Shown: piece after piece, positions 1-64,000 of the stretch
Layout of the letters: every line of letters begins with the position of its first letter
How positions within the stretch are numbered: position 1 is the first letter of the stretch
NCBI RefSeq assembly: GCF_037055355.1
Contig: NZ_CP146350.1
Span: 7,029,001-7,093,000, forward strand
Source: Streptomyces sp. DG1A-41
GTDB taxonomy: Bacteria; Actinomycetota; Actinomycetes; Streptomycetales; Streptomycetaceae
DNA length: 64,000 nucleotides
Direction of reading: 5' to 3'
Notes under the pieces: generated by a model
Databases searched by the model: none
What the model saw: the letters and a program-made list of their open reading frames with translations, nothing else
What the model was told of the DNA's origin: nothing
Program-made: the position numbers and the translations under genes

Positions 1-23
1 GAAGTGGACCGGCGACGTCGCGG

Positions 24-1145
24 GTGGTTTCACCGGTGGGGAAGGTGCGTGAGCCCGTGCTCGACCGCACGCAGGACACGGCGACGGGCGTGGGCAGCGC
101 CCTGCTCCGGCAGGGGCAGCGGATCAACTCGGCGCTCGTCGTGGACCGCCGGCTGGGGGAGGGCGCCTTCGCCGAGGTCTACCGGGTGCGGCACCACATC
201 CTCGGTTGGCAGGCCCTGAAGCTGTTCAAGCACGTGGCCTCGTTGGAGGCGACGTCCCGGATGCTCGACGAGGCCCGGATCCTGTCCACCCTCGGGCACC
301 CCAACATCATCCGGGTGTTCGACGCGGGCACCGTGCAGACCTCCGAGGGCGTGCGCGGCTACATCACCATGGAGTACGTGGCGGGCGGCAGCCTGGAGCG
401 GCTGATGGAGTCCCACGCGGGCGTGGTGCCCGTCGGCGAGGTGGCCGCCGTGCTCCGGCAGGCCGCCGAGGGACTCGCCGTCGCCCACGAGCGGCCGCAC
501 CCCATCGTCCACCGCGACCTGTCCCTGGCCAACGTGCTCATCACCTACGACGAGACCGGGCTGCGCGTGAAGGTGAGCGACTTCGGCCTGGCCAAGGAGA
601 CCGACCCGGGCACCATGGCGGCCAGCGCCCAGGGCACCGTCGCCTACATGCCGCCCGAGGTGCTGCGGCGCGGCAAGGGCTACGGGTGCCCGGGGGACGT
701 GTGGGCCCTGGGCACCATCGTGTACTTCCTGCTCACCGGGCACTTCCCGTACGACGGCGGCGACCCGGTGCAGTCCTTCTCCCTGGAGCGGTTCACCCGG
801 CCGTTGCAGCCGCCCCGCGCCTTCAACGACGACGTGGGCCCCGAGCTGGACCGGCTGGTCACCGACATGCTGCGGATCGACCCGGCCGAGCGGCCCGCCA
901 CCGCCCGTGCCGTCGCCGACCGCGCGTCCGGCCTGCGTCCGGCGCCCGGCCCCGAAGCCGCCGGTACGGCCGAGCCGGCCGAGTCCGCCGACGCACTGGT
1001 CCGGGAGGCCACCGCGCTCTCCCGGGTGCCCGGCAAGCTCGGCGAGGCCGCCGACCTGCTGGAGGAGACCATCAGCCGCTATCCGCTGTTGCGGGAGCGG
1101 CATCTGACACGGCTCATGACCTGGCGCCGGGGGGTGATCATGTGA
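24..1145 (+). CDS. Cytoplasmic Ser/Thr protein kinase (PknB-like), first gene of chaperone cluster
   Basis: Predicted Hanks-type kinase of 373 residues. Visible are the glycine loop GEGAFAEV (about 45-52), the ATP lysine in ALKLF (K66), the helix-C glutamate, the catalytic loop HRDLSLAN (163-170), DFG (186-188) and PPE (210-212). The lysine that normally follows HRDL is serine here (S167), unusual for a bacterial kinase. No membrane segment is seen; the last 80 residues are Ala/Glu-rich and may form TPR-like helices. The stop overlaps the next start (GTGA), so it is translationally coupled to the J-like gene and heads a run of five co-oriented genes. The start is uncertain: the frame is open to the window edge, with GTG at 24 and GTG at 45 both possible. 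Family certain; substrate unknown. Confidence 0.9.
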   Translation: MVSPVGKVREPVLDRTQDTATGVGSALLRQGQRINSALVVDRRLGEGAFAEVYRVRHHILGWQALKLFKHVASLEATSRMLDEARILSTLGHPNIIRVFDAGTVQTSEGVRGYITMEYVAGGSLERLMESHAGVVPVGEVAAVLRQAAEGLAVAHERPHPIVHRDLSLANVLITYDETGLRVKVSDFGLAKETDPGTMAASAQGTVAYMPPEVLRRGKGYGCPGDVWALGTIVYFLLTGHFPYDGGDPVQSFSLERFTRPLQPPRAFNDDVGPELDRLVTDMLRIDPAERPATARAVADRASGLRPAPGPEAAGTAEPAESADALVREATALSRVPGKLGEAADLLEETISRYPLLRERHLTRLMTWRRGVIM

Positions 1146-2410
1146 CCACGCCGGTAAGGGAGTTCGACCGCTTCGAGGAACTTGCGGGCACACAGCTGTA
1201 CCGCAGGAACGTCTTCGCCGTCACCGGCCTGCCCACCGGCGCGAGCGGACCGGCCGTGCGGCGCCACCGGCAGAAGGCGGAGGCGCGGCTGGCCGTCGAG
1301 GACAGCTGGCCCGGAGCCCCGGACCTGGCCCCGGCCGGCGGCTACGGCAAGGACGAGGTGCGGGCCTCCTTCGAGGGCCTCCAGGACCCGCGCCGGCGCA
1401 TGGTCGACGAGCTGCTGTGGCTGTGGGGCACCCCGGACTCCGGCTGCGAGTGCGACCCGGACGTGCACGAACGGCACGACGCCGCCGTGCTGCTGCACGC
1501 CCGGGTGCTGGAGGCGGAGGCCGGGAGGCGCCCGGTGCCCGTCGAGCAGCGGGCGTCCATGTGGGAGGACGTGGTGTCCGCCTGGGGTCGCCTGCTGGCG
1601 GACGGGGCGCTGCGGCAGCACGTCCGGCACCGGATCCGGGCGCTCGGCGACCCCCGGCTCGACGAGGACGCGGCCGACGACCTCCTGGCCCGGCTGCCGC
1701 GGCTGCTCGTGTCCCCCTTCCCCCAGCTCTTCGCCGACCGGGCCACCGCGAACCGCCTGACGTTCGTCTGCTCGGCCTGGACCGGGTTTCCGCCCTTCGC
1801 CGGCCCGTTCTCCGAGCTGTTCGAGCGCGCGGTGGAAGAGGCGTACGAGAAGATCCACGGCGACCTGCTGACGGCGGAGCGGGAGCGCGAGGCCCACCAC
1901 TACCGCGAGGCGTTCCTGCTCCTGCGCGACCGGGTCGTGCCCGGCTTCGAGGACATGGCGCCGCTCCGACCGTTCGTCTCCGACTGGCGCTACGACGAGA
2001 TCGCCCACGTCGTCGCCGTCGGCCTGAACAACCTCGCGGTGGAACTCCTCGGCGTCTGCGTGCACCGCCCGCCCAGCGCCACCTGGCGCGAGGAGATGCT
2101 CTGGCTCGCGGAGAAGGCGTACGAGATCGGCCCGGACCGTGACTCGGCCGGGCTGAAGGAGAACTGGGAGACGATCTACGACCACCTCACGGGCACCGGC
2201 CGCCGCCCCGCGCGGGCCAGGCCGTTCCCTTGGAGGGCGTTCCTCCTGGTGCTCGTGTTCGTCGGCGGCGCGCTCAGCCATCTGATCGAGGCCTTCGGCT
2301 TCCTCCCCGTGCTCTTCATCGGACTCGCCGTCCTCGGTGTCGTCGGCCACATCGTGCGGTTCCTGGCGTGGCTGGCGGACGGCGTACGCAGCGGACGGAG
2401 AAGAAAATGA
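1142..2410 (+). CDS. Divergent J-domain-like membrane protein (J1)
   Basis: 422-residue protein, not assignable to a named family with certainty. Its N-terminal 110 residues (YRRNVFAVTG, then a helix ending in DPRRRMVDELLWLW) resemble a J domain that has lost the HPD tripeptide. It is followed by a conserved CxC pair (GCECDP) and a central helical region. The C-terminus has about two hydrophobic segments (roughly residues 360-400) and a basic tail, so it should be membrane anchored. Two paralogues in the window share LYRRN, CxC, LFNN and the C-terminal layout. Start GTG 1142 overlaps the kinase stop, and the stop overlaps the GrpE-like start. Placement between a kinase and GrpE/Hsp70 genes supports a co-chaperone role, which is inference. 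Confidence 0.75.
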   Translation: MTTPVREFDRFEELAGTQLYRRNVFAVTGLPTGASGPAVRRHRQKAEARLAVEDSWPGAPDLAPAGGYGKDEVRASFEGLQDPRRRMVDELLWLWGTPDSGCECDPDVHERHDAAVLLHARVLEAEAGRRPVPVEQRASMWEDVVSAWGRLLADGALRQHVRHRIRALGDPRLDEDAADDLLARLPRLLVSPFPQLFADRATANRLTFVCSAWTGFPPFAGPFSELFERAVEEAYEKIHGDLLTAEREREAHHYREAFLLLRDRVVPGFEDMAPLRPFVSDWRYDEIAHVVAVGLNNLAVELLGVCVHRPPSATWREEMLWLAEKAYEIGPDRDSAGLKENWETIYDHLTGTGRRPARARPFPWRAFLLVLVFVGGALSHLIEAFGFLPVLFIGLAVLGVVGHIVRFLAWLADGVRSGRRRK

Positions 2411-2937
2411 GCTCCCCTTCCCGCCGGGGCAACAGGACCGGCCGGGTGCGCGCCGTCCTCGGCCAGTTGCGCCACCCGCCCGAGTTCCGCGTCCCGCCGC
2501 CGTTCCTCGACACCGGCCAGGCCGACTGGGTCGCGGACGTACTCGCCGACGTCGGGACGGCCACCGAGGAACCCGCTCAGGACGGCGCGGACGCCGGCAC
2601 GCTGCTCGCCGCCGCCACCGGCCTCTGGCGCGCCCAGCGCAAGCTGAACCAGCGCGCCGGCGAACTGTCGGCCGCGGACCTCAGGCAGGTGCGCCGCTAC
2701 GTCCAGGCCGGCCGGCAGGCACTCGCCGACGGCGGACTGGAGATCCAGGAACACGACGGCGCGCCCTTCGACCCGGGCCAGTCCCTCGAAGTCCTCGCCT
2801 TCCAGGACGAACCCGGCCTGACCCACGAGGTGGTGCTGGAGACCCTGCGGCCCACCGTCTACTACCGCGGCGAGCGGATCCAGATGGGGCAGGTCGTCGT
2901 CGGCCGGCCCGCACCCGGCCCCACCCACGGCATGTGA
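2407..2937 (+). CDS. GrpE-like nucleotide exchange factor
   Basis: 176 residues, starting with ATG that overlaps the preceding stop (ATGA). A helical N-terminal part (about 50-110) is followed by a compact beta-rich end containing LEVLAFQDEPGL and YRGERIQMGQVVVGRP. That end resembles the GrpE beta wing (canonical form G..LRPA.V.V). GrpE releases ADP from Hsp70, which fits the position directly upstream of the Hsp70 gene. It is shorter and more divergent than housekeeping GrpE, which sits with dnaK elsewhere in streptomycetes, so it is probably dedicated to this cluster. Confidence is moderate because helical GrpE regions are weakly conserved. Confidence 0.7.
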   Translation: MSSPSRRGNRTGRVRAVLGQLRHPPEFRVPPPFLDTGQADWVADVLADVGTATEEPAQDGADAGTLLAAATGLWRAQRKLNQRAGELSAADLRQVRRYVQAGRQALADGGLEIQEHDGAPFDPGQSLEVLAFQDEPGLTHEVVLETLRPTVYYRGERIQMGQVVVGRPAPGPTHGM

Positions 2938-2958
2938 ACGACCAAGGAGACGACCGCA

Positions 2959-5463
2959 ATGCGCGAGACCATCGACTTCGGCATCGACCTCGGCACCACC
3001 AACAGCGCCATCGCCGTGGCGGACGACGACGGCGTACGCGTCATCAAGAACAACGACGGCTGGGACTGCACCCCGTCCGCCGTGTGGATGCCCAAGCCGG
3101 ACGTGATCCACGTGGGCCGCCGTGCCCGTGAGCGCACCGACACCCAGCCCGACGACGCCCACGCCGAGTTCAAGCTGGAGATGGGCGTGGCCGGATACCA
3201 CCGGCGGTTCGCCCGCGCGGGGCTGTCCCTCACCCCCGAGCAGCTCTCCGCCGAGGTGCTCAAGTCCCTGCGCCAGGACGCCGCGCACGACACCGGCAGC
3301 CCGCCGGAGGCGGCCGTGATCACCGTGCCCGCCTCCTTCGCGCTGCACCAGAACAGCGCCACGTCCGCCGCCGCGGCCCTCGCCGGACTCGGCGAGCACT
3401 GCCCCCTGGTCCAGGAACCGACCGCCGCGGCCATCGCGTACGGCGTGCAGGACGCCTCCGAGTCCACCCACTGGATGGTGTTCGACCTGGGCGGCGGCAC
3501 CTTCGACGCGGCCGTGATGAGCAAGCGCGACGGTGAACTCCAGCTGCTCCAGCACGCCGGTGACCCGCGCCTGGGCGGCAAACTCATCGACTGGGCCATC
3601 GTGGAGGACCTGCTCGTCCCCGCCGTCCGGCGCGACCTCGGGCTGCCGGACTTCGCCCGGCGCAACAACCGGTGGCGGGCCAACTTCGCCAAGCTCAAAC
3701 TCGCCGCGGAGGACGCCAAGATCGCGCTGTCGCGGCGCGCCTGCTACGACATCGCCGTCGACCTCTCCGACGGCGAAGGCGGCACGGCCCCCTTCGAGTT
3801 CAGCCTCACCCGGGGCGCCCTCGACGACCTCGCCCAGCCCTTCTACGCCCGCGCGGTCAAGCTCTGCCGGGACGCCCTCGCGGAGAGCTCGCTGCGGCCC
3901 GACCACATCGACCGGCTGCTGCTCGTCGGCGGGGCGACCCTCGCCCCGGGGCTGCGCGACCTGCTGGCCGATCCCGTGGAGGGCCTGGGCATCCAGCTCG
4001 ACCACACCCAGGACCCGACCACCGTGGTGGCGCGCGGGGCCGCCGTCTTCGCCCGTACGGTGCGGATGCCGAGCAAGCCGCGCACGGCGGCGCCGGGCGA
4101 GTTCACCGTGGAACTCCACTACGAACCCCAGTCCCTGGAGACCACCGGCATCCCCGTCTCCGGCCGGATCAACGGCGGCACCGCCGTGCCCGACTGGACC
4201 CGTTACACCGTCACCCTCACCAACCCCGACGGCCACCCGCCCTTCCGGGGACCGCAGACCACCCTCACCCCCGACGGCGCCTTCTACACCGAGGTGTCCA
4301 TCGACTCCGGCACCCGGTCCCGGTTCACCGTGGAACTCTCCGACGGCACCGGCACCCGGCAGCGGCTCGCCCCGGACACCCTGTCCATCACCCACGCCCA
4401 GGTGCTGCCCGGCGACGCCGTGCTCACCAGCACGCTGGGCATCGGCAAGGCCGACGGCTCCTTCGCGCCGATGCTGCGCAAGGGCACCGCCCTGCCGACC
4501 TCGATCACGAAGACGTTCGAGACGTCCATCCCGCTGCGCCGCTCCCAGCCGGACGCCGTCATCCGCATCCCGCTGCTGGAGGGCGAACGCCGGCGCGCCG
4601 ACCGCAACACCCGGGTCGGGCTGCTGGAGATCCGGCCCCGGGACGTCCGCTTCGACCTGCCCGCGCAGACGCCCGTCGAGGTGACCTTCGAGATCAGCGC
4701 CTCCAACCGGGAAGTCACCGTCACCGCCGACATCCCCGTCGCCGACGCCCAGTTCGAGGCCACCATCGACCGCTCCCAGCTGGTGGCGCCCACGCACGAA
4801 GAGCTGGTCGACCGGCTGCACGACCTGGAGCAGCGCACGCACTCCCTGCGGGAACGCGCCGAGGAGGTGCACTCCGAGCAGGCCCTGTCCCAGCTCGACG
4901 ACCTGTCCGACGAGAAGGCCTTCGTCCATCTGCGCAAGGAGGTCGACGCGGCGGCCGTCGACACGGGGGCGGCCGGTACGAGCGACCGGCGCATCCGCGA
5001 CCTGGAGGCCCAGCTCGACGACGTCGAGGAGGCCATCGACATTCCCGGGCTCCAGCACGAGCTGTGGGACCTCCTCAACAGCTGCGAGGATCTCATCGAA
5101 CAGACCGGCGGCGGCCCGGCCGAACGCCGCGAGCTGGAGAACCTCCGCACCCGCGCGACCAGCGCCGGCGAGGACGGCAGCCCGGCCGGGCTGCGTCGGC
5201 TCGCCGACCGGGTGCGGGACTTCCAGGTCGATCTGCTGCGCCGCAGCGACCAGTGGGACTTCCTCGTCTTCCACTCCCTCGTCGAACTGCGCGACGAGAT
5301 GACCTCGCGCGCCCAGGCGGACGCCGCGATCGCCGACGGCCGCCGAGCCGTCGCCGCGGGCGACCGCACGGCCCTGTCCGCCGTCAACCAGCGCCTGCGC
5401 CGCCTGCTCCCTCCGGGGGTCTCGGAGGAGCGGCGGATCGGCGGGGTGCAGGAGAGCCGGTGA
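2959..5463 (+). CDS. Hsp70-like protein with extra beta-rich domain and C-terminal coil
   Basis: 834 residues, about 200 longer than DnaK. The actin-fold ATPase is intact: GIDLGTTNS (7-15), FDLGGGTFDA, and the adenosine motif LLVGGATLAPGLRDLL. After the ATPase (about residue 375) there is an extra Ig-like segment (about 385-480, FTVELHYEP...TRYTVTLTNPDG). A substrate-binding-like beta domain follows (LTSTLGIG, NTRVGLLEI, VEVTFEISASN), then a long charged helical tail (about 610-834). The start ATG has a good AAGGAG ribosome site. Coupling with a GrpE-like and J-like gene indicates a complete but non-housekeeping chaperone set under kinase control. Client unknown. Confidence 0.9.
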   Translation: MRETIDFGIDLGTTNSAIAVADDDGVRVIKNNDGWDCTPSAVWMPKPDVIHVGRRARERTDTQPDDAHAEFKLEMGVAGYHRRFARAGLSLTPEQLSAEVLKSLRQDAAHDTGSPPEAAVITVPASFALHQNSATSAAAALAGLGEHCPLVQEPTAAAIAYGVQDASESTHWMVFDLGGGTFDAAVMSKRDGELQLLQHAGDPRLGGKLIDWAIVEDLLVPAVRRDLGLPDFARRNNRWRANFAKLKLAAEDAKIALSRRACYDIAVDLSDGEGGTAPFEFSLTRGALDDLAQPFYARAVKLCRDALAESSLRPDHIDRLLLVGGATLAPGLRDLLADPVEGLGIQLDHTQDPTTVVARGAAVFARTVRMPSKPRTAAPGEFTVELHYEPQSLETTGIPVSGRINGGTAVPDWTRYTVTLTNPDGHPPFRGPQTTLTPDGAFYTEVSIDSGTRSRFTVELSDGTGTRQRLAPDTLSITHAQVLPGDAVLTSTLGIGKADGSFAPMLRKGTALPTSITKTFETSIPLRRSQPDAVIRIPLLEGERRRADRNTRVGLLEIRPRDVRFDLPAQTPVEVTFEISASNREVTVTADIPVADAQFEATIDRSQLVAPTHEELVDRLHDLEQRTHSLRERAEEVHSEQALSQLDDLSDEKAFVHLRKEVDAAAVDTGAAGTSDRRIRDLEAQLDDVEEAIDIPGLQHELWDLLNSCEDLIEQTGGGPAERRELENLRTRATSAGEDGSPAGLRRLADRVRDFQVDLLRRSDQWDFLVFHSLVELRDEMTSRAQADAAIADGRRAVAAGDRTALSAVNQRLRRLLPPGVSEERRIGGVQESR

Positions 5464-5494
5464 GCCGGGGGAGCGGGGCCGGAGGGGAGGCGAC

Positions 5495-6460
5495 ATGCGG
5501 GGAACGGGCACGGACGGGCGGACCGACAGCATGAGAGACCAGGCCGACGCTCAGAGCGACGCCGCGCTCGACGTCGTGCTGCGCGTGTCGCGGGCCCGGG
5601 CGCTCGCCCGGGCCGGGGAACTGAGCGGTGCCCTACGGCTGTTGCGGGAGGCCGAGGGCACGAACCTCGGCGGGCATCGGGACGTGCTCGATCTGCGGGC
5701 ACGGGTGCACGCGCAGCGCGGGGAGACGACCGAGGCGGCTCAGTGCTGGCAGCGGGTCCTGGCACGGCATCCGGAGGACCCGGCGGCCAGGGCGGGGCTC
5801 GCCCGGCTCGGCCGTACGGGGCCGGTGGCGGCGCTCGGCCGTCATCGCACCCGTACGGCCCTGGTCGCGGCGGTGTGCGTGGTGACCGTCGTCGTGGCCG
5901 GCGTGGTCACCACCCCGGACGGACCACGCACCGTTCGAGCGGACACCGACCGTGCGGGCACCGGCCGTGCGGCGGGAGCGCAGAGCCCCGGCGCGAGCGC
6001 CACCGCGGGAGGCGGTCAGGGGAACCCCGGCGCCGGGCAGGAGAAGGACCCGTCCGCCGCCCGCCGTGCCGCCGCGCTCGCCGACGACCTGCGCGCCCCG
6101 GGCATGCGCGTCACCGTGCGCGGCGACTCCGTCGAAGTCGCCTTCACCCAGGGGCTCTTCTCCGAAGGAGCTCAGCTCACCCCGGCGGGAGCCCGGCAAC
6201 TGGCCCTGCTCGGTGAACGGCTGGGCGGACGGCACCTGGCCGTCACCGTGCACGGCCACGCGGCCACCGTCCCCGGCGCCCCGCGCAGCGGCGGTTCCGT
6301 CGTCGCGCTGTGGCGCGCCCTGGTCGCCGCCCGCGAACTCGGCGCCGCGAGCGGTGAACCCCTCACGGCGTTCACCACCGACAGCGCGGACCAGCGCGAC
6401 GCCCCCTACCCGGACCCGGCCCGCAACCGCACGGTCACCCTCGTGATCTCACCCGAGTGA
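5495..6460 (+). CDS. TPR-membrane-OmpA-like domain protein
   Basis: 321 residues, preceded by a strong GGAGGGGAGG ribosome site. An N-terminal helical repeat region (about 20-100, containing ALARAGELSGALRLL and a TPR-like CWQRVLARHPEDPAARAGL) is cytosolic. One hydrophobic helix follows (about 113-133, LVAAVCVVTVVVAGVV). A low-complexity Gly/Ala/Ser linker leads to a C-terminal OmpA/MotB-like domain (about 185-321, with AVTVHGHAA and the closing PARNRTVTLVI). That domain class usually binds peptidoglycan outside the membrane. The gene ends the kinase/J/GrpE/Hsp70 run and could link the chaperone set to the cell wall. The OmpA call is from the fold pattern; the role is inferred. Confidence 0.7.
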   Translation: MRGTGTDGRTDSMRDQADAQSDAALDVVLRVSRARALARAGELSGALRLLREAEGTNLGGHRDVLDLRARVHAQRGETTEAAQCWQRVLARHPEDPAARAGLARLGRTGPVAALGRHRTRTALVAAVCVVTVVVAGVVTTPDGPRTVRADTDRAGTGRAAGAQSPGASATAGGGQGNPGAGQEKDPSAARRAAALADDLRAPGMRVTVRGDSVEVAFTQGLFSEGAQLTPAGARQLALLGERLGGRHLAVTVHGHAATVPGAPRSGGSVVALWRALVAARELGAASGEPLTAFTTDSADQRDAPYPDPARNRTVTLVISPE

Positions 6461-6465
6461 CGGTG

Positions 6466-7022
6466 CTAGCCGCCGGAGACCACCACGACCAGCCCGATGA
6501 TCAGCAGCACCACCACCGACGTCCACACCTTGGCGGCGATGGGGGACGTCCCGTAGTAGATCTCCTCCAGGTGCGTCGCCAAGCTCTTGCGCGGCGGCCG
6601 CCGCACGCCGTACGGCACGGGCGTCCGGCCACCGCCGTACGAGACCTCGTACGGCATCCCCAGGTCTCCCGCCTTGTCGAGCAGCAGCCGGTTGGTGGTG
6701 ATGCGCACCCGTGTCTCCTGGCTCGTGCAGAACTCCTCGGCCAGCTCCAGCAGCCGCAGACCGCGGCCACCGCCACCGGGCGCCAGGGCGATCGCACAGT
6801 TGTTGAACAGGATCGCGGCGGAGTCGCTGAGCCGGTCGACGGCCTCCGGGAGGTCGGGGAGCCCGGCGAGCGCGCCCCGGCGCAGGCGGCGCAGCTCGCG
6901 CAGCAGCGGCGTGGCGGCCTCCAGGGTGCCGGCCGCACCGCGCGCGTCGTTCCGGTCGAGTTGCCGCGCGGCCGTCTCCAGAGCCTTGACGACCGGATCG
7001 AAGGCCGGCTTGGCCTTGTGTC
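6466..7022 (-). pseudogene. C-terminal part of a J-like membrane protein (J2), 5' end lost to island
   Basis: Minus-strand coding sequence homologous to the C-terminal half of the J-like paralogues: LSDSAAILFNNCAIAL, then TTNRLLLDKAGDLGMP, a basic patch, and one C-terminal membrane helix (VWTSVVVLLIIGLVVVV). Similarity begins near KAKPAFDPVVK at about 7022. Upstream of that the reading continues into unrelated sequence, so the J-like N-terminal domain is missing. The stop lies only 5 bases from the convergent TPR-OmpA stop. The break coincides with the left edge of the recombinase island, which is the likely cause. A short protein could still be made from an upstream in-frame ATG (7107). Confidence 0.7.
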
Positions 7023-7027
7023 GTCTT

Positions 7028-7065
7028 CCCTGTTGGATCGGCGTGTTGAAGCGGATCGAACAGGG
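7028..7065. repeat. Inverted repeat at left island edge
   Basis: CCCTGTTGGATC (7028-7039) pairs with GATCGAACAGGG (7054-7065), 11 of 12 positions, across a 14-base spacer. It lies immediately inside the point where similarity of J2 to its paralogues ends. It may be part of the recombinase recognition end. This is a positional argument only. Confidence 0.4.
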
Positions 7066-7171
7066 GTGGATGAGTGTTGGGTTGGCGTGCGTTCTGGGTG
7101 CCGACAACTCGCCGGGTGGCGGGTGATCGGGTGCCTGTTCTGGCTGGGTGGGGGGACCTGGCCGTGCGTGA

Positions 7172-8599
7172 GGATCGCGTTGGGATTCATCCTGGGGATC
7201 CGATTCTTCTTCTCCGGACTACCGGATCGACGAAGTACTGAGCCGGTACCTGTGCCGGTCGTCGTTCGCCCGTCTCGCGCAGGAGACGAAGCGCAACTAC
7301 ACGGATGACTACTGCCTGTTCTTCGATTTCCTGTGGGGCCGCGGGAAGTGGTGGAGCGAGGCGTCGGCGGACGATCTGTGGGACTTCGAGGACTGGCGGA
7401 CCCGCTCGCCGCGGAATCCGTGCCGGGTCGGCGGGGCGCGGTGGAACCGGGGACTGGCCGCGCTCGCGCGGCTGTACGAGTGGGCGGTACAGCGCGAGTA
7501 CGTGCTGACGAACCCGGTGCTGATGCGTACGGTCACCGGCCGGACCGGCGATGTCGTGCTGGTCCCGGCGGCGCGGGCGAAGAACGCGCGCACGAGCGAG
7601 GTGCGCTGGCTGACGCCGCGCGCCTTCCGGCGCTGGGTGGAGGTGGGACTGCGCGGGCACGGCGCGGACGGGCTGCCGGACGCCGGGTGGGCGGGACGGC
7701 TGGCCGACCGCAACGCGGCCTTCGCTGATCTGCTGTTCTCCTCCGGGGTGCGTCTGACGGAGGGGGCCTCGCTGCTGACGCTGGAGGTGCCGCGTCTCCA
7801 GTTGGAGGGCGGCCAGTACTACGCGGGGCGTCTGGCGCGGGTGGTGGCGAAGTCGAAGCGGGCGCGCACGTTCTATGCCTCCTCTGTCGTGGTGGGTGAG
7901 GTTGAGGGGTACGTGGAGTCGTCGCGCGCCCGGGTGGTGCGGCGCGCGCAGGCGGCGGGTCGGTACGACGGGCTGCCGATGCGGCTGGTCACGCACGAGA
8001 CGGGCCGGCGTCGGCGGCTGTTGCACTGGCGGGACCAGGACGGCGTGGTGGGTCAGACGCCCCTGACGGAGGCGACGGTGGATGAGCGGATGAGCTTGTT
8101 CATCGAGGGCCCGGCCGGTCCGGAGCCGTTGTGGCTGTGGCTGAACGAGGCCGGGCTGCCGTTCCACCCGGCATCTTGGGAGGGCGTGTTCCGGACGGCG
8201 AACGAGCGGTGCGAGAGGGTGCTGGCGCCGGTGATGAGCGAGCCGCCGTTTTGCACCCCACACATGGCCCGGCACAGCTTCGCGCTGGTCATGCTCGTAG
8301 TCCTCAACCACGTCATGGACCGGCGCATGGGCCTGACGCCGGAGGAACGGCGGGACTTCCGAATGCTTTACGGCGATCCGTGGCGGATGGTGCAGGACCT
8401 GCTCGGCCACGCCCAGCTGGAGACCACGAAGCACATCTATCTCGCTCCGGTCGCGGACCTGCAGCTGCGGTCGCTGCTGGCCGACTTCCAGCCGGCCGAC
8501 GGTCCGCTCCGTGAGGGGGAGCTGGCGCCGGTGTTCGCGCGGCTGGCGCGGGAGAGCGAGGGCATTCAGGACCTGGACGACAAGCTGGTGGCCCGGTGA
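7172..8599 (+). CDS. Tyrosine recombinase A (Tn554 TnpA / RIT-A type), start codon unclear
   Basis: About 475 residues if read from the in-frame stop at 7169-7171. Conserved tyrosine-recombinase residues are visible: the first Arg in GVRLTEGASLL, HMARHSF (HxxR), LLGHAQLETTKHIYL (His and the catalytic Tyr). The N-terminal core-binding domain (RSSFARLAQETKRNYTDDY..FFDFLWGRG) reads cleanly back to about 7184. No ATG, GTG or TTG exists in this frame before GTG 7502, which would delete that domain. Either a rare start such as CTG 7238 is used, or a small indel separates the true start (for example GTG 7168 in the next frame). The stop overlaps the next gene (GTGA). It catalyses strand exchange for the island together with the next two proteins, by analogy with Tn554. 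Confidence 0.75.
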   Translation, partial: GSRWDSSWGSDSSSPDYRIDEVLSRYLCRSSFARLAQETKRNYTDDYCLFFDFLWGRGKWWSEASADDLWDFEDWRTRSPRNPCRVGGARWNRGLAALARLYEWAVQREYVLTNPVLMRTVTGRTGDVVLVPAARAKNARTSEVRWLTPRAFRRWVEVGLRGHGADGLPDAGWAGRLADRNAAFADLLFSSGVRLTEGASLLTLEVPRLQLEGGQYYAGRLARVVAKSKRARTFYASSVVVGEVEGYVESSRARVVRRAQAAGRYDGLPMRLVTHETGRRRRLLHWRDQDGVVGQTPLTEATVDERMSLFIEGPAGPEPLWLWLNEAGLPFHPASWEGVFRTANERCERVLAPVMSEPPFCTPHMARHSFALVMLVVLNHVMDRRMGLTPEERRDFRMLYGDPWRMVQDLLGHAQLETTKHIYLAPVADLQLRSLLADFQPADGPLREGELAPVFARLARESEGIQDLDDKLVAR

Positions 8600-10330
8600 G
8601 CCGCCGCGGCCGCGCGGCCGCCCTGCCCGACACCCCGCACCAGCGGCCGACGGCCTTGTACCAGACCGGCCTGGCGGTAACCCATCGGGACCAGCAGGGC
8701 AGGGTGCGCCGCTACGACTTCGGCACCTTCCCTGCCCCCGAGCCGTGGCAGCGGTCGCTGGCCGTGCTGTTCGCCGCCAAGTGCGCCCCGGGCGGGGGCT
8801 GGGACAGCGTGGAGACCAGCGAGGCGAACTGGTACCTAATCCGGCCATTCGGCGAGTTCCTCAGCGCGCTGGAGCCGGCGCCGCCGGACGTGGACAGGTT
8901 GAGTGCGGCGCACTGGCATGCGTGGCGGCTGAGCCTGCCACCGAACACGAACGGGTACAGCAAGTACTCCACCGTCGCCGGCCTGCTGCAGCACGATGAA
9001 CGGCTGCCCCGGGCGGTGCGGGAGGCCATGGCCCAGCGGTTCGCGTGGACGCCGGGCCGCGAAGAGGCCTACACACCGCACGAGTTCACGGCCATCCGTG
9101 TGGCAGCGCGGCGCACGTTCCGCACGGCGCTGCTGCGGATCAGGGAGAACACCGAGCGCCTGGAGGCGTGGCGGGCGGGCCGGATCGAGCCGGGCGGCAG
9201 CGATTGGCTGCTGGGCGAGGCGCTGGACGTGCTGGCCCGCACTGGTGACGTCCCCGTGTATGAGAGGCCGCGCACGGTCCGCAGGCGGTATCGGGCCGCT
9301 CGGCCGGCGGCTCGGCGCCATATACGTGGGGGCGGCTCTACCTGAGCCGCAAGGAGTCGGCGGCGCTGGCCGTGCTGATCGTCGCGGAGCTCGGTCTGAA
9401 CGCCACGACGCTGTCTGAGATGCCGGTGCCCAAGGCGCTGCCGGGCACAACGGAGGCAGGAATGCCGGTCTACCGGTTGCGGCTGGAGAAGCGGCGCCGC
9501 GCGGGGCACCGCGGCCGGTTCGAGAGCCGCAACGTGACCGACTCCGGCGCCGACTCATCGGGGCGTCTGATCACCGAGGCTCTGGAGGCGACCGCGCACG
9601 CTCGGGCCCTGATGAAACAGCTGGATGCGGACGTCGACCGGCTGCTCATCTGGCGCCAGACCACCCCGCACGACGGCCAGGGGTATCGGAGGGCAGTGCG
9701 GATCGGCCCGTTCGGGCTGGGGGTGGACGAGCTGGCCGGCGGCGACTGGGCACGCTCGGTGGGACTGCGGGGCTCCCCGTTGCGGCGGCTGCGCAAGACG
9801 GTGAACGTGCTGCACCGGCGCGAGCCCGCGCAGAACACCCAGGACACCCACGACAGCGTCTACGTGTTGGGCGAGCCGCAGGCCCAGCAGGCGGCGGTGC
9901 CAGTCATCGCCGACGGCGCGCTCGAGGCGGTGGATGCCGCCCGCCGCACCGTCTTCACCGCGCGCCTCACATCGAACGTGGAGACGGGGGACCGGCAGAC
10001 GGTGACGGCTGGCTGCGCGGGCTGGGAGAACAGCCCGTTCAGTCCGGCCGGGCACGGGTGCGCCGCGTCGTTCCTGCTGTGCACGGCCTGCCCCAACGCC
10101 CGCGTCATGCCCGCCCATCATCCCCGCCTGGCCCACCTGCTCAACGCCTTGGAGCACTTGCGTGGTGTGTTGGAGCCGGGCATTTGGGATGCGGACTGGG
10201 CGGATGCCCATGCCCGGCTGACCGACCTGCGCAGTCGGCTCGGCGAGCCGGTCTGGCAGGCGGCGCTGGAGGCCGTCACCACATCTGACCGCACGATCAT
10301 CGACCAGCTTCTGCAAGGGGACTTCGACCT

Positions 10331-10334
<4 letters not shown>
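8596..10334 (+). pseudogene. Second tyrosine-recombinase-like gene (TnpB-like), frameshifted
   Basis: Read as two frames: 8596-about 9290 (frame of GTG 8596), then about 9300-10334 (entered through PYTWGRLYLSRKESAALAVL). Joined, it gives about 579 residues. One base is missing around 9285-9310. The N-terminal half has a core-binding-like helical region. The second half ends in a Cys/His cluster (CAGW..GHGCAASFLLCTACPNAR) likely to bind zinc. Classical RHRY residues are less clear than in its two neighbours, so it may be a partner subunit rather than an independent catalyst. Both ends overlap neighbouring genes by four bases, the hallmark of a recombinase trio. The break could be sequence error. 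Confidence 0.7.
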
Positions 10335-12891
<2,557 letters not shown>

Positions 12892-12936
12892 TCGTCCACT
12901 GTGGTCGTCCGGCGGGCGCGGGAGAGACTGACCGGA

Positions 12937-13192
12937 ATGACCGAGACCGCGCCCGCCGAGGACAGCGCCACCGACGAACAGCGGTGGCTCACGCCCGGGG
13001 TGAAGGGCATCGGCTCGGCGAGCTTCCTGGCTGACGTCGGCCACGAGATCCCCACCGCGCTCTGCCGTCCCTGCTGACCTCCACCCTCGGCGCCCCCGCG
13101 GCCGCGCTCCGGCGCGATCGAGGGCGTCTCCGACGCCCTGGCCGGGGCCGCCCGCTTCGGCGGCGTCCTGGCCGACGACCCCGTGGTTTCGT
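12937..13192 (+). pseudogene. N-terminal fragment of an MFS transporter, interrupted and frameshifted
   Basis: ATG 12937 has a GGAGAGA ribosome site and opens an MFS-like N-terminus (WLTPGVKGIGSASFLADVGHEIPTAL). The frame then shifts: one base appears lost near 13066 and a stop follows at 13075. The expected continuation (LPSLLTSTLGAPAAAL..AIEGVSDALAGAARFGG..LADDP) is still legible in other frames to about 13190. The next conserved stretch of the same protein appears at 15814-15935, so the gene was split by a 2.6-kb insertion as well as decayed. It follows the recombinase operon by 45 bases. Confidence 0.65.
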
Positions 13193-13210
13193 AAGCGAGA
13201 GCGGACAACG

Positions 13211-13226
13211 TTTGTCGACGGTTTCG
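13211..13226 (+). repeat. Left terminal inverted repeat of insertion in MFS pseudogene
   Basis: TTTGTCGACGGTTTCG is matched in inverse orientation by the reverse complement of 15797-15813 (TTTGTTGACGGGTTTCG). The two differ by one substitution and one extra G. They bracket the YceI/IS21/IS3 block and sit close to where the MFS fragments stop and resume. Confidence 0.5.
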
Positions 13227-13402
13227 GAGAGCACTTTGGCGATCAACGCCGCAGAAATGTTGACGAGAACCGACAACGCTTTGGCCGCCTGCCAGAACAT
13301 CCTTGTCAGCCACGTCGGCACGTGGGGGCTGGCATACCCGTTGCCGCTGCGAGAGGCTGACCCATCACGGGTTGATCTTCAGCGCACGGAGGCTACGAGC
13401 TC

Positions 13403-13921
13403 ATGGCAGCATCAGGGAACCAGCTCTTACCAGCAGCAGGTGCATACGAGATCGATCAGGCGGCATCAACGGTCCGCTTCCACACACGCGCCATGTTCGG
13501 GCTGCTCCCAGTCCGAGGTACCTTCGCCATCGGTCATGGCCGCATTACTGTGGCGGACCCGGCAGACGAGTCGTTGGTGCACGTCGTAATAGAGGCAGGA
13601 AGCTTCGAGTCGGGCAATCAGCAGCGTGACGACCATGTCAGGTCCTCTGACTACCTCGACGTGGCTCGGCATCCCGAGATCGGCTTCCGGAGCCAGCGTC
13701 TGGAACGATCCGGCGCTGATGCCACTTTGTACGGCGAGTTGACCGTATGTGGGGTGAGTCAGCCGATCGCCGTCACACTCGGCACGATTGCCCACGAGGG
13801 CAAGCGGATGACGGCGAGCGGCACTACCACGATCGACCGGTACGCCTTCGGCGTCACCAAGGCCAAGGGCATGACGGGGCGGCATCTCAAGATCACTTTG
13901 GAAGTCGTCGCGCACTGCTGA
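13403..13921 (+). CDS. YceI-family protein
   Basis: 172 residues, the usual length of cytoplasmic YceI proteins (lipocalin-like barrel that binds isoprenoid or polyprenyl-type lipids). Family marks are AGAYEIDQAASTVRFHTRAMFG near the start, then FESGNQQRDDHVRSSDYLDVARHPEIGF, and YGELTVCGVSQPIAVTL towards the end. No signal peptide is visible. ATG 13403 has GGAGG about nine bases upstream. It lies alone inside the inverted-repeat-bounded insertion, next to an IS21 remnant, so it was probably carried in as cargo. The gene looks intact. Precise ligand and role unknown. Confidence 0.85.
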   Translation: MAASGNQLLPAAGAYEIDQAASTVRFHTRAMFGLLPVRGTFAIGHGRITVADPADESLVHVVIEAGSFESGNQQRDDHVRSSDYLDVARHPEIGFRSQRLERSGADATLYGELTVCGVSQPIAVTLGTIAHEGKRMTASGTTTIDRYAFGVTKAKGMTGRHLKITLEVVAHC

Positions 13922-13964
13922 ACCGATCGTGGTGCCAAGCAGCGCACGGATCAGCGTGACAATG

Positions 13965-14381
13965 ATGAGGTCAGCCTGCGGCGTCCTGCGCTCGGGCTGC
14001 CCTGGTGCTGGCGAGCCGGTAGGACTCCGTGCCGGTCTCGATGATGTTCCCGCCGAAGGTGAGGCGGTCGACGATGGCCGCGCAGAGCCGCGGGTCGGTG
14101 AACGTCCTGGTCCACCCGCCGAACGATTCGTTGGAGGCGATGGCGACGCTGTTCTTCTCCTCGCGTTCCGCGATAGGACATCTGGTCGCGGGCGGCGGCT
14201 TCGGCCAGGTCGGGGAACTGGGCCCGGATGGTCGGCAGCCGGAGCATACCGACTCCAACGCGGCCTTCACCGTGCGGAATCCGACTCCGTACTCACGCAT
14301 CAAGGCCCGGTACGACATCCCTGCCCGGGCATCACGGCGGATTGCCGCGTACAAGTCGACCTTGGATCTCGGTGGCGCCAT
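13965..14381 (-). pseudogene. IS21-family remnant (fused istA 5' and istB pieces)
   Basis: On the minus strand the first about 45 codons (MAPPRSKVDLYAAIRRDARA.., MSYRALMREYGVGFRTVKAALES) match the N-terminus of an IstA transposase. In another frame the sequence continues with an IstB-like N-terminus (LRLPTIRAQFPDLAEAAARDQMSY). It then jumps to the IstB C-terminus (SVAIASNESFGGW, DPRLCAAIVDRLTFGGNIIETGTESYRL). Most of istA and the ATPase core of istB are gone. This is a deletion relic with no capacity for transposition. Neither IS21 terminal repeat is recognised. Confidence 0.75.
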
Positions 14382-14495
14382 CGCAGCCTCATCCCGCAGA
14401 GCACGTCAATGCTCCCACCACAAGCCCTCAAGCGTTGCCAGAACTCACAGACATCGCCCTCCTGAAGTTTCCCCGTGATGCTGGACACTCGATGC

Positions 14496-15382
14496 TTACG
14501 CTGCGAGGGCGTGTTCTTGCTCGTGTCGCTGCCGGGTCTCCAGCGGGGTGAGGTAGCCCCAGACTGGATGCCTCCGCAGCCGCTTGCGGTTGTAGAAGGT
14601 CTCGATGAAGGTGAAGATCTCAGCGCGGGCGGTAATCCGGTCGGGCCAGCGGCGGGTGCCGATCTCCGCTTTCAGCAGCGCGAAGAAGCTCTCGGCGGCG
14701 GCATTGTCGTAGCACGAGCCGGTTCGTCCCATGCTCTGCCGCAGCCCCAACCGGCGTATTTCCCGGCGGAGTTCGTCAGCGGTGTACTCCGCTCCGCGGT
14801 CCGAGTGCACGACGCAGCCGGGCTGGAGGTCGCTGCGGCCGGCGGCCATGGTCAGTGCGTCGACCACCAGGGATGCGCGGTGGTGGTCGGCCATCGAGTA
14901 GCCGACGATCTCGCGGGTCGCCAGGTCCAGCCAGGTCGCCAGATACAGCCAGCCCTCGTCGGTGGGGATGTAGGTGATGTCACCGACCAGTTTCTGCCCC
15001 GGGGCGGCGGCCGTGAAGTCGCGGCCGATCAGGTCGTGAGCGGGCACCGCCTTCTTCGCCGGACGGGTCAGCGACCGGCGCTTGCGCCGGGTGACCCCGG
15101 TGATGTCGCGCTCACGCATGATCCGCTCCACTCGCTTGCGGTTGACCCGCCGGTCCAGCCTGCGCAGTTCGGCATGGATGCGCGGCACTCCGTAGGTGCA
15201 CCGGGAGGCGATGTGCAAGACGGTGATCTCGTGGGCCAGGGCGTCGTCGGCGGCCCGGCGCGGACCTGCTCGCCGGTCATCCAGGCGTAGAAGGAGGAGC
15301 GGGCCACCTTCAGCAGCCGGCACAACAGAGCGACTGGGTGGGTGGTCTTCTCCGCCTCGATGAACGCATACACGTCGTTCAT
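14496..15382 (-). pseudogene. IS3 OrfB transposase (rve integrase core), single-base frameshift
   Basis: ATG at 15382 overlaps the OrfA stop (ATGA). The first about 40 residues (MNDVYAFIEAEK, YAWMTGEQVRAG) are in one frame; the rest (AADDALAHEITVLH onward) is one base displaced, with the shift near 15253-15260. The DDE catalytic triad is complete in the second part: VGDITYIPT, VVHSDRGAEYTA and NAAAESFFALLKAE. IS3 elements normally fuse OrfA to OrfB by a programmed -1 shift at their junction, but this break is well inside OrfB and so is a mutation or a sequence error. Repaired length is about 295 residues. Confidence 0.8.
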
Positions 15383-15684
15383 CGATCGCTCTCCTTCGCG
15401 AAGAAGACCGCCGCTTTTCGCAGCACCTCGATCGTCTCGGCCTGCTCACGGTTCTGCCGCCGCAGCCGACGCAGTTCCTCCCGCTCCGCGCTCGTGAGCT
15501 CGCCCGGCACCCCTTGCCCGCGGTCAATCGTGTCCTGCTTGACCCAGTTGCGCAGTCCCTCGGCGCTGACCCCGATCTCCCGGGCCACTTCGGTGACGGT
15601 CTTGCCGGAGGAGCGGACCAGCGCGACCGCGTCGCGCTTGAACTCCTCCGAGTACCGCCTGCTGCGGTTGCTCTTGCTTCCCAC
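15379..15684 (-). CDS. IS3 OrfA (helix-turn-helix transposase subunit)
   Basis: 101 residues. An N-terminal HTH (RRYSEEFKRDAVALVRSSGKT, VTEVAREIGVSAEGLRNWVK) is followed by a leucine-zipper-like coiled coil (EREELRRLRRQNREQAETIEVLRKA). This is the standard OrfA of IS3 elements, which binds the terminal repeats and, fused to OrfB, forms the active transposase. It lies 42 bases inside the right inverted repeat. Its stop overlaps the OrfB start by four bases. Intact. Confidence 0.9.
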   Translation of the reverse strand: MGSKSNRSRRYSEEFKRDAVALVRSSGKTVTEVAREIGVSAEGLRNWVKQDTIDRGQGVPGELTSAEREELRRLRRQNREQAETIEVLRKAAVFFAKESDR

Positions 15685-15796
15685 CTGGCACTACTTCCTC
15701 TGGAACCTCACGTCCCAGTCTCCAGGTGTCCAACATCAAGGGGAAGCTTCACTCCCACGAAACAAGGCGTTCTCGGCCCTGAGCGACAAGTGGTGT

Positions 15797-15813
15797 CGAA
15801 ACCCGTCAACAAA
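15797..15813 (-). repeat. Right terminal inverted repeat of insertion in MFS pseudogene
   Basis: Reverse complement reads TTTGTTGACGGGTTTCG and pairs with the left copy at 13211-13226. Immediately to its right, MFS coding sequence resumes. Confidence 0.5.
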
Positions 15814-15935
15814 ACCAACCCCGCCCGGCGCCGCAAGGTCGCCGTCAGCGGCTACACCACCACCGCCGTGCCCGGTGCCGCGACCGCCGGCGCCACGGCG
15901 GCCTCCCAGGTGGTCCGCAGAGGTCGGGCTGTCTT
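15814..15935 (+). pseudogene. Second fragment of the interrupted MFS transporter
   Basis: Reads NPARRRKVAVSGYTTTAVPG, ATAGATAASQV, typical of the cytoplasmic loop and helix that follow LADDP in the MFS N-terminal fragment ending at about 13190. About 40 codons are legible before the similarity fades. The large C-terminal part of the transporter is absent. This placement is what shows that 13.2-15.8 kb was inserted into a pre-existing MFS gene. Confidence 0.5.
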
Positions 15936-15966
15936 GCTGCAGCCATGGCTGGACACGCGACCTCCC

Positions 15967-15989
15967 GTCGTAACAGAATCAGTTGCGAC
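15967..15989. promoter_or_regulatory. Operator-like imperfect palindrome upstream of Rrf2 gene
   Basis: GTCGTAACAGA and TCAGTTGCGAC form an imperfect dyad around one base. The TAACAGA core is shared with the perfect palindrome in front of the downstream MFS gene. It lies 38 bases before the Rrf2 start, so autoregulation is likely. Confidence 0.55.
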
Positions 15990-16026
15990 ACGAGCGGCCT
16001 CGGCCGCTCCGACGGCGGGAGGTCTC

Positions 16027-16470
16027 ATGAGTGCCAGCAGTCGCATGACCGTGGCCACGCACACGTTGACGTGGATGGCCCTGGTCTGCCCCAAGCGCCC
16101 CGACGGCATCGTGACGTCCGATCAGATCGCTGCCAGCGTCAATACCAACCCTGTCGTCATCCGCCGCGCCCTCGGCAGCCTGCGGGACGCGGGCCTCGTG
16201 GTTTCGCAGCGTGGCCAGGGTGCGGGTTGGAGGCTGGCCCGCGCCCCGGAGTCGATCACCCTGAGGGACGTCTACCTGGCCGTCGAGCCTGATCCGCTCA
16301 TCGCGTTGCACCCCGCCACCCCCAACCAGCAGTGCCCCGTCGGACGCGGCATCCCCCCGGTGCTGCGGGGAGCATACAGTCGCGCAGAAGAGTCGATGAA
16401 AGCCGAACTGGCGGCCGTCAGCGTCGCCGACGTGCTGAGGGAGACGGTTGCCTTGCACTCTGAATCCTGA
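16027..16470 (+). CDS. Rrf2-family transcriptional regulator
   Basis: 148 residues. The winged-helix Rrf2 pattern is clear: MTVATHTLTWMALV, VTSDQIAASVNTNPVVIRRALGSLRDAGLVVSQRGQGAGWRLA, ITLRDVYLAVE. Only one cysteine is present in the region where Fe-S Rrf2 proteins have three, so it should not bind a cluster. It resembles the YwnA/NsrR-like non-iron group. ATG 16027 follows GGGAGG by four bases. Downstream lies an MFS transporter whose promoter has a palindrome related to the one before this gene. The likely role is repressor of itself and of the efflux gene, relieved by a small ligand or electrophile (inferred). Confidence 0.85.
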   Translation: MSASSRMTVATHTLTWMALVCPKRPDGIVTSDQIAASVNTNPVVIRRALGSLRDAGLVVSQRGQGAGWRLARAPESITLRDVYLAVEPDPLIALHPATPNQQCPVGRGIPPVLRGAYSRAEESMKAELAAVSVADVLRETVALHSES

Positions 16471-16521
16471 CCCGCAGTCCATACCGGCCGGTCCCCATGG
16501 ATCGGTCTCTCTTCGAAGCGC

Positions 16522-16546
16522 TGTTGTAACAGATTCTGTTACAACA
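16522..16546. promoter_or_regulatory. Perfect operator palindrome before MFS transporter
   Basis: Arms TGTTGTAACAGA and its exact reverse complement surround a single central T (25 bp). It sits 22 bases before the MFS start and 8 bases before its GGAGG ribosome site, so bound protein would block transcription. The Rrf2 product encoded just upstream is the obvious candidate. Confidence 0.75.
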
Positions 16547-16568
16547 TAAATCCGGAGGTCTCTCCATC

Positions 16569-17765
16569 GTGTACCGGTCGCTTGCCGTCCTTTCCGCCGG
16601 AATGTTCGCCATCGGCACCGACAGCTTCGTCATCGCCGGCATCCTGCCGGACGCGGCGGACTCCCTCGGCGTCCCCGTCGGCACCGCCGGCTGGCTGCTC
16701 ACCGCCTACGCGTTCACCTACGCCGTCCTCGGCCCCGTCATGGCGGCGCTCACTACCCGTTGGCCGCGCCGCACGCTGTTTCTCGCCGGGTTCGCCATCT
16801 TCACCGCCGGCAACCTCATGACGGCCTTCGTGCCCGTCTTCGGCGTAGCCCTGGCCGCGCGGGCGCTCGCCGGGCTCGGCGGCGCCATGGTCACCCCCGC
16901 CGCCGTCGCCGCGGCCGCCGCGCTCGCGCCACCGGAGCGTCGCGGCCGCGCCATCGCCACCGTCATGACCGGCCTCAGCGCTGCGACCGCGCTAGGTGCG
17001 CCCATCGGCACGGCGATCGGCAGCCTCACCGGTAACTGGCGCGCCACCATGCTGTTCGTCTCCGCGCTCGGAGTGCTGGCCGCCGCGGGTATAGCCCTGC
17101 TCCTGCCCGCGATCCCCACGCCCCCGGCAGTCCCGCTGCGTACCCGCGTCGCCCCGCTGGCCGACCGCCGTATCGGCCTGACCCTGCTGACCACGCTCCT
17201 CGTCTACACCGGCCTGTACACCGTCTACTCCTTCATCGGCGAAAGCCTCGACCGCGCCACCGGAGGCAGCGGCACCATTCTTGCCGCCCTGTTGTTCGTG
17301 TGGGGCCTGGCCGCCACCGCCGGAACACTCAGCTCAGGCGGTCTGATCGACCGTTTCGGCGGCCGCCGCATCATCAATGCCGCGATCACCGTGGCCGCGG
17401 TCGACTTCGCGTTGTTGCCATGGACGAGCGCACACCTGCCCTCCACCATCGCGGCACTCCTCGTATGGGGCGTATGCGGATGGGGACTGCTGGCACCGCA
17501 GACCCACCGCCTGATCACCGCCATGCCCACCGCGGCACCCCTGCTCACTGGCCTTGCCTCGGCCATGGTCTACATCGGTGTATCGGTCGCACCCCTGGTC
17601 GGGCAGGCCGGGATGGCATGGTTCGGCGCGCACTGGCTCGGCGCCGTCGGCGCAGTGTTCATCGCGCTCGGCCTCGGGGCGGCGGAAGCGGCACACGCCG
17701 TTATCCACCGACGCGCGACGCAGAGCACGCCCGTGGCACAGGCTCAGCCATTGCCGACCAAGTAG
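16569..17765 (+). CDS. MFS transporter (drug/arabinose efflux type, 12 TM)
   Basis: 398 residues with about 12 hydrophobic helices. It starts directly in TM1 (LAVLSAGMFAIGTDSFVIAGILP), typical of the DHA1/AraJ efflux group. Motif A in loop 2-3 is recognisable as TTRWPRRTLFLAG, and the antiporter motif C region as GLSAATALGAPIGTAIG. GTG 16569 follows GGAGG at good spacing. It is probably co-regulated with the Rrf2 gene through the palindrome in its leader and is followed by an acetyltransferase gene 44 bases on. Substrate unknown; export of a toxic small molecule is the likeliest role. Confidence 0.85.
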   Translation: MYRSLAVLSAGMFAIGTDSFVIAGILPDAADSLGVPVGTAGWLLTAYAFTYAVLGPVMAALTTRWPRRTLFLAGFAIFTAGNLMTAFVPVFGVALAARALAGLGGAMVTPAAVAAAAALAPPERRGRAIATVMTGLSAATALGAPIGTAIGSLTGNWRATMLFVSALGVLAAAGIALLLPAIPTPPAVPLRTRVAPLADRRIGLTLLTTLLVYTGLYTVYSFIGESLDRATGGSGTILAALLFVWGLAATAGTLSSGGLIDRFGGRRIINAAITVAAVDFALLPWTSAHLPSTIAALLVWGVCGWGLLAPQTHRLITAMPTAAPLLTGLASAMVYIGVSVAPLVGQAGMAWFGAHWLGAVGAVFIALGLGAAEAAHAVIHRRATQSTPVAQAQPLPTK

Positions 17766-17809
17766 CGCACTGCCATCAAGAGCCCACGGATAGCGAGGAC
17801 CGAACGACA

Positions 17810-18313
17810 ATGATCACCACGGAACGCCTCCGACTGCGCCCGCTCACCGCCGCTGACACTGATTGGTGGGTGCGTCTCCACGCCGATAACGAGGTCAACC
17901 GGTTCGTCGGCGGCTACACCCACGAGCAGGCCGCAGCGCGCCTGCGCGACATCCAGCAGCAATGGACTGAGCGCGGTCATGGACTGTGTGCCGTCGAACT
18001 GCGAAGCACCGGCGAGACGATTGGACGCTGCGGCCTTAACTGGTGGGAGCAGTTCGGCGAGACCGAGATCGGCTGGACCTTCGCCCGCGCCCACTGGGGC
18101 CGGGGCTACGCCACGGAAGCGGCCCAAGCCGTTCTCACGTGGGGCTTTGGCGCCCTGGGACTCAAGCAGATCACCGCCATGATCCATCACGGCAATGCTG
18201 CCTCATCTGCTGTCGCCCAGCGTCTCGGATTCACGCCCCTACGCGAGGACACGGTCCTTGGCCGCCTCTGCACCGTTTACGCTCTGGCCCGGGACGACTT
18301 CCCCTCCGCCTGA
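17810..18313 (+). CDS. GNAT-family N-acetyltransferase (RimJ/RimL type)
   Basis: 167 residues. Starts MITTERLRLRPLTAADTDWW, with acetyl-CoA motif A in the region IGWTFARAHWGRGYATEAAQAVL and the following LKQITAMIHHGNAASSAVAQRLGF, the standard RimJ/RimL-like layout. ATG 17810 is preceded by GAGGA. It lies downstream of the MFS gene on the same strand with only 44 bases between them, suggesting one transcription unit in which the enzyme modifies, and the transporter exports, the same toxic compound (inference). It is the last cargo gene before the right edge of the island. Confidence 0.85.
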   Translation: MITTERLRLRPLTAADTDWWVRLHADNEVNRFVGGYTHEQAAARLRDIQQQWTERGHGLCAVELRSTGETIGRCGLNWWEQFGETEIGWTFARAHWGRGYATEAAQAVLTWGFGALGLKQITAMIHHGNAASSAVAQRLGFTPLREDTVLGRLCTVYALARDDFPSA

Positions 18314-18414
18314 GCGCAGACCGCCGCCCAGGCAACAGCCCTCACGCGGTCACACCGCCCGTGGAAGGCGGCCGGACGGGGAGTGCGACGGCCCCGCCCG
18401 GCCGCCTGGCACCT
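18314..18414. other. Intergenic space at right island edge
   Basis: Between the GNAT stop and the end of the convergent J3 frame. GC-rich, with no gene. No clear hairpin followed by a T run was seen. Confidence 0.5.
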
Positions 18415-19724
18415 TCACCACACCCACTCGTCGTCGCCGTCCGAGTCACATCCGGCGCCCCGCTCATCACCACTGAGTAGGTTGTTCGGCTTGTCCAATT
18501 CACGCGTCTTGGCTTTGTTCACGAGATTCTCGTGAACAAAGCCACCTGTCCTCAGCTCAACAAGCTGTACTTGACAGAGAACGCACCAGACACCGGCCTC
18601 GTCCAGCCGTGCGCGGTTCTGCTCGATCGTCCGCCGCGTCCCCTCGTACGGCTTCAGCCGCAGCGCCAGGTCCAGCAGGTCGAAGCTCTCCCGGACGGGC
18701 GGGGCCGTGTCCGAGGCGGGGGACAGGGCCACCGCGCAGTTGTTGAACAACAGGGCGGTGGTATCGGAGAGTTGGCCCACGCCCAGCGACATCCCGAAGC
18801 CGGCGAAGGCGGCGAGCCGCTCCACGACCGGGACGACCCGGGCGCGCAGTGCCCCGGCCGCGGCGGTCGCGGCCGTCTTCCGGTCGCGTTCCGAGAAGGC
18901 GCCGGCGAGTTTCTCCCCGTCTCGCGCAGCTCGCTCTCCGCCGACTCGTACAACGGGGTCAACTGCTCCTCCAGCGCCTCCCCGAGGACGCCCCGGCCGG
19001 TCCAGGTCCACTGCGTGCAGGAGCGGGCCAGCCGGGCCGGGTCCTGGGTGCGCGCGGCCAGACCGGCGACGGCCGAGACCAGCACGCGGCGCACCTCGGC
19101 CTCGAGCACCGTCACCGCGGTCTCGGTCAGCCGCTTGTCGTCGAGCGCCACGACCCGGTGCCGCAGATGCGCCCAGACCGCCCGCTGCCCGAGCAGCATG
19201 CGCCACAGCCGTGCCGCGGTCTGCCAGTACCCGTCCTCCGGCCGGCCGGTGTCGCGCCGCGGTCCGCCGCGGCCCTTCTTCTTTCCGGCCGGGCGCTTCG
19301 GCCCACCCGCGGCCCGGCGCCGTGGCGCCTCGCCGCCTCCCAACTCCGCGTCGAGCGCCCGCGCGTGGGCCCGGACCGCCTCGTCGTGCTGCCGGTGCAG
19401 CTCCGGCTCGCACGGACAGGAGGCGTCCGGTGCGTCCCAGAACCAGAACAGCTCGTCGACGATCCGGCGCTGCGGATGGTCGAGCACGTCGAAGGCCGCG
19501 CGGAGTTCCTCCGGCCCGGCCGCGCCGGGCAGCGGCAGCTCACCGGAGGGGCCGACGGCGACCCCGGCCTTCGCGGCCGTGGCGATCTGCTGCCGGCGCC
19601 GGACGATCGTGCGGCGGGCCGCGCAGGTGCTCGCCCCGGTCACTCGGAAGGCGTTGCGGCGGTAGAGCTCCGGGCCGCTCAGCTCCCGCAGCCGTTCGCG
19701 GACGACAGACGCGTCACCGCCCAT
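18415..19724 (-). pseudogene. J-like protein paralogue (J3), frameshifted and 3' end replaced
   Basis: The N-terminal part (19724 down to about 18917) matches J1: PELYRRNAFRVTGAS, DHPQRRIVDELFWFW, and a CxC pair (SCPCEP). At the C run 18914-18917 the conserved frame changes: one base is missing, and LAGAFSERDRKTAATAAAGA continues in the next frame through LSDTTALLFNNCAVAL and NRARLDEAG. After that, near 18590, homology stops. The last 58 residues are unrelated and acidic, so the usual membrane segment has been lost to the island. It starts inside the end of the FHA gene (11-base overlap), so it was the third gene of the minus-strand kinase/FHA/J run. Confidence 0.7.
18511..18543. repeat. Perfect 33-bp palindrome at right island edge
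   Basis: Arm GGCTTTGTTCACGAGA (18511-18526), a single central T, and its exact reverse complement (18528-18543). It lies about 50 bases inside the point where J3 homology ends. A long perfect dyad like this is typical of a recombinase or regulator binding site. A terminator is less likely because no T run follows on either strand. Confidence 0.7.
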
Positions 19725-20565
19725 GGCTACGGCTGCCCCGCGGGCGACCTGTCCTGGAGTCCGGGGTGTCGGAGATGTCGGAGGTGTCGGGGTTGTCGGG
19801 GGCGTCGTCCATCAGGTTGAGGTCCGGCGGCACCAGCGTCGTCGACTCGACCAGGCCCTTGAGCAGGTTGTGCAGCAGGGTGTTGTCGTAGGGCCGCCGC
19901 TCCTCGCTCTTGTCGTGCACCAGCGGGTACTTGAAGCCGGTGCCGTGCAGCCGGTGGCGTACCACCTCGATGCGGTGCTCGATCCTCCGTTCGTTCCAGT
20001 TTCCGTCCGGACGCAGATGGACGAGCTGCCGGGCGGCCATGGAGTACGTCAGGGGCCGCGGGTCCTCCTCGTACAGCAGGTACCGCTGGCCGAGGACGAC
20101 CAGCAGCAGCCGTTCGTCGTCGTCCAGCGCCCAGGTCTCCGGCCGCAGGGTCGCCGCCCGGCGGCGCGACACCGGCCCCCGGTCGTCGTGGTCGGCCACG
20201 TACAGCTCGATCAGGTGCTCGCGGTAGCCGGAGCCCTTCACGAACAGCGGGGTGTAGCCGGTGGCGAGGGGGACCGGCTCGGTGGTGGTGTGCATCATCC
20301 GGCCGCGCGGCAGCCGCACCAGCTGCCGCCCGGTGTTGCGCAGCCACCACTGCCCGTGCAGGTACGTCAGCTCCCCGTGCCGGCGGCTCACCCGCAGGTC
20401 GTCCACGCCGACCTCCAGGTCCACGTCCGGCCGCTCGCCCCGCCCGAAGCGGACGGTCAGTCCCGGACGCGGCGGGGCGCACAGGTCAGCGGTGACCGTG
20501 CGCGCGTGCAGGGTGCCGGGCGCGGTGGGCGCGACACCGCGCGCGAGGCTGGCGGAGAAGGTCAT
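19714..20565 (-). CDS. FHA-domain protein
   Basis: About 283 residues from ATG 20565, chosen because GAGGAGA lies just upstream; an in-frame ATG at 20613 would add 16 residues. The FHA phosphothreonine-binding fold is seen at about 40-100: FGRGERPDVDLEV, then VSRRHGELTYLHGQWWLRNTG. The remaining part (about 120-260) has a conserved helical region (WALDDDERLLLVVLGQRYLL) and a basic wHTH-like segment (NWNERRIEHRIEVVRHRL). It ends in an Asp/Ser/Thr-rich tail that could itself be phosphorylated. It follows a kinase gene and overlaps the J-like gene, so it probably reads phosphorylation by one of the two kinases and passes it to the J/Hsp70 set (inference). Confidence 0.8.
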   Translation of the reverse strand: MTFSASLARGVAPTAPGTLHARTVTADLCAPPRPGLTVRFGRGERPDVDLEVGVDDLRVSRRHGELTYLHGQWWLRNTGRQLVRLPRGRMMHTTTEPVPLATGYTPLFVKGSGYREHLIELYVADHDDRGPVSRRRAATLRPETWALDDDERLLLVVLGQRYLLYEEDPRPLTYSMAARQLVHLRPDGNWNERRIEHRIEVVRHRLHGTGFKYPLVHDKSEERRPYDNTLLHNLLKGLVESTTLVPPDLNLMDDAPDNPDTSDISDTPDSRTGRPRGSRSHGR

Positions 20566-20714
20566 CGCTGGTCTCCTCGGTGCGTGGGCGTGCGACTCGT
20601 ACGGAATCGACACGGTGCGGCCCCGGCGGGCGGGCCCCGCCGGACGTATCCGTCAGCATGGGCCCACCCGCTCGGGACCCCTCCCCGGCGCCGGCCGGTC
20701 GCTGCAGCGGGGTG

Positions 20715-22697
20715 TCAGCGGGCGCGCAGTTTCGCGGCCGCGGAGGCGGCGAGCTCGGTGGTCAGATGGCACAGTTCGCCCATGGGCCGTTGCCCGCCGA
20801 CGTGCAGCCGCAGCATCTCGACGGCCGTCTCGGCGTCACGGCCGCCGTACTTCCGGTACGGGACGAAGACCGTGCAGGTGTCGTCGCCGTTGCCCTCCGG
20901 CTCGACGACGGCGTCGTAGCCGCTGAGCCGGACGAGGCGGCCGTCCCGCGCGGACTTGGGCTCGTCGCGGAAGAAGGCGATCTCCGCCTCCAGGTCGTCG
21001 ACGTCGCTGAACCACTCGCAGTCCCAGTCCGCGACCCCGGCCTCCGGCACGTCGGCCTTGATGCCGGGGACGACGGACAGCGCCTCGGCGTCGAGCAGCG
21101 CGCAGGCGCTCCTCCAGACCAGCGAGGCGGCCGGGTAGGGCGGGGAACGGCGGGGCAGCGGCCCGCGGTTCAGGACCTCGGCCGCGCTGCGGGCGGCGGT
21201 GTCGGCGACCGCGCACAGCGCCGCGGCACCGCCCGCCACCGTGCCGTGACCCACGTCGACACGGACCCCTACGAACATGTCGCCGTCGGTGTTGTCTCTG
21301 CTGCTGCCGCCGGCCGCGTCCCGGGACAGCAGCAGCCCGCACTCGCCCCTCTTGGGCGGTGCCTCCCTGACGGCGACGCCCCCGATGGTCCGGACGGGGT
21401 CCGACGCCTCGGGCGGCGAACCCCTGCGCAGCTGGACCGACACGTCGATACGGGACCTGTCGTCCGGGTGGACGAGCACGTCGCAGCGGTCGAAGTTGCC
21501 GTAGTCGACGTCGACTTCGCTCTCCCCGAACCGGCCGAGCGCGTCGGGGTCGGCCAGGGCGCACACGTCGGCGGTGCGCGGATCACCGATCAGGGCCCGC
21601 GTCCCACCGTGCGAGGAATCCTTCGGCAGCTGCCTCCCGGCGGACCCACGGGTGCCGTTCGGGCCGTCACCCTGCTCGTCGCCGTCCCCCGGGACGGCGA
21701 CGAGGCTCAGGACCAGTGCGGCGCCGACGGCGAGGGCGGCCGCGTACAGGGCACGGCGTCGCCGTCGCGGGCGCTCGCCACCGGGGGCGGCGGGCCGGCC
21801 GTTTGGGTCCGGCGTCCCGTGGTCCGCCACGGCCGCCAGCAGCCGCCCGGCCTCGGCCGCGTCGGGGCGCTGCTGTGGGTCGCGCCGCAGCATGGCGCCG
21901 AGCACGGGGTGGAGCGGGCCCACGGTTTCGGTGTCCATCTCGACGACGCCCTGCTCGGCCTTCCAGTACGCCAGACGGTCCTGGTCCTCCCCGGCGGCCC
22001 GTGCCTCGTCACCGTCCGCCTCGGGCTCGCCGCCGCGCGGCGGGGAACCGGTGACGAGGGCGTAGAGGGTGGCGCCCAGGCAGAACACGTCGGAGGCGGG
22101 CCGGGGGACGTTCCCCGGGCCAGTTCGGGGGCGGCGTAGTCCGGGGTGAAGCTGTAGGGCCCGTTGGCCGTGATGGTCTCGCTGCCGCCGGCCCGGTAGG
22201 CGGCACCGAAGTCCAGCAGCTTCGCGGTACCGCGCCGGGTGAGGCCGACGTTCGCCGGCTTGACGTCGCCAGTGGACGATGCCCGCCTCGTGCAACGCGG
22301 CGAGAGAGTCGGCGAGTTGGGCCCCGATCCGGGCCACGCGCTCGGGGCTCATGGGCGGTTGCCGGTCGAGGCCGCCGCCGGGCACGTACTCCATGACGAA
22401 CCAGTACGTCTCGCCCACATCCCCGCCGCCGTCGCCGCCCGTGTCCCCGTCCGGCGGCACCGTGACGACGTCGAACAGCGTCACGACATGCGGATGATCA
22501 CGGAACTTGGCCAGGGCGCGCGGCTCGCCCAGCAGCCGCCGCACCGCGGTCTCGCGGTCGCCCTCGACCCGCTCCGGCTTCAGCGCGACGTCCTGCCCCA
22601 CCACCGTGTCGTGGGCCAGCCACACGTCGCCGCCGCGCCCTGCGCCGATGACCTCCTTGAGGACATAGCGGCCGGCGAACTCGTCTCCGGGACGCAC
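20715..22697 (-). CDS. Receptor-type Ser/Thr kinase; catalytic loop scrambled by paired indels
   Basis: About 660 residues. The kinase N-lobe is normal (IGAGRGGDVWLAHD, DVALKPERV, FVMEYVPGGG). The activation region reads as nonsense between two compensating indels: an extra base at about 22271 and a missing G/C in the run 22113-22116. In the alternative frame between them HGDVKPANV, LLDFGAAY and PYSFTPDYAAPELARG are all present, so the ancestral kinase is complete. After the kinase a single TM (about VGAALVLSLVAV) leads to a roughly 350-residue extracytoplasmic part with several Cys. GTG 22697 has GGGGGAG upstream. As written the protein would be catalytically dead; sequence error is likely. 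Confidence 0.75.
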   Translation of the reverse strand: MRPGDEFAGRYVLKEVIGAGRGGDVWLAHDTVVGQDVALKPERVEGDRETAVRRLLGEPRALAKFRDHPHVVTLFDVVTVPPDGDTGGDGGGDVGETYWFVMEYVPGGGLDRQPPMSPERVARIGAQLADSLAALHEAGIVHWRRQAGERRPHPARYREAAGLRCRLPGRRQRDHHGQRALQLHPGLRRPRTGPGNVPRPASDVFCLGATLYALVTGSPPRGGEPEADGDEARAAGEDQDRLAYWKAEQGVVEMDTETVGPLHPVLGAMLRRDPQQRPDAAEAGRLLAAVADHGTPDPNGRPAAPGGERPRRRRRALYAAALAVGAALVLSLVAVPGDGDEQGDGPNGTRGSAGRQLPKDSSHGGTRALIGDPRTADVCALADPDALGRFGESEVDVDYGNFDRCDVLVHPDDRSRIDVSVQLRRGSPPEASDPVRTIGGVAVREAPPKRGECGLLLSRDAAGGSSRDNTDGDMFVGVRVDVGHGTVAGGAAALCAVADTAARSAAEVLNRGPLPRRSPPYPAASLVWRSACALLDAEALSVVPGIKADVPEAGVADWDCEWFSDVDDLEAEIAFFRDEPKSARDGRLVRLSGYDAVVEPEGNGDDTCTVFVPYRKYGGRDAETAVEMLRLHVGGQRPMGELCHLTTELAASAAAKLRAR

Positions 22698-23038
22698 GTT
22701 CTTCTCCCCCTCGCATCGGCCCAGAACGCGCGCCACACCCACGCGCGCGTAAGGGGAACCTACTGCGTACAGGGGAGGTTACTCACAGTCTCCCCAGAGC
22801 CTCCATCAGCCGCACGCATGCGCCCCTCCCGTCCAGGGGGGCCTCCCGCCGCCCTGGGCGAGGTCCGCATCCAGGCCCCCGCCGACGTGCTGATCGTTAC
22901 GTCCCCGACCCCTGTAGCGCGCCGGTGACATTCGGGACGAACCCGTAGCAGGTGTGCGGGGCAACGTATGCGGGGGTGACGGGTCCTAGTGAGTGCAAGG
23001 GCTGAAGCCCGCGCATTCACAAAACATGGGGGAAAGAC
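22698..23038. other. Divergent intergenic region (kinase / secreted protein)
   Basis: 341 bases between divergent starts, so it must hold promoters for both. No convincing -35/-10 pair was identified. It contains the leader hairpin at 22989-23020. Confidence 0.5.
22989..23020 (+). promoter_or_regulatory. Leader hairpin before secreted-protein gene
   Basis: GTGAGTGC and GCATTCAC (7 of 8 pair) enclose an inner GGGCT/AGCCC stem. The structure ends 19 bases before ATG 23039, just upstream of the GGGGGAAAG ribosome site. It could stabilise the transcript or modulate translation. Confidence 0.4.
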
Positions 23039-23677
23039 ATGCACGCCCGTACCCGAGGCATCCGCACCACCGTGGCCGCGCTGGCGGCCGCCGCCGGTGT
23101 CGCCGCAGTCGCCGTCCCGGCCGCTGCCGCCACCACACCGGCCTCCGCCACCACAGCGACTTCCGCCACACCCCGGTTCCTGGAGCCGGCCGAGCTGCCG
23201 CCGCACCCGACCTCGCCCTGGTACGCCGGTCCGGTCACCGCCGGTCAGCCGGACCCGCTGCCGGTCTGTGTGGGCGAGGCCCTGCCGTCCATCGCCACCC
23301 ACCGCTCGTTCGGGACCGAGTACGACACCAGCGCCCAGCAGATCACGGTCGTGGAGCGCGACGTGCAGCGGGCCAAGGACTTCGCGGCGCTGCTGCGCAA
23401 GGACCTCGCGGGCTGCGCGAAGAAGCTGATGGAGCGGGACCCCGACATCACGGCGACGCAGAAGTACTACGGCCGGCTGAACGTGGAGGAGGGCGCCCAT
23501 GTCTACGGCCTCCACACCGCTTCGGCGTGGGGTTCCTCCGACATCGGCCTGTTCTCGGTCGGCCGCGACGGCAGGACAGTGACGATCGTCCTGTGGGGGC
23601 AGATGGGCAACTTCCAGCACGCCCAGGTGTCCGACTTCAAGACCACCACCGTCACGGCGGTCAACAAGCTGTACTGA
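23039..23677 (+). CDS. Secreted protein with signal peptide, unknown function
   Basis: 212 residues. A Sec signal peptide (basic MHARTRGIRTT, hydrophobic core AALAAAAGVAAVAVPAAAA, likely cleavage near residues 31-33) and a Thr/Ala/Ser linker lead to a mature domain of about 165 residues. That domain has two cysteines (VCVGEALPS and LAGCAKKL) about 50 residues apart that may form a disulfide. It ends in beta-rich sequence (VTIVLWGQMGNFQ). The shape is like the extracytoplasmic sensor domains of actinobacterial kinases (PknH-type), which would fit the divergent kinase gene next door, but similarity is not certain. Strong ribosome site GGGGGAAAG. It appears monocistronic. Confidence 0.65.
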   Translation: MHARTRGIRTTVAALAAAAGVAAVAVPAAAATTPASATTATSATPRFLEPAELPPHPTSPWYAGPVTAGQPDPLPVCVGEALPSIATHRSFGTEYDTSAQQITVVERDVQRAKDFAALLRKDLAGCAKKLMERDPDITATQKYYGRLNVEEGAHVYGLHTASAWGSSDIGLFSVGRDGRTVTIVLWGQMGNFQHAQVSDFKTTTVTAVNKLY

Positions 23678-23682
23678 CGGGC

Positions 23683-24228
23683 TCAGCCGCTGGCAGGGCT
23701 TCCGCGCCCGTCGTAGACGAGAAGCCCGTCGTCGCGCAGTCGCGCGCCGGGCGTCGGCGCATGGGCGCTGAGGCGCCCGTCGTGCATGAGGTGGCGGGCG
23801 GGTACGCCGCGGGCGAGTACCGCGAAGTCGGCGATCAGCCGGCGGTGGCAGCGCCACCAGACGGCCTCGCTGCACAACACGGCGGTGCGGCCGTGCGCGG
23901 CCTCGCGCAGAACCCGGTCCATCGCGGTGACGAACTCGGGGGAGCGGGTGTGGGCGGCGTAACCGCGGAAGGAGGCGTTGCGCCAGACGGTGTCCGGGCT
24001 GTCCACGGGAGCTGTGCGGAACCCGCCCAGGGCGGGTTCCCACCGGTAGGCGATGCCGCGGTCCGGCATCCACTCGGCGAGCCGCCGCCGCGACAGATCG
24101 GGGTCGCGGCGGCTGCCGGGGGCGGTCCGCACGTCCACGACGGCCGTGACGCCGGCCTGACGCAGCAGATCGGCGATCCGGTCCCGACCGGCGGTGCTGT
24201 GCCCGAAGGTCAGCAGAATCGCGTCCAC
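23683..24228 (-). CDS. DUF488-family protein
   Basis: 181 residues. Typical features are the N-terminal LTFGHSTAGRDRIADLL, VVDVRTAPGSRRDPDLSR, LGGFR, and the diagnostic C-terminal CSEAVWWRCHRRLIAD. DUF488 proteins are small cytoplasmic proteins with conserved Cys/His that may bind metal or nucleic acid; function is not established. It is convergent with the secreted-protein gene (5 bases between stops) and has no obvious operon partner. Intact and of normal length. Confidence 0.85.
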   Translation of the reverse strand: MDAILLTFGHSTAGRDRIADLLRQAGVTAVVDVRTAPGSRRDPDLSRRRLAEWMPDRGIAYRWEPALGGFRTAPVDSPDTVWRNASFRGYAAHTRSPEFVTAMDRVLREAAHGRTAVLCSEAVWWRCHRRLIADFAVLARGVPARHLMHDGRLSAHAPTPGARLRDDGLLVYDGRGSPASG

Positions 24229-24312
24229 ACCACCGGACTATCCCGTTCTCGCGGACCCACACGAGAGAAGGGGCCGAGCTGCCCATCCGCCGCTGCGCCC
24301 CGAGGAGTACCG

Positions 24313-24423
24313 GTGACCGATTTGCGCATGGTCACCTACACGGCAGCGGCCGCAAGCGGCGACGCGCGGAAGCTGGACCTCCTTCGCGTCACAACCGGCC
24401 AGAGCGCCGTCGCGCTCCCCTGA
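24313..24423 (+). CDS. Possible 36-residue small ORF
   Basis: GTG 24313 is five bases behind a GAGGAG ribosome site and opens VTDLRMVTYTAAAASGD.. ending in QSAVALP. It lies in the gap between the DUF488 start and the convergent murA-like stop. No relatives recognised and no membrane segment. It could equally be chance coding in GC-rich DNA. Confidence 0.25.
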   Translation: MTDLRMVTYTAAAASGDARKLDLLRVTTGQSAVALP

Positions 24424-24465
24424 GCGCGACGGCTGGGTGGTCTCTCCGAGTCGAGGACGAAAAAC

Positions 24466-25995
24466 CTAGATGTCCCGGAATGTCTCGATCTGCGCCCCGA
24501 TCGAGTTCAGCCGCTCGGCCAGGTCCTCGTAACCCCGGTTGATGACGTACACGTTGCGCAGCACCGACGTGCCCTCGGCCGCCATCATCGCCAGGAGGAC
24601 GACCACGGCGGGGCGCAGGGCGGGCGGGCACATCATCTCGGCGGCGCGCCAGCGGGTCGGGCCCTCGACCAGGACGCGGTGCGGGTCGAGGAGCTGGAGC
24701 CGGCCGCCGAGGCGGTTCAGGTCCGTCAGGTAGATCGCGCGGTTGTCGTAGACCCAGTCGTGGATGAGGGTCTTGCCCTGGGCGACCGCCGCGATGGCCG
24801 CGAAGAACGGGACGTTGTCGATGTTCAGGCCGGGGAACGGCATGGGGTGGATCTTGTCGATCGGCGCCTCCAGCTTGGAGGGCCGGACGGTGAGGTCCAC
24901 CAGCCGGGTGCGGCCGTTGTCGGCGAAGTACTCGGGCGTGCGGTCGTGGTCGAGGCCCATCTCCTCCAGGACCGCCAGCTCGATCTCCAGGAACTCGATC
25001 GGCACCCGGCGCACCGTCAGCTCCGACTCGGTGACCACGGCCGCCGCGACGAGGCTCATCGCCTCGACCGGGTCCTCGGAGGGGGAGTAGTCCACGTCGA
25101 CGTCGATGGTCGGCACGCCGTGCACGGTGAGCGTGGTGGTGCCGATGCCGTCGACCTTGACGCCGAGGGCCTCCAGGAAGAAGCACAGGTCCTGGACCAT
25201 GTAGTTGGAGGAGGCGTTGCGGATGACGGTGATGCCGTCGTGCCGGGCGGCGGCGAGCAGCGCGTTCTCGGTCACCGTGTCGCCGCGCTCGGTCAGCACG
25301 ATGGGGCGGTCGGGGCGGACCGAGCGGTCGACCATCGCGTGGTACTGGCCCTCGGTGGCGGCGATGTCCAGACCGAACCGGCGCAGCGCGATCATGTGCG
25401 GCTCGACCGTGCGCGTACCGAGGTCGCAGCCGCCGGCGTAGGGCAGCTTGAAGTGGTCCATGCGGTGCAGCAGCGGACCGAGGAACATGATGATGGAACG
25501 GGTGCGGCGGGCCGCGTCCGCGTCGATCGCCGCCAGGTCCAGCTCGGCCGACGGCACGATCTCCAGGTCGACACCGTCGTTGATCCACCGGGTGCGCACG
25601 CCGATCGAGCCCAGCACCTCCAGGAGGCGGTACACCTCCTCGATACGGGCGACGCGGCGCAGCACCGTGCGCCCCTGGTTGAGCAGTGAGGCGCACAGCA
25701 GCGCGACACACGCGTTCTTGCTCGTCTTGACGTCGATGGCGCCGGAGAGCCGGCGGCCGCCGACGACCCGCAGGTGCATCGGACCGGCGTAGCCGAGGGA
25801 CACGATCTCGCTGTCGAGGGCCTCCCCGATACGCGCGATCATCTCAAGGCTGATGTTCTGGTTGCCGCGCTCGATCCGGTTCACGGCGCTCTGGCTGGTT
25901 CCGAGCGCCTCGGCAAGCTGAGACTGAGTCCAGCCCCGGTGCTGCCGGGCGTCACGGATGAGCTTGCCGATGCGTACGAGGTAATCGTCTGCCAT
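24466..25995 (-). CDS. murA2: UDP-GlcNAc 1-carboxyvinyltransferase (MurA2) with N-terminal XRE HTH
   Basis: 509 residues. Residues about 7-65 are an XRE-type HTH (IGKLIRDARQHRGWTQSQLA, GTSQSAVNRIERG). From about residue 72 the enzyme follows: LRVVGGRRLSGAIDVKTSKNA (catalytic K93-N94), LPYAGGCDLGTR with the PEP-binding Cys190, and the closing repeats of the EPSP-synthase fold. It transfers enolpyruvate from PEP to UDP-GlcNAc, the first step of peptidoglycan synthesis. The fusion to a DNA-binding domain is unusual for an enzyme and suggests self-regulation; a palindrome lies 12 bases upstream of its start. Streptomycetes have another murA, so this is the second copy (SCO5998 type, from memory). 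Confidence 0.9.
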   Translation of the reverse strand: MADDYLVRIGKLIRDARQHRGWTQSQLAEALGTSQSAVNRIERGNQNISLEMIARIGEALDSEIVSLGYAGPMHLRVVGGRRLSGAIDVKTSKNACVALLCASLLNQGRTVLRRVARIEEVYRLLEVLGSIGVRTRWINDGVDLEIVPSAELDLAAIDADAARRTRSIIMFLGPLLHRMDHFKLPYAGGCDLGTRTVEPHMIALRRFGLDIAATEGQYHAMVDRSVRPDRPIVLTERGDTVTENALLAAARHDGITVIRNASSNYMVQDLCFFLEALGVKVDGIGTTTLTVHGVPTIDVDVDYSPSEDPVEAMSLVAAAVVTESELTVRRVPIEFLEIELAVLEEMGLDHDRTPEYFADNGRTRLVDLTVRPSKLEAPIDKIHPMPFPGLNIDNVPFFAAIAAVAQGKTLIHDWVYDNRAIYLTDLNRLGGRLQLLDPHRVLVEGPTRWRAAEMMCPPALRPAVVVLLAMMAAEGTSVLRNVYVINRGYEDLAERLNSIGAQIETFRDI

Positions 25996-26006
25996 GGAGT
26001 TGAGGC

Positions 26007-26024
26007 TATCTCAGATATGAGATG
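26007..26024. promoter_or_regulatory. Palindrome TATCTC-N6-GAGATG upstream of murA2
   Basis: Half sites TATCTC (26007-26012) and GAGATG (26019-26024) with six bases between, 12 bases before the murA2 start. The same half sites and spacing recur before the aconitase gene at 26397-26414. It may be an operator, possibly of the HTH of MurA2 itself or of a MarR-type regulator. Confidence 0.55.
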
Positions 26025-26079
26025 GCGCCTGGCCGGGGGGTCCATTCGGGTGACGGGAGGTCAATCCTCCCCGGTGGCT

Positions 26080-26280
26080 TCAGTGTCGGCGAGTGGTGCG
26101 CGTGCGCCGCCACCCGAAAGGTCCGGGCAAATCCATCGATGTCGTACGACGTCCCGTACTGCTGCGCGTGTGCCGCGGGCCGTTCTTCCCGCCGCCGGTC
26201 GTGATGGACCAGGAGCGCTTGTTGATGTTCAGTCGCACCCCCGGAAGGATCCGGAAACTCTTGCGGAACGTGAGCGGCAT
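26080..26280 (-). CDS. DUF4236 small protein
   Basis: 66 residues from ATG 26280, chosen because GGAGAGGAGA precedes it and the family motif starts at residue 3. The DUF4236 signature is clear: FRKSFRILPGVRLNINKRSW, followed by TTGGG, GRRTTSMDLPGPFGW and a basic end. These are short beta-rich basic proteins of unknown function, found alone or fused to other domains. It sits between divergent murA2 and aconitase genes on the minus strand. Intact. Confidence 0.8.
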   Translation of the reverse strand: MPLTFRKSFRILPGVRLNINKRSWSITTGGGKNGPRHTRSSTGRRTTSMDLPGPFGWRRTRTTRRH

Positions 26281-26396
26281 GCCTGTCTCCTCTCCGTTCG
26301 TGGCGTGGATACCTGGTTCGGATACCCCGGGGAGGGGTGCGCATGACCGCGTGGCGGACGCCGGGGCATGACCAACCGGCCTCGGTGTACTAGAGT

Positions 26397-26414
26397 TATC
26401 TCGACATCGAGATA
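26397..26414. promoter_or_regulatory. Perfect palindrome TATCTCGACATCGAGATA upstream of aconitase
   Basis: 18-bp dyad with 8-bp arms, 143 bases before the aconitase start. MarR-family TamR is reported to control aconitase and other citrate-cycle genes in S. coelicolor, so TamR is a reasonable candidate. The exact TamR motif was not checked. Confidence 0.6.
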
Positions 26415-26465
26415 TCTGCCGAGGAGCACCGCAGCGCACGCCGTCATCGAGTCCGACGGTAAGGG

Positions 26466-29274
<2,809 letters not shown>

Positions 29275-29306
29275 GCGGGCCGTCAAGGCAGTTCACGGCA
29301 GTTCGA

Positions 29307-29340
29307 GGGCCGCGTTCCCGGGTGACCGGGGGCGCGGCCC
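29307..29340 (+). terminator. Hairpin after acnA
   Basis: GGGCCGCG (29307-29314) pairs with CGCGGCCC (29333-29340) across an 18-base GC-rich loop, 32 bases after the acnA stop. There is no T tract, as is usual in streptomycetes. Confidence 0.55.
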
Positions 29341-29440
29341 GCGCCGTTGACACCAGGGCCGGGTGGCCCCGGCGCGGGGTCATCGCCCGCGCTCAGGCTG
29401 AGCACAGGGTTCCCCCAGCGGGCCGGGACAGGATCGGTAC

Positions 29441-30958
29441 ATGTCTGGCACCCCTGGGTCACTGCGCACCCAGCTCCTCGTCCGTGTCGGTGCCGTCCTC
29501 GTCGCCGTCTGTGCCGCGATGACGCTCGCCGGCGTCCTCGCCCAGCGGGCGTATCTGCTGGACCGTCTGGACGGCCGGGTCGTGGACGCCGCCGAACACG
29601 GTCTGGCCCGGGCCTCGCTGCGGCCGGGCGACGACCGGGACCTGACGTTCCTCGACGGGGCCGGGCACCCAGCCGGGCTGCTCGCTGCCCGGCTCGACGC
29701 GCACGGCGCGGTCACGGCCGGGGCGGTGGCCGGCCCGGCCGCCCCACCGCGGAACCTCACCCCCGGCCAGCGCACCGCCCTGCGTGGCATCGCCCCCGAC
29801 GGCACGCCCCACACCCGGACCGTCCCCGGCCTCGGCACCTACCGGGTCACCGGGCTGGAGGCGAGCGGGGTCCGTGTCCTCGCCGGACTGCCCCTGGACG
29901 AGGTGCAGGAGATGACACACCGTCTGGCCGTGGTCGAGGCGGTCGTCGCAGCGGCCGGGCTCGCCTTCGCGGGCTGTGTCTGTGCCGTCGTCGTACGGCG
30001 TCAGCTGCGTCCCCTCGGCCGGGTCGCCGCCGTCGCCGCCGAGGTCGCCCGGGTGCCGCTCGGCCGCGACCGGCTCGGCGGGCTGCCCCGGGTGCCCGAG
30101 GCGGACACCGACCCCGGCAGCGAGGCAGGGCGGGTCGGCGCCGCGCTCAACCGCATGATCGACCATGCCGAGACCGCCCATGCCGAACGCCGCCGGGGCG
30201 AGGAGCGGGTGCGCCGCAGCGAGGAACGCATGCGCCGCTTCCTGTCCGACGCCGGCCATGAACTCCGTACACCGCTGGCCTCCATCGTCGGCTACGCGGA
30301 ACTCATGAACCGCGGCACCGGCCCGGTCGAGCCGGCGCCGGCCTGGCGCCGGGTCGCCGCCGAGTCGGCACGCATGACGGCCCTGGTCGAGGACCTCCTG
30401 CTGCTGGCCCGGCTGGACGAGGGCCGCCCCGTGCCGTCCGCCGAGGTGGACCTGGCGGCGCTGGTCGCCGAGGCGGTGTGGGAGGCGCGGGCGGCGGACG
30501 CGGACCACACCTGGCGGCTGGCGCTGCGCCTCGACGCGCCGGCGCTGGTCACCGGCGACGAGACGGCCCTGCGCAAGGCCGTGGCGTATCTCCTCGCCAA
30601 CGCCCGGGCGCACACCCCGCCCGGCACCACGGTCGTGGCCGCGGTGGAGTCCACCGCCGGGCGCCGCCTCGTCCGCGTCCGCGACGACGGCCCCGGCATC
30701 CCGGCGCACCTCCTCGGCACGGTCTTCGACCGCTTCACCCGCGCCGACGCCTCCCGCTCGCGCAGCGGCCCGGAGGCCGGGGGATCCGGTCTCGGCCTGG
30801 CCGTCGTCGAGGCGGTCGCCTGCGCGCACGGCGGGCACGCGGGTGTGCGCAGCGCACCGGGACACACCGAGTTCACCGTGGAACTTCCCCCCGCCGAGGA
30901 GACGGAGGATGAACTGCCGTCGCCCGCCGGGGCGCTGGGGCTCTTTGAGCGGCGTTGA
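29441..30958 (+). CDS. Orphan sensor histidine kinase
   Basis: 505 residues. TM1 (about 13-35), an extracytoplasmic region of about 110 residues, TM2 (about 150-175), a HAMP-like linker, then the kinase core. Kinase motifs: H box DAGHELRTPLASI (His about 272), N box LLANARAHTPPG, G1 VRDDGPGIP, F FDRFTRAD, G2 GSGLGLAVV. Everything needed for autophosphorylation is present. No response regulator lies on either side, so its partner is elsewhere. It is convergent with the binding-protein gene (8 bases between stops). Signal unknown. Confidence 0.92.
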   Translation: MSGTPGSLRTQLLVRVGAVLVAVCAAMTLAGVLAQRAYLLDRLDGRVVDAAEHGLARASLRPGDDRDLTFLDGAGHPAGLLAARLDAHGAVTAGAVAGPAAPPRNLTPGQRTALRGIAPDGTPHTRTVPGLGTYRVTGLEASGVRVLAGLPLDEVQEMTHRLAVVEAVVAAAGLAFAGCVCAVVVRRQLRPLGRVAAVAAEVARVPLGRDRLGGLPRVPEADTDPGSEAGRVGAALNRMIDHAETAHAERRRGEERVRRSEERMRRFLSDAGHELRTPLASIVGYAELMNRGTGPVEPAPAWRRVAAESARMTALVEDLLLLARLDEGRPVPSAEVDLAALVAEAVWEARAADADHTWRLALRLDAPALVTGDETALRKAVAYLLANARAHTPPGTTVVAAVESTAGRRLVRVRDDGPGIPAHLLGTVFDRFTRADASRSRSGPEAGGSGLGLAVVEAVACAHGGHAGVRSAPGHTEFTVELPPAEETEDELPSPAGALGLFERR

Positions 30959-30966
30959 CCGCCGCG

Positions 30967-32318
30967 TCACTCGCCCCGGTACTTCGCCGCCGCCACCTGG
31001 GCGAGGTCCTGCGACTTCTCCAGGGCCGTGTCCACCGACTGGTGCCCGGCGATGGCCGCGGCGATCTGCTCGGAGACCGCCGTACCGAGCACGGCGAACT
31101 CGGGAATGCCCAGGAAGCCGATGCCGGCGTAGGGGCGGGGGCGACGCCGGGATTCTTCGGGTCGGCGGAATCGGTCGCCGCCGTGTACTCCTGCCGGTAC
31201 CAGGCGCCGGCCGCCTGCTGGTACTGGGGGTTGGCGTAGAGCGACTTGCGGTTCCCGGCGGGCGCCGCGGTCCAGCCCACCTCCCGCCCGACCAGCTCCT
31301 GGTACTCCTTGGAGGAGGCCCAGGAGATGAACTCCCAGGCGGCGTCCTTGTTGTCGGAGGCCTGTTGGATGCCCCACGCCCAGGTCCACAGCCAGCCGGC
31401 CTTCTCGGTCCGGTCGTGCGGGGCCGGGACGTAGCCGACCTTGCCCTTGACCGAGGAACCGTCGGCCTCGATCGACGAGGCCAGCGACGTGGCGTCGTAC
31501 ATCATGGCGCACTTGCCCGCGACGAAGCTGTCGAGGATCTCCAGCACGCCCATCCGTTCGGCGCCGGGCTGGCCGTGGGAGCGGAGCAGGTCGACGTAGA
31601 AGCCGACGGCCCTCTTGAACTCGGGTGAGGTCAGGCGCGCGTTCCAGTCCATGTCGTACCAGGCGCCGCCGAAGGTGTTGACGACCGTGTTGATGGGGGC
31701 GAGATTCTGGCCCCAGCCCGGCAGGCCGCGCAGGCAGATGCCGCTCGCGCCGTCGGTGCCGTCGACCTGGGCGGCGAGGTCGGCGACCTGCTGCCAGGTC
31801 GGGTTCGGCGGCATGGTCAGCCCGTCCTTGCGGAAGAGGTCCTTGCGGTACATCAGGAAGGAACCCTCGCCGTAGAACGGCTCGGCGTAGAGCTTGCCGT
31901 CCTGGCCGGTCAGCGAGGACACCAGGTTGGGGAAGACGTCGCCCTGGTCGAAGTCCTCGTCGGCCTTCACATAGGGGTCCAGCGGGGCGAGCCAGCCGTT
32001 GTCCGAGTAGATAGGCACCTCGTAGGCGCTCACGCTGGCCACGTCATAGGTGCCGGCCTGGGTCGCGAACTCGCGGTTCATCTGCTCCCGCGCCTCGTTC
32101 TCCGGCAGCAGGGTGTAGTCGACCGTGATGCCGGTCTCCGCGGTGAAGTGTTTCTTGGTGAGCTTCTTGAGGGTCTGCACCTGGGGCACGTCCGTGGCGA
32201 GCACGCTGAGGTCGGCCTGCTCGCCGCCGGGCGGGTCCGTGTCACCGCATCCGGCGAGGACAAGGCCAGCGACGGCCGTGGCGGCCACGGCCGCCCGGAC
32301 GAGGCGGCTGCGTTTCAT
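30967..32318 (-). CDS. Sugar/polyol-binding lipoprotein (family 1 SBP), frameshift near the end
   Basis: About 450 residues from ATG 32318. Sec lipoprotein signal with lipobox LVLAGC. The body (SVLATDVPQVQTLKKLTKKHF, NEAREQMNREFATQAGTYDV, WLWTWAWGIQQASDNKDAAWEFI) is a family-1 extracellular binding protein, most like those of polyol/mannitol ABC systems. At the G/C run 31137-31141 a base is missing, and the proper end (PYAGIGFLGIPEFAVLGTAVSEQIAAAIAG..KYRGE) is in the next frame, stopping at 30967. It lies 60 bases after a permease gene of a different transporter class and has no matching permeases of its own. Substrate unknown. Confidence 0.8.
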
Positions 32319-32378
32319 GGCACTCCGGCCCCTACCCGTTTTTGCCGTTTCATAGGCATTTTGGGACACATTCATGGC

Positions 32379-33650
32379 TCATGGACGGCCCCGCCGGGCC
32401 GCCGCGCGTCTGGAGAGCGCGTCGGCCGCGACGGCGGCCAGCAGCACCCCACCCGTGATCATGAACTGCACGGCGTCCTCCACCCCCAGCAGCCCCATGC
32501 CCGAGGCGATCGACTGGATGACCAGCACGCCGAGCAGCACGGACCAGGGCGAGCCACGCCCGCCGAACAGGCTCGTACCGCCGATGACGGCCGCCGCGAT
32601 GGCGTTGATCAGCAGCATTCCGGAACCGGCCGCCCGGGCCGTCGTGGGGCTCGCCGAGGTCAGGCCCGAGGCCACGAACAGCCCGCCGATCGCGGCCAGC
32701 GTCCCCGACACCATGAACATCGCGACCCGCACCCGCTCCACGGCGATGCCCGCCCGCCGCGCCGCCTCGACCCCGCCGCCGAGCGCGTACACCCGCCGCC
32801 CGTAGCGGGTGCGGCGCAGCACGTAGTCCGAGACGACGAGGACCACCAGGAAGATCAGCAGCGCGAACGGCAGACCCTGGAACCGGTTGAGCGTGTGGGC
32901 CGCGGCGAAGGCGAGCACCGCGAGCAGACCGGTGCGCACCCAGATCTCGCCCATCGGCCGGTACGGCATCCCGGCGGCCCGGTGCCGGGCGCGGTTGCGG
33001 TGGGCGGCCAGGAAGTACCCGGCCGTGCCGAGCGCCGCCACCGTGTAGGCCGCCACGTCGTCACCGAAGTGCCGGCTGGTCAGGGAGGCGACCAGGCCCT
33101 CCTCGTCGATGTTGATCGTGCCGCTCGCGCCCAGCAGGTACAGCGTCAGGCCGTTCCAGATCAGCAGCCCCGCGAGGGTCACGACGAACGCGGGTACGCC
33201 GAGCCAGGCGAAGAACAACCCGTGGAAGGCGCCCACCGCCGTGCCCGCGGCGACCGCCACGATCACCGCGAGCCCCTCCGGCATTCCGTGGCTCACGTTC
33301 AGCACGGCGAAGGCGGCCCCCGCCAGGCCGCTGACCGAGCCGACCGACAGATCGATCTCCCGGATCAGCAGCACGAACACGATGCCGACGGCGACCAGGC
33401 CGGTCCCGACGATGTCCACGCTGAGGTTGGACAGGTTGCGCGGCGAGAGGAACTTGTCGTCCAGCGCCTGGAAGACGATCCAGATCACGATCAACCCGGC
33501 GATCACCAGCAGCGGCCCGCGCTCGCCGTCCCGCACACTGCCGCGCATCTCCAGGGCGTAGTCGCGCAGACTGCCGGACCAGCCGCGGGGGCGCGGCCCG
33601 CGGCCGGGCGCGACCGGCCCGGCGCCCCGGTGCGGCCCGCCCCCGGTCAC
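32379..33650 (-). CDS. ABC sugar permease, XylH/RbsC family (paralogue 1)
   Basis: About 423 residues with ten or so membrane helices. Family marks are EIDLSVGSVSGLAGAAFAVL, VPAFVVTLAGLLIWNG, YALGGGVEAARRAGIAVERV and IAAAVIGGTSLFGGRGS. It is closely related to the permease at 58814-60106. GTG 33650 was chosen because it overlaps the ATPase stop (GTGA); GTG 33656 is also possible. It moves a monosaccharide across the membrane with the ATPase and XylF-like binding protein encoded upstream. Substrate is probably a pentose or similar by analogy with the paralogue. Confidence 0.9.
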   Translation of the reverse strand: MTGGGPHRGAGPVAPGRGPRPRGWSGSLRDYALEMRGSVRDGERGPLLVIAGLIVIWIVFQALDDKFLSPRNLSNLSVDIVGTGLVAVGIVFVLLIREIDLSVGSVSGLAGAAFAVLNVSHGMPEGLAVIVAVAAGTAVGAFHGLFFAWLGVPAFVVTLAGLLIWNGLTLYLLGASGTINIDEEGLVASLTSRHFGDDVAAYTVAALGTAGYFLAAHRNRARHRAAGMPYRPMGEIWVRTGLLAVLAFAAAHTLNRFQGLPFALLIFLVVLVVSDYVLRRTRYGRRVYALGGGVEAARRAGIAVERVRVAMFMVSGTLAAIGGLFVASGLTSASPTTARAAGSGMLLINAIAAAVIGGTSLFGGRGSPWSVLLGVLVIQSIASGMGLLGVEDAVQFMITGGVLLAAVAADALSRRAAARRGRP

Positions 33651-34426
33651 GGCCACGCCTCCTCGTCGCCCTTCGTACGGTGCGCCACGGCGTTGTCCGC
33701 CGCCCCGGTGACGGAGGAGATGATCTGCTCCTGCGTCACGGTGCTCACGTCGAACAGACCGTTGTTGCGGCCCAGCCGCAGCACGGCGACCCGGTCCGCG
33801 ACGGCCTTGATGTCACCCATGTTGTGGCTGATGAGGATGATCGCCATACCGCGGTCGCGCACCTCCTCGATGAGGTCGAGCAGATGGCTGGTCTGCTCGA
33901 CGCCCAGGGCGGCGGTGGGCTCGTCGAGAAGCAGCACCTTGGGCGCGCCCATGAGCGAGCGGGAGATCGCGACGGCCTGCCGCTGCCCGGCGGACAGCGC
34001 CGCGACCGGCATCCGCACGTCGGGGATACGGATCGACAGGGCCCGCATCAGATCGCGGGCGCGGCGCTCCATCCCCACCTCGTCGAGGATGCCCACCCGG
34101 TGGATCTCCCGGCCGAGGAAGAGATTGCCCACGACGTCCAGGTTGTCGCACATGGCGAGGTCCTGGTAGACGGCCGCGATGCCCAGGGCGTGGGCGTCGT
34201 GCGGGCGTTTGATCTGCACGAGCCGCCCCTCCCACTCGATGACGCCCCGGTCGGCTGGGCTGACGCCCGAGATCACCTTGATCAGCGTGGACTTGCCGGC
34301 GCCGTTGTCGCCCGCCAGGGCCACGACCTCACCGGCCCGGACCTGGAGGTCGACGTCCACGAGCGCCTGCACGCCGCCGAACCGCTTGGAGATGCCGCGC
34401 AACGCCAGTACGGGTGGATGGGCCAC
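33647..34426 (-). CDS. ABC sugar transporter ATPase, single-domain XylG type (paralogue 1)
   Basis: 259 residues, one nucleotide-binding domain rather than the tandem pair of RbsA/XylG in enterobacteria. Walker A GDNGAGKST, Q loop VYQDLAMCDN, signature LSAGQRQ (instead of LSGGQ), Walker B VLLLDEPTAALG, switch His in ILISHN. It pairs with the downstream permease (4-base overlap) and the upstream binding protein. Close relative of the ATPase at 58035-58817. Normal length for the actinobacterial XylG-like group. Confidence 0.93.
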   Translation of the reverse strand: MAHPPVLALRGISKRFGGVQALVDVDLQVRAGEVVALAGDNGAGKSTLIKVISGVSPADRGVIEWEGRLVQIKRPHDAHALGIAAVYQDLAMCDNLDVVGNLFLGREIHRVGILDEVGMERRARDLMRALSIRIPDVRMPVAALSAGQRQAVAISRSLMGAPKVLLLDEPTAALGVEQTSHLLDLIEEVRDRGMAIILISHNMGDIKAVADRVAVLRLGRNNGLFDVSTVTQEQIISSVTGAADNAVAHRTKGDEEAWP

Positions 34427-34441
34427 GGGGGATCACCTCCC

Positions 34442-35525
34442 TCACCGGGTGAGCCCGATCCGGTCGCAGGCCGACCGGAGCTTCGGGGTGCAGATCTGGT
34501 CGATCGTGTAGACGCCGTCCCGGACGAGCGTCCGCCCGATCGTCTCGGCCGTCACGGAGACCGGGTCGAGCAGCACCGCCGGGACGTCCGGGGTGGTGGG
34601 GCTGTCCACGGTCGACGTGACGAGGGCGTCGAGGTCGTTGCCGCGTGCCAGGGCGACGGCCATGGCGGAGGCCGCCTCGGTCTCCTGCCGGAAGGGCTTG
34701 TAGACGGTCATGTACTGCTCGCCCTTGACGATGCGCCGCACGGCGTCGAGGTCGGCGTCCTGGCCGGTGACCGGGGGCAGCGGCGAGACGCGGGCGCTCT
34801 TGAGCGCCGCGATGACACCGGCGGCGATCGAGTCGTTGGCCGCGAGCACCCCGTCGATCTGGTTCGGGCCGAGGGCGCTGATCGCGGCGGACATGTGGTC
34901 GTGCGCGTTCTCCGTGCGCCAGCCGAGGGTGTCGTACGACTTGAGGATCCGCACCCTGTCCTGGAGCACGGACCGGGCGCCGCCCTCGTACCAGGCGGCG
35001 TTGGGGCTGGAGGGGTCGCCGTTCACCATGACGACGCCGCCGTCGTCGGCCCTGGCTCCCATGCCCTTCAGCAGTGCCTCGCCCTGGAGTCTGCCGACCC
35101 GGCCGCCGTCGAAACTGACGAAACCCGAGATCGGGCCCTCGGCGAGCCGGTCGTAGGCGACGACCGGAATGCCCGCGCGGTCCGCCGCGCGGACCGAGGA
35201 GCGCAGCGCCTTGGGGTCGACGACGTCCAGGATCAGGACGGACACACCCCGGGTGATCATGGAGTTCACCTGCTGCCGTTGGCTCGCCGTGTCGTTCTCC
35301 GCGTTGGCGTAGACGACCTCGCACTCCGGGCACAGCTCCTTCACCCGCTTCTCGATCAAGGGCTTGTCGGACTGCTCCCAGCGGGGCACCGCGCGGCTCG
35401 GCAGCAGCAGCCCGACGGTGAACCCGCCCTCGCCCTGCCCGCCGTCCTCGGTACAGCCGGCCAGGGCCACCGCCATGACAGCCGCGACGAGCCCGGCGCC
35501 CACACGCCGGCTGACGGCCTCTCAT
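34442..35525 (-). CDS. XylF-like sugar-binding lipoprotein (paralogue 1), start region disturbed
   Basis: About 354 residues in the conserved frame, which is open from GTG 35503. Lipobox VALAGC follows a short hydrophobic stretch, then a LacI/XylF-type binding fold: KPLIEKRVKELCPECEVVYANA, GIPVVAYDRLAEGPISGFVSFD, NDSIAAGVIAALKSA, VTGQDADLDAVRRIV. The expected start is ATG 35525, which overlaps the upstream stop (ATGA) and has GGAGGGGGG before it. From there the frame is off by one, so an indel between 35504 and 35522 is likely. From GTG 35503 the signal peptide lacks its basic N-terminus. Paralogue of the protein at 56708-57820. Confidence 0.82.
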
Positions 35526-38480
35526 CCCGACCCCCCTCCTGGGACCGGCCTCGTCCCGAGGGGTTGCTCCGGCCCGGGGGCCGGTGCTGGTCCGGGGCTT
35601 GGTGCTCGTTCGGATCCAGGGCCCGGTCCGGGTTCCCGCTCCGGCTCCGGGACCGACCGCGGTCCTGGCTTCGGCCCGCGGCCCAGGCTTGGTTCCGGTC
35701 CGGGGCCTGGTTCTCGTTCGGGTCCGGGGTCCGGCTTCGGCGCGAGGGCCGGGCTTGGTTCCGTTCCGGGGCTTGGTTCTCGTTCGGGTCGGGGGTCTGA
35801 TCTGGGTTCCGGCGTCGGCCCGAGGCCCTGTCTCCGCTTCGGGCGCGGTTCCAACCCATGCCCCAGCCCCGGGTGCGGCCGATGCCCCAGCCCCGGCCGG
35901 GCTCCCGTTCCTCTTCCGGCTCGACCCACGGTGCCTCTTCCGGCGTCGGCTCCTCTGCCGGTGCCCGGTCCGCCTCCTGCTCCTGGCGTGACACGACGAT
36001 CTCGCTCCACACCTGCTTGCCGCCGCCGACCGGCACCGAGCCCCAGGCCGCCGACAGCGCCTCGACCAGGAAGAGCCCCCGGCCGCCGGTCGACTCCCAG
36101 TCCACGACCACCGGCTTGGCCGGCGCCCGCGGCGAGGAGTCGCTCACGGTCACCCGCAGCCGGTCCGCGGCCAGGGTCAGGTCCAGCCGGAGCGCGCCCT
36201 GCGTGTGCACCAGCGCGTTGGTGACCAGCTCCGACACCACCAGTAGAACGGTGTCGGCCTCGTCCACGATGTCCCACGAACGCAGCGTGCGCGCGCTGAA
36301 CCGGCGGGCGTGCATGACCGCGTCCGGCAGCCGCCACACCACCCAGCCCGACCGCACCGGCCGCACCCGCATCCCGTCGTAGCGCAGCAGCAGCAACGCC
36401 ACGTCGTCCTCCCGGCGGCCGGCCTCGCCGAGCAGGTCGTCGGCCATCCGCCCCGGGTCGGAGGGATCGGCCGCGGCGAGCGCCTCGCGCACGATCCGCA
36501 TGCCCTCGTCCACGTCCAGTTCGGCCGACTCGACCAGGCCGTCCGTCACCAGCGCGAGCACCGTGCCGGGCGTCAGCGCCACCGCCGTCAGCGGGAACTC
36601 CGCGTCCTCCAGCACGCCCAGCGGAAGCCCGCCCTCGACCGCGATCTCCTCCGTGCCGCCATCGGGATGACGCAACAGCGGGGACAGATGCCCGGCCCGC
36701 ACGAACAGCGCGTTGCCCTCCTCCAGGTCCAGCTCGACGTAGCAGCACGTGGCGAACAGGTCGGTCTCCATGCCGACGAGCAGCCGGTTGGCGTGCGAGA
36801 CGACCACGTCCGGCGGATGCCCCTCCACGGCGTAGGCCCTGACCGCCGTGCGCATCTGGCCCATGATCGTCGCTGCCCCGGCGCTGTGCCCCTGCACATC
36901 ACCGATGACCAGGGCCACCTTCCTCTCCGACAGCGCGATCACGTCGTACCAGTCGCCGCCCACCTGGAGCCCGCGCCGGGCGGGCAGATAGCGGGCCACG
37001 GCGATGCCCCCGGGCAACGGGGGAGACGGCGCGGCAGCAGGCTGCGCTGGAGCATCGTCGCGAGTTCCTGCTCGGCGTCGTAGGCGTGCGCGCGGATCAG
37101 GGCCTGCCCCACCAGCCCCGCGGTCGCCGTCAGCAGGGCCCGTTCCTCGGGCGCGAACTCGTGCGGGGTGTCCCAGCCGACCAGGCACACCCCGGCCACC
37201 CTGCCCTTGGCCGGCAGTGGCAGGACCGCGAGCCCGCCGGGGCCGATCCCCGCGAGCCCGGGTTCCAGCACGGCACCCGCCGGCCACAGGCTCATCCGCC
37301 CGTCCCGCAGCGCCGCCTGGAGCGTGGGCAGGGCGGTGACCGGCGCGTCGGGCCACTCCGAGCGCCACTCGGAACGCCACAGCTCCGGCCAGGCACCCGC
37401 ACCCGGCGGATCGAGCACGGTGACCGCCAGCCGGTCCTCCAGCAGCTCGGCGAGCGCCACCCGGTCGGCACCCAGCGGCTCGCGCAGCGCGGCGACCACC
37501 ACGCGACTGACGTCCCGGACCGTCGTGGCGTCGTCGAGCGCGGCCGTCAGCCACTGGATCCGGGCGACGTCGCTGGCGCTCCGGCGCAGCACCGGGGCGG
37601 CGGTCACCACGCCCAGCACCCGCTCCGGGGCACCGTCGGGGCGCTTCAGCACCCGGCAGCTCAGGCGCAGCCAGCACAGTTCACCGGTGGCCCGGCGGGT
37701 ACGGAACTCCAGTTCCCGTCGCCCGGGGGTCTGCGGGGACGGTTCGATGACCGACATCAGGGCCGGGACGTCCTCCGGGACGCTGTACGAGAGCAGGGTG
37801 TCGGTCTTGCCGTCGAAGCCGCCCTCGGGGATACCGACCAGTTCGAGCAGGGCCGGGTCGGTCTCGACCAGCCCGGTCCCGGGCGCCAGGGCGAAGGAAC
37901 CGACCCCCAGGGCGCGCAGGGCGGAGTCCAGGAGCGGCGAGGGGGCGGACCGGTCGGCCTCGCCCCGGAGCCGCCCGGCGACCGCCTCGGCATACCGCTC
38001 CAGGAACTCCCGCTGCTCGGCCCCGAACCCCTCCCCGGCCTCTCCCACCACGACCAGGCACCCCAGCCACCCGCCGGCGGCCCCCAGGGGCACCGCCCCG
38101 AGTGGCGCGCCGGCGGCTCCGCCTTCCTGCCGGCCCGCGAGCCACAGCGGCCGCCCACTCCGAAAGGCCTCGACCACGGCTGACCCGATGGTTCCCGACA
38201 CCGCTGCGTAGCCCGGCGCCGGGGCGGGCGAGGTGCCCCCGCCATGCCGCACGCGACTCGGCAACCCGTAGCGCCCCGGCTCGCCGCCGGCCGACTCCAC
38301 CAGCCGGAGTTCCGCGCCGTGCTCGCTCCGTACGTACACCGCCGCCAGCACCACCCCGGCAAACGTCAGGACCCGCTCCCGCGCGGCGGACTCCGGCGTG
38401 GGACGAGGCGCCCCGGTGTCCCCGTGCCCCGGTGCCCGAAGGCCGGGGGCCGCGGCCCGGGCATCGCCGTAATGGGGCAT
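35522..38480 (-). CDS. GAF-PAS-GAF-SpoIIE phosphatase with HATPase domain, two frameshifts
   Basis: About 985 residues if repaired. Order: a GAF-like domain (VVLAAVYVRSEHGAELRLVE), a PAS domain (ELVGIPEGGFDGK, WLRLSCRVLKRPDG), a second GAF (LGADRVALAELLEDR), a SpoIIE/PP2C phosphatase (RGLQVGGDWYDVIALSERKV, VIGDVQGHSAGAATIM) and an RsbW-like HATPase (LLVVSELVTNALVHTQG, GGRGLFLVE). It ends in a Pro/Glu/Gly-rich tail. One G/C is missing in the run 37019-37023, before the phosphatase. A second shift around 35870-35900 moves the tail into the frame ending at 35522. ATG 38480 has GGGAGG upstream. Likely senses small molecules and controls an anti-sigma pathway. Its stop overlaps the binding-protein start. 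Confidence 0.8.
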
Positions 38481-38492
38481 GTCCGCATCCAC

Positions 38493-38851
38493 CTCCCGTC
38501 CGTGCCGCGGCCACCGGCAGGTGGGAGTCCCCGGAACTCAGGCGACGACGACGCGGCGGATCCACGCCCACGTGAGCGGCAGGGCACCCTCACAACAGAA
38601 TCGCACACCTGGATAACAGCGACATATGGGACTGAAGGACGACTCAGGCATCGCTCTGGCGATTTCCGGCCCCGCGCACCTCCCACGAGCCGCCGCCCGC
38701 CAACGTGGCGCCACATGGCCCACAGCGAGACCGAGGTCACGGCGGCACTGTCACCCGCCAATCGGGTCCCGCGGTCGCCTCTCCGCGGACACCCGCCAGC
38801 GGGCCCGGCAGCCGGGACGCCCCGGCCGCCGGACCCGCCCGACGCGACGGT
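38493..38851. other. Intergenic region between two minus-strand genes
   Basis: 359 bases that should contain the promoter of the SpoIIE operon and the end of the LPMO transcript. No clear terminator, promoter or ORF could be supported. Confidence 0.4.
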
Positions 38852-39910
38852 TCAGCCGACCCGGCAGGGCAGGCTCGTCGTGCTGTCACCGCCCGAGCCG
38901 GAGACGGTGTATCCGAACGTCGTGCTCTTGCCGGGATCGAGGGAGCCGTTCCAGCCGGCGTTGTGGACCATCACCGACTGGCCGTTGTAGGTGGCGTTGC
39001 CGCTCCACAGGCTGTCGATCTTCTGGCCGGACGGCAGCGTCCAGTCGACCATCCAGCCGAGCATCGGGACGGTGCCGGTGTTGGTGACGGTCACCTCGGA
39101 CTGGTAGCCGCCGTTCCAGCTGCCGGTCGTCTTGCGGGTGGCCGTGCACGTGCCGGGCACCGGCTCGGACGGGTCGCCCGGCTGCTTGATGCCGGTCACC
39201 TCGCCGTTGCCGCCGTCGAAGACGACGTCCGAGCAGGAGTAGAAGGTCTCCTGGCTGTCGGAGCGCTGCCAGACCATGTAGATGATGTGGCGGCCCGACT
39301 TGCCCTCAGGGAGCTTGCCGGTCCAGGAGTAGTTGGCCTCGACCGTGCCCGGGGAGCCGTTCAGCGGCGGGTGGTCGACGCTCAGGAACGGCCGTTCCTC
39401 CATGTCGTTCCAGGTGAGCGTCTTGGTCGGGTCGAAGCCGTCCTTCGTGATGTAGACGTAGAACCAACCCGGGTGCGCCGCCCAGGCATTGTAAGAGAAG
39501 TCGACCGTCGCGCCCGAGGTGAGGTGGGTGAGCGGCCAGTCCTTGCTGGGCGTGTTGAACCCGGTGAAGTTGGTGTTGCCGCCGCTGCACAGCTCGCCGT
39601 CCGGTACGAAGCCCCGGGTGCGGCCGGCGCTGTCCGAGCGGAGCACCGAGAACCAGTTGTAGAACGGCGTCGTGCCGCTGACCTGCTGCGCGGCCCGGCA
39701 GGCCGGGTTGACCGGCTTGATCTCACCGGTGTCGGTCAGACCGTCCTGCCAGCACAGGAAGGTGCGGCTGCCGGGCTTCATGGGGGTGCCGTGTGCCTCC
39801 GCCTCACCACCGGCCGTCATGACCAGGCCGAGGGCCGGAACGGTGACGAGGAGGGAGAGCAGGACCAGGAGGAGGGCTCGGGCCCGGGTGGGAAAAGCTG
39901 ATCGGGGCAT
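38852..39910 (-). CDS. Secreted lytic polysaccharide monooxygenase (AA10) with CBM2
   Basis: 352 residues from ATG 39910. Signal peptide ends AEA so that His40 becomes residue 1 of the mature enzyme, as the copper histidine brace requires. The second His is in WAAHPGW. Other AA10 marks: MKPGSRTFLCWQDG, THLTSGATVDFSYNAW, VWQRSDSQETFYSCSDVVF. A short linker leads to a C-terminal CBM2 (about 255-352) with exposed Trp in GSWNGGYQ, LGWMVDWTLPSG and NAGWNG and flanking cysteines. The combination is typical of cellulose-active LPMOs. A CebR-type operator upstream supports cellobiose induction. Confidence 0.95.
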   Translation of the reverse strand: MPRSAFPTRARALLLVLLSLLVTVPALGLVMTAGGEAEAHGTPMKPGSRTFLCWQDGLTDTGEIKPVNPACRAAQQVSGTTPFYNWFSVLRSDSAGRTRGFVPDGELCSGGNTNFTGFNTPSKDWPLTHLTSGATVDFSYNAWAAHPGWFYVYITKDGFDPTKTLTWNDMEERPFLSVDHPPLNGSPGTVEANYSWTGKLPEGKSGRHIIYMVWQRSDSQETFYSCSDVVFDGGNGEVTGIKQPGDPSEPVPGTCTATRKTTGSWNGGYQSEVTVTNTGTVPMLGWMVDWTLPSGQKIDSLWSGNATYNGQSVMVHNAGWNGSLDPGKSTTFGYTVSGSGGDSTTSLPCRVG

Positions 39911-40037
39911 CGGGGGTCCACCCGAAGTTGTCAGGATCATGACAGCATCGTCCGTTCCTTGAGGTACGGGCCTGTGGATGCGTGTGTGCGAATGCGCGGG
40001 ATGGGAGCGACTCGAGGCGGGTTCCGGTCCACCGATA

Positions 40038-40051
40038 TGGGAGCGCTCCCA
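40038..40051. promoter_or_regulatory. CebR-type operator TGGGAGCGCTCCCA
   Basis: Perfect 14-bp palindrome identical to the published CebR box of cellulose/cellobiose genes in streptomycetes, 128 bases upstream of the LPMO start. CebR is released by cellobiose or cellotriose, so the LPMO should be cello-oligosaccharide induced. Confidence 0.85.
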
Positions 40052-40219
40052 CCCCGCTGTTGCGGAAGTTAGCGCCGGGCGGCGCAGTTGTCTACGGCTG
40101 TCGCAGCCGGGCGCCGGTCAGGATTCCGGCGTCATCGGCGTCAGGTTTTGTGAAGTTGACTTTGCATTCCATTCACGATTGGCTGCGGATTCGACCTTTC
40201 ATGATCCGGGGGGATCCCT

Positions 40220-40630
40220 TTGAACCGCACCATCCGTGCAACCGTTTGTGCCGTCGCCACCGCCGGTCTCGCGCTCGGTCTCAGCTCCTGCTCCGAGGCC
40301 GTCGACCAGGTCGACAAGGCAGTGGACGAGACGTACGAAGTCACCTACGAGGTGACGGGGAAGAACGTCGACTCGATCGAGTTCCACGGCGGCGGTGGCA
40401 AGGCCATGGAGCCGAAGGTCGAGTCGGTGTCGAAGCCCGAGCTGCCCTGGAAGAAGACGGTCACGCTGCGCGGCATCATGCCCGCGGCGGTCATGCCGGT
40501 CGCCGCGGACCCCGAAGGCGCCCAGGTCACATGCAAGATCATCCACAAGGGCAAGGTGATCGAGGAACAGAGTGCCGATGGTCTGGTGACCGCCGGCGGC
40601 TGCACCGCGGAGTCCCCTATCGGGAAGTAA
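40220..40630 (+). CDS. MmpS-like small lipoprotein
   Basis: 136 residues. N-terminal lipoprotein signal (RATVCAVATAGLALGLSSC, lipobox LSSC), then a short helical stretch and a beta-sandwich domain (YEVTYEVTGKNVDSIEFHGGGG, LPWKKTVTLRGIMPAAVMPVAAD, VTCKIIHKGKVIEEQSADG). It resembles the MmpS/transport-accessory fold. The start is a TTG at 40220 behind GGGGGGA. In mycobacteria MmpS proteins assist MmpL lipid exporters, but no MmpL gene is adjacent here, so the role is open. Monocistronic between divergent and convergent neighbours. Confidence 0.75.
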   Translation: MNRTIRATVCAVATAGLALGLSSCSEAVDQVDKAVDETYEVTYEVTGKNVDSIEFHGGGGKAMEPKVESVSKPELPWKKTVTLRGIMPAAVMPVAADPEGAQVTCKIIHKGKVIEEQSADGLVTAGGCTAESPIGK

Positions 40631-40734
40631 CCCCGAATTGCGCGGCCGATGGACGGGTCGGCATCCCGCACCCGGAGTTCCGGCCGGACCTCGGGTCAAC
40701 GAACCCCGAACGATGACCGCGAATCATGCGGTCA

Positions 40735-41730
40735 TCACTTCCGACCACCCAACACCTCCCGCAGCCAATCCAGTTGACGCCGCACCTGCACCGCGTCACC
40801 CCCCTCGTGCCCGTTGAACGGATGCGCGTGGATCTCCTTGCGCGGGGCCGTGCCGGTCAGTTCGGCATAGCGGTTGAACGCGGCGTACGCCCCGCTCGGC
40901 GGGCACACCGTGTCCCGTAGCCCCACGCCGAAGTGAGCCGGAGCCTGCGCGCGGCGGGCGAAGGAGACGCCCTCGACGTAGGACAGCGTGCGGTAGGCGT
41001 CGTGCTCGGCGCCCCGGTGGACGGAGAGATAGGACGCGATCTCCCCGTACGGCCCCGCGTCCGTGAGGTCGAGCGCGCGGCGGATGCCGGACAGCAGCGG
41101 GGCGGTGACGAGCAGCGCCGCCAGGCCGGGGACGAGCCCCGCGACCGCGAGGGCCAGGCCGCCGCCCTGGCTGTTGCCGACGGCCGCGGTCCGCGCGGGA
41201 TCGACGCCGGGCAGTGCCCGTACCACCGTGACCGCGCGGACCGCGTCCGTGATCAGACGGCGGTAGTGGTAGTCCTCGGGCGCGAGCAGGCCGCGTACCG
41301 CAGGGCCGGGCCCGCCCGGGGCCGTGGCGTGCGGGTCGGGGGTGTCGCCGCCGCAGCCGTACTCGTCGCCCTGGCCGCGGTTGTCCATGAGCAGGTGCGC
41401 GTACCCGGCGTTGACCCAGGTGAGGCGTTCGTGGGGGAGGCCCCGGCCGCGTCCGTACCCGGCGAACTCGACGACGGCGGGCAGGAGTTCGTCGACACCG
41501 GCCGGCTTGCTGAACCAGGCGCGCACCGGATCGCCTGCGAAGCCCCGGAACGTCACGTCCCAGGTCCGGGTCAGCCGCAGGCCCGTCTCCACCGGCCGCG
41601 CCGACACCAGCGGGTCCGCCTGCCCGGCCTCCTTCAGTGTGCGCAGCCAGAACGCGTCGAAGTCGGCGGGCTCCCCGACGTCCGGGCGATGGCGCTCCAG
41701 TTCCGTCAGCGGCAGGTCGAACGCGGGCAC
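40735..41730 (-). CDS. Acetyl xylan esterase / cephalosporin-C deacetylase family (CE7)
   Basis: 331 residues from GTG 41730 (MPAFDLPLTELERHRP, with GAGG upstream). Alpha/beta-hydrolase with the nucleophile in GNSQGGGLALAV, the oxyanion region FAGYGRGRG, the conserved RGQGDEYG, the catalytic Asp in GLRDTVCPPSG and the His in HPFNGHEGG. No signal peptide, so it deacetylates imported oligosaccharides in the cytoplasm. It is divergent from an Lpl-type ABC transporter operon across a shared regulatory region, and it fits with the GH67 and GH42 genes in hemicellulose breakdown. Confidence 0.93.
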   Translation of the reverse strand: MPAFDLPLTELERHRPDVGEPADFDAFWLRTLKEAGQADPLVSARPVETGLRLTRTWDVTFRGFAGDPVRAWFSKPAGVDELLPAVVEFAGYGRGRGLPHERLTWVNAGYAHLLMDNRGQGDEYGCGGDTPDPHATAPGGPGPAVRGLLAPEDYHYRRLITDAVRAVTVVRALPGVDPARTAAVGNSQGGGLALAVAGLVPGLAALLVTAPLLSGIRRALDLTDAGPYGEIASYLSVHRGAEHDAYRTLSYVEGVSFARRAQAPAHFGVGLRDTVCPPSGAYAAFNRYAELTGTAPRKEIHAHPFNGHEGGDAVQVRRQLDWLREVLGGRK

Positions 41731-41864
41731 GGCGGCACCTCGCAGGAGTCGGTAGGCATCCAGAAACTTGCGATGGACGACGGACGGCAGGCCCCTGGGA
41801 TCTACCCAGGTTCGACGCGATACCAACGCGGCACAGACGCCTCAGCCGACTGCCGCCGCACCCA

Positions 41865-41893
41865 TTGACAGCGCTTTCTGATGCCTTTAAGTT
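41865..41893 (+). promoter_or_regulatory. Housekeeping-type promoter of transporter/hydrolase operon
   Basis: TTGACA (41865-41870), exactly 17 bases, then TAAGTT (41888-41893). Transcription would start near 41900, about 60 bases before the permease start. Confidence 0.7.
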
Positions 41894-41917
41894 GCCGCGA
41901 AGTTACCGGTAAGCGCT

Positions 41918-41928
41918 CGAAAGTTTCG
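41918..41928. promoter_or_regulatory. CGAAAGTTTCG operator palindrome
   Basis: Perfect CGAAA-N-TTTCG dyad just downstream of the predicted transcription start. This is the form of operator reported for xylan/xylosidase repressors (BxlR/XlnR, LacI family) in streptomycetes. It would act as a block to elongation or initiation. Confidence 0.65.
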
Positions 41929-41962
41929 GTTCCGCGTCCCATGCCCACGGGAGGCCCGAGCA

Positions 41963-42955
41963 ATGAGCACGTCCACCACGTCGGCCCCGCCGGGCACCAA
42001 GGATCCGCCTGAGGCCTCAGCCGCACCCCGACGCGGCAAGCGGGACCCCGCCCGGACCGGCTGGCGGCGGGCGCTGCGCCGCGACTGGCAGTTGTACTCG
42101 CTGGCGATCCTGCCGCTGCTGTTCTTCCTGGTCTTCCGCTATCTGCCGATGATCGGCAATGTCATCGCCTTCCGGCGTTTCGAGCCCGGCGGGTCGATCT
42201 TCGGCGAGGAGTGGGTGGGGCTGCGCTATGTGCAGATGTTCCTCAACGACCCCACCTTCTGGCAGGTCTTCCGCAACACCCTGTGGATCGGCGGCCTCAC
42301 GCTGCTGTTCTGCTTCCCGGTCCCCATCGTGCTGGCGCTGCTGCTCAACGAGGTGCGCCGGCGCTCCCTGAAGCGGTTCGTGCAGTCGGTGTCGTACCTC
42401 CCGCACTTCCTGTCGATCGTGATCGTCGCGGGCATCACGATGCAGATGCTGGCCAGTGACGGCCCGGTCAACCACGTCCTCGGCTGGTTCGGCCACGAAC
42501 CGATCCGCTTCATCCAGGAACCCGAGTGGTTCCGCACGGTCTACGTCGGCTCGGAGATCTGGCAGACCGCCGGCTGGGGCACGATCCTCTACCTCGCCGC
42601 GCTCACCACGATCGACGAGGACCTGTACGAGGCCGCGCGCATCGACGGCGCCAACCGCTGGCAGCAGATCTGGCACGTCACCCTGCCCGGCATCCGGCCC
42701 ACCATGGTCACGCTGCTGATCCTGAACATCGGCGCGTTCATGGCGGTCGGCTTCGAGAAGGTCCTGCTGCTGTACAACCCGCTGACGTATCCGACCGCCG
42801 ACGTGATCTCGACGTACGTGTACCGGTCCGGCGTGGAGTCCAACAGCTTCAGTTACGCCGCCGCCATCGGACTGTTCGAGGCGATCATCGGCCTGGTCCT
42901 CATCACGTCCGCCAACCAGCTCTCGCGCCGCACAGTGGGGACGAGTCTGTGGTGA
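41963..42955 (+). CDS. ABC sugar permease, LplB type
   Basis: 330 residues with a cytoplasmic basic start (RRALRRDWQLYSLAILPLLFFLVFRYLP) and six membrane helices. The EAA loop is EDLYEAARIDGANRWQQIWHVTLPGIRPTM. Start ATG 41963 follows GGGAGG. Its stop overlaps the start of the second permease. The LplB/YtcP pair together with a large Tat-exported binding protein and DUF624 is a recognised carbohydrate transporter type used for oligosaccharides. No ATPase gene is included in the operon; such systems use a shared MsiK ATPase in streptomycetes. Confidence 0.93.
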   Translation: MSTSTTSAPPGTKDPPEASAAPRRGKRDPARTGWRRALRRDWQLYSLAILPLLFFLVFRYLPMIGNVIAFRRFEPGGSIFGEEWVGLRYVQMFLNDPTFWQVFRNTLWIGGLTLLFCFPVPIVLALLLNEVRRRSLKRFVQSVSYLPHFLSIVIVAGITMQMLASDGPVNHVLGWFGHEPIRFIQEPEWFRTVYVGSEIWQTAGWGTILYLAALTTIDEDLYEAARIDGANRWQQIWHVTLPGIRPTMVTLLILNIGAFMAVGFEKVLLLYNPLTYPTADVISTYVYRSGVESNSFSYAAAIGLFEAIIGLVLITSANQLSRRTVGTSLW

Positions 42956-43821
42956 AGCCGAGTCACTCCTACAGGGTCTTCCAGGGTGTCAACGGGGTGG
43001 TCCTCACCCTCGTCGTGCTGGTGACCCTGTACCCCTTCGTCAACATCCTCGCGCGGTCCTTCAGCGGCGAGCGCCAGATCCGGGCCGGCGAGGTGACCCT
43101 GCTGCCCAAGGGGTTCAACCTCACCACGTACGAGATCGTGTTCCAGGACTCGATGTTCTGGCGGAACTACGGCAACACCGTGCTGTACACGGTCGTGGCG
43201 ACGGCCGTCGCCATGGTGCTGACGACGTGTTACGCCTTCGTCCTGTCGAAGAAGCACCTCAAGGGCCGGGGTGTGCTCGTCGGCATCGCCGTGTTCACCA
43301 TGTTCTTCACCGGCGGTCTGATCCCCAACTACATCCTGGTCACCAGCCTCGGCCTGAAGAACAGCGTCTGGGCGATCGCCCTGCCGAACGCGATCAGCGT
43401 CTTCAACCTCCTGGTCATGAAGGCCTTCTTCGAGAACCTGCCGACCGAGCTGGAGGAGGCCGCGCAGATCGACGGCCTCAGCACGTACGGCATCCTGCTC
43501 AGGATCGTCCTGCCGCTGTCCAAGGCGGTCGTGGCGACGATGGTGCTGTTCTACTCGGTGTCCTTCTGGAACTCCTGGTTCAGCGCCTTCCTCTATATGG
43601 ACCGGACGGATCTGATGCCGGTCACCGTCTACCTCCGCAACCTCATCCAGGGCGCCACCGGCGGCGGCAACGCGGGCGCGGGCACGGAGCAGCTCAGCCA
43701 GGTCGGCGCGAACATCCAGTCGGTCACCATCGTCCTCACCGCCCTGCCGATCCTCTGCGTGTACCCGTTCGTCCAGCGCTACTTCGTCTCGGGCGTGATG
43801 CTCGGCGCGGTCAAGGGCTGA
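42952..43821 (+). CDS. ABC sugar permease, YtcP/LplC type
   Basis: 289 residues, six membrane helices. The EAA loop is LPTELEEAAQIDGLSTYGILLRIVLPLSKAV. GTG 42952 overlaps the previous stop (GTGA); GTG 42949 is an in-frame alternative. Typical family C-terminus YFVSGVMLGAVKG. It forms the channel with the LplB-type partner and receives sugar from the binding protein encoded 40 bases downstream. Confidence 0.93.
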   Translation: MKPSHSYRVFQGVNGVVLTLVVLVTLYPFVNILARSFSGERQIRAGEVTLLPKGFNLTTYEIVFQDSMFWRNYGNTVLYTVVATAVAMVLTTCYAFVLSKKHLKGRGVLVGIAVFTMFFTGGLIPNYILVTSLGLKNSVWAIALPNAISVFNLLVMKAFFENLPTELEEAAQIDGLSTYGILLRIVLPLSKAVVATMVLFYSVSFWNSWFSAFLYMDRTDLMPVTVYLRNLIQGATGGGNAGAGTEQLSQVGANIQSVTIVLTALPILCVYPFVQRYFVSGVMLGAVKG

Positions 43822-43861
43822 CGCCGCCTCCTCAACCGGCCTACGGAACAAAGGAGTCTCC

Positions 43862-45516
43862 GTGAAGAACGCAGGACAGCTGTCGCGGCGCCAGATACTC
43901 GCCGCCGCCGGCTTCATCGGTCTCGCCACGGTCACCGGCTGCGGCAGCGGAGACGACGGCGGGGACGGCAAGGACCTGTCGAGGAAACAGAACGGGGCGA
44001 TGAAGAACTACCGGGCCGGGCAGCAGTTCAAGGCGGCCAAGCCGCTGTCCTTCTCGGTCCTGCACAACAACAACCCCGTCTACCCCATGAAGGACGGCTG
44101 GCTCTTCTGGAAGGAACTCACCCAGCGCACCGGGGTGACCCTCAAGCCCGTCGACGTCCCGCTGGCCGACTACGAGAAGAAGCGCAGCGTCCTCATCGGC
44201 GCCGGCGACGCCCCGTTCCTGATCCCGAAGACGTACCACCCCTCCGAGGTCGCCTTCGTCTCGTCGGGCGCGATCCTCGCGGTCAGCGACTACGTCCACC
44301 TGATGCCCAACTTCCGCGACAAGGTGCGCAAGTGGAAGCTGGAGCCCGAGCTCGACTCGATCCGCCAGTCCGACGGCAAGTACTACCTGCTGCCCGGACT
44401 GCACGAGAAGGTCAAGTCCGGCTACTCGCTGTCCTTCCGCACGGACGTACTCGACCGGCACGGCCTGAGCCTGCCCACCACCTGGGACGAGGTGTACGAC
44501 GTCCTCAAGGCGCTCAGGGAGGAGTACCCCGGCACGTACCCCTTCTCCGACCGCTGGAGCACCAACACCCCGTTCCCCTGCGGCGCCCTGTTCCTCTACC
44601 TCGGCCAGGCCTTCGGCGTCCGGGCCGGATGGGCGTACGACAACATCAGCTTCGACCACAAGGCGCAGAAGTTCGTCTTCACCGGCGCCCAGGACGCCTA
44701 CCGCCGGATGGTCGAGTACCTGCGGGGGCTCGTCGCCGAGAAGCTCATGGACCCCGAGAGCTTCAGCCAGACCGACGACCAGGCCGTGCAGAAGCTGCTC
44801 GCCCAGAAAAGCTACGCGATCAGCGCCAACCCCCAGGAGCTGGTGCAGAACTACCGCTACAACCTGGAGAAGCAGGTCGACGGAGCCAAGATCGAGATGG
44901 TCCCGGTGCCCCTCGGCAGGCCGGCCCGGTGGTGCCCGGCGGCACCCGCCTGGAGAACGGCGTCATGGTCTCGAGCAAGGCCCTCGAGAGCGACGGCTTC
45001 GTCGCGATGATGCAGTTCCTCGACTGGCTCTGGTACTCGGACGAGGGCCAGAAGTTCTGCAAGTGGGGCGTCGAGGGCGTCACCTACACCGAGTCCGGCG
45101 GGCAGCCCCGGCTGAAGCCCGGCATCACCCTGATGGGCTCCGACCCGGACGCCCCGAAGGACCTCCAGAAGGACTACGGCTTCTTCAACGGCGTCTTCAC
45201 CTACGGCGGCAGCTGGGCCCTGGTCTCCTCCTCGTTCAGCCCGGACGAGAAGAGGTTCCAGGACGCCATGGCCCAGCGCGAGCAATTGCCCATCGACCCG
45301 GCCCACCCCCTCCAGTCCTTCGAACAGGAACAGGCGACCCTCTGGGACACCCCGCTCAAGGACACCGTCATCCAGAACACCCTCCAGTTCGTCCTCGGCA
45401 AACGGCCGCTGTCCGACTGGAACGCCTACCTCGCCGAACTGAGGTCGAAGAACATGCAGCAGCTCGTCGACCTGCACAACAAGGCTTACGAGCGGTTCAA
45501 GAAGGAGAACGGGTGA
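43862..45516 (+). CDS. Tat-exported sugar-binding lipoprotein (LplA type), one-base frameshift
   Basis: About 551 residues if repaired. N-terminal twin-arginine signal LSRRQILAAAGFIGL with lipobox VTGC. The conserved frame runs from GTG 43862 to about 44917 (ending MVPVPLG). It then continues one base out (GPVVPGGTRLENGVMVSSKALESDG..) to the stop at 45516, so one A is missing near 44918. The large size and the motifs FSVLHNNNPVYPMKDGWLFWKEL and WDEVYDVLKALREEYPGTYPFSDRW are typical of LplA-like binding proteins for oligosaccharides from plant or fungal cell walls. The stop overlaps the next start. Confidence 0.85.
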
Positions 45517-46040
45517 TCCGCGTCCCCGACGCGCCGACCGGCCACCTGACCGGCGCCGGCCGACACCGCCTCGACGCCGACCGCGTGGACCTCGCCCTGT
45601 GCCATGGCTGCCGGGATTTCGCGGGGCCTGGGCGCGCCCGGCGGAGGCTGACCGACTGCATGGGCTTTGCCCTGGGCTGCGGCTCCGGGGACATCGCAGT
45701 GCCCGCGCGCTCCTGCCGGCGGCTGACGGCCGACGCCGACCCCGTCGGTCTCGCCCTGCGCCGCGACTCCCAGGACTCCGCCGTGCCCCCGCGCACCCAT
45801 CGGCCGCTGACGGCCGACTTCCGCCGCGTCGATCTTGCCCTGCGCTGCGACTCCCAGGACTCCGCCGTGCCCCCGCGCACCCATCGGCCGCTGACCGCCG
45901 ACGTCGGCCGCGTCGACCCGCTCTTGACCCTGGGCCGTCACGAGGCCGTCCTCGTCGAGCTCGCCCCGGTCGTCGACGAGACCCCGCCCTGGTGGGACGA
46001 GTGGGACGAGCGGCGTCTGCCCGGCCGGGAGGCGGCATGA
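45513..46040 (+). CDS. Repeat-containing ORF, probable remnant of a large glycoside hydrolase
   Basis: 175 residues. It starts with GTG in the binding-protein stop and ends in the DUF624 start (ATGA). The first 20 residues and the last 35 (LGRHEAVLVELAPVVDETPP, WWDEWDERRLPG) look like the two ends of a much larger hydrolase of the sort that usually sits here. The middle is a tandem repeat of about 28 residues: two near-identical units (each containing DSQDSAVPPRTHR and PLTAD) and two or three decayed ones. No catalytic domain is present. Either a large in-frame deletion has occurred, or this is a repeat protein of unknown role. Both end overlaps are preserved. Confidence 0.5.
   Translation: MIRVPDAPTGHLTGAGRHRLDADRVDLALCHGCRDFAGPGRARRRLTDCMGFALGCGSGDIAVPARSCRRLTADADPVGLALRRDSQDSAVPPRTHRPLTADFRRVDLALRCDSQDSAVPPRTHRPLTADVGRVDPLLTLGRHEAVLVELAPVVDETPPWWDEWDERRLPGREAA
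45628..45930 (+). repeat. Degenerate 84-bp tandem repeat (coding)
   Basis: At least two near-identical 84-bp units (about 45721-45804 and 45805-45888) share the core CTGCGCYGCGACTCCCAGGA and CCCATCGGCCGCTGAC. They are preceded by one or two diverged copies and followed by a partial one. The length is a multiple of three, so the reading frame is kept. Confidence 0.7.
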
Positions 46041-46719
46041 GCACCGTACGCACCTCCGACTTCGGTACCGGAGCCCTCTCCCGCGCCTCCGCCCTCATCC
46101 ACACCGTCCTCACCGCCGAGGCGCTGCTGCTCCTCACCGCCTCCCCGGGCCTGGCCGGACTGCTCCTGCTCGGCCCCGACCCCGCCAACCTCCCCCTCGC
46201 GGCCCTGTGCCTGCTGCCCCTCGGACCGGCGCTGTCCGCCGCGCTCTACGCCCTCCACCACCGCAGCCGCGACCTCACCGAACTGCACCCGGCCCGCGCC
46301 TTCCTGCGCGGCTGGCGGCTCAACGCCGTACCGGCGCTGAAGCTGTGGACACCCCTGCTGGCCTGGCTGACGGTCATCGCCTTCACCCTCACCCACTTCT
46401 CCGCCACCGGCCTGCCCGGCTGGTGGGCGCTGCTGCTCGCGGTGATCGGCGCCGGCTCCTCCTCTGGGGCGCCCACGCCCTAATCCTCACCTCGCTGTTC
46501 GCCTTCCGCGCCCGGGACACCGCCCGCCTCGCCGGGTACTTCCTGTTCCGGCACGGCCGCGCCACCCTCGCCGCCGCCTCCCTGCTCGTCCTGGCGGCAG
46601 CGCTGACCGCCCTGCTGACCGAGGCCGTGGCCGCCCTGCTGGCCGCCCCGCTGCTGCTGTCCCTGCTGCACGGCAGCCGCACGGTGATCACCGAGACCCA
46701 GGAGGACTTCACGGCATGA
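46037..46719 (+). CDS. DUF624 (YesL-like) membrane protein, one-base frameshift
   Basis: About 227 residues if repaired. Several hydrophobic helices (ALIHTVLTAEALLLLTASPGLAG, LKLWTPLLAWLTVIAF). The frame changes at about 46451-46456, where one base is missing, and LLLWGAHALILTSLFAFRARD continues in the next frame. DUF624/YesL proteins accompany Lpl-type sugar transporters and GH genes; their function is not defined. The start overlaps the previous stop and the stop overlaps the GH42 start, so the whole set is one operon. Confidence 0.8.
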
Positions 46720-48722
46720 CCGCGCCCCGCACGCCGAAGATCCCGTACGGCGGTGACTACAACCCCGAGCAGTGGCCCGAAACCGTCTGGGACGACGACC
46801 ACCGTCTGTTCGCCCGGGCCGGCATCGACACCCTCACCGTCGGCGTCTTCACCTGGTCCCTCACCCAACCCGCCCCGGACACCTACGACTTCACGGTCCT
46901 GGACCGCATCCTCGACCGGGCCGCCGCCGAGGGGCGCCAGGTCTGTCTGGCCACCGGCACCGCCGCCCTCCCGCCCTGGCTCGCCAAACGGCACCCCGAG
47001 GTCAACCGCACCGACTTCGAGGGCCGCCGCCACCGCTACGGCCAGCGCCACAACTTCTGCCCCAGCTCACCGGCGTACCGCGGGCACGCCACCGCGCTGG
47101 CCTCGCGTCTCGCCGAGCGGTACGCCGGCCACCCCGCCCTGCTCGCCTGGCACATCAACAACGAGTACGGCGGCGCCTGTTACTGCGAGCTGTGCGCCGA
47201 GGCCTTCCGCGAGTGGCTCCGCGACCGGCACGGCACCCTCGACGCCCTCAACGACGCCTGGTGGACCACCTTCTGGTCGCACCGCTACACCGACTGGGAC
47301 CAGATCGAGCCGCCGAACGCCCTGACCGAGCACTGGCGCGGTCCCGACCACACCGCCTTCCAGGGCATCACCCTCGACTACTTCCGCTTCACCACCGACG
47401 CCCTCCTCGGCTGCTTCCTGGCCGAGAAGGAGGTGATCCGCGCACACGACCCCGACACGCCCGTCACCACCAACTTCATGGGCACCTTTCGCCCCCTCGA
47501 CTACCACCGCTGGGCACCCCACCTCGACTTCGCCTCCTGGGACAACTACCCGCCCCTGGACGCCCCGCCGACCCGGCCCGCCCTCGCCCACGACCTGATG
47601 CGCGGCCTGAAGGACGGCGCCCCCTTCTGGCTGATGGAGCAGACGCCGTCCACGACGGCCTGCCGTGACGTCAACCCGCTCCGGCGGCCCGGGGAACTCC
47701 GTCTCGCCACCTTCCAGGCCATCGCCCACGGCGCGGACGCCGCCCTGTACTTCCAGATGCGCGCCTCACGGGGCGCCTGCGAGAAGTACCACGGGTCGGT
47801 CATCGGCCACGCGGGCCGCGACGACACCCGTGTCTTCCGCGAAGTAGCAGAGCTGGGGCGGGAGTTGGAGTTCTTGGGTGACCGGACCCTCGGCGCCCGC
47901 ACCCCGGCCCGCACCGCCCTCCTCTTCGACTGGGACAGCTGGTGGGCCCTGGAGATCTCCGACGGCCCCTCCCGGCTGGTCAGGTACCCGGACGTGGTCC
48001 ACGCCTACTACCGGGCCGCCCGCGAGGCCGGCGCCGACGTGGACGTGATCCCGCAGACCGCCGACCTCACGCCCTACGACGTGGTGCTCGCCCCCGCTCT
48101 CCACATGGTCAAGGGCGACCTCGCCACCCGCATCGAGGAAGCGGCCGCACGCGGCGGCACGGTCCTGGCCACCTTCCTCTCCGGCCGCGTCGACGAGCAC
48201 GACCGCGCCTTCCTCACCGACGTCCCCGGCCCGCTCGCACCGCTGATGGGCATCCGCGTGGACGAATGGGACGCACGCCCACCGGAGTCCACCCAGCCGA
48301 TCCCCGAACTGCCGGCCGAGGCCCGGCTCGTCTTCGAGATCGTCCTCCCACGCGGCGCCGAACCGGTCGCCACCTACGGCACCGACTTCTACGCCGGCAC
48401 CCCCGCCGTCACCCGCAACCGATTCGGCGACGGCGAGGGCTGGTACGTCGCCACCGCCCTCGACCAGCCGGGCGTCGACCGGATCGTCCGCCGGATCCTG
48501 GCCCGTCACCACCTGCTCGGCCCCTACGCCGACCACCCGGCCGTGGAGACGGCGACCCGGATCACCCCCGACGGCACCCCCTTGCTCTTCCTCCTCAACC
48601 ACGCCCCCGAACCGGCCCGCCTGACGGCCCACACCACGGCCACCGACCTGCTCACCGGCAAACGGGTCGAGCGGGGCGAACCCCTGGTCCTCGACCCCCT
48701 GGGCGTCGCGATCCTTCAGTAG
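46716..48722 (+). CDS. Beta-galactosidase, GH42
   Basis: 668 residues, cytoplasmic. It starts KIPYGGDYNPEQWPETVWDDD, typical of GH42. Acid/base Glu150 is in AWHINNEYGG; nucleophile Glu308 is in FWLMEQTPS. Four cysteines near ACYCELC suggest the zinc site of the family. The trimerisation domain follows (TALLFDWDSWWALE) and a small C-terminal beta domain ends the protein. It hydrolyses beta-galactosides (or arabinosides in some members) imported by the upstream ABC system. It is the last gene of the operon and is convergent with GH67. Confidence 0.95.
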   Translation: MTAPRTPKIPYGGDYNPEQWPETVWDDDHRLFARAGIDTLTVGVFTWSLTQPAPDTYDFTVLDRILDRAAAEGRQVCLATGTAALPPWLAKRHPEVNRTDFEGRRHRYGQRHNFCPSSPAYRGHATALASRLAERYAGHPALLAWHINNEYGGACYCELCAEAFREWLRDRHGTLDALNDAWWTTFWSHRYTDWDQIEPPNALTEHWRGPDHTAFQGITLDYFRFTTDALLGCFLAEKEVIRAHDPDTPVTTNFMGTFRPLDYHRWAPHLDFASWDNYPPLDAPPTRPALAHDLMRGLKDGAPFWLMEQTPSTTACRDVNPLRRPGELRLATFQAIAHGADAALYFQMRASRGACEKYHGSVIGHAGRDDTRVFREVAELGRELEFLGDRTLGARTPARTALLFDWDSWWALEISDGPSRLVRYPDVVHAYYRAAREAGADVDVIPQTADLTPYDVVLAPALHMVKGDLATRIEEAAARGGTVLATFLSGRVDEHDRAFLTDVPGPLAPLMGIRVDEWDARPPESTQPIPELPAEARLVFEIVLPRGAEPVATYGTDFYAGTPAVTRNRFGDGEGWYVATALDQPGVDRIVRRILARHHLLGPYADHPAVETATRITPDGTPLLFLLNHAPEPARLTAHTTATDLLTGKRVERGEPLVLDPLGVAILQ

Positions 48723-48734
48723 AGTCGCGATCTC

Positions 48735-50716
48735 TCAGTAGATCCGGCGCCCCCGCTCGTCCGGCACCCCCGACTTGCGGAAGAAGTAGCTGTTGATCTG
48801 GTCGCGCCATTCGCAGGCGCTGCGGAGCTGCTCCTCGTACCGCTCCGCCACTCGCGCGTGACGCCCCGGCTCGACCAGGTCCGCGAGGTCCGCCCACACC
48901 CGGCGGGCCTCCTCGACCTCCGCCACGCCTTCGAAGTGGGCGTCGTAGATGTGCTGGATCACGGTCTTCCCGCTCGTCAGCAGATGTGTGTACGGCACGT
49001 GGTGGAAGAACAGCAGCAGCTCGTCGGGGCAGGTCTGCGGCGACTCGTACAGCTCGGCCCACGGCTTGGCGTACTGCCCGGCGTACCCGGTGCCGGTCGC
49101 CTCGCTGCGGTCGACGCCGATGCCGTCCCGGTCGGCGAAGTGGTAGGTGCCCCAGGGGCTGTACTCGTAGCCGTCGACGCTCGGCCCGTAGTGGTGGCCC
49201 GGCTGCACCATCCATCCCACGCCGAGCGGAGCGGTGTACTTCTCGTACGTTCGCCACGAGCCGTCGAGCACCGCGTGCAGCCCGTCGGACAAGCGCTCCG
49301 GGGCCTCCGGGAAGGTCAGCCCGATCCACTCGTCGAGCACCTCACGCGGCTCGGCGTCCGGCCGCCAGGCCAGCCGTCCGAAGGTGTACAGGTTGGCCTG
49401 GGCGAGGGGGTGCCCGGTCCAGAACGGATCGTCGCCGGCGTTGGACACGCCGATCAGCCCGCCCCGCGCCCGTTCCCCCACGGCCGACTCCGGTTCGTGG
49501 CCGAACAGCAGCACCTCGCTCCACATCGGCCCCAGCCAGCAGACGTGCCGCTGCTGCCCGGTGTACTCCTGGGTGACCTGCAACTCCACCGCCAGCCGGG
49601 TGCGCGGCATGGCGCCGATCAGCGGTGACACCGGCTCGCGCACCTGGAAGTCCATCGGCCCGTGCTTCACCTGGAGCACGGCGTTCGGCGCGAACTCGCC
49701 GTCCAGCGGCACGAAGTGGTCGTACGCGGCCCGGGCCCGGTCCGTCGTGCGGTCCCGCCAGTCCTGGCGGTGGTCGTAGACGAACGCCCGCCAGTGGACG
49801 GTGCCGCCGTACGGTCCCACAGCGGCGGCCAGCAGGTTCGCCCCGTCGGCGTGACTGCGGCCGTACGCGAACGGGCCCGGCTGACCCTCCGAGTCGGCCT
49901 TCACCACGTATCCGCCGAAGTCGGGGATCGCCTCGTACACCCGCCGTGTCGCCGTGGCCCACCAGCCCCGCACCGCCTCGTCCAGCGGATCGGCGGTGGG
50001 AAGTCCGCCGAGCACCACCGGCGCGGCGAAGGACACGGACAGGTGTGTGCGAACCCCATAGGGCCGCAGCACATCGGCGATCGCGGCCACGTCGTTGATC
50101 CGGTCGGTCAGCAGGTGCGCCTCGGTCTCGTGCACGTTGACGTTGTTGACGGCGACCGCGTTGATGCCGCACGCCGCCAGCAGCCTGCCGTACGCCCGCG
50201 CCCGCTCCAGGTCGCCGCGCGCCCGTCCTCCCAGAACAGCGAGCCGCCCGCGTACCCGCGCTCCACCTGGCCCATGACGGGGTGCACGGCGACGTTGTCC
50301 CAGTGGTCGAGCATGCGCAGGGCGAGCGCGGGGCGATGCGTCTCCCGCGCCCAGGCGCCGGTGAACGCGGCCTCCCCGAGCCGTACGACATGGAACAGGC
50401 CGTACAGCAGCCCCCGCCCGCCGGAGGCGGCGACGGTCGTCGTGCCGCCCTCACGCGCGCATGCGAAGCCCTCCTCGCCGAGACCGTCGGCACCGAGGTC
50501 GAGGACCAGGTCGTATGCGGCCTGACCCGGCTGGACGTCGCGCACGACCCGCCCCCCGAACCGCCGGCAGGCCTCCGCCACCTCCCCGTGCACCGTCTCC
50601 ACCAGCGAGCCCGACCCACGGATCAGCGTCCGCCGGCTGCCGACCGCCCGGAAGGCGGCGGGCGGCAGCCAGGCCGGGTCGACACCCTCGGGCAGAACGG
50701 GCACGGGAAGCGGCAT
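48735..50716 (-). CDS. Alpha-glucuronidase, GH67, one-base frameshift
   Basis: About 660 residues if repaired. N-terminal part from ATG 50716 ([59 protein letters not shown]). The frame shifts near 50212-50222 (one base missing), and the catalytic part continues with [25 protein letters not shown] and [18 protein letters not shown], which carry the catalytic acids. The C-terminal domain includes [21 protein letters not shown]. It removes 4-O-methylglucuronic acid from xylo-oligosaccharides in the cytoplasm, and with CE7 and the xylose system completes a glucuronoxylan pathway. Confidence 0.9.
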
Positions 50717-50736
50717 GAGACCCCCAACTCGGCTGC

Positions 50737-51225
50737 TCAGGCGAGCAGTTCGACCTTCGCCAGCGTGCCCTCGCCGTCGAGGACCAGGCGGTACCTCTCG
50801 TACGTACCCGATGCCCTCACGCTGAACGCGCGTGTCCGTCTGTCCCAGGCGAAGGACTCCCCGGAGCGCCGGTCCAGCGTCCGCCAGGTCGTGCCGTCGG
50901 ACGAGCCCTGGAGTGTCCAGCCGCTCGGCGCCTTCGCACGGTCCGACGACGACGTCAGCGTGTACTGGACCGCCCTGGCACGCTCGGAGACCGGCAGCTC
51001 CACGGAGGTCGCCGCCGCGTCGGTCGCCGACGTGTCGTCGAACAGGGCGCCCTCAGATTGCTCCGGAACCGGGTCGTCCGACTCATAAGAAGACGCGAAC
51101 CTCCGGTCGGCCATCTCGGGGGCGTCGGGCAGTGCGACCGCAACGCCCTGGGACCCCAGGGCCACAGCGAAGGCGGTCGCCGACACGGCCGCCGAACCCC
51201 ATCTGTGCCGAGCCTTCCGCTGCAT
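50737..51225 (-). pseudogene. Internally deleted secreted hydrolase (GH92-like ends only)
   Basis: 162 residues that splice a signal peptide and secreted N-terminus (SAAVSATAFAVALGSQGVAVA, DRRFASSYESDDPVPEQ) directly to a discoidin/F5-8C-like C-terminus (PSGWTLQGSSDGTTWRTLDR, FAWDRRTRAFSV, YERYRLVLDG, LAKVELLA). Both ends are the kind that frame large secreted alpha-mannosidases (GH92). The roughly 1000-residue catalytic region expected between them is missing and the frame is kept. It could be a true deletion remnant or, less likely, a small lectin-like protein. A LacI-type palindrome precedes it. Confidence 0.5.
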
Positions 51226-51250
51226 CTACGGGTACCCTCCCTGCGCAGTG

Positions 51251-51262
51251 GACAACGTTGTC
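51251..51262. promoter_or_regulatory. GACAACGTTGTC palindrome (LacI-type operator)
   Basis: Perfect 12-bp dyad 26 bases upstream of the GH92-like gene start on the minus strand. The central CG and AT-flanked arms suit a LacI/GalR-family repressor. Confidence 0.6.
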
Positions 51263-51593
51263 AATTCCGAGGCGCAAGGACCAGTAGTTGCCCAAGTGCC
51301 GGGGAGTGTCAAGGGTGTTGATTGTGGCATTCGGGCGTGACGACCGGGTTTTTTCCGCCGAGGAACGGACAGCGTGCTCGACTTTCCGCGAGGTCTCAAC
51401 TCGGATAAGACCCACGGTCAACCCTGTGTTCGATCTTGATCCGCTGGCGGGAAGTGGACTATACCTGTCGGACGCTTCACGCGATTCGCACGTCACCACC
51501 CGCACTTTCCTGCATGACCCAGCTTGACCCGATCGCGGTGCCGGGAAGGATCCGGTTCACCGCCTGAGTCCTGGAGAAGGCGAGGACTTGAGC
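51263..51593. other. Divergent intergenic region before ngcE
   Basis: About 330 bases holding the ngcEFG promoter. Apart from the DasR-like sequence at 51453-51468, no element could be supported. Confidence 0.4.
51453..51468. promoter_or_regulatory. DasR-box-like sequence before ngcE
   Basis: AGTGGACTATACCTGT matches the dre consensus (ACTGGTCTAGACCACT) at 11 of 16 positions, including TGG, CTA and ACC. DasR controls GlcNAc and chitin genes in streptomycetes. It lies 125 bases before the ngcE start. Confidence 0.45.
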
Positions 51594-53048
51594 ATGGGAT
51601 CCACTTCCGCCGAGAACCACGGCACCGAGGGTGTCGGCCGCCGTGATCTGATCAAAAGGTCCGCCGCGCTCGGGCTGATCTCCGTTCCCGCGATGAGCTT
51701 CCTGTCCGCCTGTGCCAGCGGTGGCGGCGACGACAGCGGGGGCAAGGCCAAGGCCGGCAAGAAGACCGCGAAGAACCCGCTCGGCGTCAACGACACCGCG
51801 GGCATGGAATTCGTCCTGTTCGACGGCGGCTTCGGCAAGGAGTACGCCGAGGACGCCGTGAAGATCTACGAGAAGAACTTCCCCAAGGTGAAGGTGAAGT
51901 TCTCCGCCACCCAGAAGATCCAGTCCACGCTCCAGCCCCGCTTCAACCAGGGCACCCCGCCGGACCTCATCGACAACTCCGGCGCCGAGCAGATGGACAT
52001 GGGCGTCCTGGTCGGCAAGAACCAGCTCACCGACCTCACCCCGCTGCTGGACGCGCCCTCCTACGACGACCCGGACAAGAAGGTCCGCGACACGCTGCGC
52101 CCCGGCATCGTCGAGATGGGCCAGTTCGACGGCGAGAAGGTCTGGATCCTCTACTACGCCTACACGGTCTACGGCGTCTGGTACTCGCAGAAGGCCCTGG
52201 ACTCGCTCGACGAGCAGTACCCCGAGACCTGGGACCAGATGCTCGCGGTCTGCGAGAAGGCCAAGAAGAAGGGCATGGCGGGCTGGACGTACGCGGGCAA
52301 GTACCCGTACTACCTCCCCTTCTCGCTCTACCCGATGATCGGCAAGGTCGGCGGCCGCGAGGTCCTCGACGCCATCGACAACCTGGAGCCGAACGCCTGG
52401 AAGCACCCGGCCGTCAAGGCCTGCTTCGACGCGTACTACGAGCTCCACAAGAAGGGCTACGTCCTCAAGGGCACCCCGGGCCTGGACCACATCCAGTCGC
52501 AGACCGCGTGGGCACAGGGCAAGGCGCTGTTCATCCCGAACGGCTCCTGGGTGGAGAACGAGTCGGCCAACGTCATCCCGAAGGACTTCGACCTGGCCGT
52601 CTCCGCGCCCACCGGCCTCGACTCCTCCGACAAGCTGCCGTTCGGCACCATCTGGGCCTCCGGCGGCGAGCCGTTCATCGTCCCGGCCAAGGCGAAGAAC
52701 GCCGAGGGCGGCATGGAGCAGCTGCGCATCATGCTCGGCGAGGCGTCCTCGAAGAACTTCACCAGCAAGGTGAAATCGCTGACCGCGTACAACGGCGGCA
52801 CCGACGGCATCGCCCTCACCCCCGGTCTGAAATCGGGTGTCGCGGCGCTGGACAAGGCGGGCGAGAACGTGGTGAATCCCCGTCTCCAGGACTGGTACGT
52901 GCAGTTGCAGAAGGAGAAGATCGGTGTCTCCGGCCTGGGCGAGATGATGGCCGGCCGTCTCACCCCGGCCGAGGCCATCAAGAAGATCCAGGGCTATGCC
53001 GACGAAGCCGCCAAGGACGACTCGATCAAGCACTACAAGCACCAGTAA
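51594..53048 (+). CDS. ngcE: N-acetylglucosamine/chitobiose-binding lipoprotein
   Basis: 484 residues from ATG 51594 (GAGGA upstream; TTG 51588 is possible). Tat signal VGRRDLIKRSAALGLISVPA followed by lipobox LSAC. The binding domain (MEFVLFDGGFGKEYAEDAV, RFNQGTPPDLIDNSGAEQMD, NVIPKDFDLAVSAPTG) is a family-1 SBP of the NgcE type. NgcE binds GlcNAc and chito-oligosaccharides outside the membrane. Two permease genes follow, and order and location match S. coelicolor SCO6005-6007 (memory). The ATPase is supplied elsewhere (MsiK). Intact. Confidence 0.92.
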   Translation: MGSTSAENHGTEGVGRRDLIKRSAALGLISVPAMSFLSACASGGGDDSGGKAKAGKKTAKNPLGVNDTAGMEFVLFDGGFGKEYAEDAVKIYEKNFPKVKVKFSATQKIQSTLQPRFNQGTPPDLIDNSGAEQMDMGVLVGKNQLTDLTPLLDAPSYDDPDKKVRDTLRPGIVEMGQFDGEKVWILYYAYTVYGVWYSQKALDSLDEQYPETWDQMLAVCEKAKKKGMAGWTYAGKYPYYLPFSLYPMIGKVGGREVLDAIDNLEPNAWKHPAVKACFDAYYELHKKGYVLKGTPGLDHIQSQTAWAQGKALFIPNGSWVENESANVIPKDFDLAVSAPTGLDSSDKLPFGTIWASGGEPFIVPAKAKNAEGGMEQLRIMLGEASSKNFTSKVKSLTAYNGGTDGIALTPGLKSGVAALDKAGENVVNPRLQDWYVQLQKEKIGVSGLGEMMAGRLTPAEAIKKIQGYADEAAKDDSIKHYKHQ

Positions 53049-53090
53049 CGGCAACGGAAACCCAATGTCCGCAACGGCACCGGAGTGGCG

Positions 53091-54017
53091 ATGCAGCACG
53101 GCAAGTACCGGTTCATCGTGGGCTTCCTCGCGCTGCCCCTGGGACTGTACGCGCTCTTCGTGATCTGGCCGTTCATCCAGTCCATCTACTACTCGTTCAC
53201 GGACTGGACCGGCCTGAGTCCCGAATTCAAGATGGTCGGTTTCGACAACTACAGCCGGATGCTCGACGACGAGATCTTCTGGAAGTCGTTGCAGCACAGC
53301 CTGCTGTTCGCGCTCCTGCTGCCGGTCGTGACGATCAGTCTGGCGCTGTTCTTCGCCTTCATGATCAATGTCGGCGGCAGAAAGAGGAAGAACGGTCCGG
53401 TCGTTTCCGGCGTCCGGGGCTCCTCCTTCTACAAGATCGTCTACTTTTTCCCGCAGGTGCTGTCCATCGCCATTGTCGCGCTGCTGTTCGCGTTCGCGTA
53501 CAACCCGGACAGCGGCGCGATCAACTCGATCCTGCGCGGGATCGGGCTGGAGGGCGTCCAGCCGCTGTGGCTGGGCGACCCCGACCTCGCCCTGTGGGCC
53601 GTGATGGCGGTGCTCGTCTGGTCCACGGTCGGCTTCTTCGTGGTCCTCTTCTCCGCCGGCATGGCCTCCATCCCGGCGGAGATGTACGAGGCCGCGCTGC
53701 TGGACGGGGCGGGCCGGGCCACCACGTTCTTCCGCATCACCCTGCCCCTGCTCTGGGACACCGTGCAGTCGGGCTGGGTCTACATGGGCATCCTCGCCCT
53801 GGGCGCCGAGTCGTTCGCGGTCGTGCAGATCATGACGACCGGGCCGGGCGGCCCCGACTACTCGACCACCGTCATGGTCCTGTACGTGTACCAGAAGGCG
53901 TTCCGTGACGGGCAGGCCGCCTACGCCACCACCATCGGTGTCGCCCTGCTCGTCGTCACGCTGGCCTTCGCCGCCGTGGTGATGCGGCTGGGCCGTCGCG
54001 AGCGGCTGGAGTACTGA
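53091..54017 (+). CDS. ngcF: ABC permease for GlcNAc/chitobiose
   Basis: 308 residues, six helices (FIVGFLALPLGLYALFVIWPF first). EAA loop IPAEMYEAALLDGAGRATTFFRITLPLLWD. ATG 53091 is chosen over GTG 53085 because GGAG precedes it at workable spacing. The stop overlaps the ngcG start by one base (TGATG), so translation is coupled. Forms the membrane channel with NgcG. Confidence 0.92.
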   Translation: MQHGKYRFIVGFLALPLGLYALFVIWPFIQSIYYSFTDWTGLSPEFKMVGFDNYSRMLDDEIFWKSLQHSLLFALLLPVVTISLALFFAFMINVGGRKRKNGPVVSGVRGSSFYKIVYFFPQVLSIAIVALLFAFAYNPDSGAINSILRGIGLEGVQPLWLGDPDLALWAVMAVLVWSTVGFFVVLFSAGMASIPAEMYEAALLDGAGRATTFFRITLPLLWDTVQSGWVYMGILALGAESFAVVQIMTTGPGGPDYSTTVMVLYVYQKAFRDGQAAYATTIGVALLVVTLAFAAVVMRLGRRERLEY

Positions 54018-54940
54018 TGAAGACGACACAGACCCCCGCGCCCGTGCCGGCCGAGTCCGGTGCGCCCGTCATGAAGGCCGGCCCGCCTGCGGGCCCGCCG
54101 CCGAGGGAGAAGAAGGAGGGCACGGTCCTCAACGCCTTCTCCCACGGCATCCTCGTCATCTGGGCGTTCATGGTGGTCATGCCGTTGCTGTGGGCGGTGA
54201 TGACGTCCTTCAAGGACGACCGGTCCATCTTCGGCTCGCCCTGGTCGCTGCCGGACACGCTGCACTTCGACAACTGGTCGCGGGCGTGGACCGAGGCCAA
54301 CATGAGCGACTACTTCCTCAACACCGTCCTGGTGGTGGGAGGTTCGCTCATCGGCACGCTGGTGCTCGGCTCGATGGCGGCGTACGTCCTGGCCCGCTTC
54401 GACTTCCCGGGCAACCGCTTCATCTACTACCTGTTCATCGGCGGCATGAGCTTCCCGATCATGCTGGCGCTGGTCCCGCTGTTCTACGTCGTGAACAACA
54501 TGGGCCTGCTGAACACCATCCACGGCCTGATCCTCGTCTACATCGCCTACTCGCTGCCGTTCACGGTGTTCTTCCTGGCGGCGTTCTTCCGGACCCTGCC
54601 GACGTCGGTGGCGGAGGCGGCCTTCGTCGACGGCGCCTCGCACAGCCGTACGTTCTTCCAGATCATGCTGCCCATGGCCAAGCCGGGCCTGGTCAGCGTC
54701 GGCATCTTCAACTTCCTGGGCCAGTGGAACCAGTACATGCTCCCCACCGTCCTCAACACCGACCCCGACAAGCGCGTCCTCACCCAGGGCCTGGTCCAGC
54801 TGGCGGTCAGCCAGGGCTACAAGGGTGACTGGTCCGGCCTCTTCGCCGGCCTGGTGATGGCCATGCTCCCGGTTCTTGCGGCGTACATCATCTTCCAGCG
54901 ACAGGTGGTGCAGGGCCTGACGGCGGGTGCCCTGAAGTAG
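54017..54940 (+). CDS. ngcG: ABC permease for GlcNAc/chitobiose
   Basis: 307 residues. A Pro/Ala-rich cytoplasmic N-terminus, then six helices (GILVIWAFMVVMPLLWAVMTSF first). EAA loop LPTSVAEAAFVDGASHSRTFFQIMLPMAKPG. The final QRQVVQGLTAGALK is typical of the MalG-like group. Last gene of the ngcEFG operon. A repeat-containing intergenic region follows, which may serve as the end of the transcript. Confidence 0.92.
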   Translation: MKTTQTPAPVPAESGAPVMKAGPPAGPPPREKKEGTVLNAFSHGILVIWAFMVVMPLLWAVMTSFKDDRSIFGSPWSLPDTLHFDNWSRAWTEANMSDYFLNTVLVVGGSLIGTLVLGSMAAYVLARFDFPGNRFIYYLFIGGMSFPIMLALVPLFYVVNNMGLLNTIHGLILVYIAYSLPFTVFFLAAFFRTLPTSVAEAAFVDGASHSRTFFQIMLPMAKPGLVSVGIFNFLGQWNQYMLPTVLNTDPDKRVLTQGLVQLAVSQGYKGDWSGLFAGLVMAMLPVLAAYIIFQRQVVQGLTAGALK

Positions 54941-55000
54941 CGACGGCCTGCGGCAGCTGAGCCGGAGGGTTTCCCGCTGTTGCTGGGGCCGGGTGGGTCC

Positions 55001-55108
55001 GCAACCCGGCGGAGCGGGGTGCCTCCCCCAAGCTCTCGACTTCGCTCGAGCAGGGGGCACCCCCATCGCCCGCCCATGCCGCCCTTGGCGGCACGATTGC
55101 CCGCAGCT
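55001..55108 (+). repeat. Dispersed intergenic repeat, copy 1
   Basis: About 108 bp containing GGGGTGCCTCCCCCAAGCTC, CTTCGCTCGAGC, GGGGGCACCCCCATCGCCC and GGCGGCACGATTG. A second copy is present inverted at 63880-63986 with roughly 90% identity by eye. The internal GGGTGCC..GGCACCC halves can fold into a hairpin. It is likely one of the short interspersed repeats found between genes in streptomycetes. Confidence 0.85.
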
Positions 55109-55329
55109 AGGGCAGCCACGACGCACCCGCAGCCGCCGGCGCGGCCGATCCACCACCACCGCGCAGGCCAAGGCGCGCACCCCGCCACACCCGCGCAGGC
55201 CGCCACAGGCACCCCGCCCAACCGCCGGAGGCCATAGCGCTCCGCAACCACATGCACACACCTCGAATCGGTTCAACCTCTTGACGGGAGGCGACCCGAA
55301 CGGCTCAGCTTAGAGTTCACTAGTTGGAC

Positions 55330-56586
55330 ATGGACGGGGTCTCATCGATGCGGCCCCGCGCGCAGGAGGTCGTCGTGGAGACTCCGGGGTCGCAGTCGTC
55401 GCTGCACCGAGCCAACCTGGAGCGGGTCGTACGAGCCGTGCGCCTGGCGGGCTCCCTCACCCAGGCCGAGATCGCGCGGACGACGGGCCTGTCCGCGGCG
55501 ACGGTGTCCAACATCGTCCGGGAATTGAAGGACAGAGGCACCGTCGAGGTCACGCCGACCTCGGCAGGAGGGCGCCGGGCCCGCAGCGTGTCGTTGAGCG
55601 GGGACGCCGGCATCGTCATCGGGGTCGACTTCGGCCACACCCACCTGCGCGTCGCGATCGGGAACCTCGCCCACCAGGTCCTCGCCGAGGAGTCCGAGCC
55701 GCTGGACGTGGACGCCTCCTCGACGCAGGGCTTCGACCGGGCGGAACAGCTGGTCAGCCGGCTGATCGAGGCCACCGGAGTCGACCGGTCCAAGATCGCC
55801 GGAGTCGGCCTCGGCGTGCCCGGCCCCATCGACGTCGAGTCCGGCACCCTCGGCTCGACCGCCATCCTGCCCGGCTGGACCGGCACCAGGCCCGCCGAGG
55901 AGCTGCGGGGGCGGCTCGGCGTACCCGTGCACGTGGACAACGACGCCAACCTCGGCGCTCTCGGCGAGATGGTCTGGGGCAGCGGCCGCGGCGTGCGCGA
56001 TCTGGCGTACATCAAGGTCGCCAGCGGTGTCGGTGCCGGGCTGGTGATCAACGGCAAGATCTACCGCGGTCCCGGCGGCACCGCCGGAGAGATCGGGCAT
56101 ATCACACTCGACGAATCCGGCCCCGTCTGCCGCTGCGGAAACCGCGGCTGCCTGGAGACCTTCGCGGCCGCGCGCTATGTGCTCCCGCTCCTCCAGTCCA
56201 GCCACGGCACCGACCTGACGATGGAAGGCGTCGTACGGCTCGCGCGGGACGGAGACCCCGGCTGCCGTCGGGTGATCGCCGACGTCGGCCGCCACATCGG
56301 CAGTGGAGTCGCCAATCTCTGCAACCTGCTGAACCCGAGCCGCGTGGTCCTCGGCGGTGATCTCGCCGAGGCCGGTGAGCTGGTGCTCGGACCGATCCGC
56401 GAGTCCGTGGGACGCTACGCCATCCCCAGCGCGGCACGCCAACTGTCCGTTCTTCCTGGGGCACTCGGCGGCCGCGCGGAGGTACTCGGAGCGCTCGCGC
56501 TGGCCCTCAGCGAGATGGGCGATTCAACACTTTTGGACGGCACCGCCGTCGGAACGCTGCAAGCGGCGGCGCCCGCCTTCACTTAG
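55330..56586 (+). CDS. rok7B7: ROK-family transcriptional regulator of xylose use
   Basis: 418 residues from ATG 55330; TTG 55324 and ATG 55348 are alternatives and no ribosome site decides. N-terminal winged HTH (about 25-85, SLTQAEIARTTGLSAATVSNIVRELKDRG within it), then a ROK sugar-kinase-like domain (GVDFGHTHLRVAIGN, VDNDANLGALGEM, GTAGEIGHITLD) with the zinc motif CRCGNRGCLE. Position before xylFGH and the sequence match Rok7B7 (SCO6008), which controls xylose uptake and affects carbon repression and antibiotics in S. coelicolor. Intact. Confidence 0.92.
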   Translation: MDGVSSMRPRAQEVVVETPGSQSSLHRANLERVVRAVRLAGSLTQAEIARTTGLSAATVSNIVRELKDRGTVEVTPTSAGGRRARSVSLSGDAGIVIGVDFGHTHLRVAIGNLAHQVLAEESEPLDVDASSTQGFDRAEQLVSRLIEATGVDRSKIAGVGLGVPGPIDVESGTLGSTAILPGWTGTRPAEELRGRLGVPVHVDNDANLGALGEMVWGSGRGVRDLAYIKVASGVGAGLVINGKIYRGPGGTAGEIGHITLDESGPVCRCGNRGCLETFAAARYVLPLLQSSHGTDLTMEGVVRLARDGDPGCRRVIADVGRHIGSGVANLCNLLNPSRVVLGGDLAEAGELVLGPIRESVGRYAIPSAARQLSVLPGALGGRAEVLGALALALSEMGDSTLLDGTAVGTLQAAAPAFT

Positions 56587-56592
56587 AGAACG

Positions 56593-56610
56593 GATGGCAC
56601 CGTTGCCATC
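56593..56610 (+). terminator. Short hairpin after rok7B7
   Basis: GATGGCA (56593-56599) and TGCCATC (56604-56610) with a 4-base loop, starting 7 bases after the stop. It may be a weak terminator or an operator. Confidence 0.4.
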
Positions 56611-56620
56611 TCGTTAAGGA

Positions 56621-56633
56621 TTTACTTCTTGAC
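56621..56633 (+). promoter_or_regulatory. Rok7B7-type binding site before xylF
   Basis: TTTACTTCTTGAC fits every position of the Rok7B7 consensus as remembered (TTKAMKHSTTSAV). It lies 75 bases before the xylF start. The overlapping TTGACG may also act as a -35 element. Confidence 0.6.
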
Positions 56634-56707
56634 GTCGCACGTATGGCCGAGTTGACTTCCAGCCACCTCGGCCGCAATGTCGCGGCCTCGTCAGGGAGGT
56701 TTCTGAA

Positions 56708-57820
56708 GTGAACACGCGTATGCGTCGCGCCGCCGTCGCGATCGCCGCCGGTACGATGGCCGTTTCGCTTGCTGCCTGTGGCAGCGCCAAGGAGTCCGGC
56801 GACAAGGCCGATTCCACCGGGTCCGCCAAGAAGGGCGACGACATCAAGGTCGGCCTGCTCCTTCCCGAGAACGCGACCGCCCGTTACGAGAAGTTCGACC
56901 GGCCGCTCATCGAGAAGAAGGTCAAGGAGCTCACCGGCGGCAAGGGCGAGGTCGTCTACGCCAACGCCAAGCAGGACGCCAGCACGCAGAACCAGCAGGT
57001 CGACACGATGGTGACCAACAAGGTCGACGTGCTGATCGTGGACGCGGTGGACTCCAAGGCCATCGCCGGCTCGGTGAAGAAGGCCAAGGACGCGGGCATC
57101 CCCGTCGTCGCCTACGACCGCCTGGCCGAGGGCCCGATCGACGCCTACACCTCGTTCGACAACGAGACCGTCGGCAAGACCCAGGGCGAGGCCCTGCTGA
57201 AGGCCCTGGGCGACAAGGCCAAGGACGGCCAGATCGTCATGATGAACGGGTCGTCCACCGACCCGAACGCCGCTCAGTTCAAGAAGGGCGCGCACTCCGT
57301 GCTCGACGGCAAGGTGAAGATCGGCCGCGAGTACGACACCAAGGAGTGGAAGCCGGAGAACGCCAACGCCAACATGGAGGGCGCCATCTCCGCCCTCGGC
57401 AAGGACAAGATCGTCGGCGTCTACTCCGCCAACGACGGCATGGCGGGCGGCATCATCACGGCCCTGAAGGCCGCGGGCATCGCCGACATCCCGGTCACCG
57501 GCCAGGACGCCGAACTCTCCGGCGTGCAGCGCATCGTCACCGGTGAGCAGTACATGAGCGTCTACAAGCCCTACCCGCAGGAGGCGGACGTCGCGGCCGA
57601 GATGGCCGTCGCCCTCGCCCAGGGCAAGTCGCTCGACTCGATCGCCAAGGACAAGGTCGACAGCCCGACCACCAAGGCCATCCCCTCCGTCCTGGTCCCG
57701 GTCGTCTCGCTGACCAAGGACAACATCAAGGACACCGTCATCAAGGACGGCATCTACACCGTGAGCGAGATCTGCACGGGCAAGTACAAGGCCGCTTGCG
57801 ACAAGATCGGCCTCAAGTAG
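56708..57820 (+). CDS. xylF: Xylose-binding lipoprotein
   Basis: 370 residues. Lipoprotein signal RRAAVAIAAGTMAVSLAAC, a Lys/Asp-rich linker, then a periplasmic-binding fold of the XylF group: VGLLLPENATARYEKFDRPL, VDVLIVDAVDSKAI, GIPVVAYDRLAEGPIDAYTS, YSANDGMAGGIITALKAAG, VTGQDAELSGVQRIV. GTG 56708 follows GGGAGG. First gene of xylFGH. A strong hairpin after the stop probably gives more binding protein than the downstream subunits. Intact, unlike its paralogue at 34.4-35.5 kb. Confidence 0.95.
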   Translation: MNTRMRRAAVAIAAGTMAVSLAACGSAKESGDKADSTGSAKKGDDIKVGLLLPENATARYEKFDRPLIEKKVKELTGGKGEVVYANAKQDASTQNQQVDTMVTNKVDVLIVDAVDSKAIAGSVKKAKDAGIPVVAYDRLAEGPIDAYTSFDNETVGKTQGEALLKALGDKAKDGQIVMMNGSSTDPNAAQFKKGAHSVLDGKVKIGREYDTKEWKPENANANMEGAISALGKDKIVGVYSANDGMAGGIITALKAAGIADIPVTGQDAELSGVQRIVTGEQYMSVYKPYPQEADVAAEMAVALAQGKSLDSIAKDKVDSPTTKAIPSVLVPVVSLTKDNIKDTVIKDGIYTVSEICTGKYKAACDKIGLK

Positions 57821-57863
57821 GCCATCGGTCTCAAGTAAGCAGTCGTCAGGTCCCCTCAGGGAT

Positions 57864-57889
57864 ACGGGAGTCCGCGTCCGGACTCCCGT
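57864..57889 (+). terminator. Hairpin between xylF and xylG (attenuator)
   Basis: ACGGGAGTCCG (57864-57874) and CGGACTCCCGT (57879-57889), an 11-bp perfect stem with a 4-base loop, 43 bases after the xylF stop and 145 bases before xylG. Confidence 0.75.
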
Positions 57890-58034
57890 GACTCCCGTAC
57901 GGGCCGGCTGCCCCGAGTTCCTCCGGCGCCCCGCCACACCAGCCCCGCAAGCTCTGCGGGGCGCCGGAGTGATCACTCCTCCCACACTTCTGCACAACCT
58001 CCCGCCGGGTCAGGCGGCGAAGGAGATGGTTCAC

Positions 58035-58817
58035 GTGTCCGCTACGCCCGTGCTGGCGTTGCGCGGGGTCTCCAAGCGGTTCGGTGCCGTACAGGCGCTC
58101 ACCGACGTAGAGCTTGAGATCCACGCCGGTGAGGTGGTCGCCCTGGTCGGCGACAACGGCGCCGGAAAGTCCACGCTGGTCAAGACGATCGCCGGCGTGC
58201 ACCCCATCGATGAGGGCGTCATCGAATGGGACGGCAGGTCCGTCCAGATCAACAAGCCGCACGACGCCCAGAACCTGGGCATCGCGACCGTCTACCAGGA
58301 CCTCGCGCTGTGCGACAACATCGACGTCGTCGGCAACCTCTACCTGGGCCGGGAGATCCGCAAGCGCGGCATCCTCGACGAGGTGGAGATGGAGCGCCGC
58401 TCCCGCGAGCTCCTCGACACGCTGTCGATCCGCATCCCCAGCGTGCGCATCCCGATCGCCTCGCTCTCCGGCGGCCAGCGCCAGACCGTGGCCATCGCCC
58501 GGTCCATGCTCGGCGAGCCCAAGCTGGTCATCCTCGACGAGCCCACCGCCGCCCTCGGCGTCGAGCAGACCGCGCAGGTCCTCGACCTGGTCGAGCGGCT
58601 GCGCGAGCGCGGCCACGCCGTGATCCTCATCAGCCACAACATGGCCGATGTGAAGGCCGTCGCGGACAAGGTCGCCGTGCTGCGCCTCGGGCGCAACAAC
58701 GGCGTCTTCGAGGTCAAGTCGACCTCGCAGGAAGAGATCATCTCCGCCATCACCGGCGCCACCGACAACGCCGTGACCCGCCGTGCGGCGCGCACGAACG
58801 GGGAGGGTTCCAAGTGA
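58035..58817 (+). CDS. xylG: Xylose ABC transporter ATPase (single domain)
   Basis: 260 residues from GTG 58035, nine bases after AAGGAG; an upstream ATG (58026) sits too close to that site. Walker A GDNGAGKSTLVK, Q loop VYQDLALCDN, signature LSGGQRQ, Walker B LVILDEPTAALG, switch His LISHN. One nucleotide-binding domain, so two copies must pair. Stop overlaps the xylH start (GTGA). Paralogue of the ATPase at 33647-34426. Confidence 0.95.
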   Translation: MSATPVLALRGVSKRFGAVQALTDVELEIHAGEVVALVGDNGAGKSTLVKTIAGVHPIDEGVIEWDGRSVQINKPHDAQNLGIATVYQDLALCDNIDVVGNLYLGREIRKRGILDEVEMERRSRELLDTLSIRIPSVRIPIASLSGGQRQTVAIARSMLGEPKLVILDEPTAALGVEQTAQVLDLVERLRERGHAVILISHNMADVKAVADKVAVLRLGRNNGVFEVKSTSQEEIISAITGATDNAVTRRAARTNGEGSK

Positions 58818-60106
58818 GCATCGACAAGACCTCCGCGGCTCCCGAAGACCACGTCGTGGAGAACCCCGAGGCGGCCAAGGCCGCCGTCACGGTCGTCGAC
58901 CCCCGGCTGCTGGTGCGCGAGCAGGGGCTCGCGGGCTACGTCACCGAGTTCAAGCGCAAGATGAAGTCCGGCGACCTGGGCTCCATCCCGGTCGTCGTCG
59001 GCCTCGCGATCATCTGGATCATCTTCCAGAGCCTGAACTCCAACTTCCTCACCGCGGGCAACTTGTCCGACATGTCCGTCGCCATGGTGGGCACGGGCAT
59101 GATCGCCGTAGGCATCGTGTTCGTGCTGCTGCTGGGCGAGATCGACCTGTCGGTCGGCTCGGTCAGCGGTGTCGCGGGTGCGAGCTTCGCCGTGCTGAAC
59201 GTCACCAACGGCATGAACGAGTGGCTCGCCTTCGTGCTGGCCATCGTCACCGGCACCGTCGCCGGCGCGCTGCACGGCTTCTTCTTCGCGAAGATCGGCG
59301 TCCCGGCGTTCGCCGTCACCCTGGCCGGACTGCTGTTCTGGAACGGCTTCATGCTCCAGATCCTGGGCGACAACGGCACGATCAACCTCGACCCGGACGG
59401 GGTCGTGGCCCAGCTGACCAGCTACTACTTCTCCGATGTGGCCGCCGCGTACGGGCTGGCCGCCGTGGTGACCGCCGGGTACTTCCTCAGCTCCTTCCTC
59501 GGCAACCGGCGCCGGGAGGCCGCTGGGGTGCCGTCGCGGCCGCTGAGCGAGATCATCGTGCGGACGGTGCTGCTGGCGATCGTCGCGTTCGCCGTCGCCA
59601 TCGTCTTCAACCAGTACAAGGGCCTGCCGCTGGCCGTGGTGATCTTCATCGTGGTGCTGCTGGTCACAGACTTCGTGCTGCGGCGCACGGCGTACGGGCG
59701 GAAGGTGTTCGCGCTCGGCGGCAGCGTCGAGGCGTCGCGGCGGGCCGGCATCAACGTGGAGATGGTCCGGATCTCGGTGTTCGCGATCTCCGGGACCTTC
59801 GCCGCGGTCGGTGGTCTGTTCATCGCCTCGAAGATCGCGGCGGCGAACCAGGGTGCCGGTGGCGGTGACCTGCTGATGAACGCGATCGCCGCCGCGGTGA
59901 TCGGCGGTACGTCGCTGTTCGGCGGCCGTGGGCGGACGTGGAACGCGTTGCTCGGTGTGCTGGTGATCGTGTCCATCCAGTACGGGCTCGCCCTGGAGGG
60001 CATCGCTTCTCCGGTGCAGTACATGATCACGGGCGGTGTGCTGTTGGCCACGGTGGTGATCGATGCGGTGACCCGGAAGACGCAGAAGACGGCGGGGCGC
60101 GCGTAG
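58814..60106 (+). CDS. xylH: Xylose ABC transporter permease
   Basis: 430 residues. A cytoplasmic N-terminus of about 55 residues, then about ten helices with EIDLSVGSVSGVAGASFAVL, IGVPAFAVTLAGLLFWNG, FALGGSVEASRRAGINVEMV and IAAAVIGGTSLFGGRGRTW. GTG 58814 overlaps the xylG stop. The stop is followed by a strong hairpin terminator. Intact. Closely related to the permease at 32379-33650. Confidence 0.95.
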   Translation: MSIDKTSAAPEDHVVENPEAAKAAVTVVDPRLLVREQGLAGYVTEFKRKMKSGDLGSIPVVVGLAIIWIIFQSLNSNFLTAGNLSDMSVAMVGTGMIAVGIVFVLLLGEIDLSVGSVSGVAGASFAVLNVTNGMNEWLAFVLAIVTGTVAGALHGFFFAKIGVPAFAVTLAGLLFWNGFMLQILGDNGTINLDPDGVVAQLTSYYFSDVAAAYGLAAVVTAGYFLSSFLGNRRREAAGVPSRPLSEIIVRTVLLAIVAFAVAIVFNQYKGLPLAVVIFIVVLLVTDFVLRRTAYGRKVFALGGSVEASRRAGINVEMVRISVFAISGTFAAVGGLFIASKIAAANQGAGGGDLLMNAIAAAVIGGTSLFGGRGRTWNALLGVLVIVSIQYGLALEGIASPVQYMITGGVLLATVVIDAVTRKTQKTAGRA

Positions 60107-60125
60107 CACCAAAACACATGACTGC

Positions 60126-60149
60126 GCCCGGCACCTCGAGGTGCCGGGC
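60126..60149. terminator. Strong palindromic terminator after xylH
   Basis: GCCCGGCACCTC followed directly by its reverse complement (24 bp, no loop), 19 bases after the stop. Pairing can extend outward through ACTG/CAGT with one mismatch. Confidence 0.85.
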
Positions 60150-60295
60150 ACAGTTGTGTCGTAGGCGCGGCACAAGTTGGGTACAGCCAGATGCGTGACG
60201 TATGACGCACGGGCCCGGCGCAGTCCTCAGGGGCGGAACATTAGACTCGACAAACCCGGCAACAGCTCGAACAGCTCTACTGCAAGGAGGCACGG

Positions 60296-62227
60296 GTGCC
60301 GCTGCTGACCCGTATCAGGGGACCGCGCGATCTGGACCGGCTCAGCCTGGAGGAGCTGAACCAGCTGGCGGAGGAGATCCGGACCTTCCTTGTCGAAGCG
60401 GTCTCCAAGACCGGCGGTCACCTCGGCCCCAACCTCGGCGTGGTGGAGCTCACCATCGCCCTGCACCGGGTCTTCGAATCGCCCAGGGACAAGGTGCTCT
60501 GGGACACCGGTCACCAGTCCTACGTGCACAAGCTGCTCACCGGCCGTCAGGACTTCTCCAAACTGAAGATGAAGGGCGGCCTGTCCGGCTACCCCTCGCA
60601 GGCCGAGTCCGAGCACGACATCATCGAGAACTCGCACGCCTCGACCGTCCTCGGCTGGGCCGACGGCATCGCCAAGGCAAACGAGCTCCTCGATCGCGAC
60701 AGCCACGTCGTCGCCGTGATCGGTGACGGGGCGCTGACCGGCGGCATGGCCTGGGAGGCGCTGAACAACATCGCCGACGCCAAGGACCGGCCCCTCGTCA
60801 TCGTCGTCAACGACAACGAGCGGTCCTACGCGCCGACCATCGGCGGCCTCGCCAACCACCTCGCGACGCTGCGGACGACGGACGGCTACGAGCGGTTCCT
60901 CGCCCGCACCAAGGAGGTGCTGGAGCGCACCCCCGTCGTCGGGCGGCCGCTCTACGGCACCCTGCACGGCGCCAAGAAGGGCCTGAAGGACTTCATCGCC
61001 CCGCAGGGCATGTTCGAGGACCTCGGCCTGAAGTACGTCGGCCCGATCGACGGGCACGACCTGGAGGCCCTGGAGTCCGCGCTCGCGCGGGCCAAGCGGT
61101 TCGGCGGGCCGGTCATCGTGCACTGCCTCACCGAGAAGGGCCGCGGCTACCAGCCCGCCCTCCAGGACGAGGCCGACCGCTTCCACGCCGTCGGCAAGAT
61201 CCACCCCGACACGGGCCTGCCGATCGCCTCCTCCGGCGCCGACTGGACGTCCGTGTTCGGCGAGGAGATGGTCAAGCTGGGTGAGGAGCGCGAGGACATC
61301 GTCGCCATCACCGCCGCCATGCTCCAGCCGGTGGGCCTGGAGAAGTTCGCCAAGCGCTTCCCCGAGCGGGTCTACGACGTCGGCATCGCCGAGCAGCACG
61401 GCGCCGTGTCCGCGGCGGGCCTGGCGACGGGCGGAGTGCACCCGGTGTTCGCGGTGTACGCCACCTTCCTCAACCGCGCCTTCGACCAGGTGCTGATGGA
61501 CGTCGCCCTGCACAAGTGCGGGGTGACCTTCGTGCTGGACCGGGCCGGTGTCACCGGCACCGACGGGGCGTCCCACAACGGCATGTGGGACATGTCGATC
61601 CTCCAGGTCGTGCCGGGGCTGCGGCTGGCCGCGCCGCGTGACGCCGACCAGGTCCGCGCGCAGCTGAGGGAGGCCGTCGCGGTCGACGACGCGCCGACCG
61701 TGGTCCGCTTCTCCAAGGGTGCCGTCGGTCCCGCCGTTCCCGCCGTGGGCCGTGTCGGCGGCATGGACGTGCTGCGCGAGCCCGGCACCGACCGGCCCGA
61801 CGTGCTGCTGGTCTCCGTCGGCGCCCTCGCGCCGATGTGCCTGGAGATCGCCGGCCTGCTCGACAAACAGGGCATCTCCACCACCGTCGTCGACCCGCGC
61901 TGGGTCAAACCCGTCGACGAGGCCATGGCCCCGCTCGCCGAGCGGCACCGCGTGGTCGTCACCGTCGAGGACAACAGCCGGGTCGGTGGTGTCGGTTCGG
62001 CGATCGCGCAGGCGTTGCGCGACGCGGGTGTCGACGTGCCGCTGCGTGACTTCGGCATCCCGCCGCGCTTCCTCGACCACGCCTCGCGTGCCGAGGTCAT
62101 GGCCGAGATCGGCCTCACCGCGCCGGACATCGCCCGCCAGGTGACCGGGCTGGTCGCCAAGCTGGACGGCCGGTACGAGCGCTCCGCGGCCGATGCCGTC
62201 GACTCCGTGGAACCCGCGCGCGACTGA
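60296..62227 (+). CDS. dxs: 1-deoxy-D-xylulose-5-phosphate synthase
   Basis: 643 residues, normal for Dxs. It condenses pyruvate and glyceraldehyde-3-phosphate with thiamine diphosphate, the first step of the MEP isoprenoid pathway. Motifs: [29 protein letters not shown], the thiamine motif [15 protein letters not shown] ending near [24 protein letters not shown] (catalytic Glu), [18 protein letters not shown] 60296 follows AAGGAGG. Monocistronic with a terminator. Streptomycetes often have two dxs genes; this is the one beside xylFGH (SCO6013 type, memory). Confidence 0.97.
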
Positions 62228-62248
62228 CAACGCGACAGACACCGCTGA

Positions 62249-62292
62249 ATGGGCCGGTCTCACCACCGTGAGGGGTGGTGAGACCGGCCCAT
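62249..62292. terminator. Long hairpin terminator after dxs
   Basis: 19-bp perfect stem (62249-62267 with 62274-62292, core GGGCCGGTCTCACCACC) and a 6-base loop, 21 bases after the dxs stop. Confidence 0.9.
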
Positions 62293-62375
62293 CGGCGTGA
62301 ATCCTCGTGCGCCGGGGCATATGGACGGTGCCCCCTCTCGATCATGTCGAGGACGACAAGCGTGGGAGGTACCCC

Positions 62376-63875
62376 GTGAGCAGCACCCTCTTCCGGACGA
62401 AGAAGGTCGAGCAGTCCATCCTCGACACCGAGGAACCAGAGCACGCGCTCAAGAAGTCCTTGTCCGCGCTGGATCTGACCGTCTTCGGTGTCGGCGTGAT
62501 CATCGGCACCGGCATCTTCGTCCTCACCGGAACAGTCGCGAAGAACAACGCCGGACCCGCGGTGGCCCTGGCGTTCGTCGCGGCCGGCGTGGCCTGCGCG
62601 CTGGCCGCGCTCTGTTACGCCGAGTTCGCCTCCACGGTCCCGGTCGCCGGGTCCGCCTACACGTTCTCGTACGCCTCGCTCGGTGAGCTGCCGGCCTGGA
62701 TCATCGGCTGGGACCTGGTCCTTGAGTTCGCGCTCGGTACGGCGGTGGTGGCCGTCGGCTGGTCCGGCTACGTCCAGTCGCTCATGGACAACGCGGGCTG
62801 GTCGATGCCCGCGGCCCTGGGCAGCAGAGAGGGTTCCGACGTCTTCGGCTTCGACATCCTCGCCGCCGCGCTCGTCCTCGTCCTCACCGGCATCCTCGTG
62901 CTCGGCATGAAGCTGTCCGCGCGGATCACGTCGCTCGTCGTCGCCATCAAGGTGACGGTCGTCCTCGTCGTGATCATCGCGGGTGCGTTCCTCATCAAGG
63001 GCGAGAACTACGACCCGTTCATCCCGAAGGAGAAGGCGGTGGAGGCCGGGAAGAGCCTCGATGCCCCGCTGATCCAGCTCATGTTCGGCTGGGCGCCCTC
63101 CAACTTCGGCGTGATGGGCATCTTCACCGCCGCCTCCGTCGTGTTCTTCGCCTTCATCGGCTTCGACGTCGTGGCCACGGCGGCGGAGGAGACCCGCAAT
63201 CCGCAGCGCGACATGCCGCGCGGCATCCTCGGCTCCCTGCTGATCTGCACCGCGCTGTACGTCGCCGTGTCGATCGTCGTCACCGGCATGCAGCACTACA
63301 GCCGGCTCTCCGTGGACGCGCCGCTCGCCGATGCGTTCAAGGCCACCGGGCATCCCTGGTACGCGGGTTTCATCAGCTTCGGCGCCGCGGTCGGTCTGAC
63401 GACGGTGTGCATGATCCTGCTGCTCGGGCAGACCCGGGTGTTCTTCGCGATGAGCCGTGACGGGCTGCTGCCGCGGTTCTTCTCCCGCGTCCACCCGCGG
63501 TTCAGGACCCCGCACCGGCCGACCATCCTGCTCGGCGTGGTCATCGCGATCCTGGCCGGCTTCACTCCGCTGACGGAGCTCGCCGCCCTGGTGAACATCG
63601 GCACGCTGTTCGCCTTCGTGGTGGTCGCCATCGGTGTGCTCGTCCTGCGCAGGACCCGCCCCGACCTGCACCGGGCCTTCCGCACCCCCTGGGTGCCGCT
63701 CATCCCGATCCTGTCGGTGTGCGCCTCCCTGTGGCTGATGATCAACCTGCCCGCCGAGACGTGGGTCCGGTTCGGCATCTGGATGGCCGCGGGCTTCGTC
63801 CTGTACTTCCTCTACGGCCGTACGCACAGCCGCCTCGCGAGGGGCGAGGAAACGAAGCCCGAGCAGACGTTCTGA
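62376..63875 (+). CDS. APC-family amino-acid permease (cationic amino-acid transporter type)
   Basis: 499 residues from GTG 62376, behind GGGAGG; the frame is open upstream to 62307. About 12-14 membrane helices. APC marks: GVGVIIGTGIFVLTG (TM1 substrate-binding break), CYAEFASTVPVAGSAYTFSY, FFAFIGFDVVATAAEETRNP (TM6), GQTRVFFAMSRDGLLP. The CAT/YfnA-like group takes up or exchanges amino acids with protons. Not in an operon with dxs because a terminator intervenes. Intact. Confidence 0.93.
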   Translation: MSSTLFRTKKVEQSILDTEEPEHALKKSLSALDLTVFGVGVIIGTGIFVLTGTVAKNNAGPAVALAFVAAGVACALAALCYAEFASTVPVAGSAYTFSYASLGELPAWIIGWDLVLEFALGTAVVAVGWSGYVQSLMDNAGWSMPAALGSREGSDVFGFDILAAALVLVLTGILVLGMKLSARITSLVVAIKVTVVLVVIIAGAFLIKGENYDPFIPKEKAVEAGKSLDAPLIQLMFGWAPSNFGVMGIFTAASVVFFAFIGFDVVATAAEETRNPQRDMPRGILGSLLICTALYVAVSIVVTGMQHYSRLSVDAPLADAFKATGHPWYAGFISFGAAVGLTTVCMILLLGQTRVFFAMSRDGLLPRFFSRVHPRFRTPHRPTILLGVVIAILAGFTPLTELAALVNIGTLFAFVVVAIGVLVLRRTRPDLHRAFRTPWVPLIPILSVCASLWLMINLPAETWVRFGIWMAAGFVLYFLYGRTHSRLARGEETKPEQTF

Positions 63876-63879
63876 CATC

Positions 63880-63986
63880 AGCTGCGGCCAATCGTGCCGC
63901 TAAGGGCGGCACGGGTGGGCGATGGGGGTGCCCCCGCTCGAGCGAAGCCGGGAGCTTGGGGGAGGCACCCCGCAGCGCCGGGTTGC
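63880..63986 (-). repeat. Dispersed intergenic repeat, copy 2 (inverted)
   Basis: Reverse complement aligns with 55001-55108: GCAACCCGGCG, CGGGGTGCCTCCCCCAAGCT, CTTCGCTCGAGCGGGGGCAC and GGCGGCACGATTG. It begins 5 bases after the permease stop and runs to near the window edge. Confidence 0.85.
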
Positions 63987-64000
63987 GCAGCGCCCCGGCC

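Follow-up and report, generated by a model that had tools for sequence, protein, structure and literature searches.

A conserved Hsp70 gene neighbourhood in Streptomyces sp. DG1A-41 that may form a membrane-linked, phospho-linked signalling module

The window analysed here is a 64,000 bp stretch of Streptomyces sp. DG1A-41 (contig NZ_CP146350.1, positions 7,029,001 to 7,093,000). Its plus strand opens with a gene set (24–6460) encoding a Ser/Thr kinase (kinase 1, 24–1145, 373 aa), a J-like membrane protein (J1, 1142–2410, 422 aa), a GrpE-like protein (2407–2937, 176 aa), a system-specific Hsp70 (2959–5463, 834 aa), and a TPR-TM-OmpA-like protein (5495–6460, 321 aa, or 309 aa from a start at 5531). 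The original prediction had these genes overlapping head to tail; the same-strand set stands, but the overlaps (4 bp each) are limited to the first three genes, and gaps of 21 bp and 31 bp flank the Hsp70 gene. Kinase 1 matches PF00069 (Pkinase, E 2.3e-47) with its catalytic motifs intact (HRDLSLAN and DFG are readable), and its short C-terminal tail resembles, by eye, distant homologues in loci L057 and L066. J1 carries an HPD-less J-like domain at about residues 20–91, a helical repeat region, and two C-terminal hydrophobic segments; the C-terminal part of the GrpE-like protein resembles the GrpE beta domain; the Hsp70 matches PF00012 (E 1.6e-71); and hydropathy gives one hydrophobic segment in the TPR-TM-OmpA-like protein. 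The hydrophobic segments of the J-like and TPR-OmpA proteins agree with the membrane linkage that had been proposed. The family of the latter contains TPR_2 in 23 of 23 members and OmpA (PF00691) in 6 of 23 (at E up to 0.1, the best being 1.2e-7), and the OmpA match of the window's own protein is weak (E 0.17). In OmpA-like domains, the GHTD motif has a wall-binding role. Because GHTD is kept in only 2 of the 23 family rows and is absent from the window protein, the idea that the OmpA domain ties the machine to the cell wall is doubtful.

A second set (18415–22742), on the minus strand, comprises a split J-like gene (J2), an FHA gene, and a second kinase gene. The N-terminal part of J2 lies at 18582–19724 and the C-terminal part at 6466–7019, separated by an inserted element of about 11.56 kb (7020–18581) that was delimited by blastn against locus L020, in which window positions 3–7019 and 18582–24036 meet at 14570/14571. 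In tblastn with the intact J2 of L020, residues 1–270 align in frame −1 (94%) and the alignment then continues in frame −3, with the frame change near 18915 and the end at 18582–18586; the rest is 11.6 kb away, where residues 383–555 align at 7017–6469 (78%). The element contains integrase-type genes within 7502–12448, an IS3-type transposase, and an MFS transporter; Phage_integrase matched two of its genes (E 2.2e-6 and 0.03), and rve and MFS models matched as well. The FHA gene (19714–20565, 283 aa) is open and matches PF00498 (E 1.4e-4, 22.7 bits against a cut-off of 20.7); GR and SxxH are readable, and the resemblance of its C-terminal half to a DNA-binding domain is by eye only. Kinase 2 (20715–22742, with its start at 22697 or 22742) has one hydrophobic segment in relatives and an outer half that weakly resembles DUF3558 (E 6.3e-4, below cut-off). 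It is a single open frame, but the catalytic-loop region, at about 22283–22112, reads unrelated residues and is thus out of frame, whereas this region is intact in L020, L022, L023, and L025 (HCD(L/V)KPAN...DFG), and the L020 copy matches Pkinase at E 1.9e-35. The frame changes in kinase 2 and J2 could stem from mutation or sequencing error alike, and the two cannot be told apart. The convergent kinase-FHA-J set that had been placed at 18415–22697 is therefore present with an open FHA gene, but with J2 split and frame-changed and kinase 2 out of frame; relatives carry intact copies of the set. Locus L022, from S. coeruleorubidus ATCC 13740, has the five plus-strand-type genes together with open FHA and kinase 2 genes. 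The original observation is thus borne out in part, with the plus-strand set confirmed and the second set damaged.

In Pfam and NCBIfam scans, no J or GrpE model was matched by the window's J-like or GrpE-like proteins, and their identity comes from family-level tests, namely PF01025 scans and hhalign profile-profile comparison with real GrpE and DnaJ proteins (30 sequences of each from close relatives, which is not a diverse reference). Of 34 GrpE-like family members, 12 matched PF01025 at E up to 1 (lowest 0.0028); the window member is not one of the 12. The GrpE-like family aligned with GrpE at 88% (E 3.1e-6, 71 columns), and 40 column shuffles gave at most 1.1%, which supports, by similarity, the proposed match to the C-terminal beta domain of the co-chaperone. 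A profile search of PDB sequences with this family retrieved no GrpE. The family is widespread (670 passed among 7996 candidates), and 0 of the 120 members listed had a precomputed Pfam domain. For the J-like family, hhalign against 30 DnaJ J-domains gave 79% with 46 cut-out regions and 44.7% with the full-length alignment; the 46 came from 50 J-like genes, with L029, L038, L043, and L060 left out for want of a motif match, and shuffled controls across the GrpE and J comparisons reached at most 2.1%. The AF2 model of J1 (pLDDT 90.6) places helices at 24–28, 36–52, 70–81, and 83–91, in the order of the J fold; at E ≤ 0.001, whole-model Foldseek returned nothing, and no J-domain chain appeared among the matches listed by whole-model Foldseek or VIA. 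None of the J-like proteins, whether the 50 clustered or the 49 aligned, contains the HPD motif at any position, and it is present in 30 of 30 real J-domains of the reference set. The J-like protein of L042 bears a Septum_form-type tail by Pfam, as do five more by similarity to that tail.

The gene set is conserved in other genomes, as had been anticipated. Across 49 bait loci (the window left out), we found J in 47, Hsp70 in 47, TPR-OmpA in 42, a kinase in 33 (counted when on the same strand and within 6 kb), and FHA in 22, with J, Hsp70, TPR-OmpA, and kinase all together in 28. J, GrpE-like, Hsp70, and TPR-OmpA genes recur together in other actinomycetes, often with a kinase, and the window's gene order is repeated with five genes in a Verrucomicrobiota MAG and with four in Edaphobacter, where TPR-OmpA was not found. 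The core neighbourhood is kept, but the eight genes once grouped together are not a conserved unit, given the kinase and FHA counts and the finding that, apart from the window, just two loci (L020 and L025) have a J2 next to FHA. A kinase was not near in 16 of 49 loci, including 6 of 7 Amycolatopsis, 3 of 3 Lentzea, and 2 of 2 Saccharothrix loci, so phosphorylation may be optional. The proposed link with kinase and FHA genes does hold in relatives. At 13 of 50 loci, window included, a homologue of the window FHA protein accompanies kinase 2, and a second FHA family occurs in 10 loci, where it directly adjoins a kinase in 7, is separated from it by a PP2C gene in 2 (L039 and L042), and lacks a kinase in L026; the one member scanned, from L034, matches FHA (E 2.6e-7) and, below cut-off, Trans_reg_C (E 0.0044). 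Distance correlations among the module families, compared with one another only, were r 0.897–0.936 over the 37 of 50 loci with all four genes called (excluding the J2 genes of L020 and L025 and, in L059, the first J). The DG1A-41 genome also holds extra Hsp70 sets and an Hsp70/J-TPR/GrpE/caspase cluster.

The AF2 model of the Hsp70 (pLDDT 86.4) comprises an NBD (1–368), an inserted beta domain (about 380–478), SBD-beta (about 490–602), and a long helical C-terminus; it matches DnaK/BiP by Foldseek and VIA and has the NBD and SBD fold of a canonical Hsp70. The genome encodes two DnaKs, and the module Hsp70 family groups apart from them in a tree that lacks the L011 Hsp70 (not found by the script), which agrees with the proposal of a dedicated set distinct from housekeeping DnaK. 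According to a 2021 review, D35 of the HPD motif contacts R167 and Q378 of Hsp70, H33 contacts the linker, and a change of the H or D abolished J-domain stimulation in every system tested (PMC8215388). In residue columns that agree with E. coli numbering, position 167 is occupied by P in 32 of 33 Hsp70 rows and by T in the remaining one, and position 378 by F (27 rows) or Y (6 rows), whereas both own-genome DnaKs have R and Q; another own-genome Hsp70, L010, retains R167 and has V at 378. A pattern like the DVLLLD linker was seen in only 2 of 33 rows (Lentzea, DVLLVD near residue 454, within the inserted stretch). The beta domain occupies the position expected for the linker, and the NBD-to-SBD marker distance is 148 residues in the three module rows measured versus 41 in the own DnaKs. 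K70, E171, and T199 are retained, so a normal ATPase is possible. Compared with the housekeeping DnaK-DnaJ-GrpE system, the module therefore lacks HPD and R167/Q378, has a beta domain at the linker position, and contains an Hsp70 of a separate group. With neither HPD nor the Hsp70 residues that contact it present, the expectation that GrpE and J proteins drive this Hsp70 in the usual way is unsupported, and, judged by its sequence, the module is not a canonical J-driven machine.

The best explanation, to which we give an even chance, is a dedicated membrane-linked, phospho-linked Hsp70 signalling module. At the sequence level, it draws on the gene set, its conserved neighbourhood and co-variation, the hydrophobic segments, and the loss of both the HPD-R167/Q378 contact and the usual linker. 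In such a module, two membrane proteins, the J-like and the TPR-TM-OmpA-like one, would sense the envelope state and recruit Hsp70. Having no HPD trigger, the Hsp70 might serve as a clamp or scaffold that depends on nucleotide; its control would come from the inserted beta domain, from partners, or from phosphorylation, and the GrpE-like protein would reset it. One or both kinases would phosphorylate some component of the module, after which the FHA protein would read the phosphothreonine and change transcription, and PP2C, where present, would erase the mark. Counted against it are the damaged phospho half in this genome, the kinase-less loci, the retained ATPase residues, the Q378 departure in L010, the weaker full-length J match, and the empty whole-model Foldseek result for J1.

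An HPD-less J-like protein at a membrane beside Hsp70 has a mitochondrial counterpart in Pam16, which pairs with the HPD-bearing Pam18; the module operon differs in having no HPD partner, and its Hsp70 has lost the HPD contacts. A Ser/Thr kinase-Hsp70 link in a bacterium is known from the kinase-HSP70 fusion of Pirellula, but that is a single protein, and the available text of the 2005 BMC Genomics survey mentions neither co-chaperones nor an FHA partner (PMC1262709). Kinase 1 stays under the curated cut-off for the MADS defence kinase MAD6, with 150.9 bits against NF047741 where 460 are required; in PADLOC, which gives no cut-offs, the best kinase matches were mad6 (E 1.3e-65) and PD-T4-6 (E 7.6e-54), so a PD-T4-6 identity may still hold. 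The GAP1-N2 study that appeared in eLife in 2020 is reportedly the work of Kaur et al. Its GTPase-centric conflict systems include the closest known system, an HSP70/GrpE/DnaJ theme in which an actinobacterial HSP70 gene lies with GrpE and a DnaJ- or TPR-fused protein in membrane proximity, and a separate kinase and PP2C theme (PMC7159879). The three themes are described there as non-overlapping (PMC7159879), whereas here the chaperone genes sit in the same locus as the kinase/PP2C/FHA part, the J-like protein is without HPD, and Pfam scans of the core proteins gave no GTPase or FNIII domain.

Those described neighbourhoods lend some weight to a rather unlikely alternative, in which the locus would be a biological conflict (defence-like) system whose Hsp70, J, and GrpE proteins fix the threshold of an effector either not recognised or encoded at another site. 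A patchy distribution (at least 15 of 394 class genomes and at least 15 of 392 Streptomyces, own genome included), hints of transfer from the Hsp70 tree, the caspase-bearing cluster of the same genome, and BTAD/NB-ARC regulators beside L055 and L049 (scanned) and L062 and L064 (by clustering) would also fit it. However, no common effector gene emerged among clustered neighbours or the ten flanking proteins scanned, GAP1-N2 (PF20013) was found in 0 of 7 genomes searched (a control was positive in 1 of 14), and PADLOC on ten window proteins matched only kinases, of which kinase 1 falls under the NCBIfam MAD6 cut-off. An envelope protein-quality-control machine, in which a membrane-held Hsp70 would mature specific membrane or secreted proteins and the kinase and FHA protein adjust its amount only, is improbable: the hydrophobic segments, the OmpA-like or Septum_form domains, the complete SBD-beta, and the kept K70, E171, and T199 suit it, but the loss of HPD and R167 speaks against ordinary J-driven folding cycles, as does the patchy occurrence against the reading as a whole. 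An ordinary spare heat-shock operon, for which the adjacent Hsp70 and GrpE-like genes and the extra Hsp70 sets could speak, is very improbable in view of the separate Hsp70 group, the missing HPD, R167, and linker, the kinase and FHA linkage, and a GrpE-like family of its own.

Returning to the signalling module, we propose tentatively, and with some doubt, that it may represent an undescribed form of bacterial signal transduction, present in several phyla. At its centre, as the switch of a membrane receptor, would be an Hsp70 whose allostery is re-engineered, with no input from HPD and with a beta domain at the linker; the kinase would be the writer, the phosphatase the eraser, and the FHA transcription factor the reader. 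In the PMC papers searched, with subscription papers and preprints outside the scope, we recognised none describing this gene set. A conserved J-Hsp70 pair has apparently lost the HPD contact on both sides, yet its members are still neighbours and co-vary, and this offers a natural test of two questions: whether HPD is needed to drive or use an Hsp70, and what a domain at the linker position does to allostery. The module would also give names to widespread unannotated protein families and, in multicellular actinomycetes, would link chaperones with signalling by Ser/Thr phosphorylation.

The window (bases 7029001–7093000 of a single-contig, 8.99-Mb Streptomyces genome) carries on its plus strand the genes for a kinase (24–1145), a J-like protein (1142–2410), a GrpE-like protein (2407–2937), an Hsp70 (2959–5463), and a TPR-TM-OmpA-like protein (two possible starts, 5495 or 5531, to 6460); the called genes upstream of the kinase appear unrelated by eye. 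Hydrophobic segments occur twice near the C-terminus of the J-like protein and once in the TPR protein. ARAGORN also called a tRNA-Arg on the minus strand opposite the Hsp70 coding region (5311–5398), which is likely a false call. With the GrpE-like alignment as bait, we examined 49 loci, 47 from named genomes plus two more. A J-like gene and an Hsp70 gene were each present in 47 of them, a TPR-OmpA gene in 42, and a same-strand kinase gene within 6 kb in 33; all four accompanied the GrpE-like gene in 28/49, and an FHA gene of either family lay anywhere in the stretch examined in 22. Some missing genes are due to contig ends (loci L024, L028, L043, and L045), and the Frankia locus is a fragment only; the kinase is truly missing near the module in 6/7 Amycolatopsis, 3/3 Lentzea, and 2/2 Saccharothrix loci. 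Gene order is kept for all five genes in a Verrucomicrobiota MAG, and an Edaphobacter locus holds kinase-J-GrpE-Hsp70. In the Edaphobacter J-like gene (7580–8521 of that locus), a response-regulator receiver domain is encoded at the N-terminus (E 4e-8), and the C-terminal part of the gene apparently lies in a separate frame (8610–9896). Pairwise distances of the J, Hsp70, GrpE-like, and TPR-OmpA proteins correlate at 0.897–0.936 (37/50 loci with all four), part of which may reflect shared ancestry of the genomes. The neighborhood and composition of the chaperone locus are real and conserved; of the proposed eight-gene unit, a four- to five-gene core holds, but the phospho-signaling half is optional and is damaged in this genome.

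At E values up to 1, PF01025 was matched by 12/34 GrpE-like members (best 0.0028), and some UniRef entries in the family bear the name GrpE. By hhalign, the family matched 30 real GrpE proteins at 88% (E 3.1e-6, 71 columns of the C-terminal domain; five other families and 40 column shuffles, ≤1.1%), and 46 cut-out N-terminal J-like regions matched 30 real J-domains at 79% (E 1.6e-5, 57 columns; four other families ≤0.3%, 40 shuffles ≤2.1%), with only 44.7% for the full-length J-like alignment. The AF2 model of the J-like protein (pLDDT 90.6) places helices 24–28, 36–52, 70–81, and 83–91 in J order, followed by helical repeats. Counting against these assignments, profile searches of PDB sequences found no GrpE or DnaJ, and whole-model structure search with the J-like model gave no J-domain among the matches listed. 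The proposal that GrpE and J proteins drive the Hsp70 by the usual mechanism is contradicted by the residues, as HPD in the J-like protein and R167/Q378 in the Hsp70 are missing. In the J-like protein, beyond the J-like region, C102, C104, H109, H112, and D113 form the pattern CxC....HxxHD, which is nearly invariant (≥90% of 49 aligned rows), is missing by eye from the J-like proteins of L055, L062, L064, and L065, and is possibly a metal site.

The second set (minus strand, 18415–22697) comprises kinase 2, an FHA gene, and a second J-like gene, J2, with frames taken as sequenced. Window stretches 3–7019 and 18582–24036 match neighboring stretches of the relative L020 at 93–94% (junction 14570/14571); since these flanks are contiguous there, about 11.56 kb (7020–18581) was inserted within J2, splitting it. 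The element contains tandem recombinase-type genes of 365, 249, 320, 705, and 148 aa, of which, among those scanned, only the first and fourth gave Pfam integrase matches, a row that we take to resemble Tn554. It also holds an IS3-type transposase, an MFS transporter, and an acetyltransferase-like gene, and no target duplication was obvious by eye. J2 has an additional frame change near 18915 and kinase 2 has unrelated residues across its catalytic loop, each through either mutation or sequencing error. HCD, KPAN, and DFG motifs are readable in kinase 2 of four relatives (L020, L022, L023, and L025). An FHA gene accompanies kinase 2 in all four, and J2 is present in L020 and L025 and absent from L022 and L023.

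FHA plus kinase 2 occurs in 13/50 loci, the window counted. A second FHA family, in 10 loci, directly adjoins a kinase in seven, is separated from it by a PP2C in Nonomuraea typhae and Amycolatopsis rhizosphaerae, and stands without a kinase in L026; the one member scanned matched FHA (E 2.6e-7) and, below cut-off, Trans_reg_C (E 0.0044). The long N. typhae J-like protein carries a Septum_form domain at its C-terminal end (E 1.4e-11), with a similar tail in five other J-like proteins, and a DUF3558 match in kinase 2 fell below cut-off. The kinase, FHA, and PP2C proteins provide a writer, a reader, and sometimes an eraser, possibly with outside sensors, and we infer that they may act on the chaperones.

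The distribution of the module is patchy. Counting this genome, it was found by the J-like protein in 3/61 relatives, by the GrpE-like protein in at least 15/394 genomes of the class (at most eight candidates scored per genome), and by Hsp70 (E ≤1e-200) in at least 15/392 Streptomyces (at most two scored). Some Streptomyces copies (L043, L045, and L047) are laid out like Nonomuraea/Amycolatopsis loci, and the L043 Hsp70 clusters with theirs in the tree; layout and tree position therefore suggest transfer between families. Separately, the Hsp70s and flanks of Rhodococcus rhodnii and Kibdelosporangium aridum (L062 and L064) are closely alike, through either recent transfer or a mislabeled contig.

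Elsewhere on the same chromosome, Hsp70, J-TPR, GrpE, and caspase-domain genes stand in a row (4643–9995 of stretch L010, ~3848.6–3854.0 kb), the J-TPR having a J match below cut-off and no HPD by eye. This is a conflict-type chaperone cluster; the window is therefore not the only place where an Hsp70 has been drawn into a specialized module. Near the chromosome end (879–6052 of stretch L011, ~8815.9–8821.1 kb), a gene judged by eye to be HtpG-like lies close to GrpE and Hsp70 genes, forming a further stress-chaperone set. GAP1-N2 conflict systems have a second theme of HSP70, GrpE, and FNIII-DnaJ and a third of kinase and PP2C, termed non-overlapping by the authors (PMC7159879); theme two is the nearest description found for the module. 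GAP1-N2 itself was detected in 0/7 genomes searched (those of L022, L042 [N. typhae], L053, and L055 plus three others). Interest in the locus was justified, and there is a substantial chance that the module's mechanism is new.
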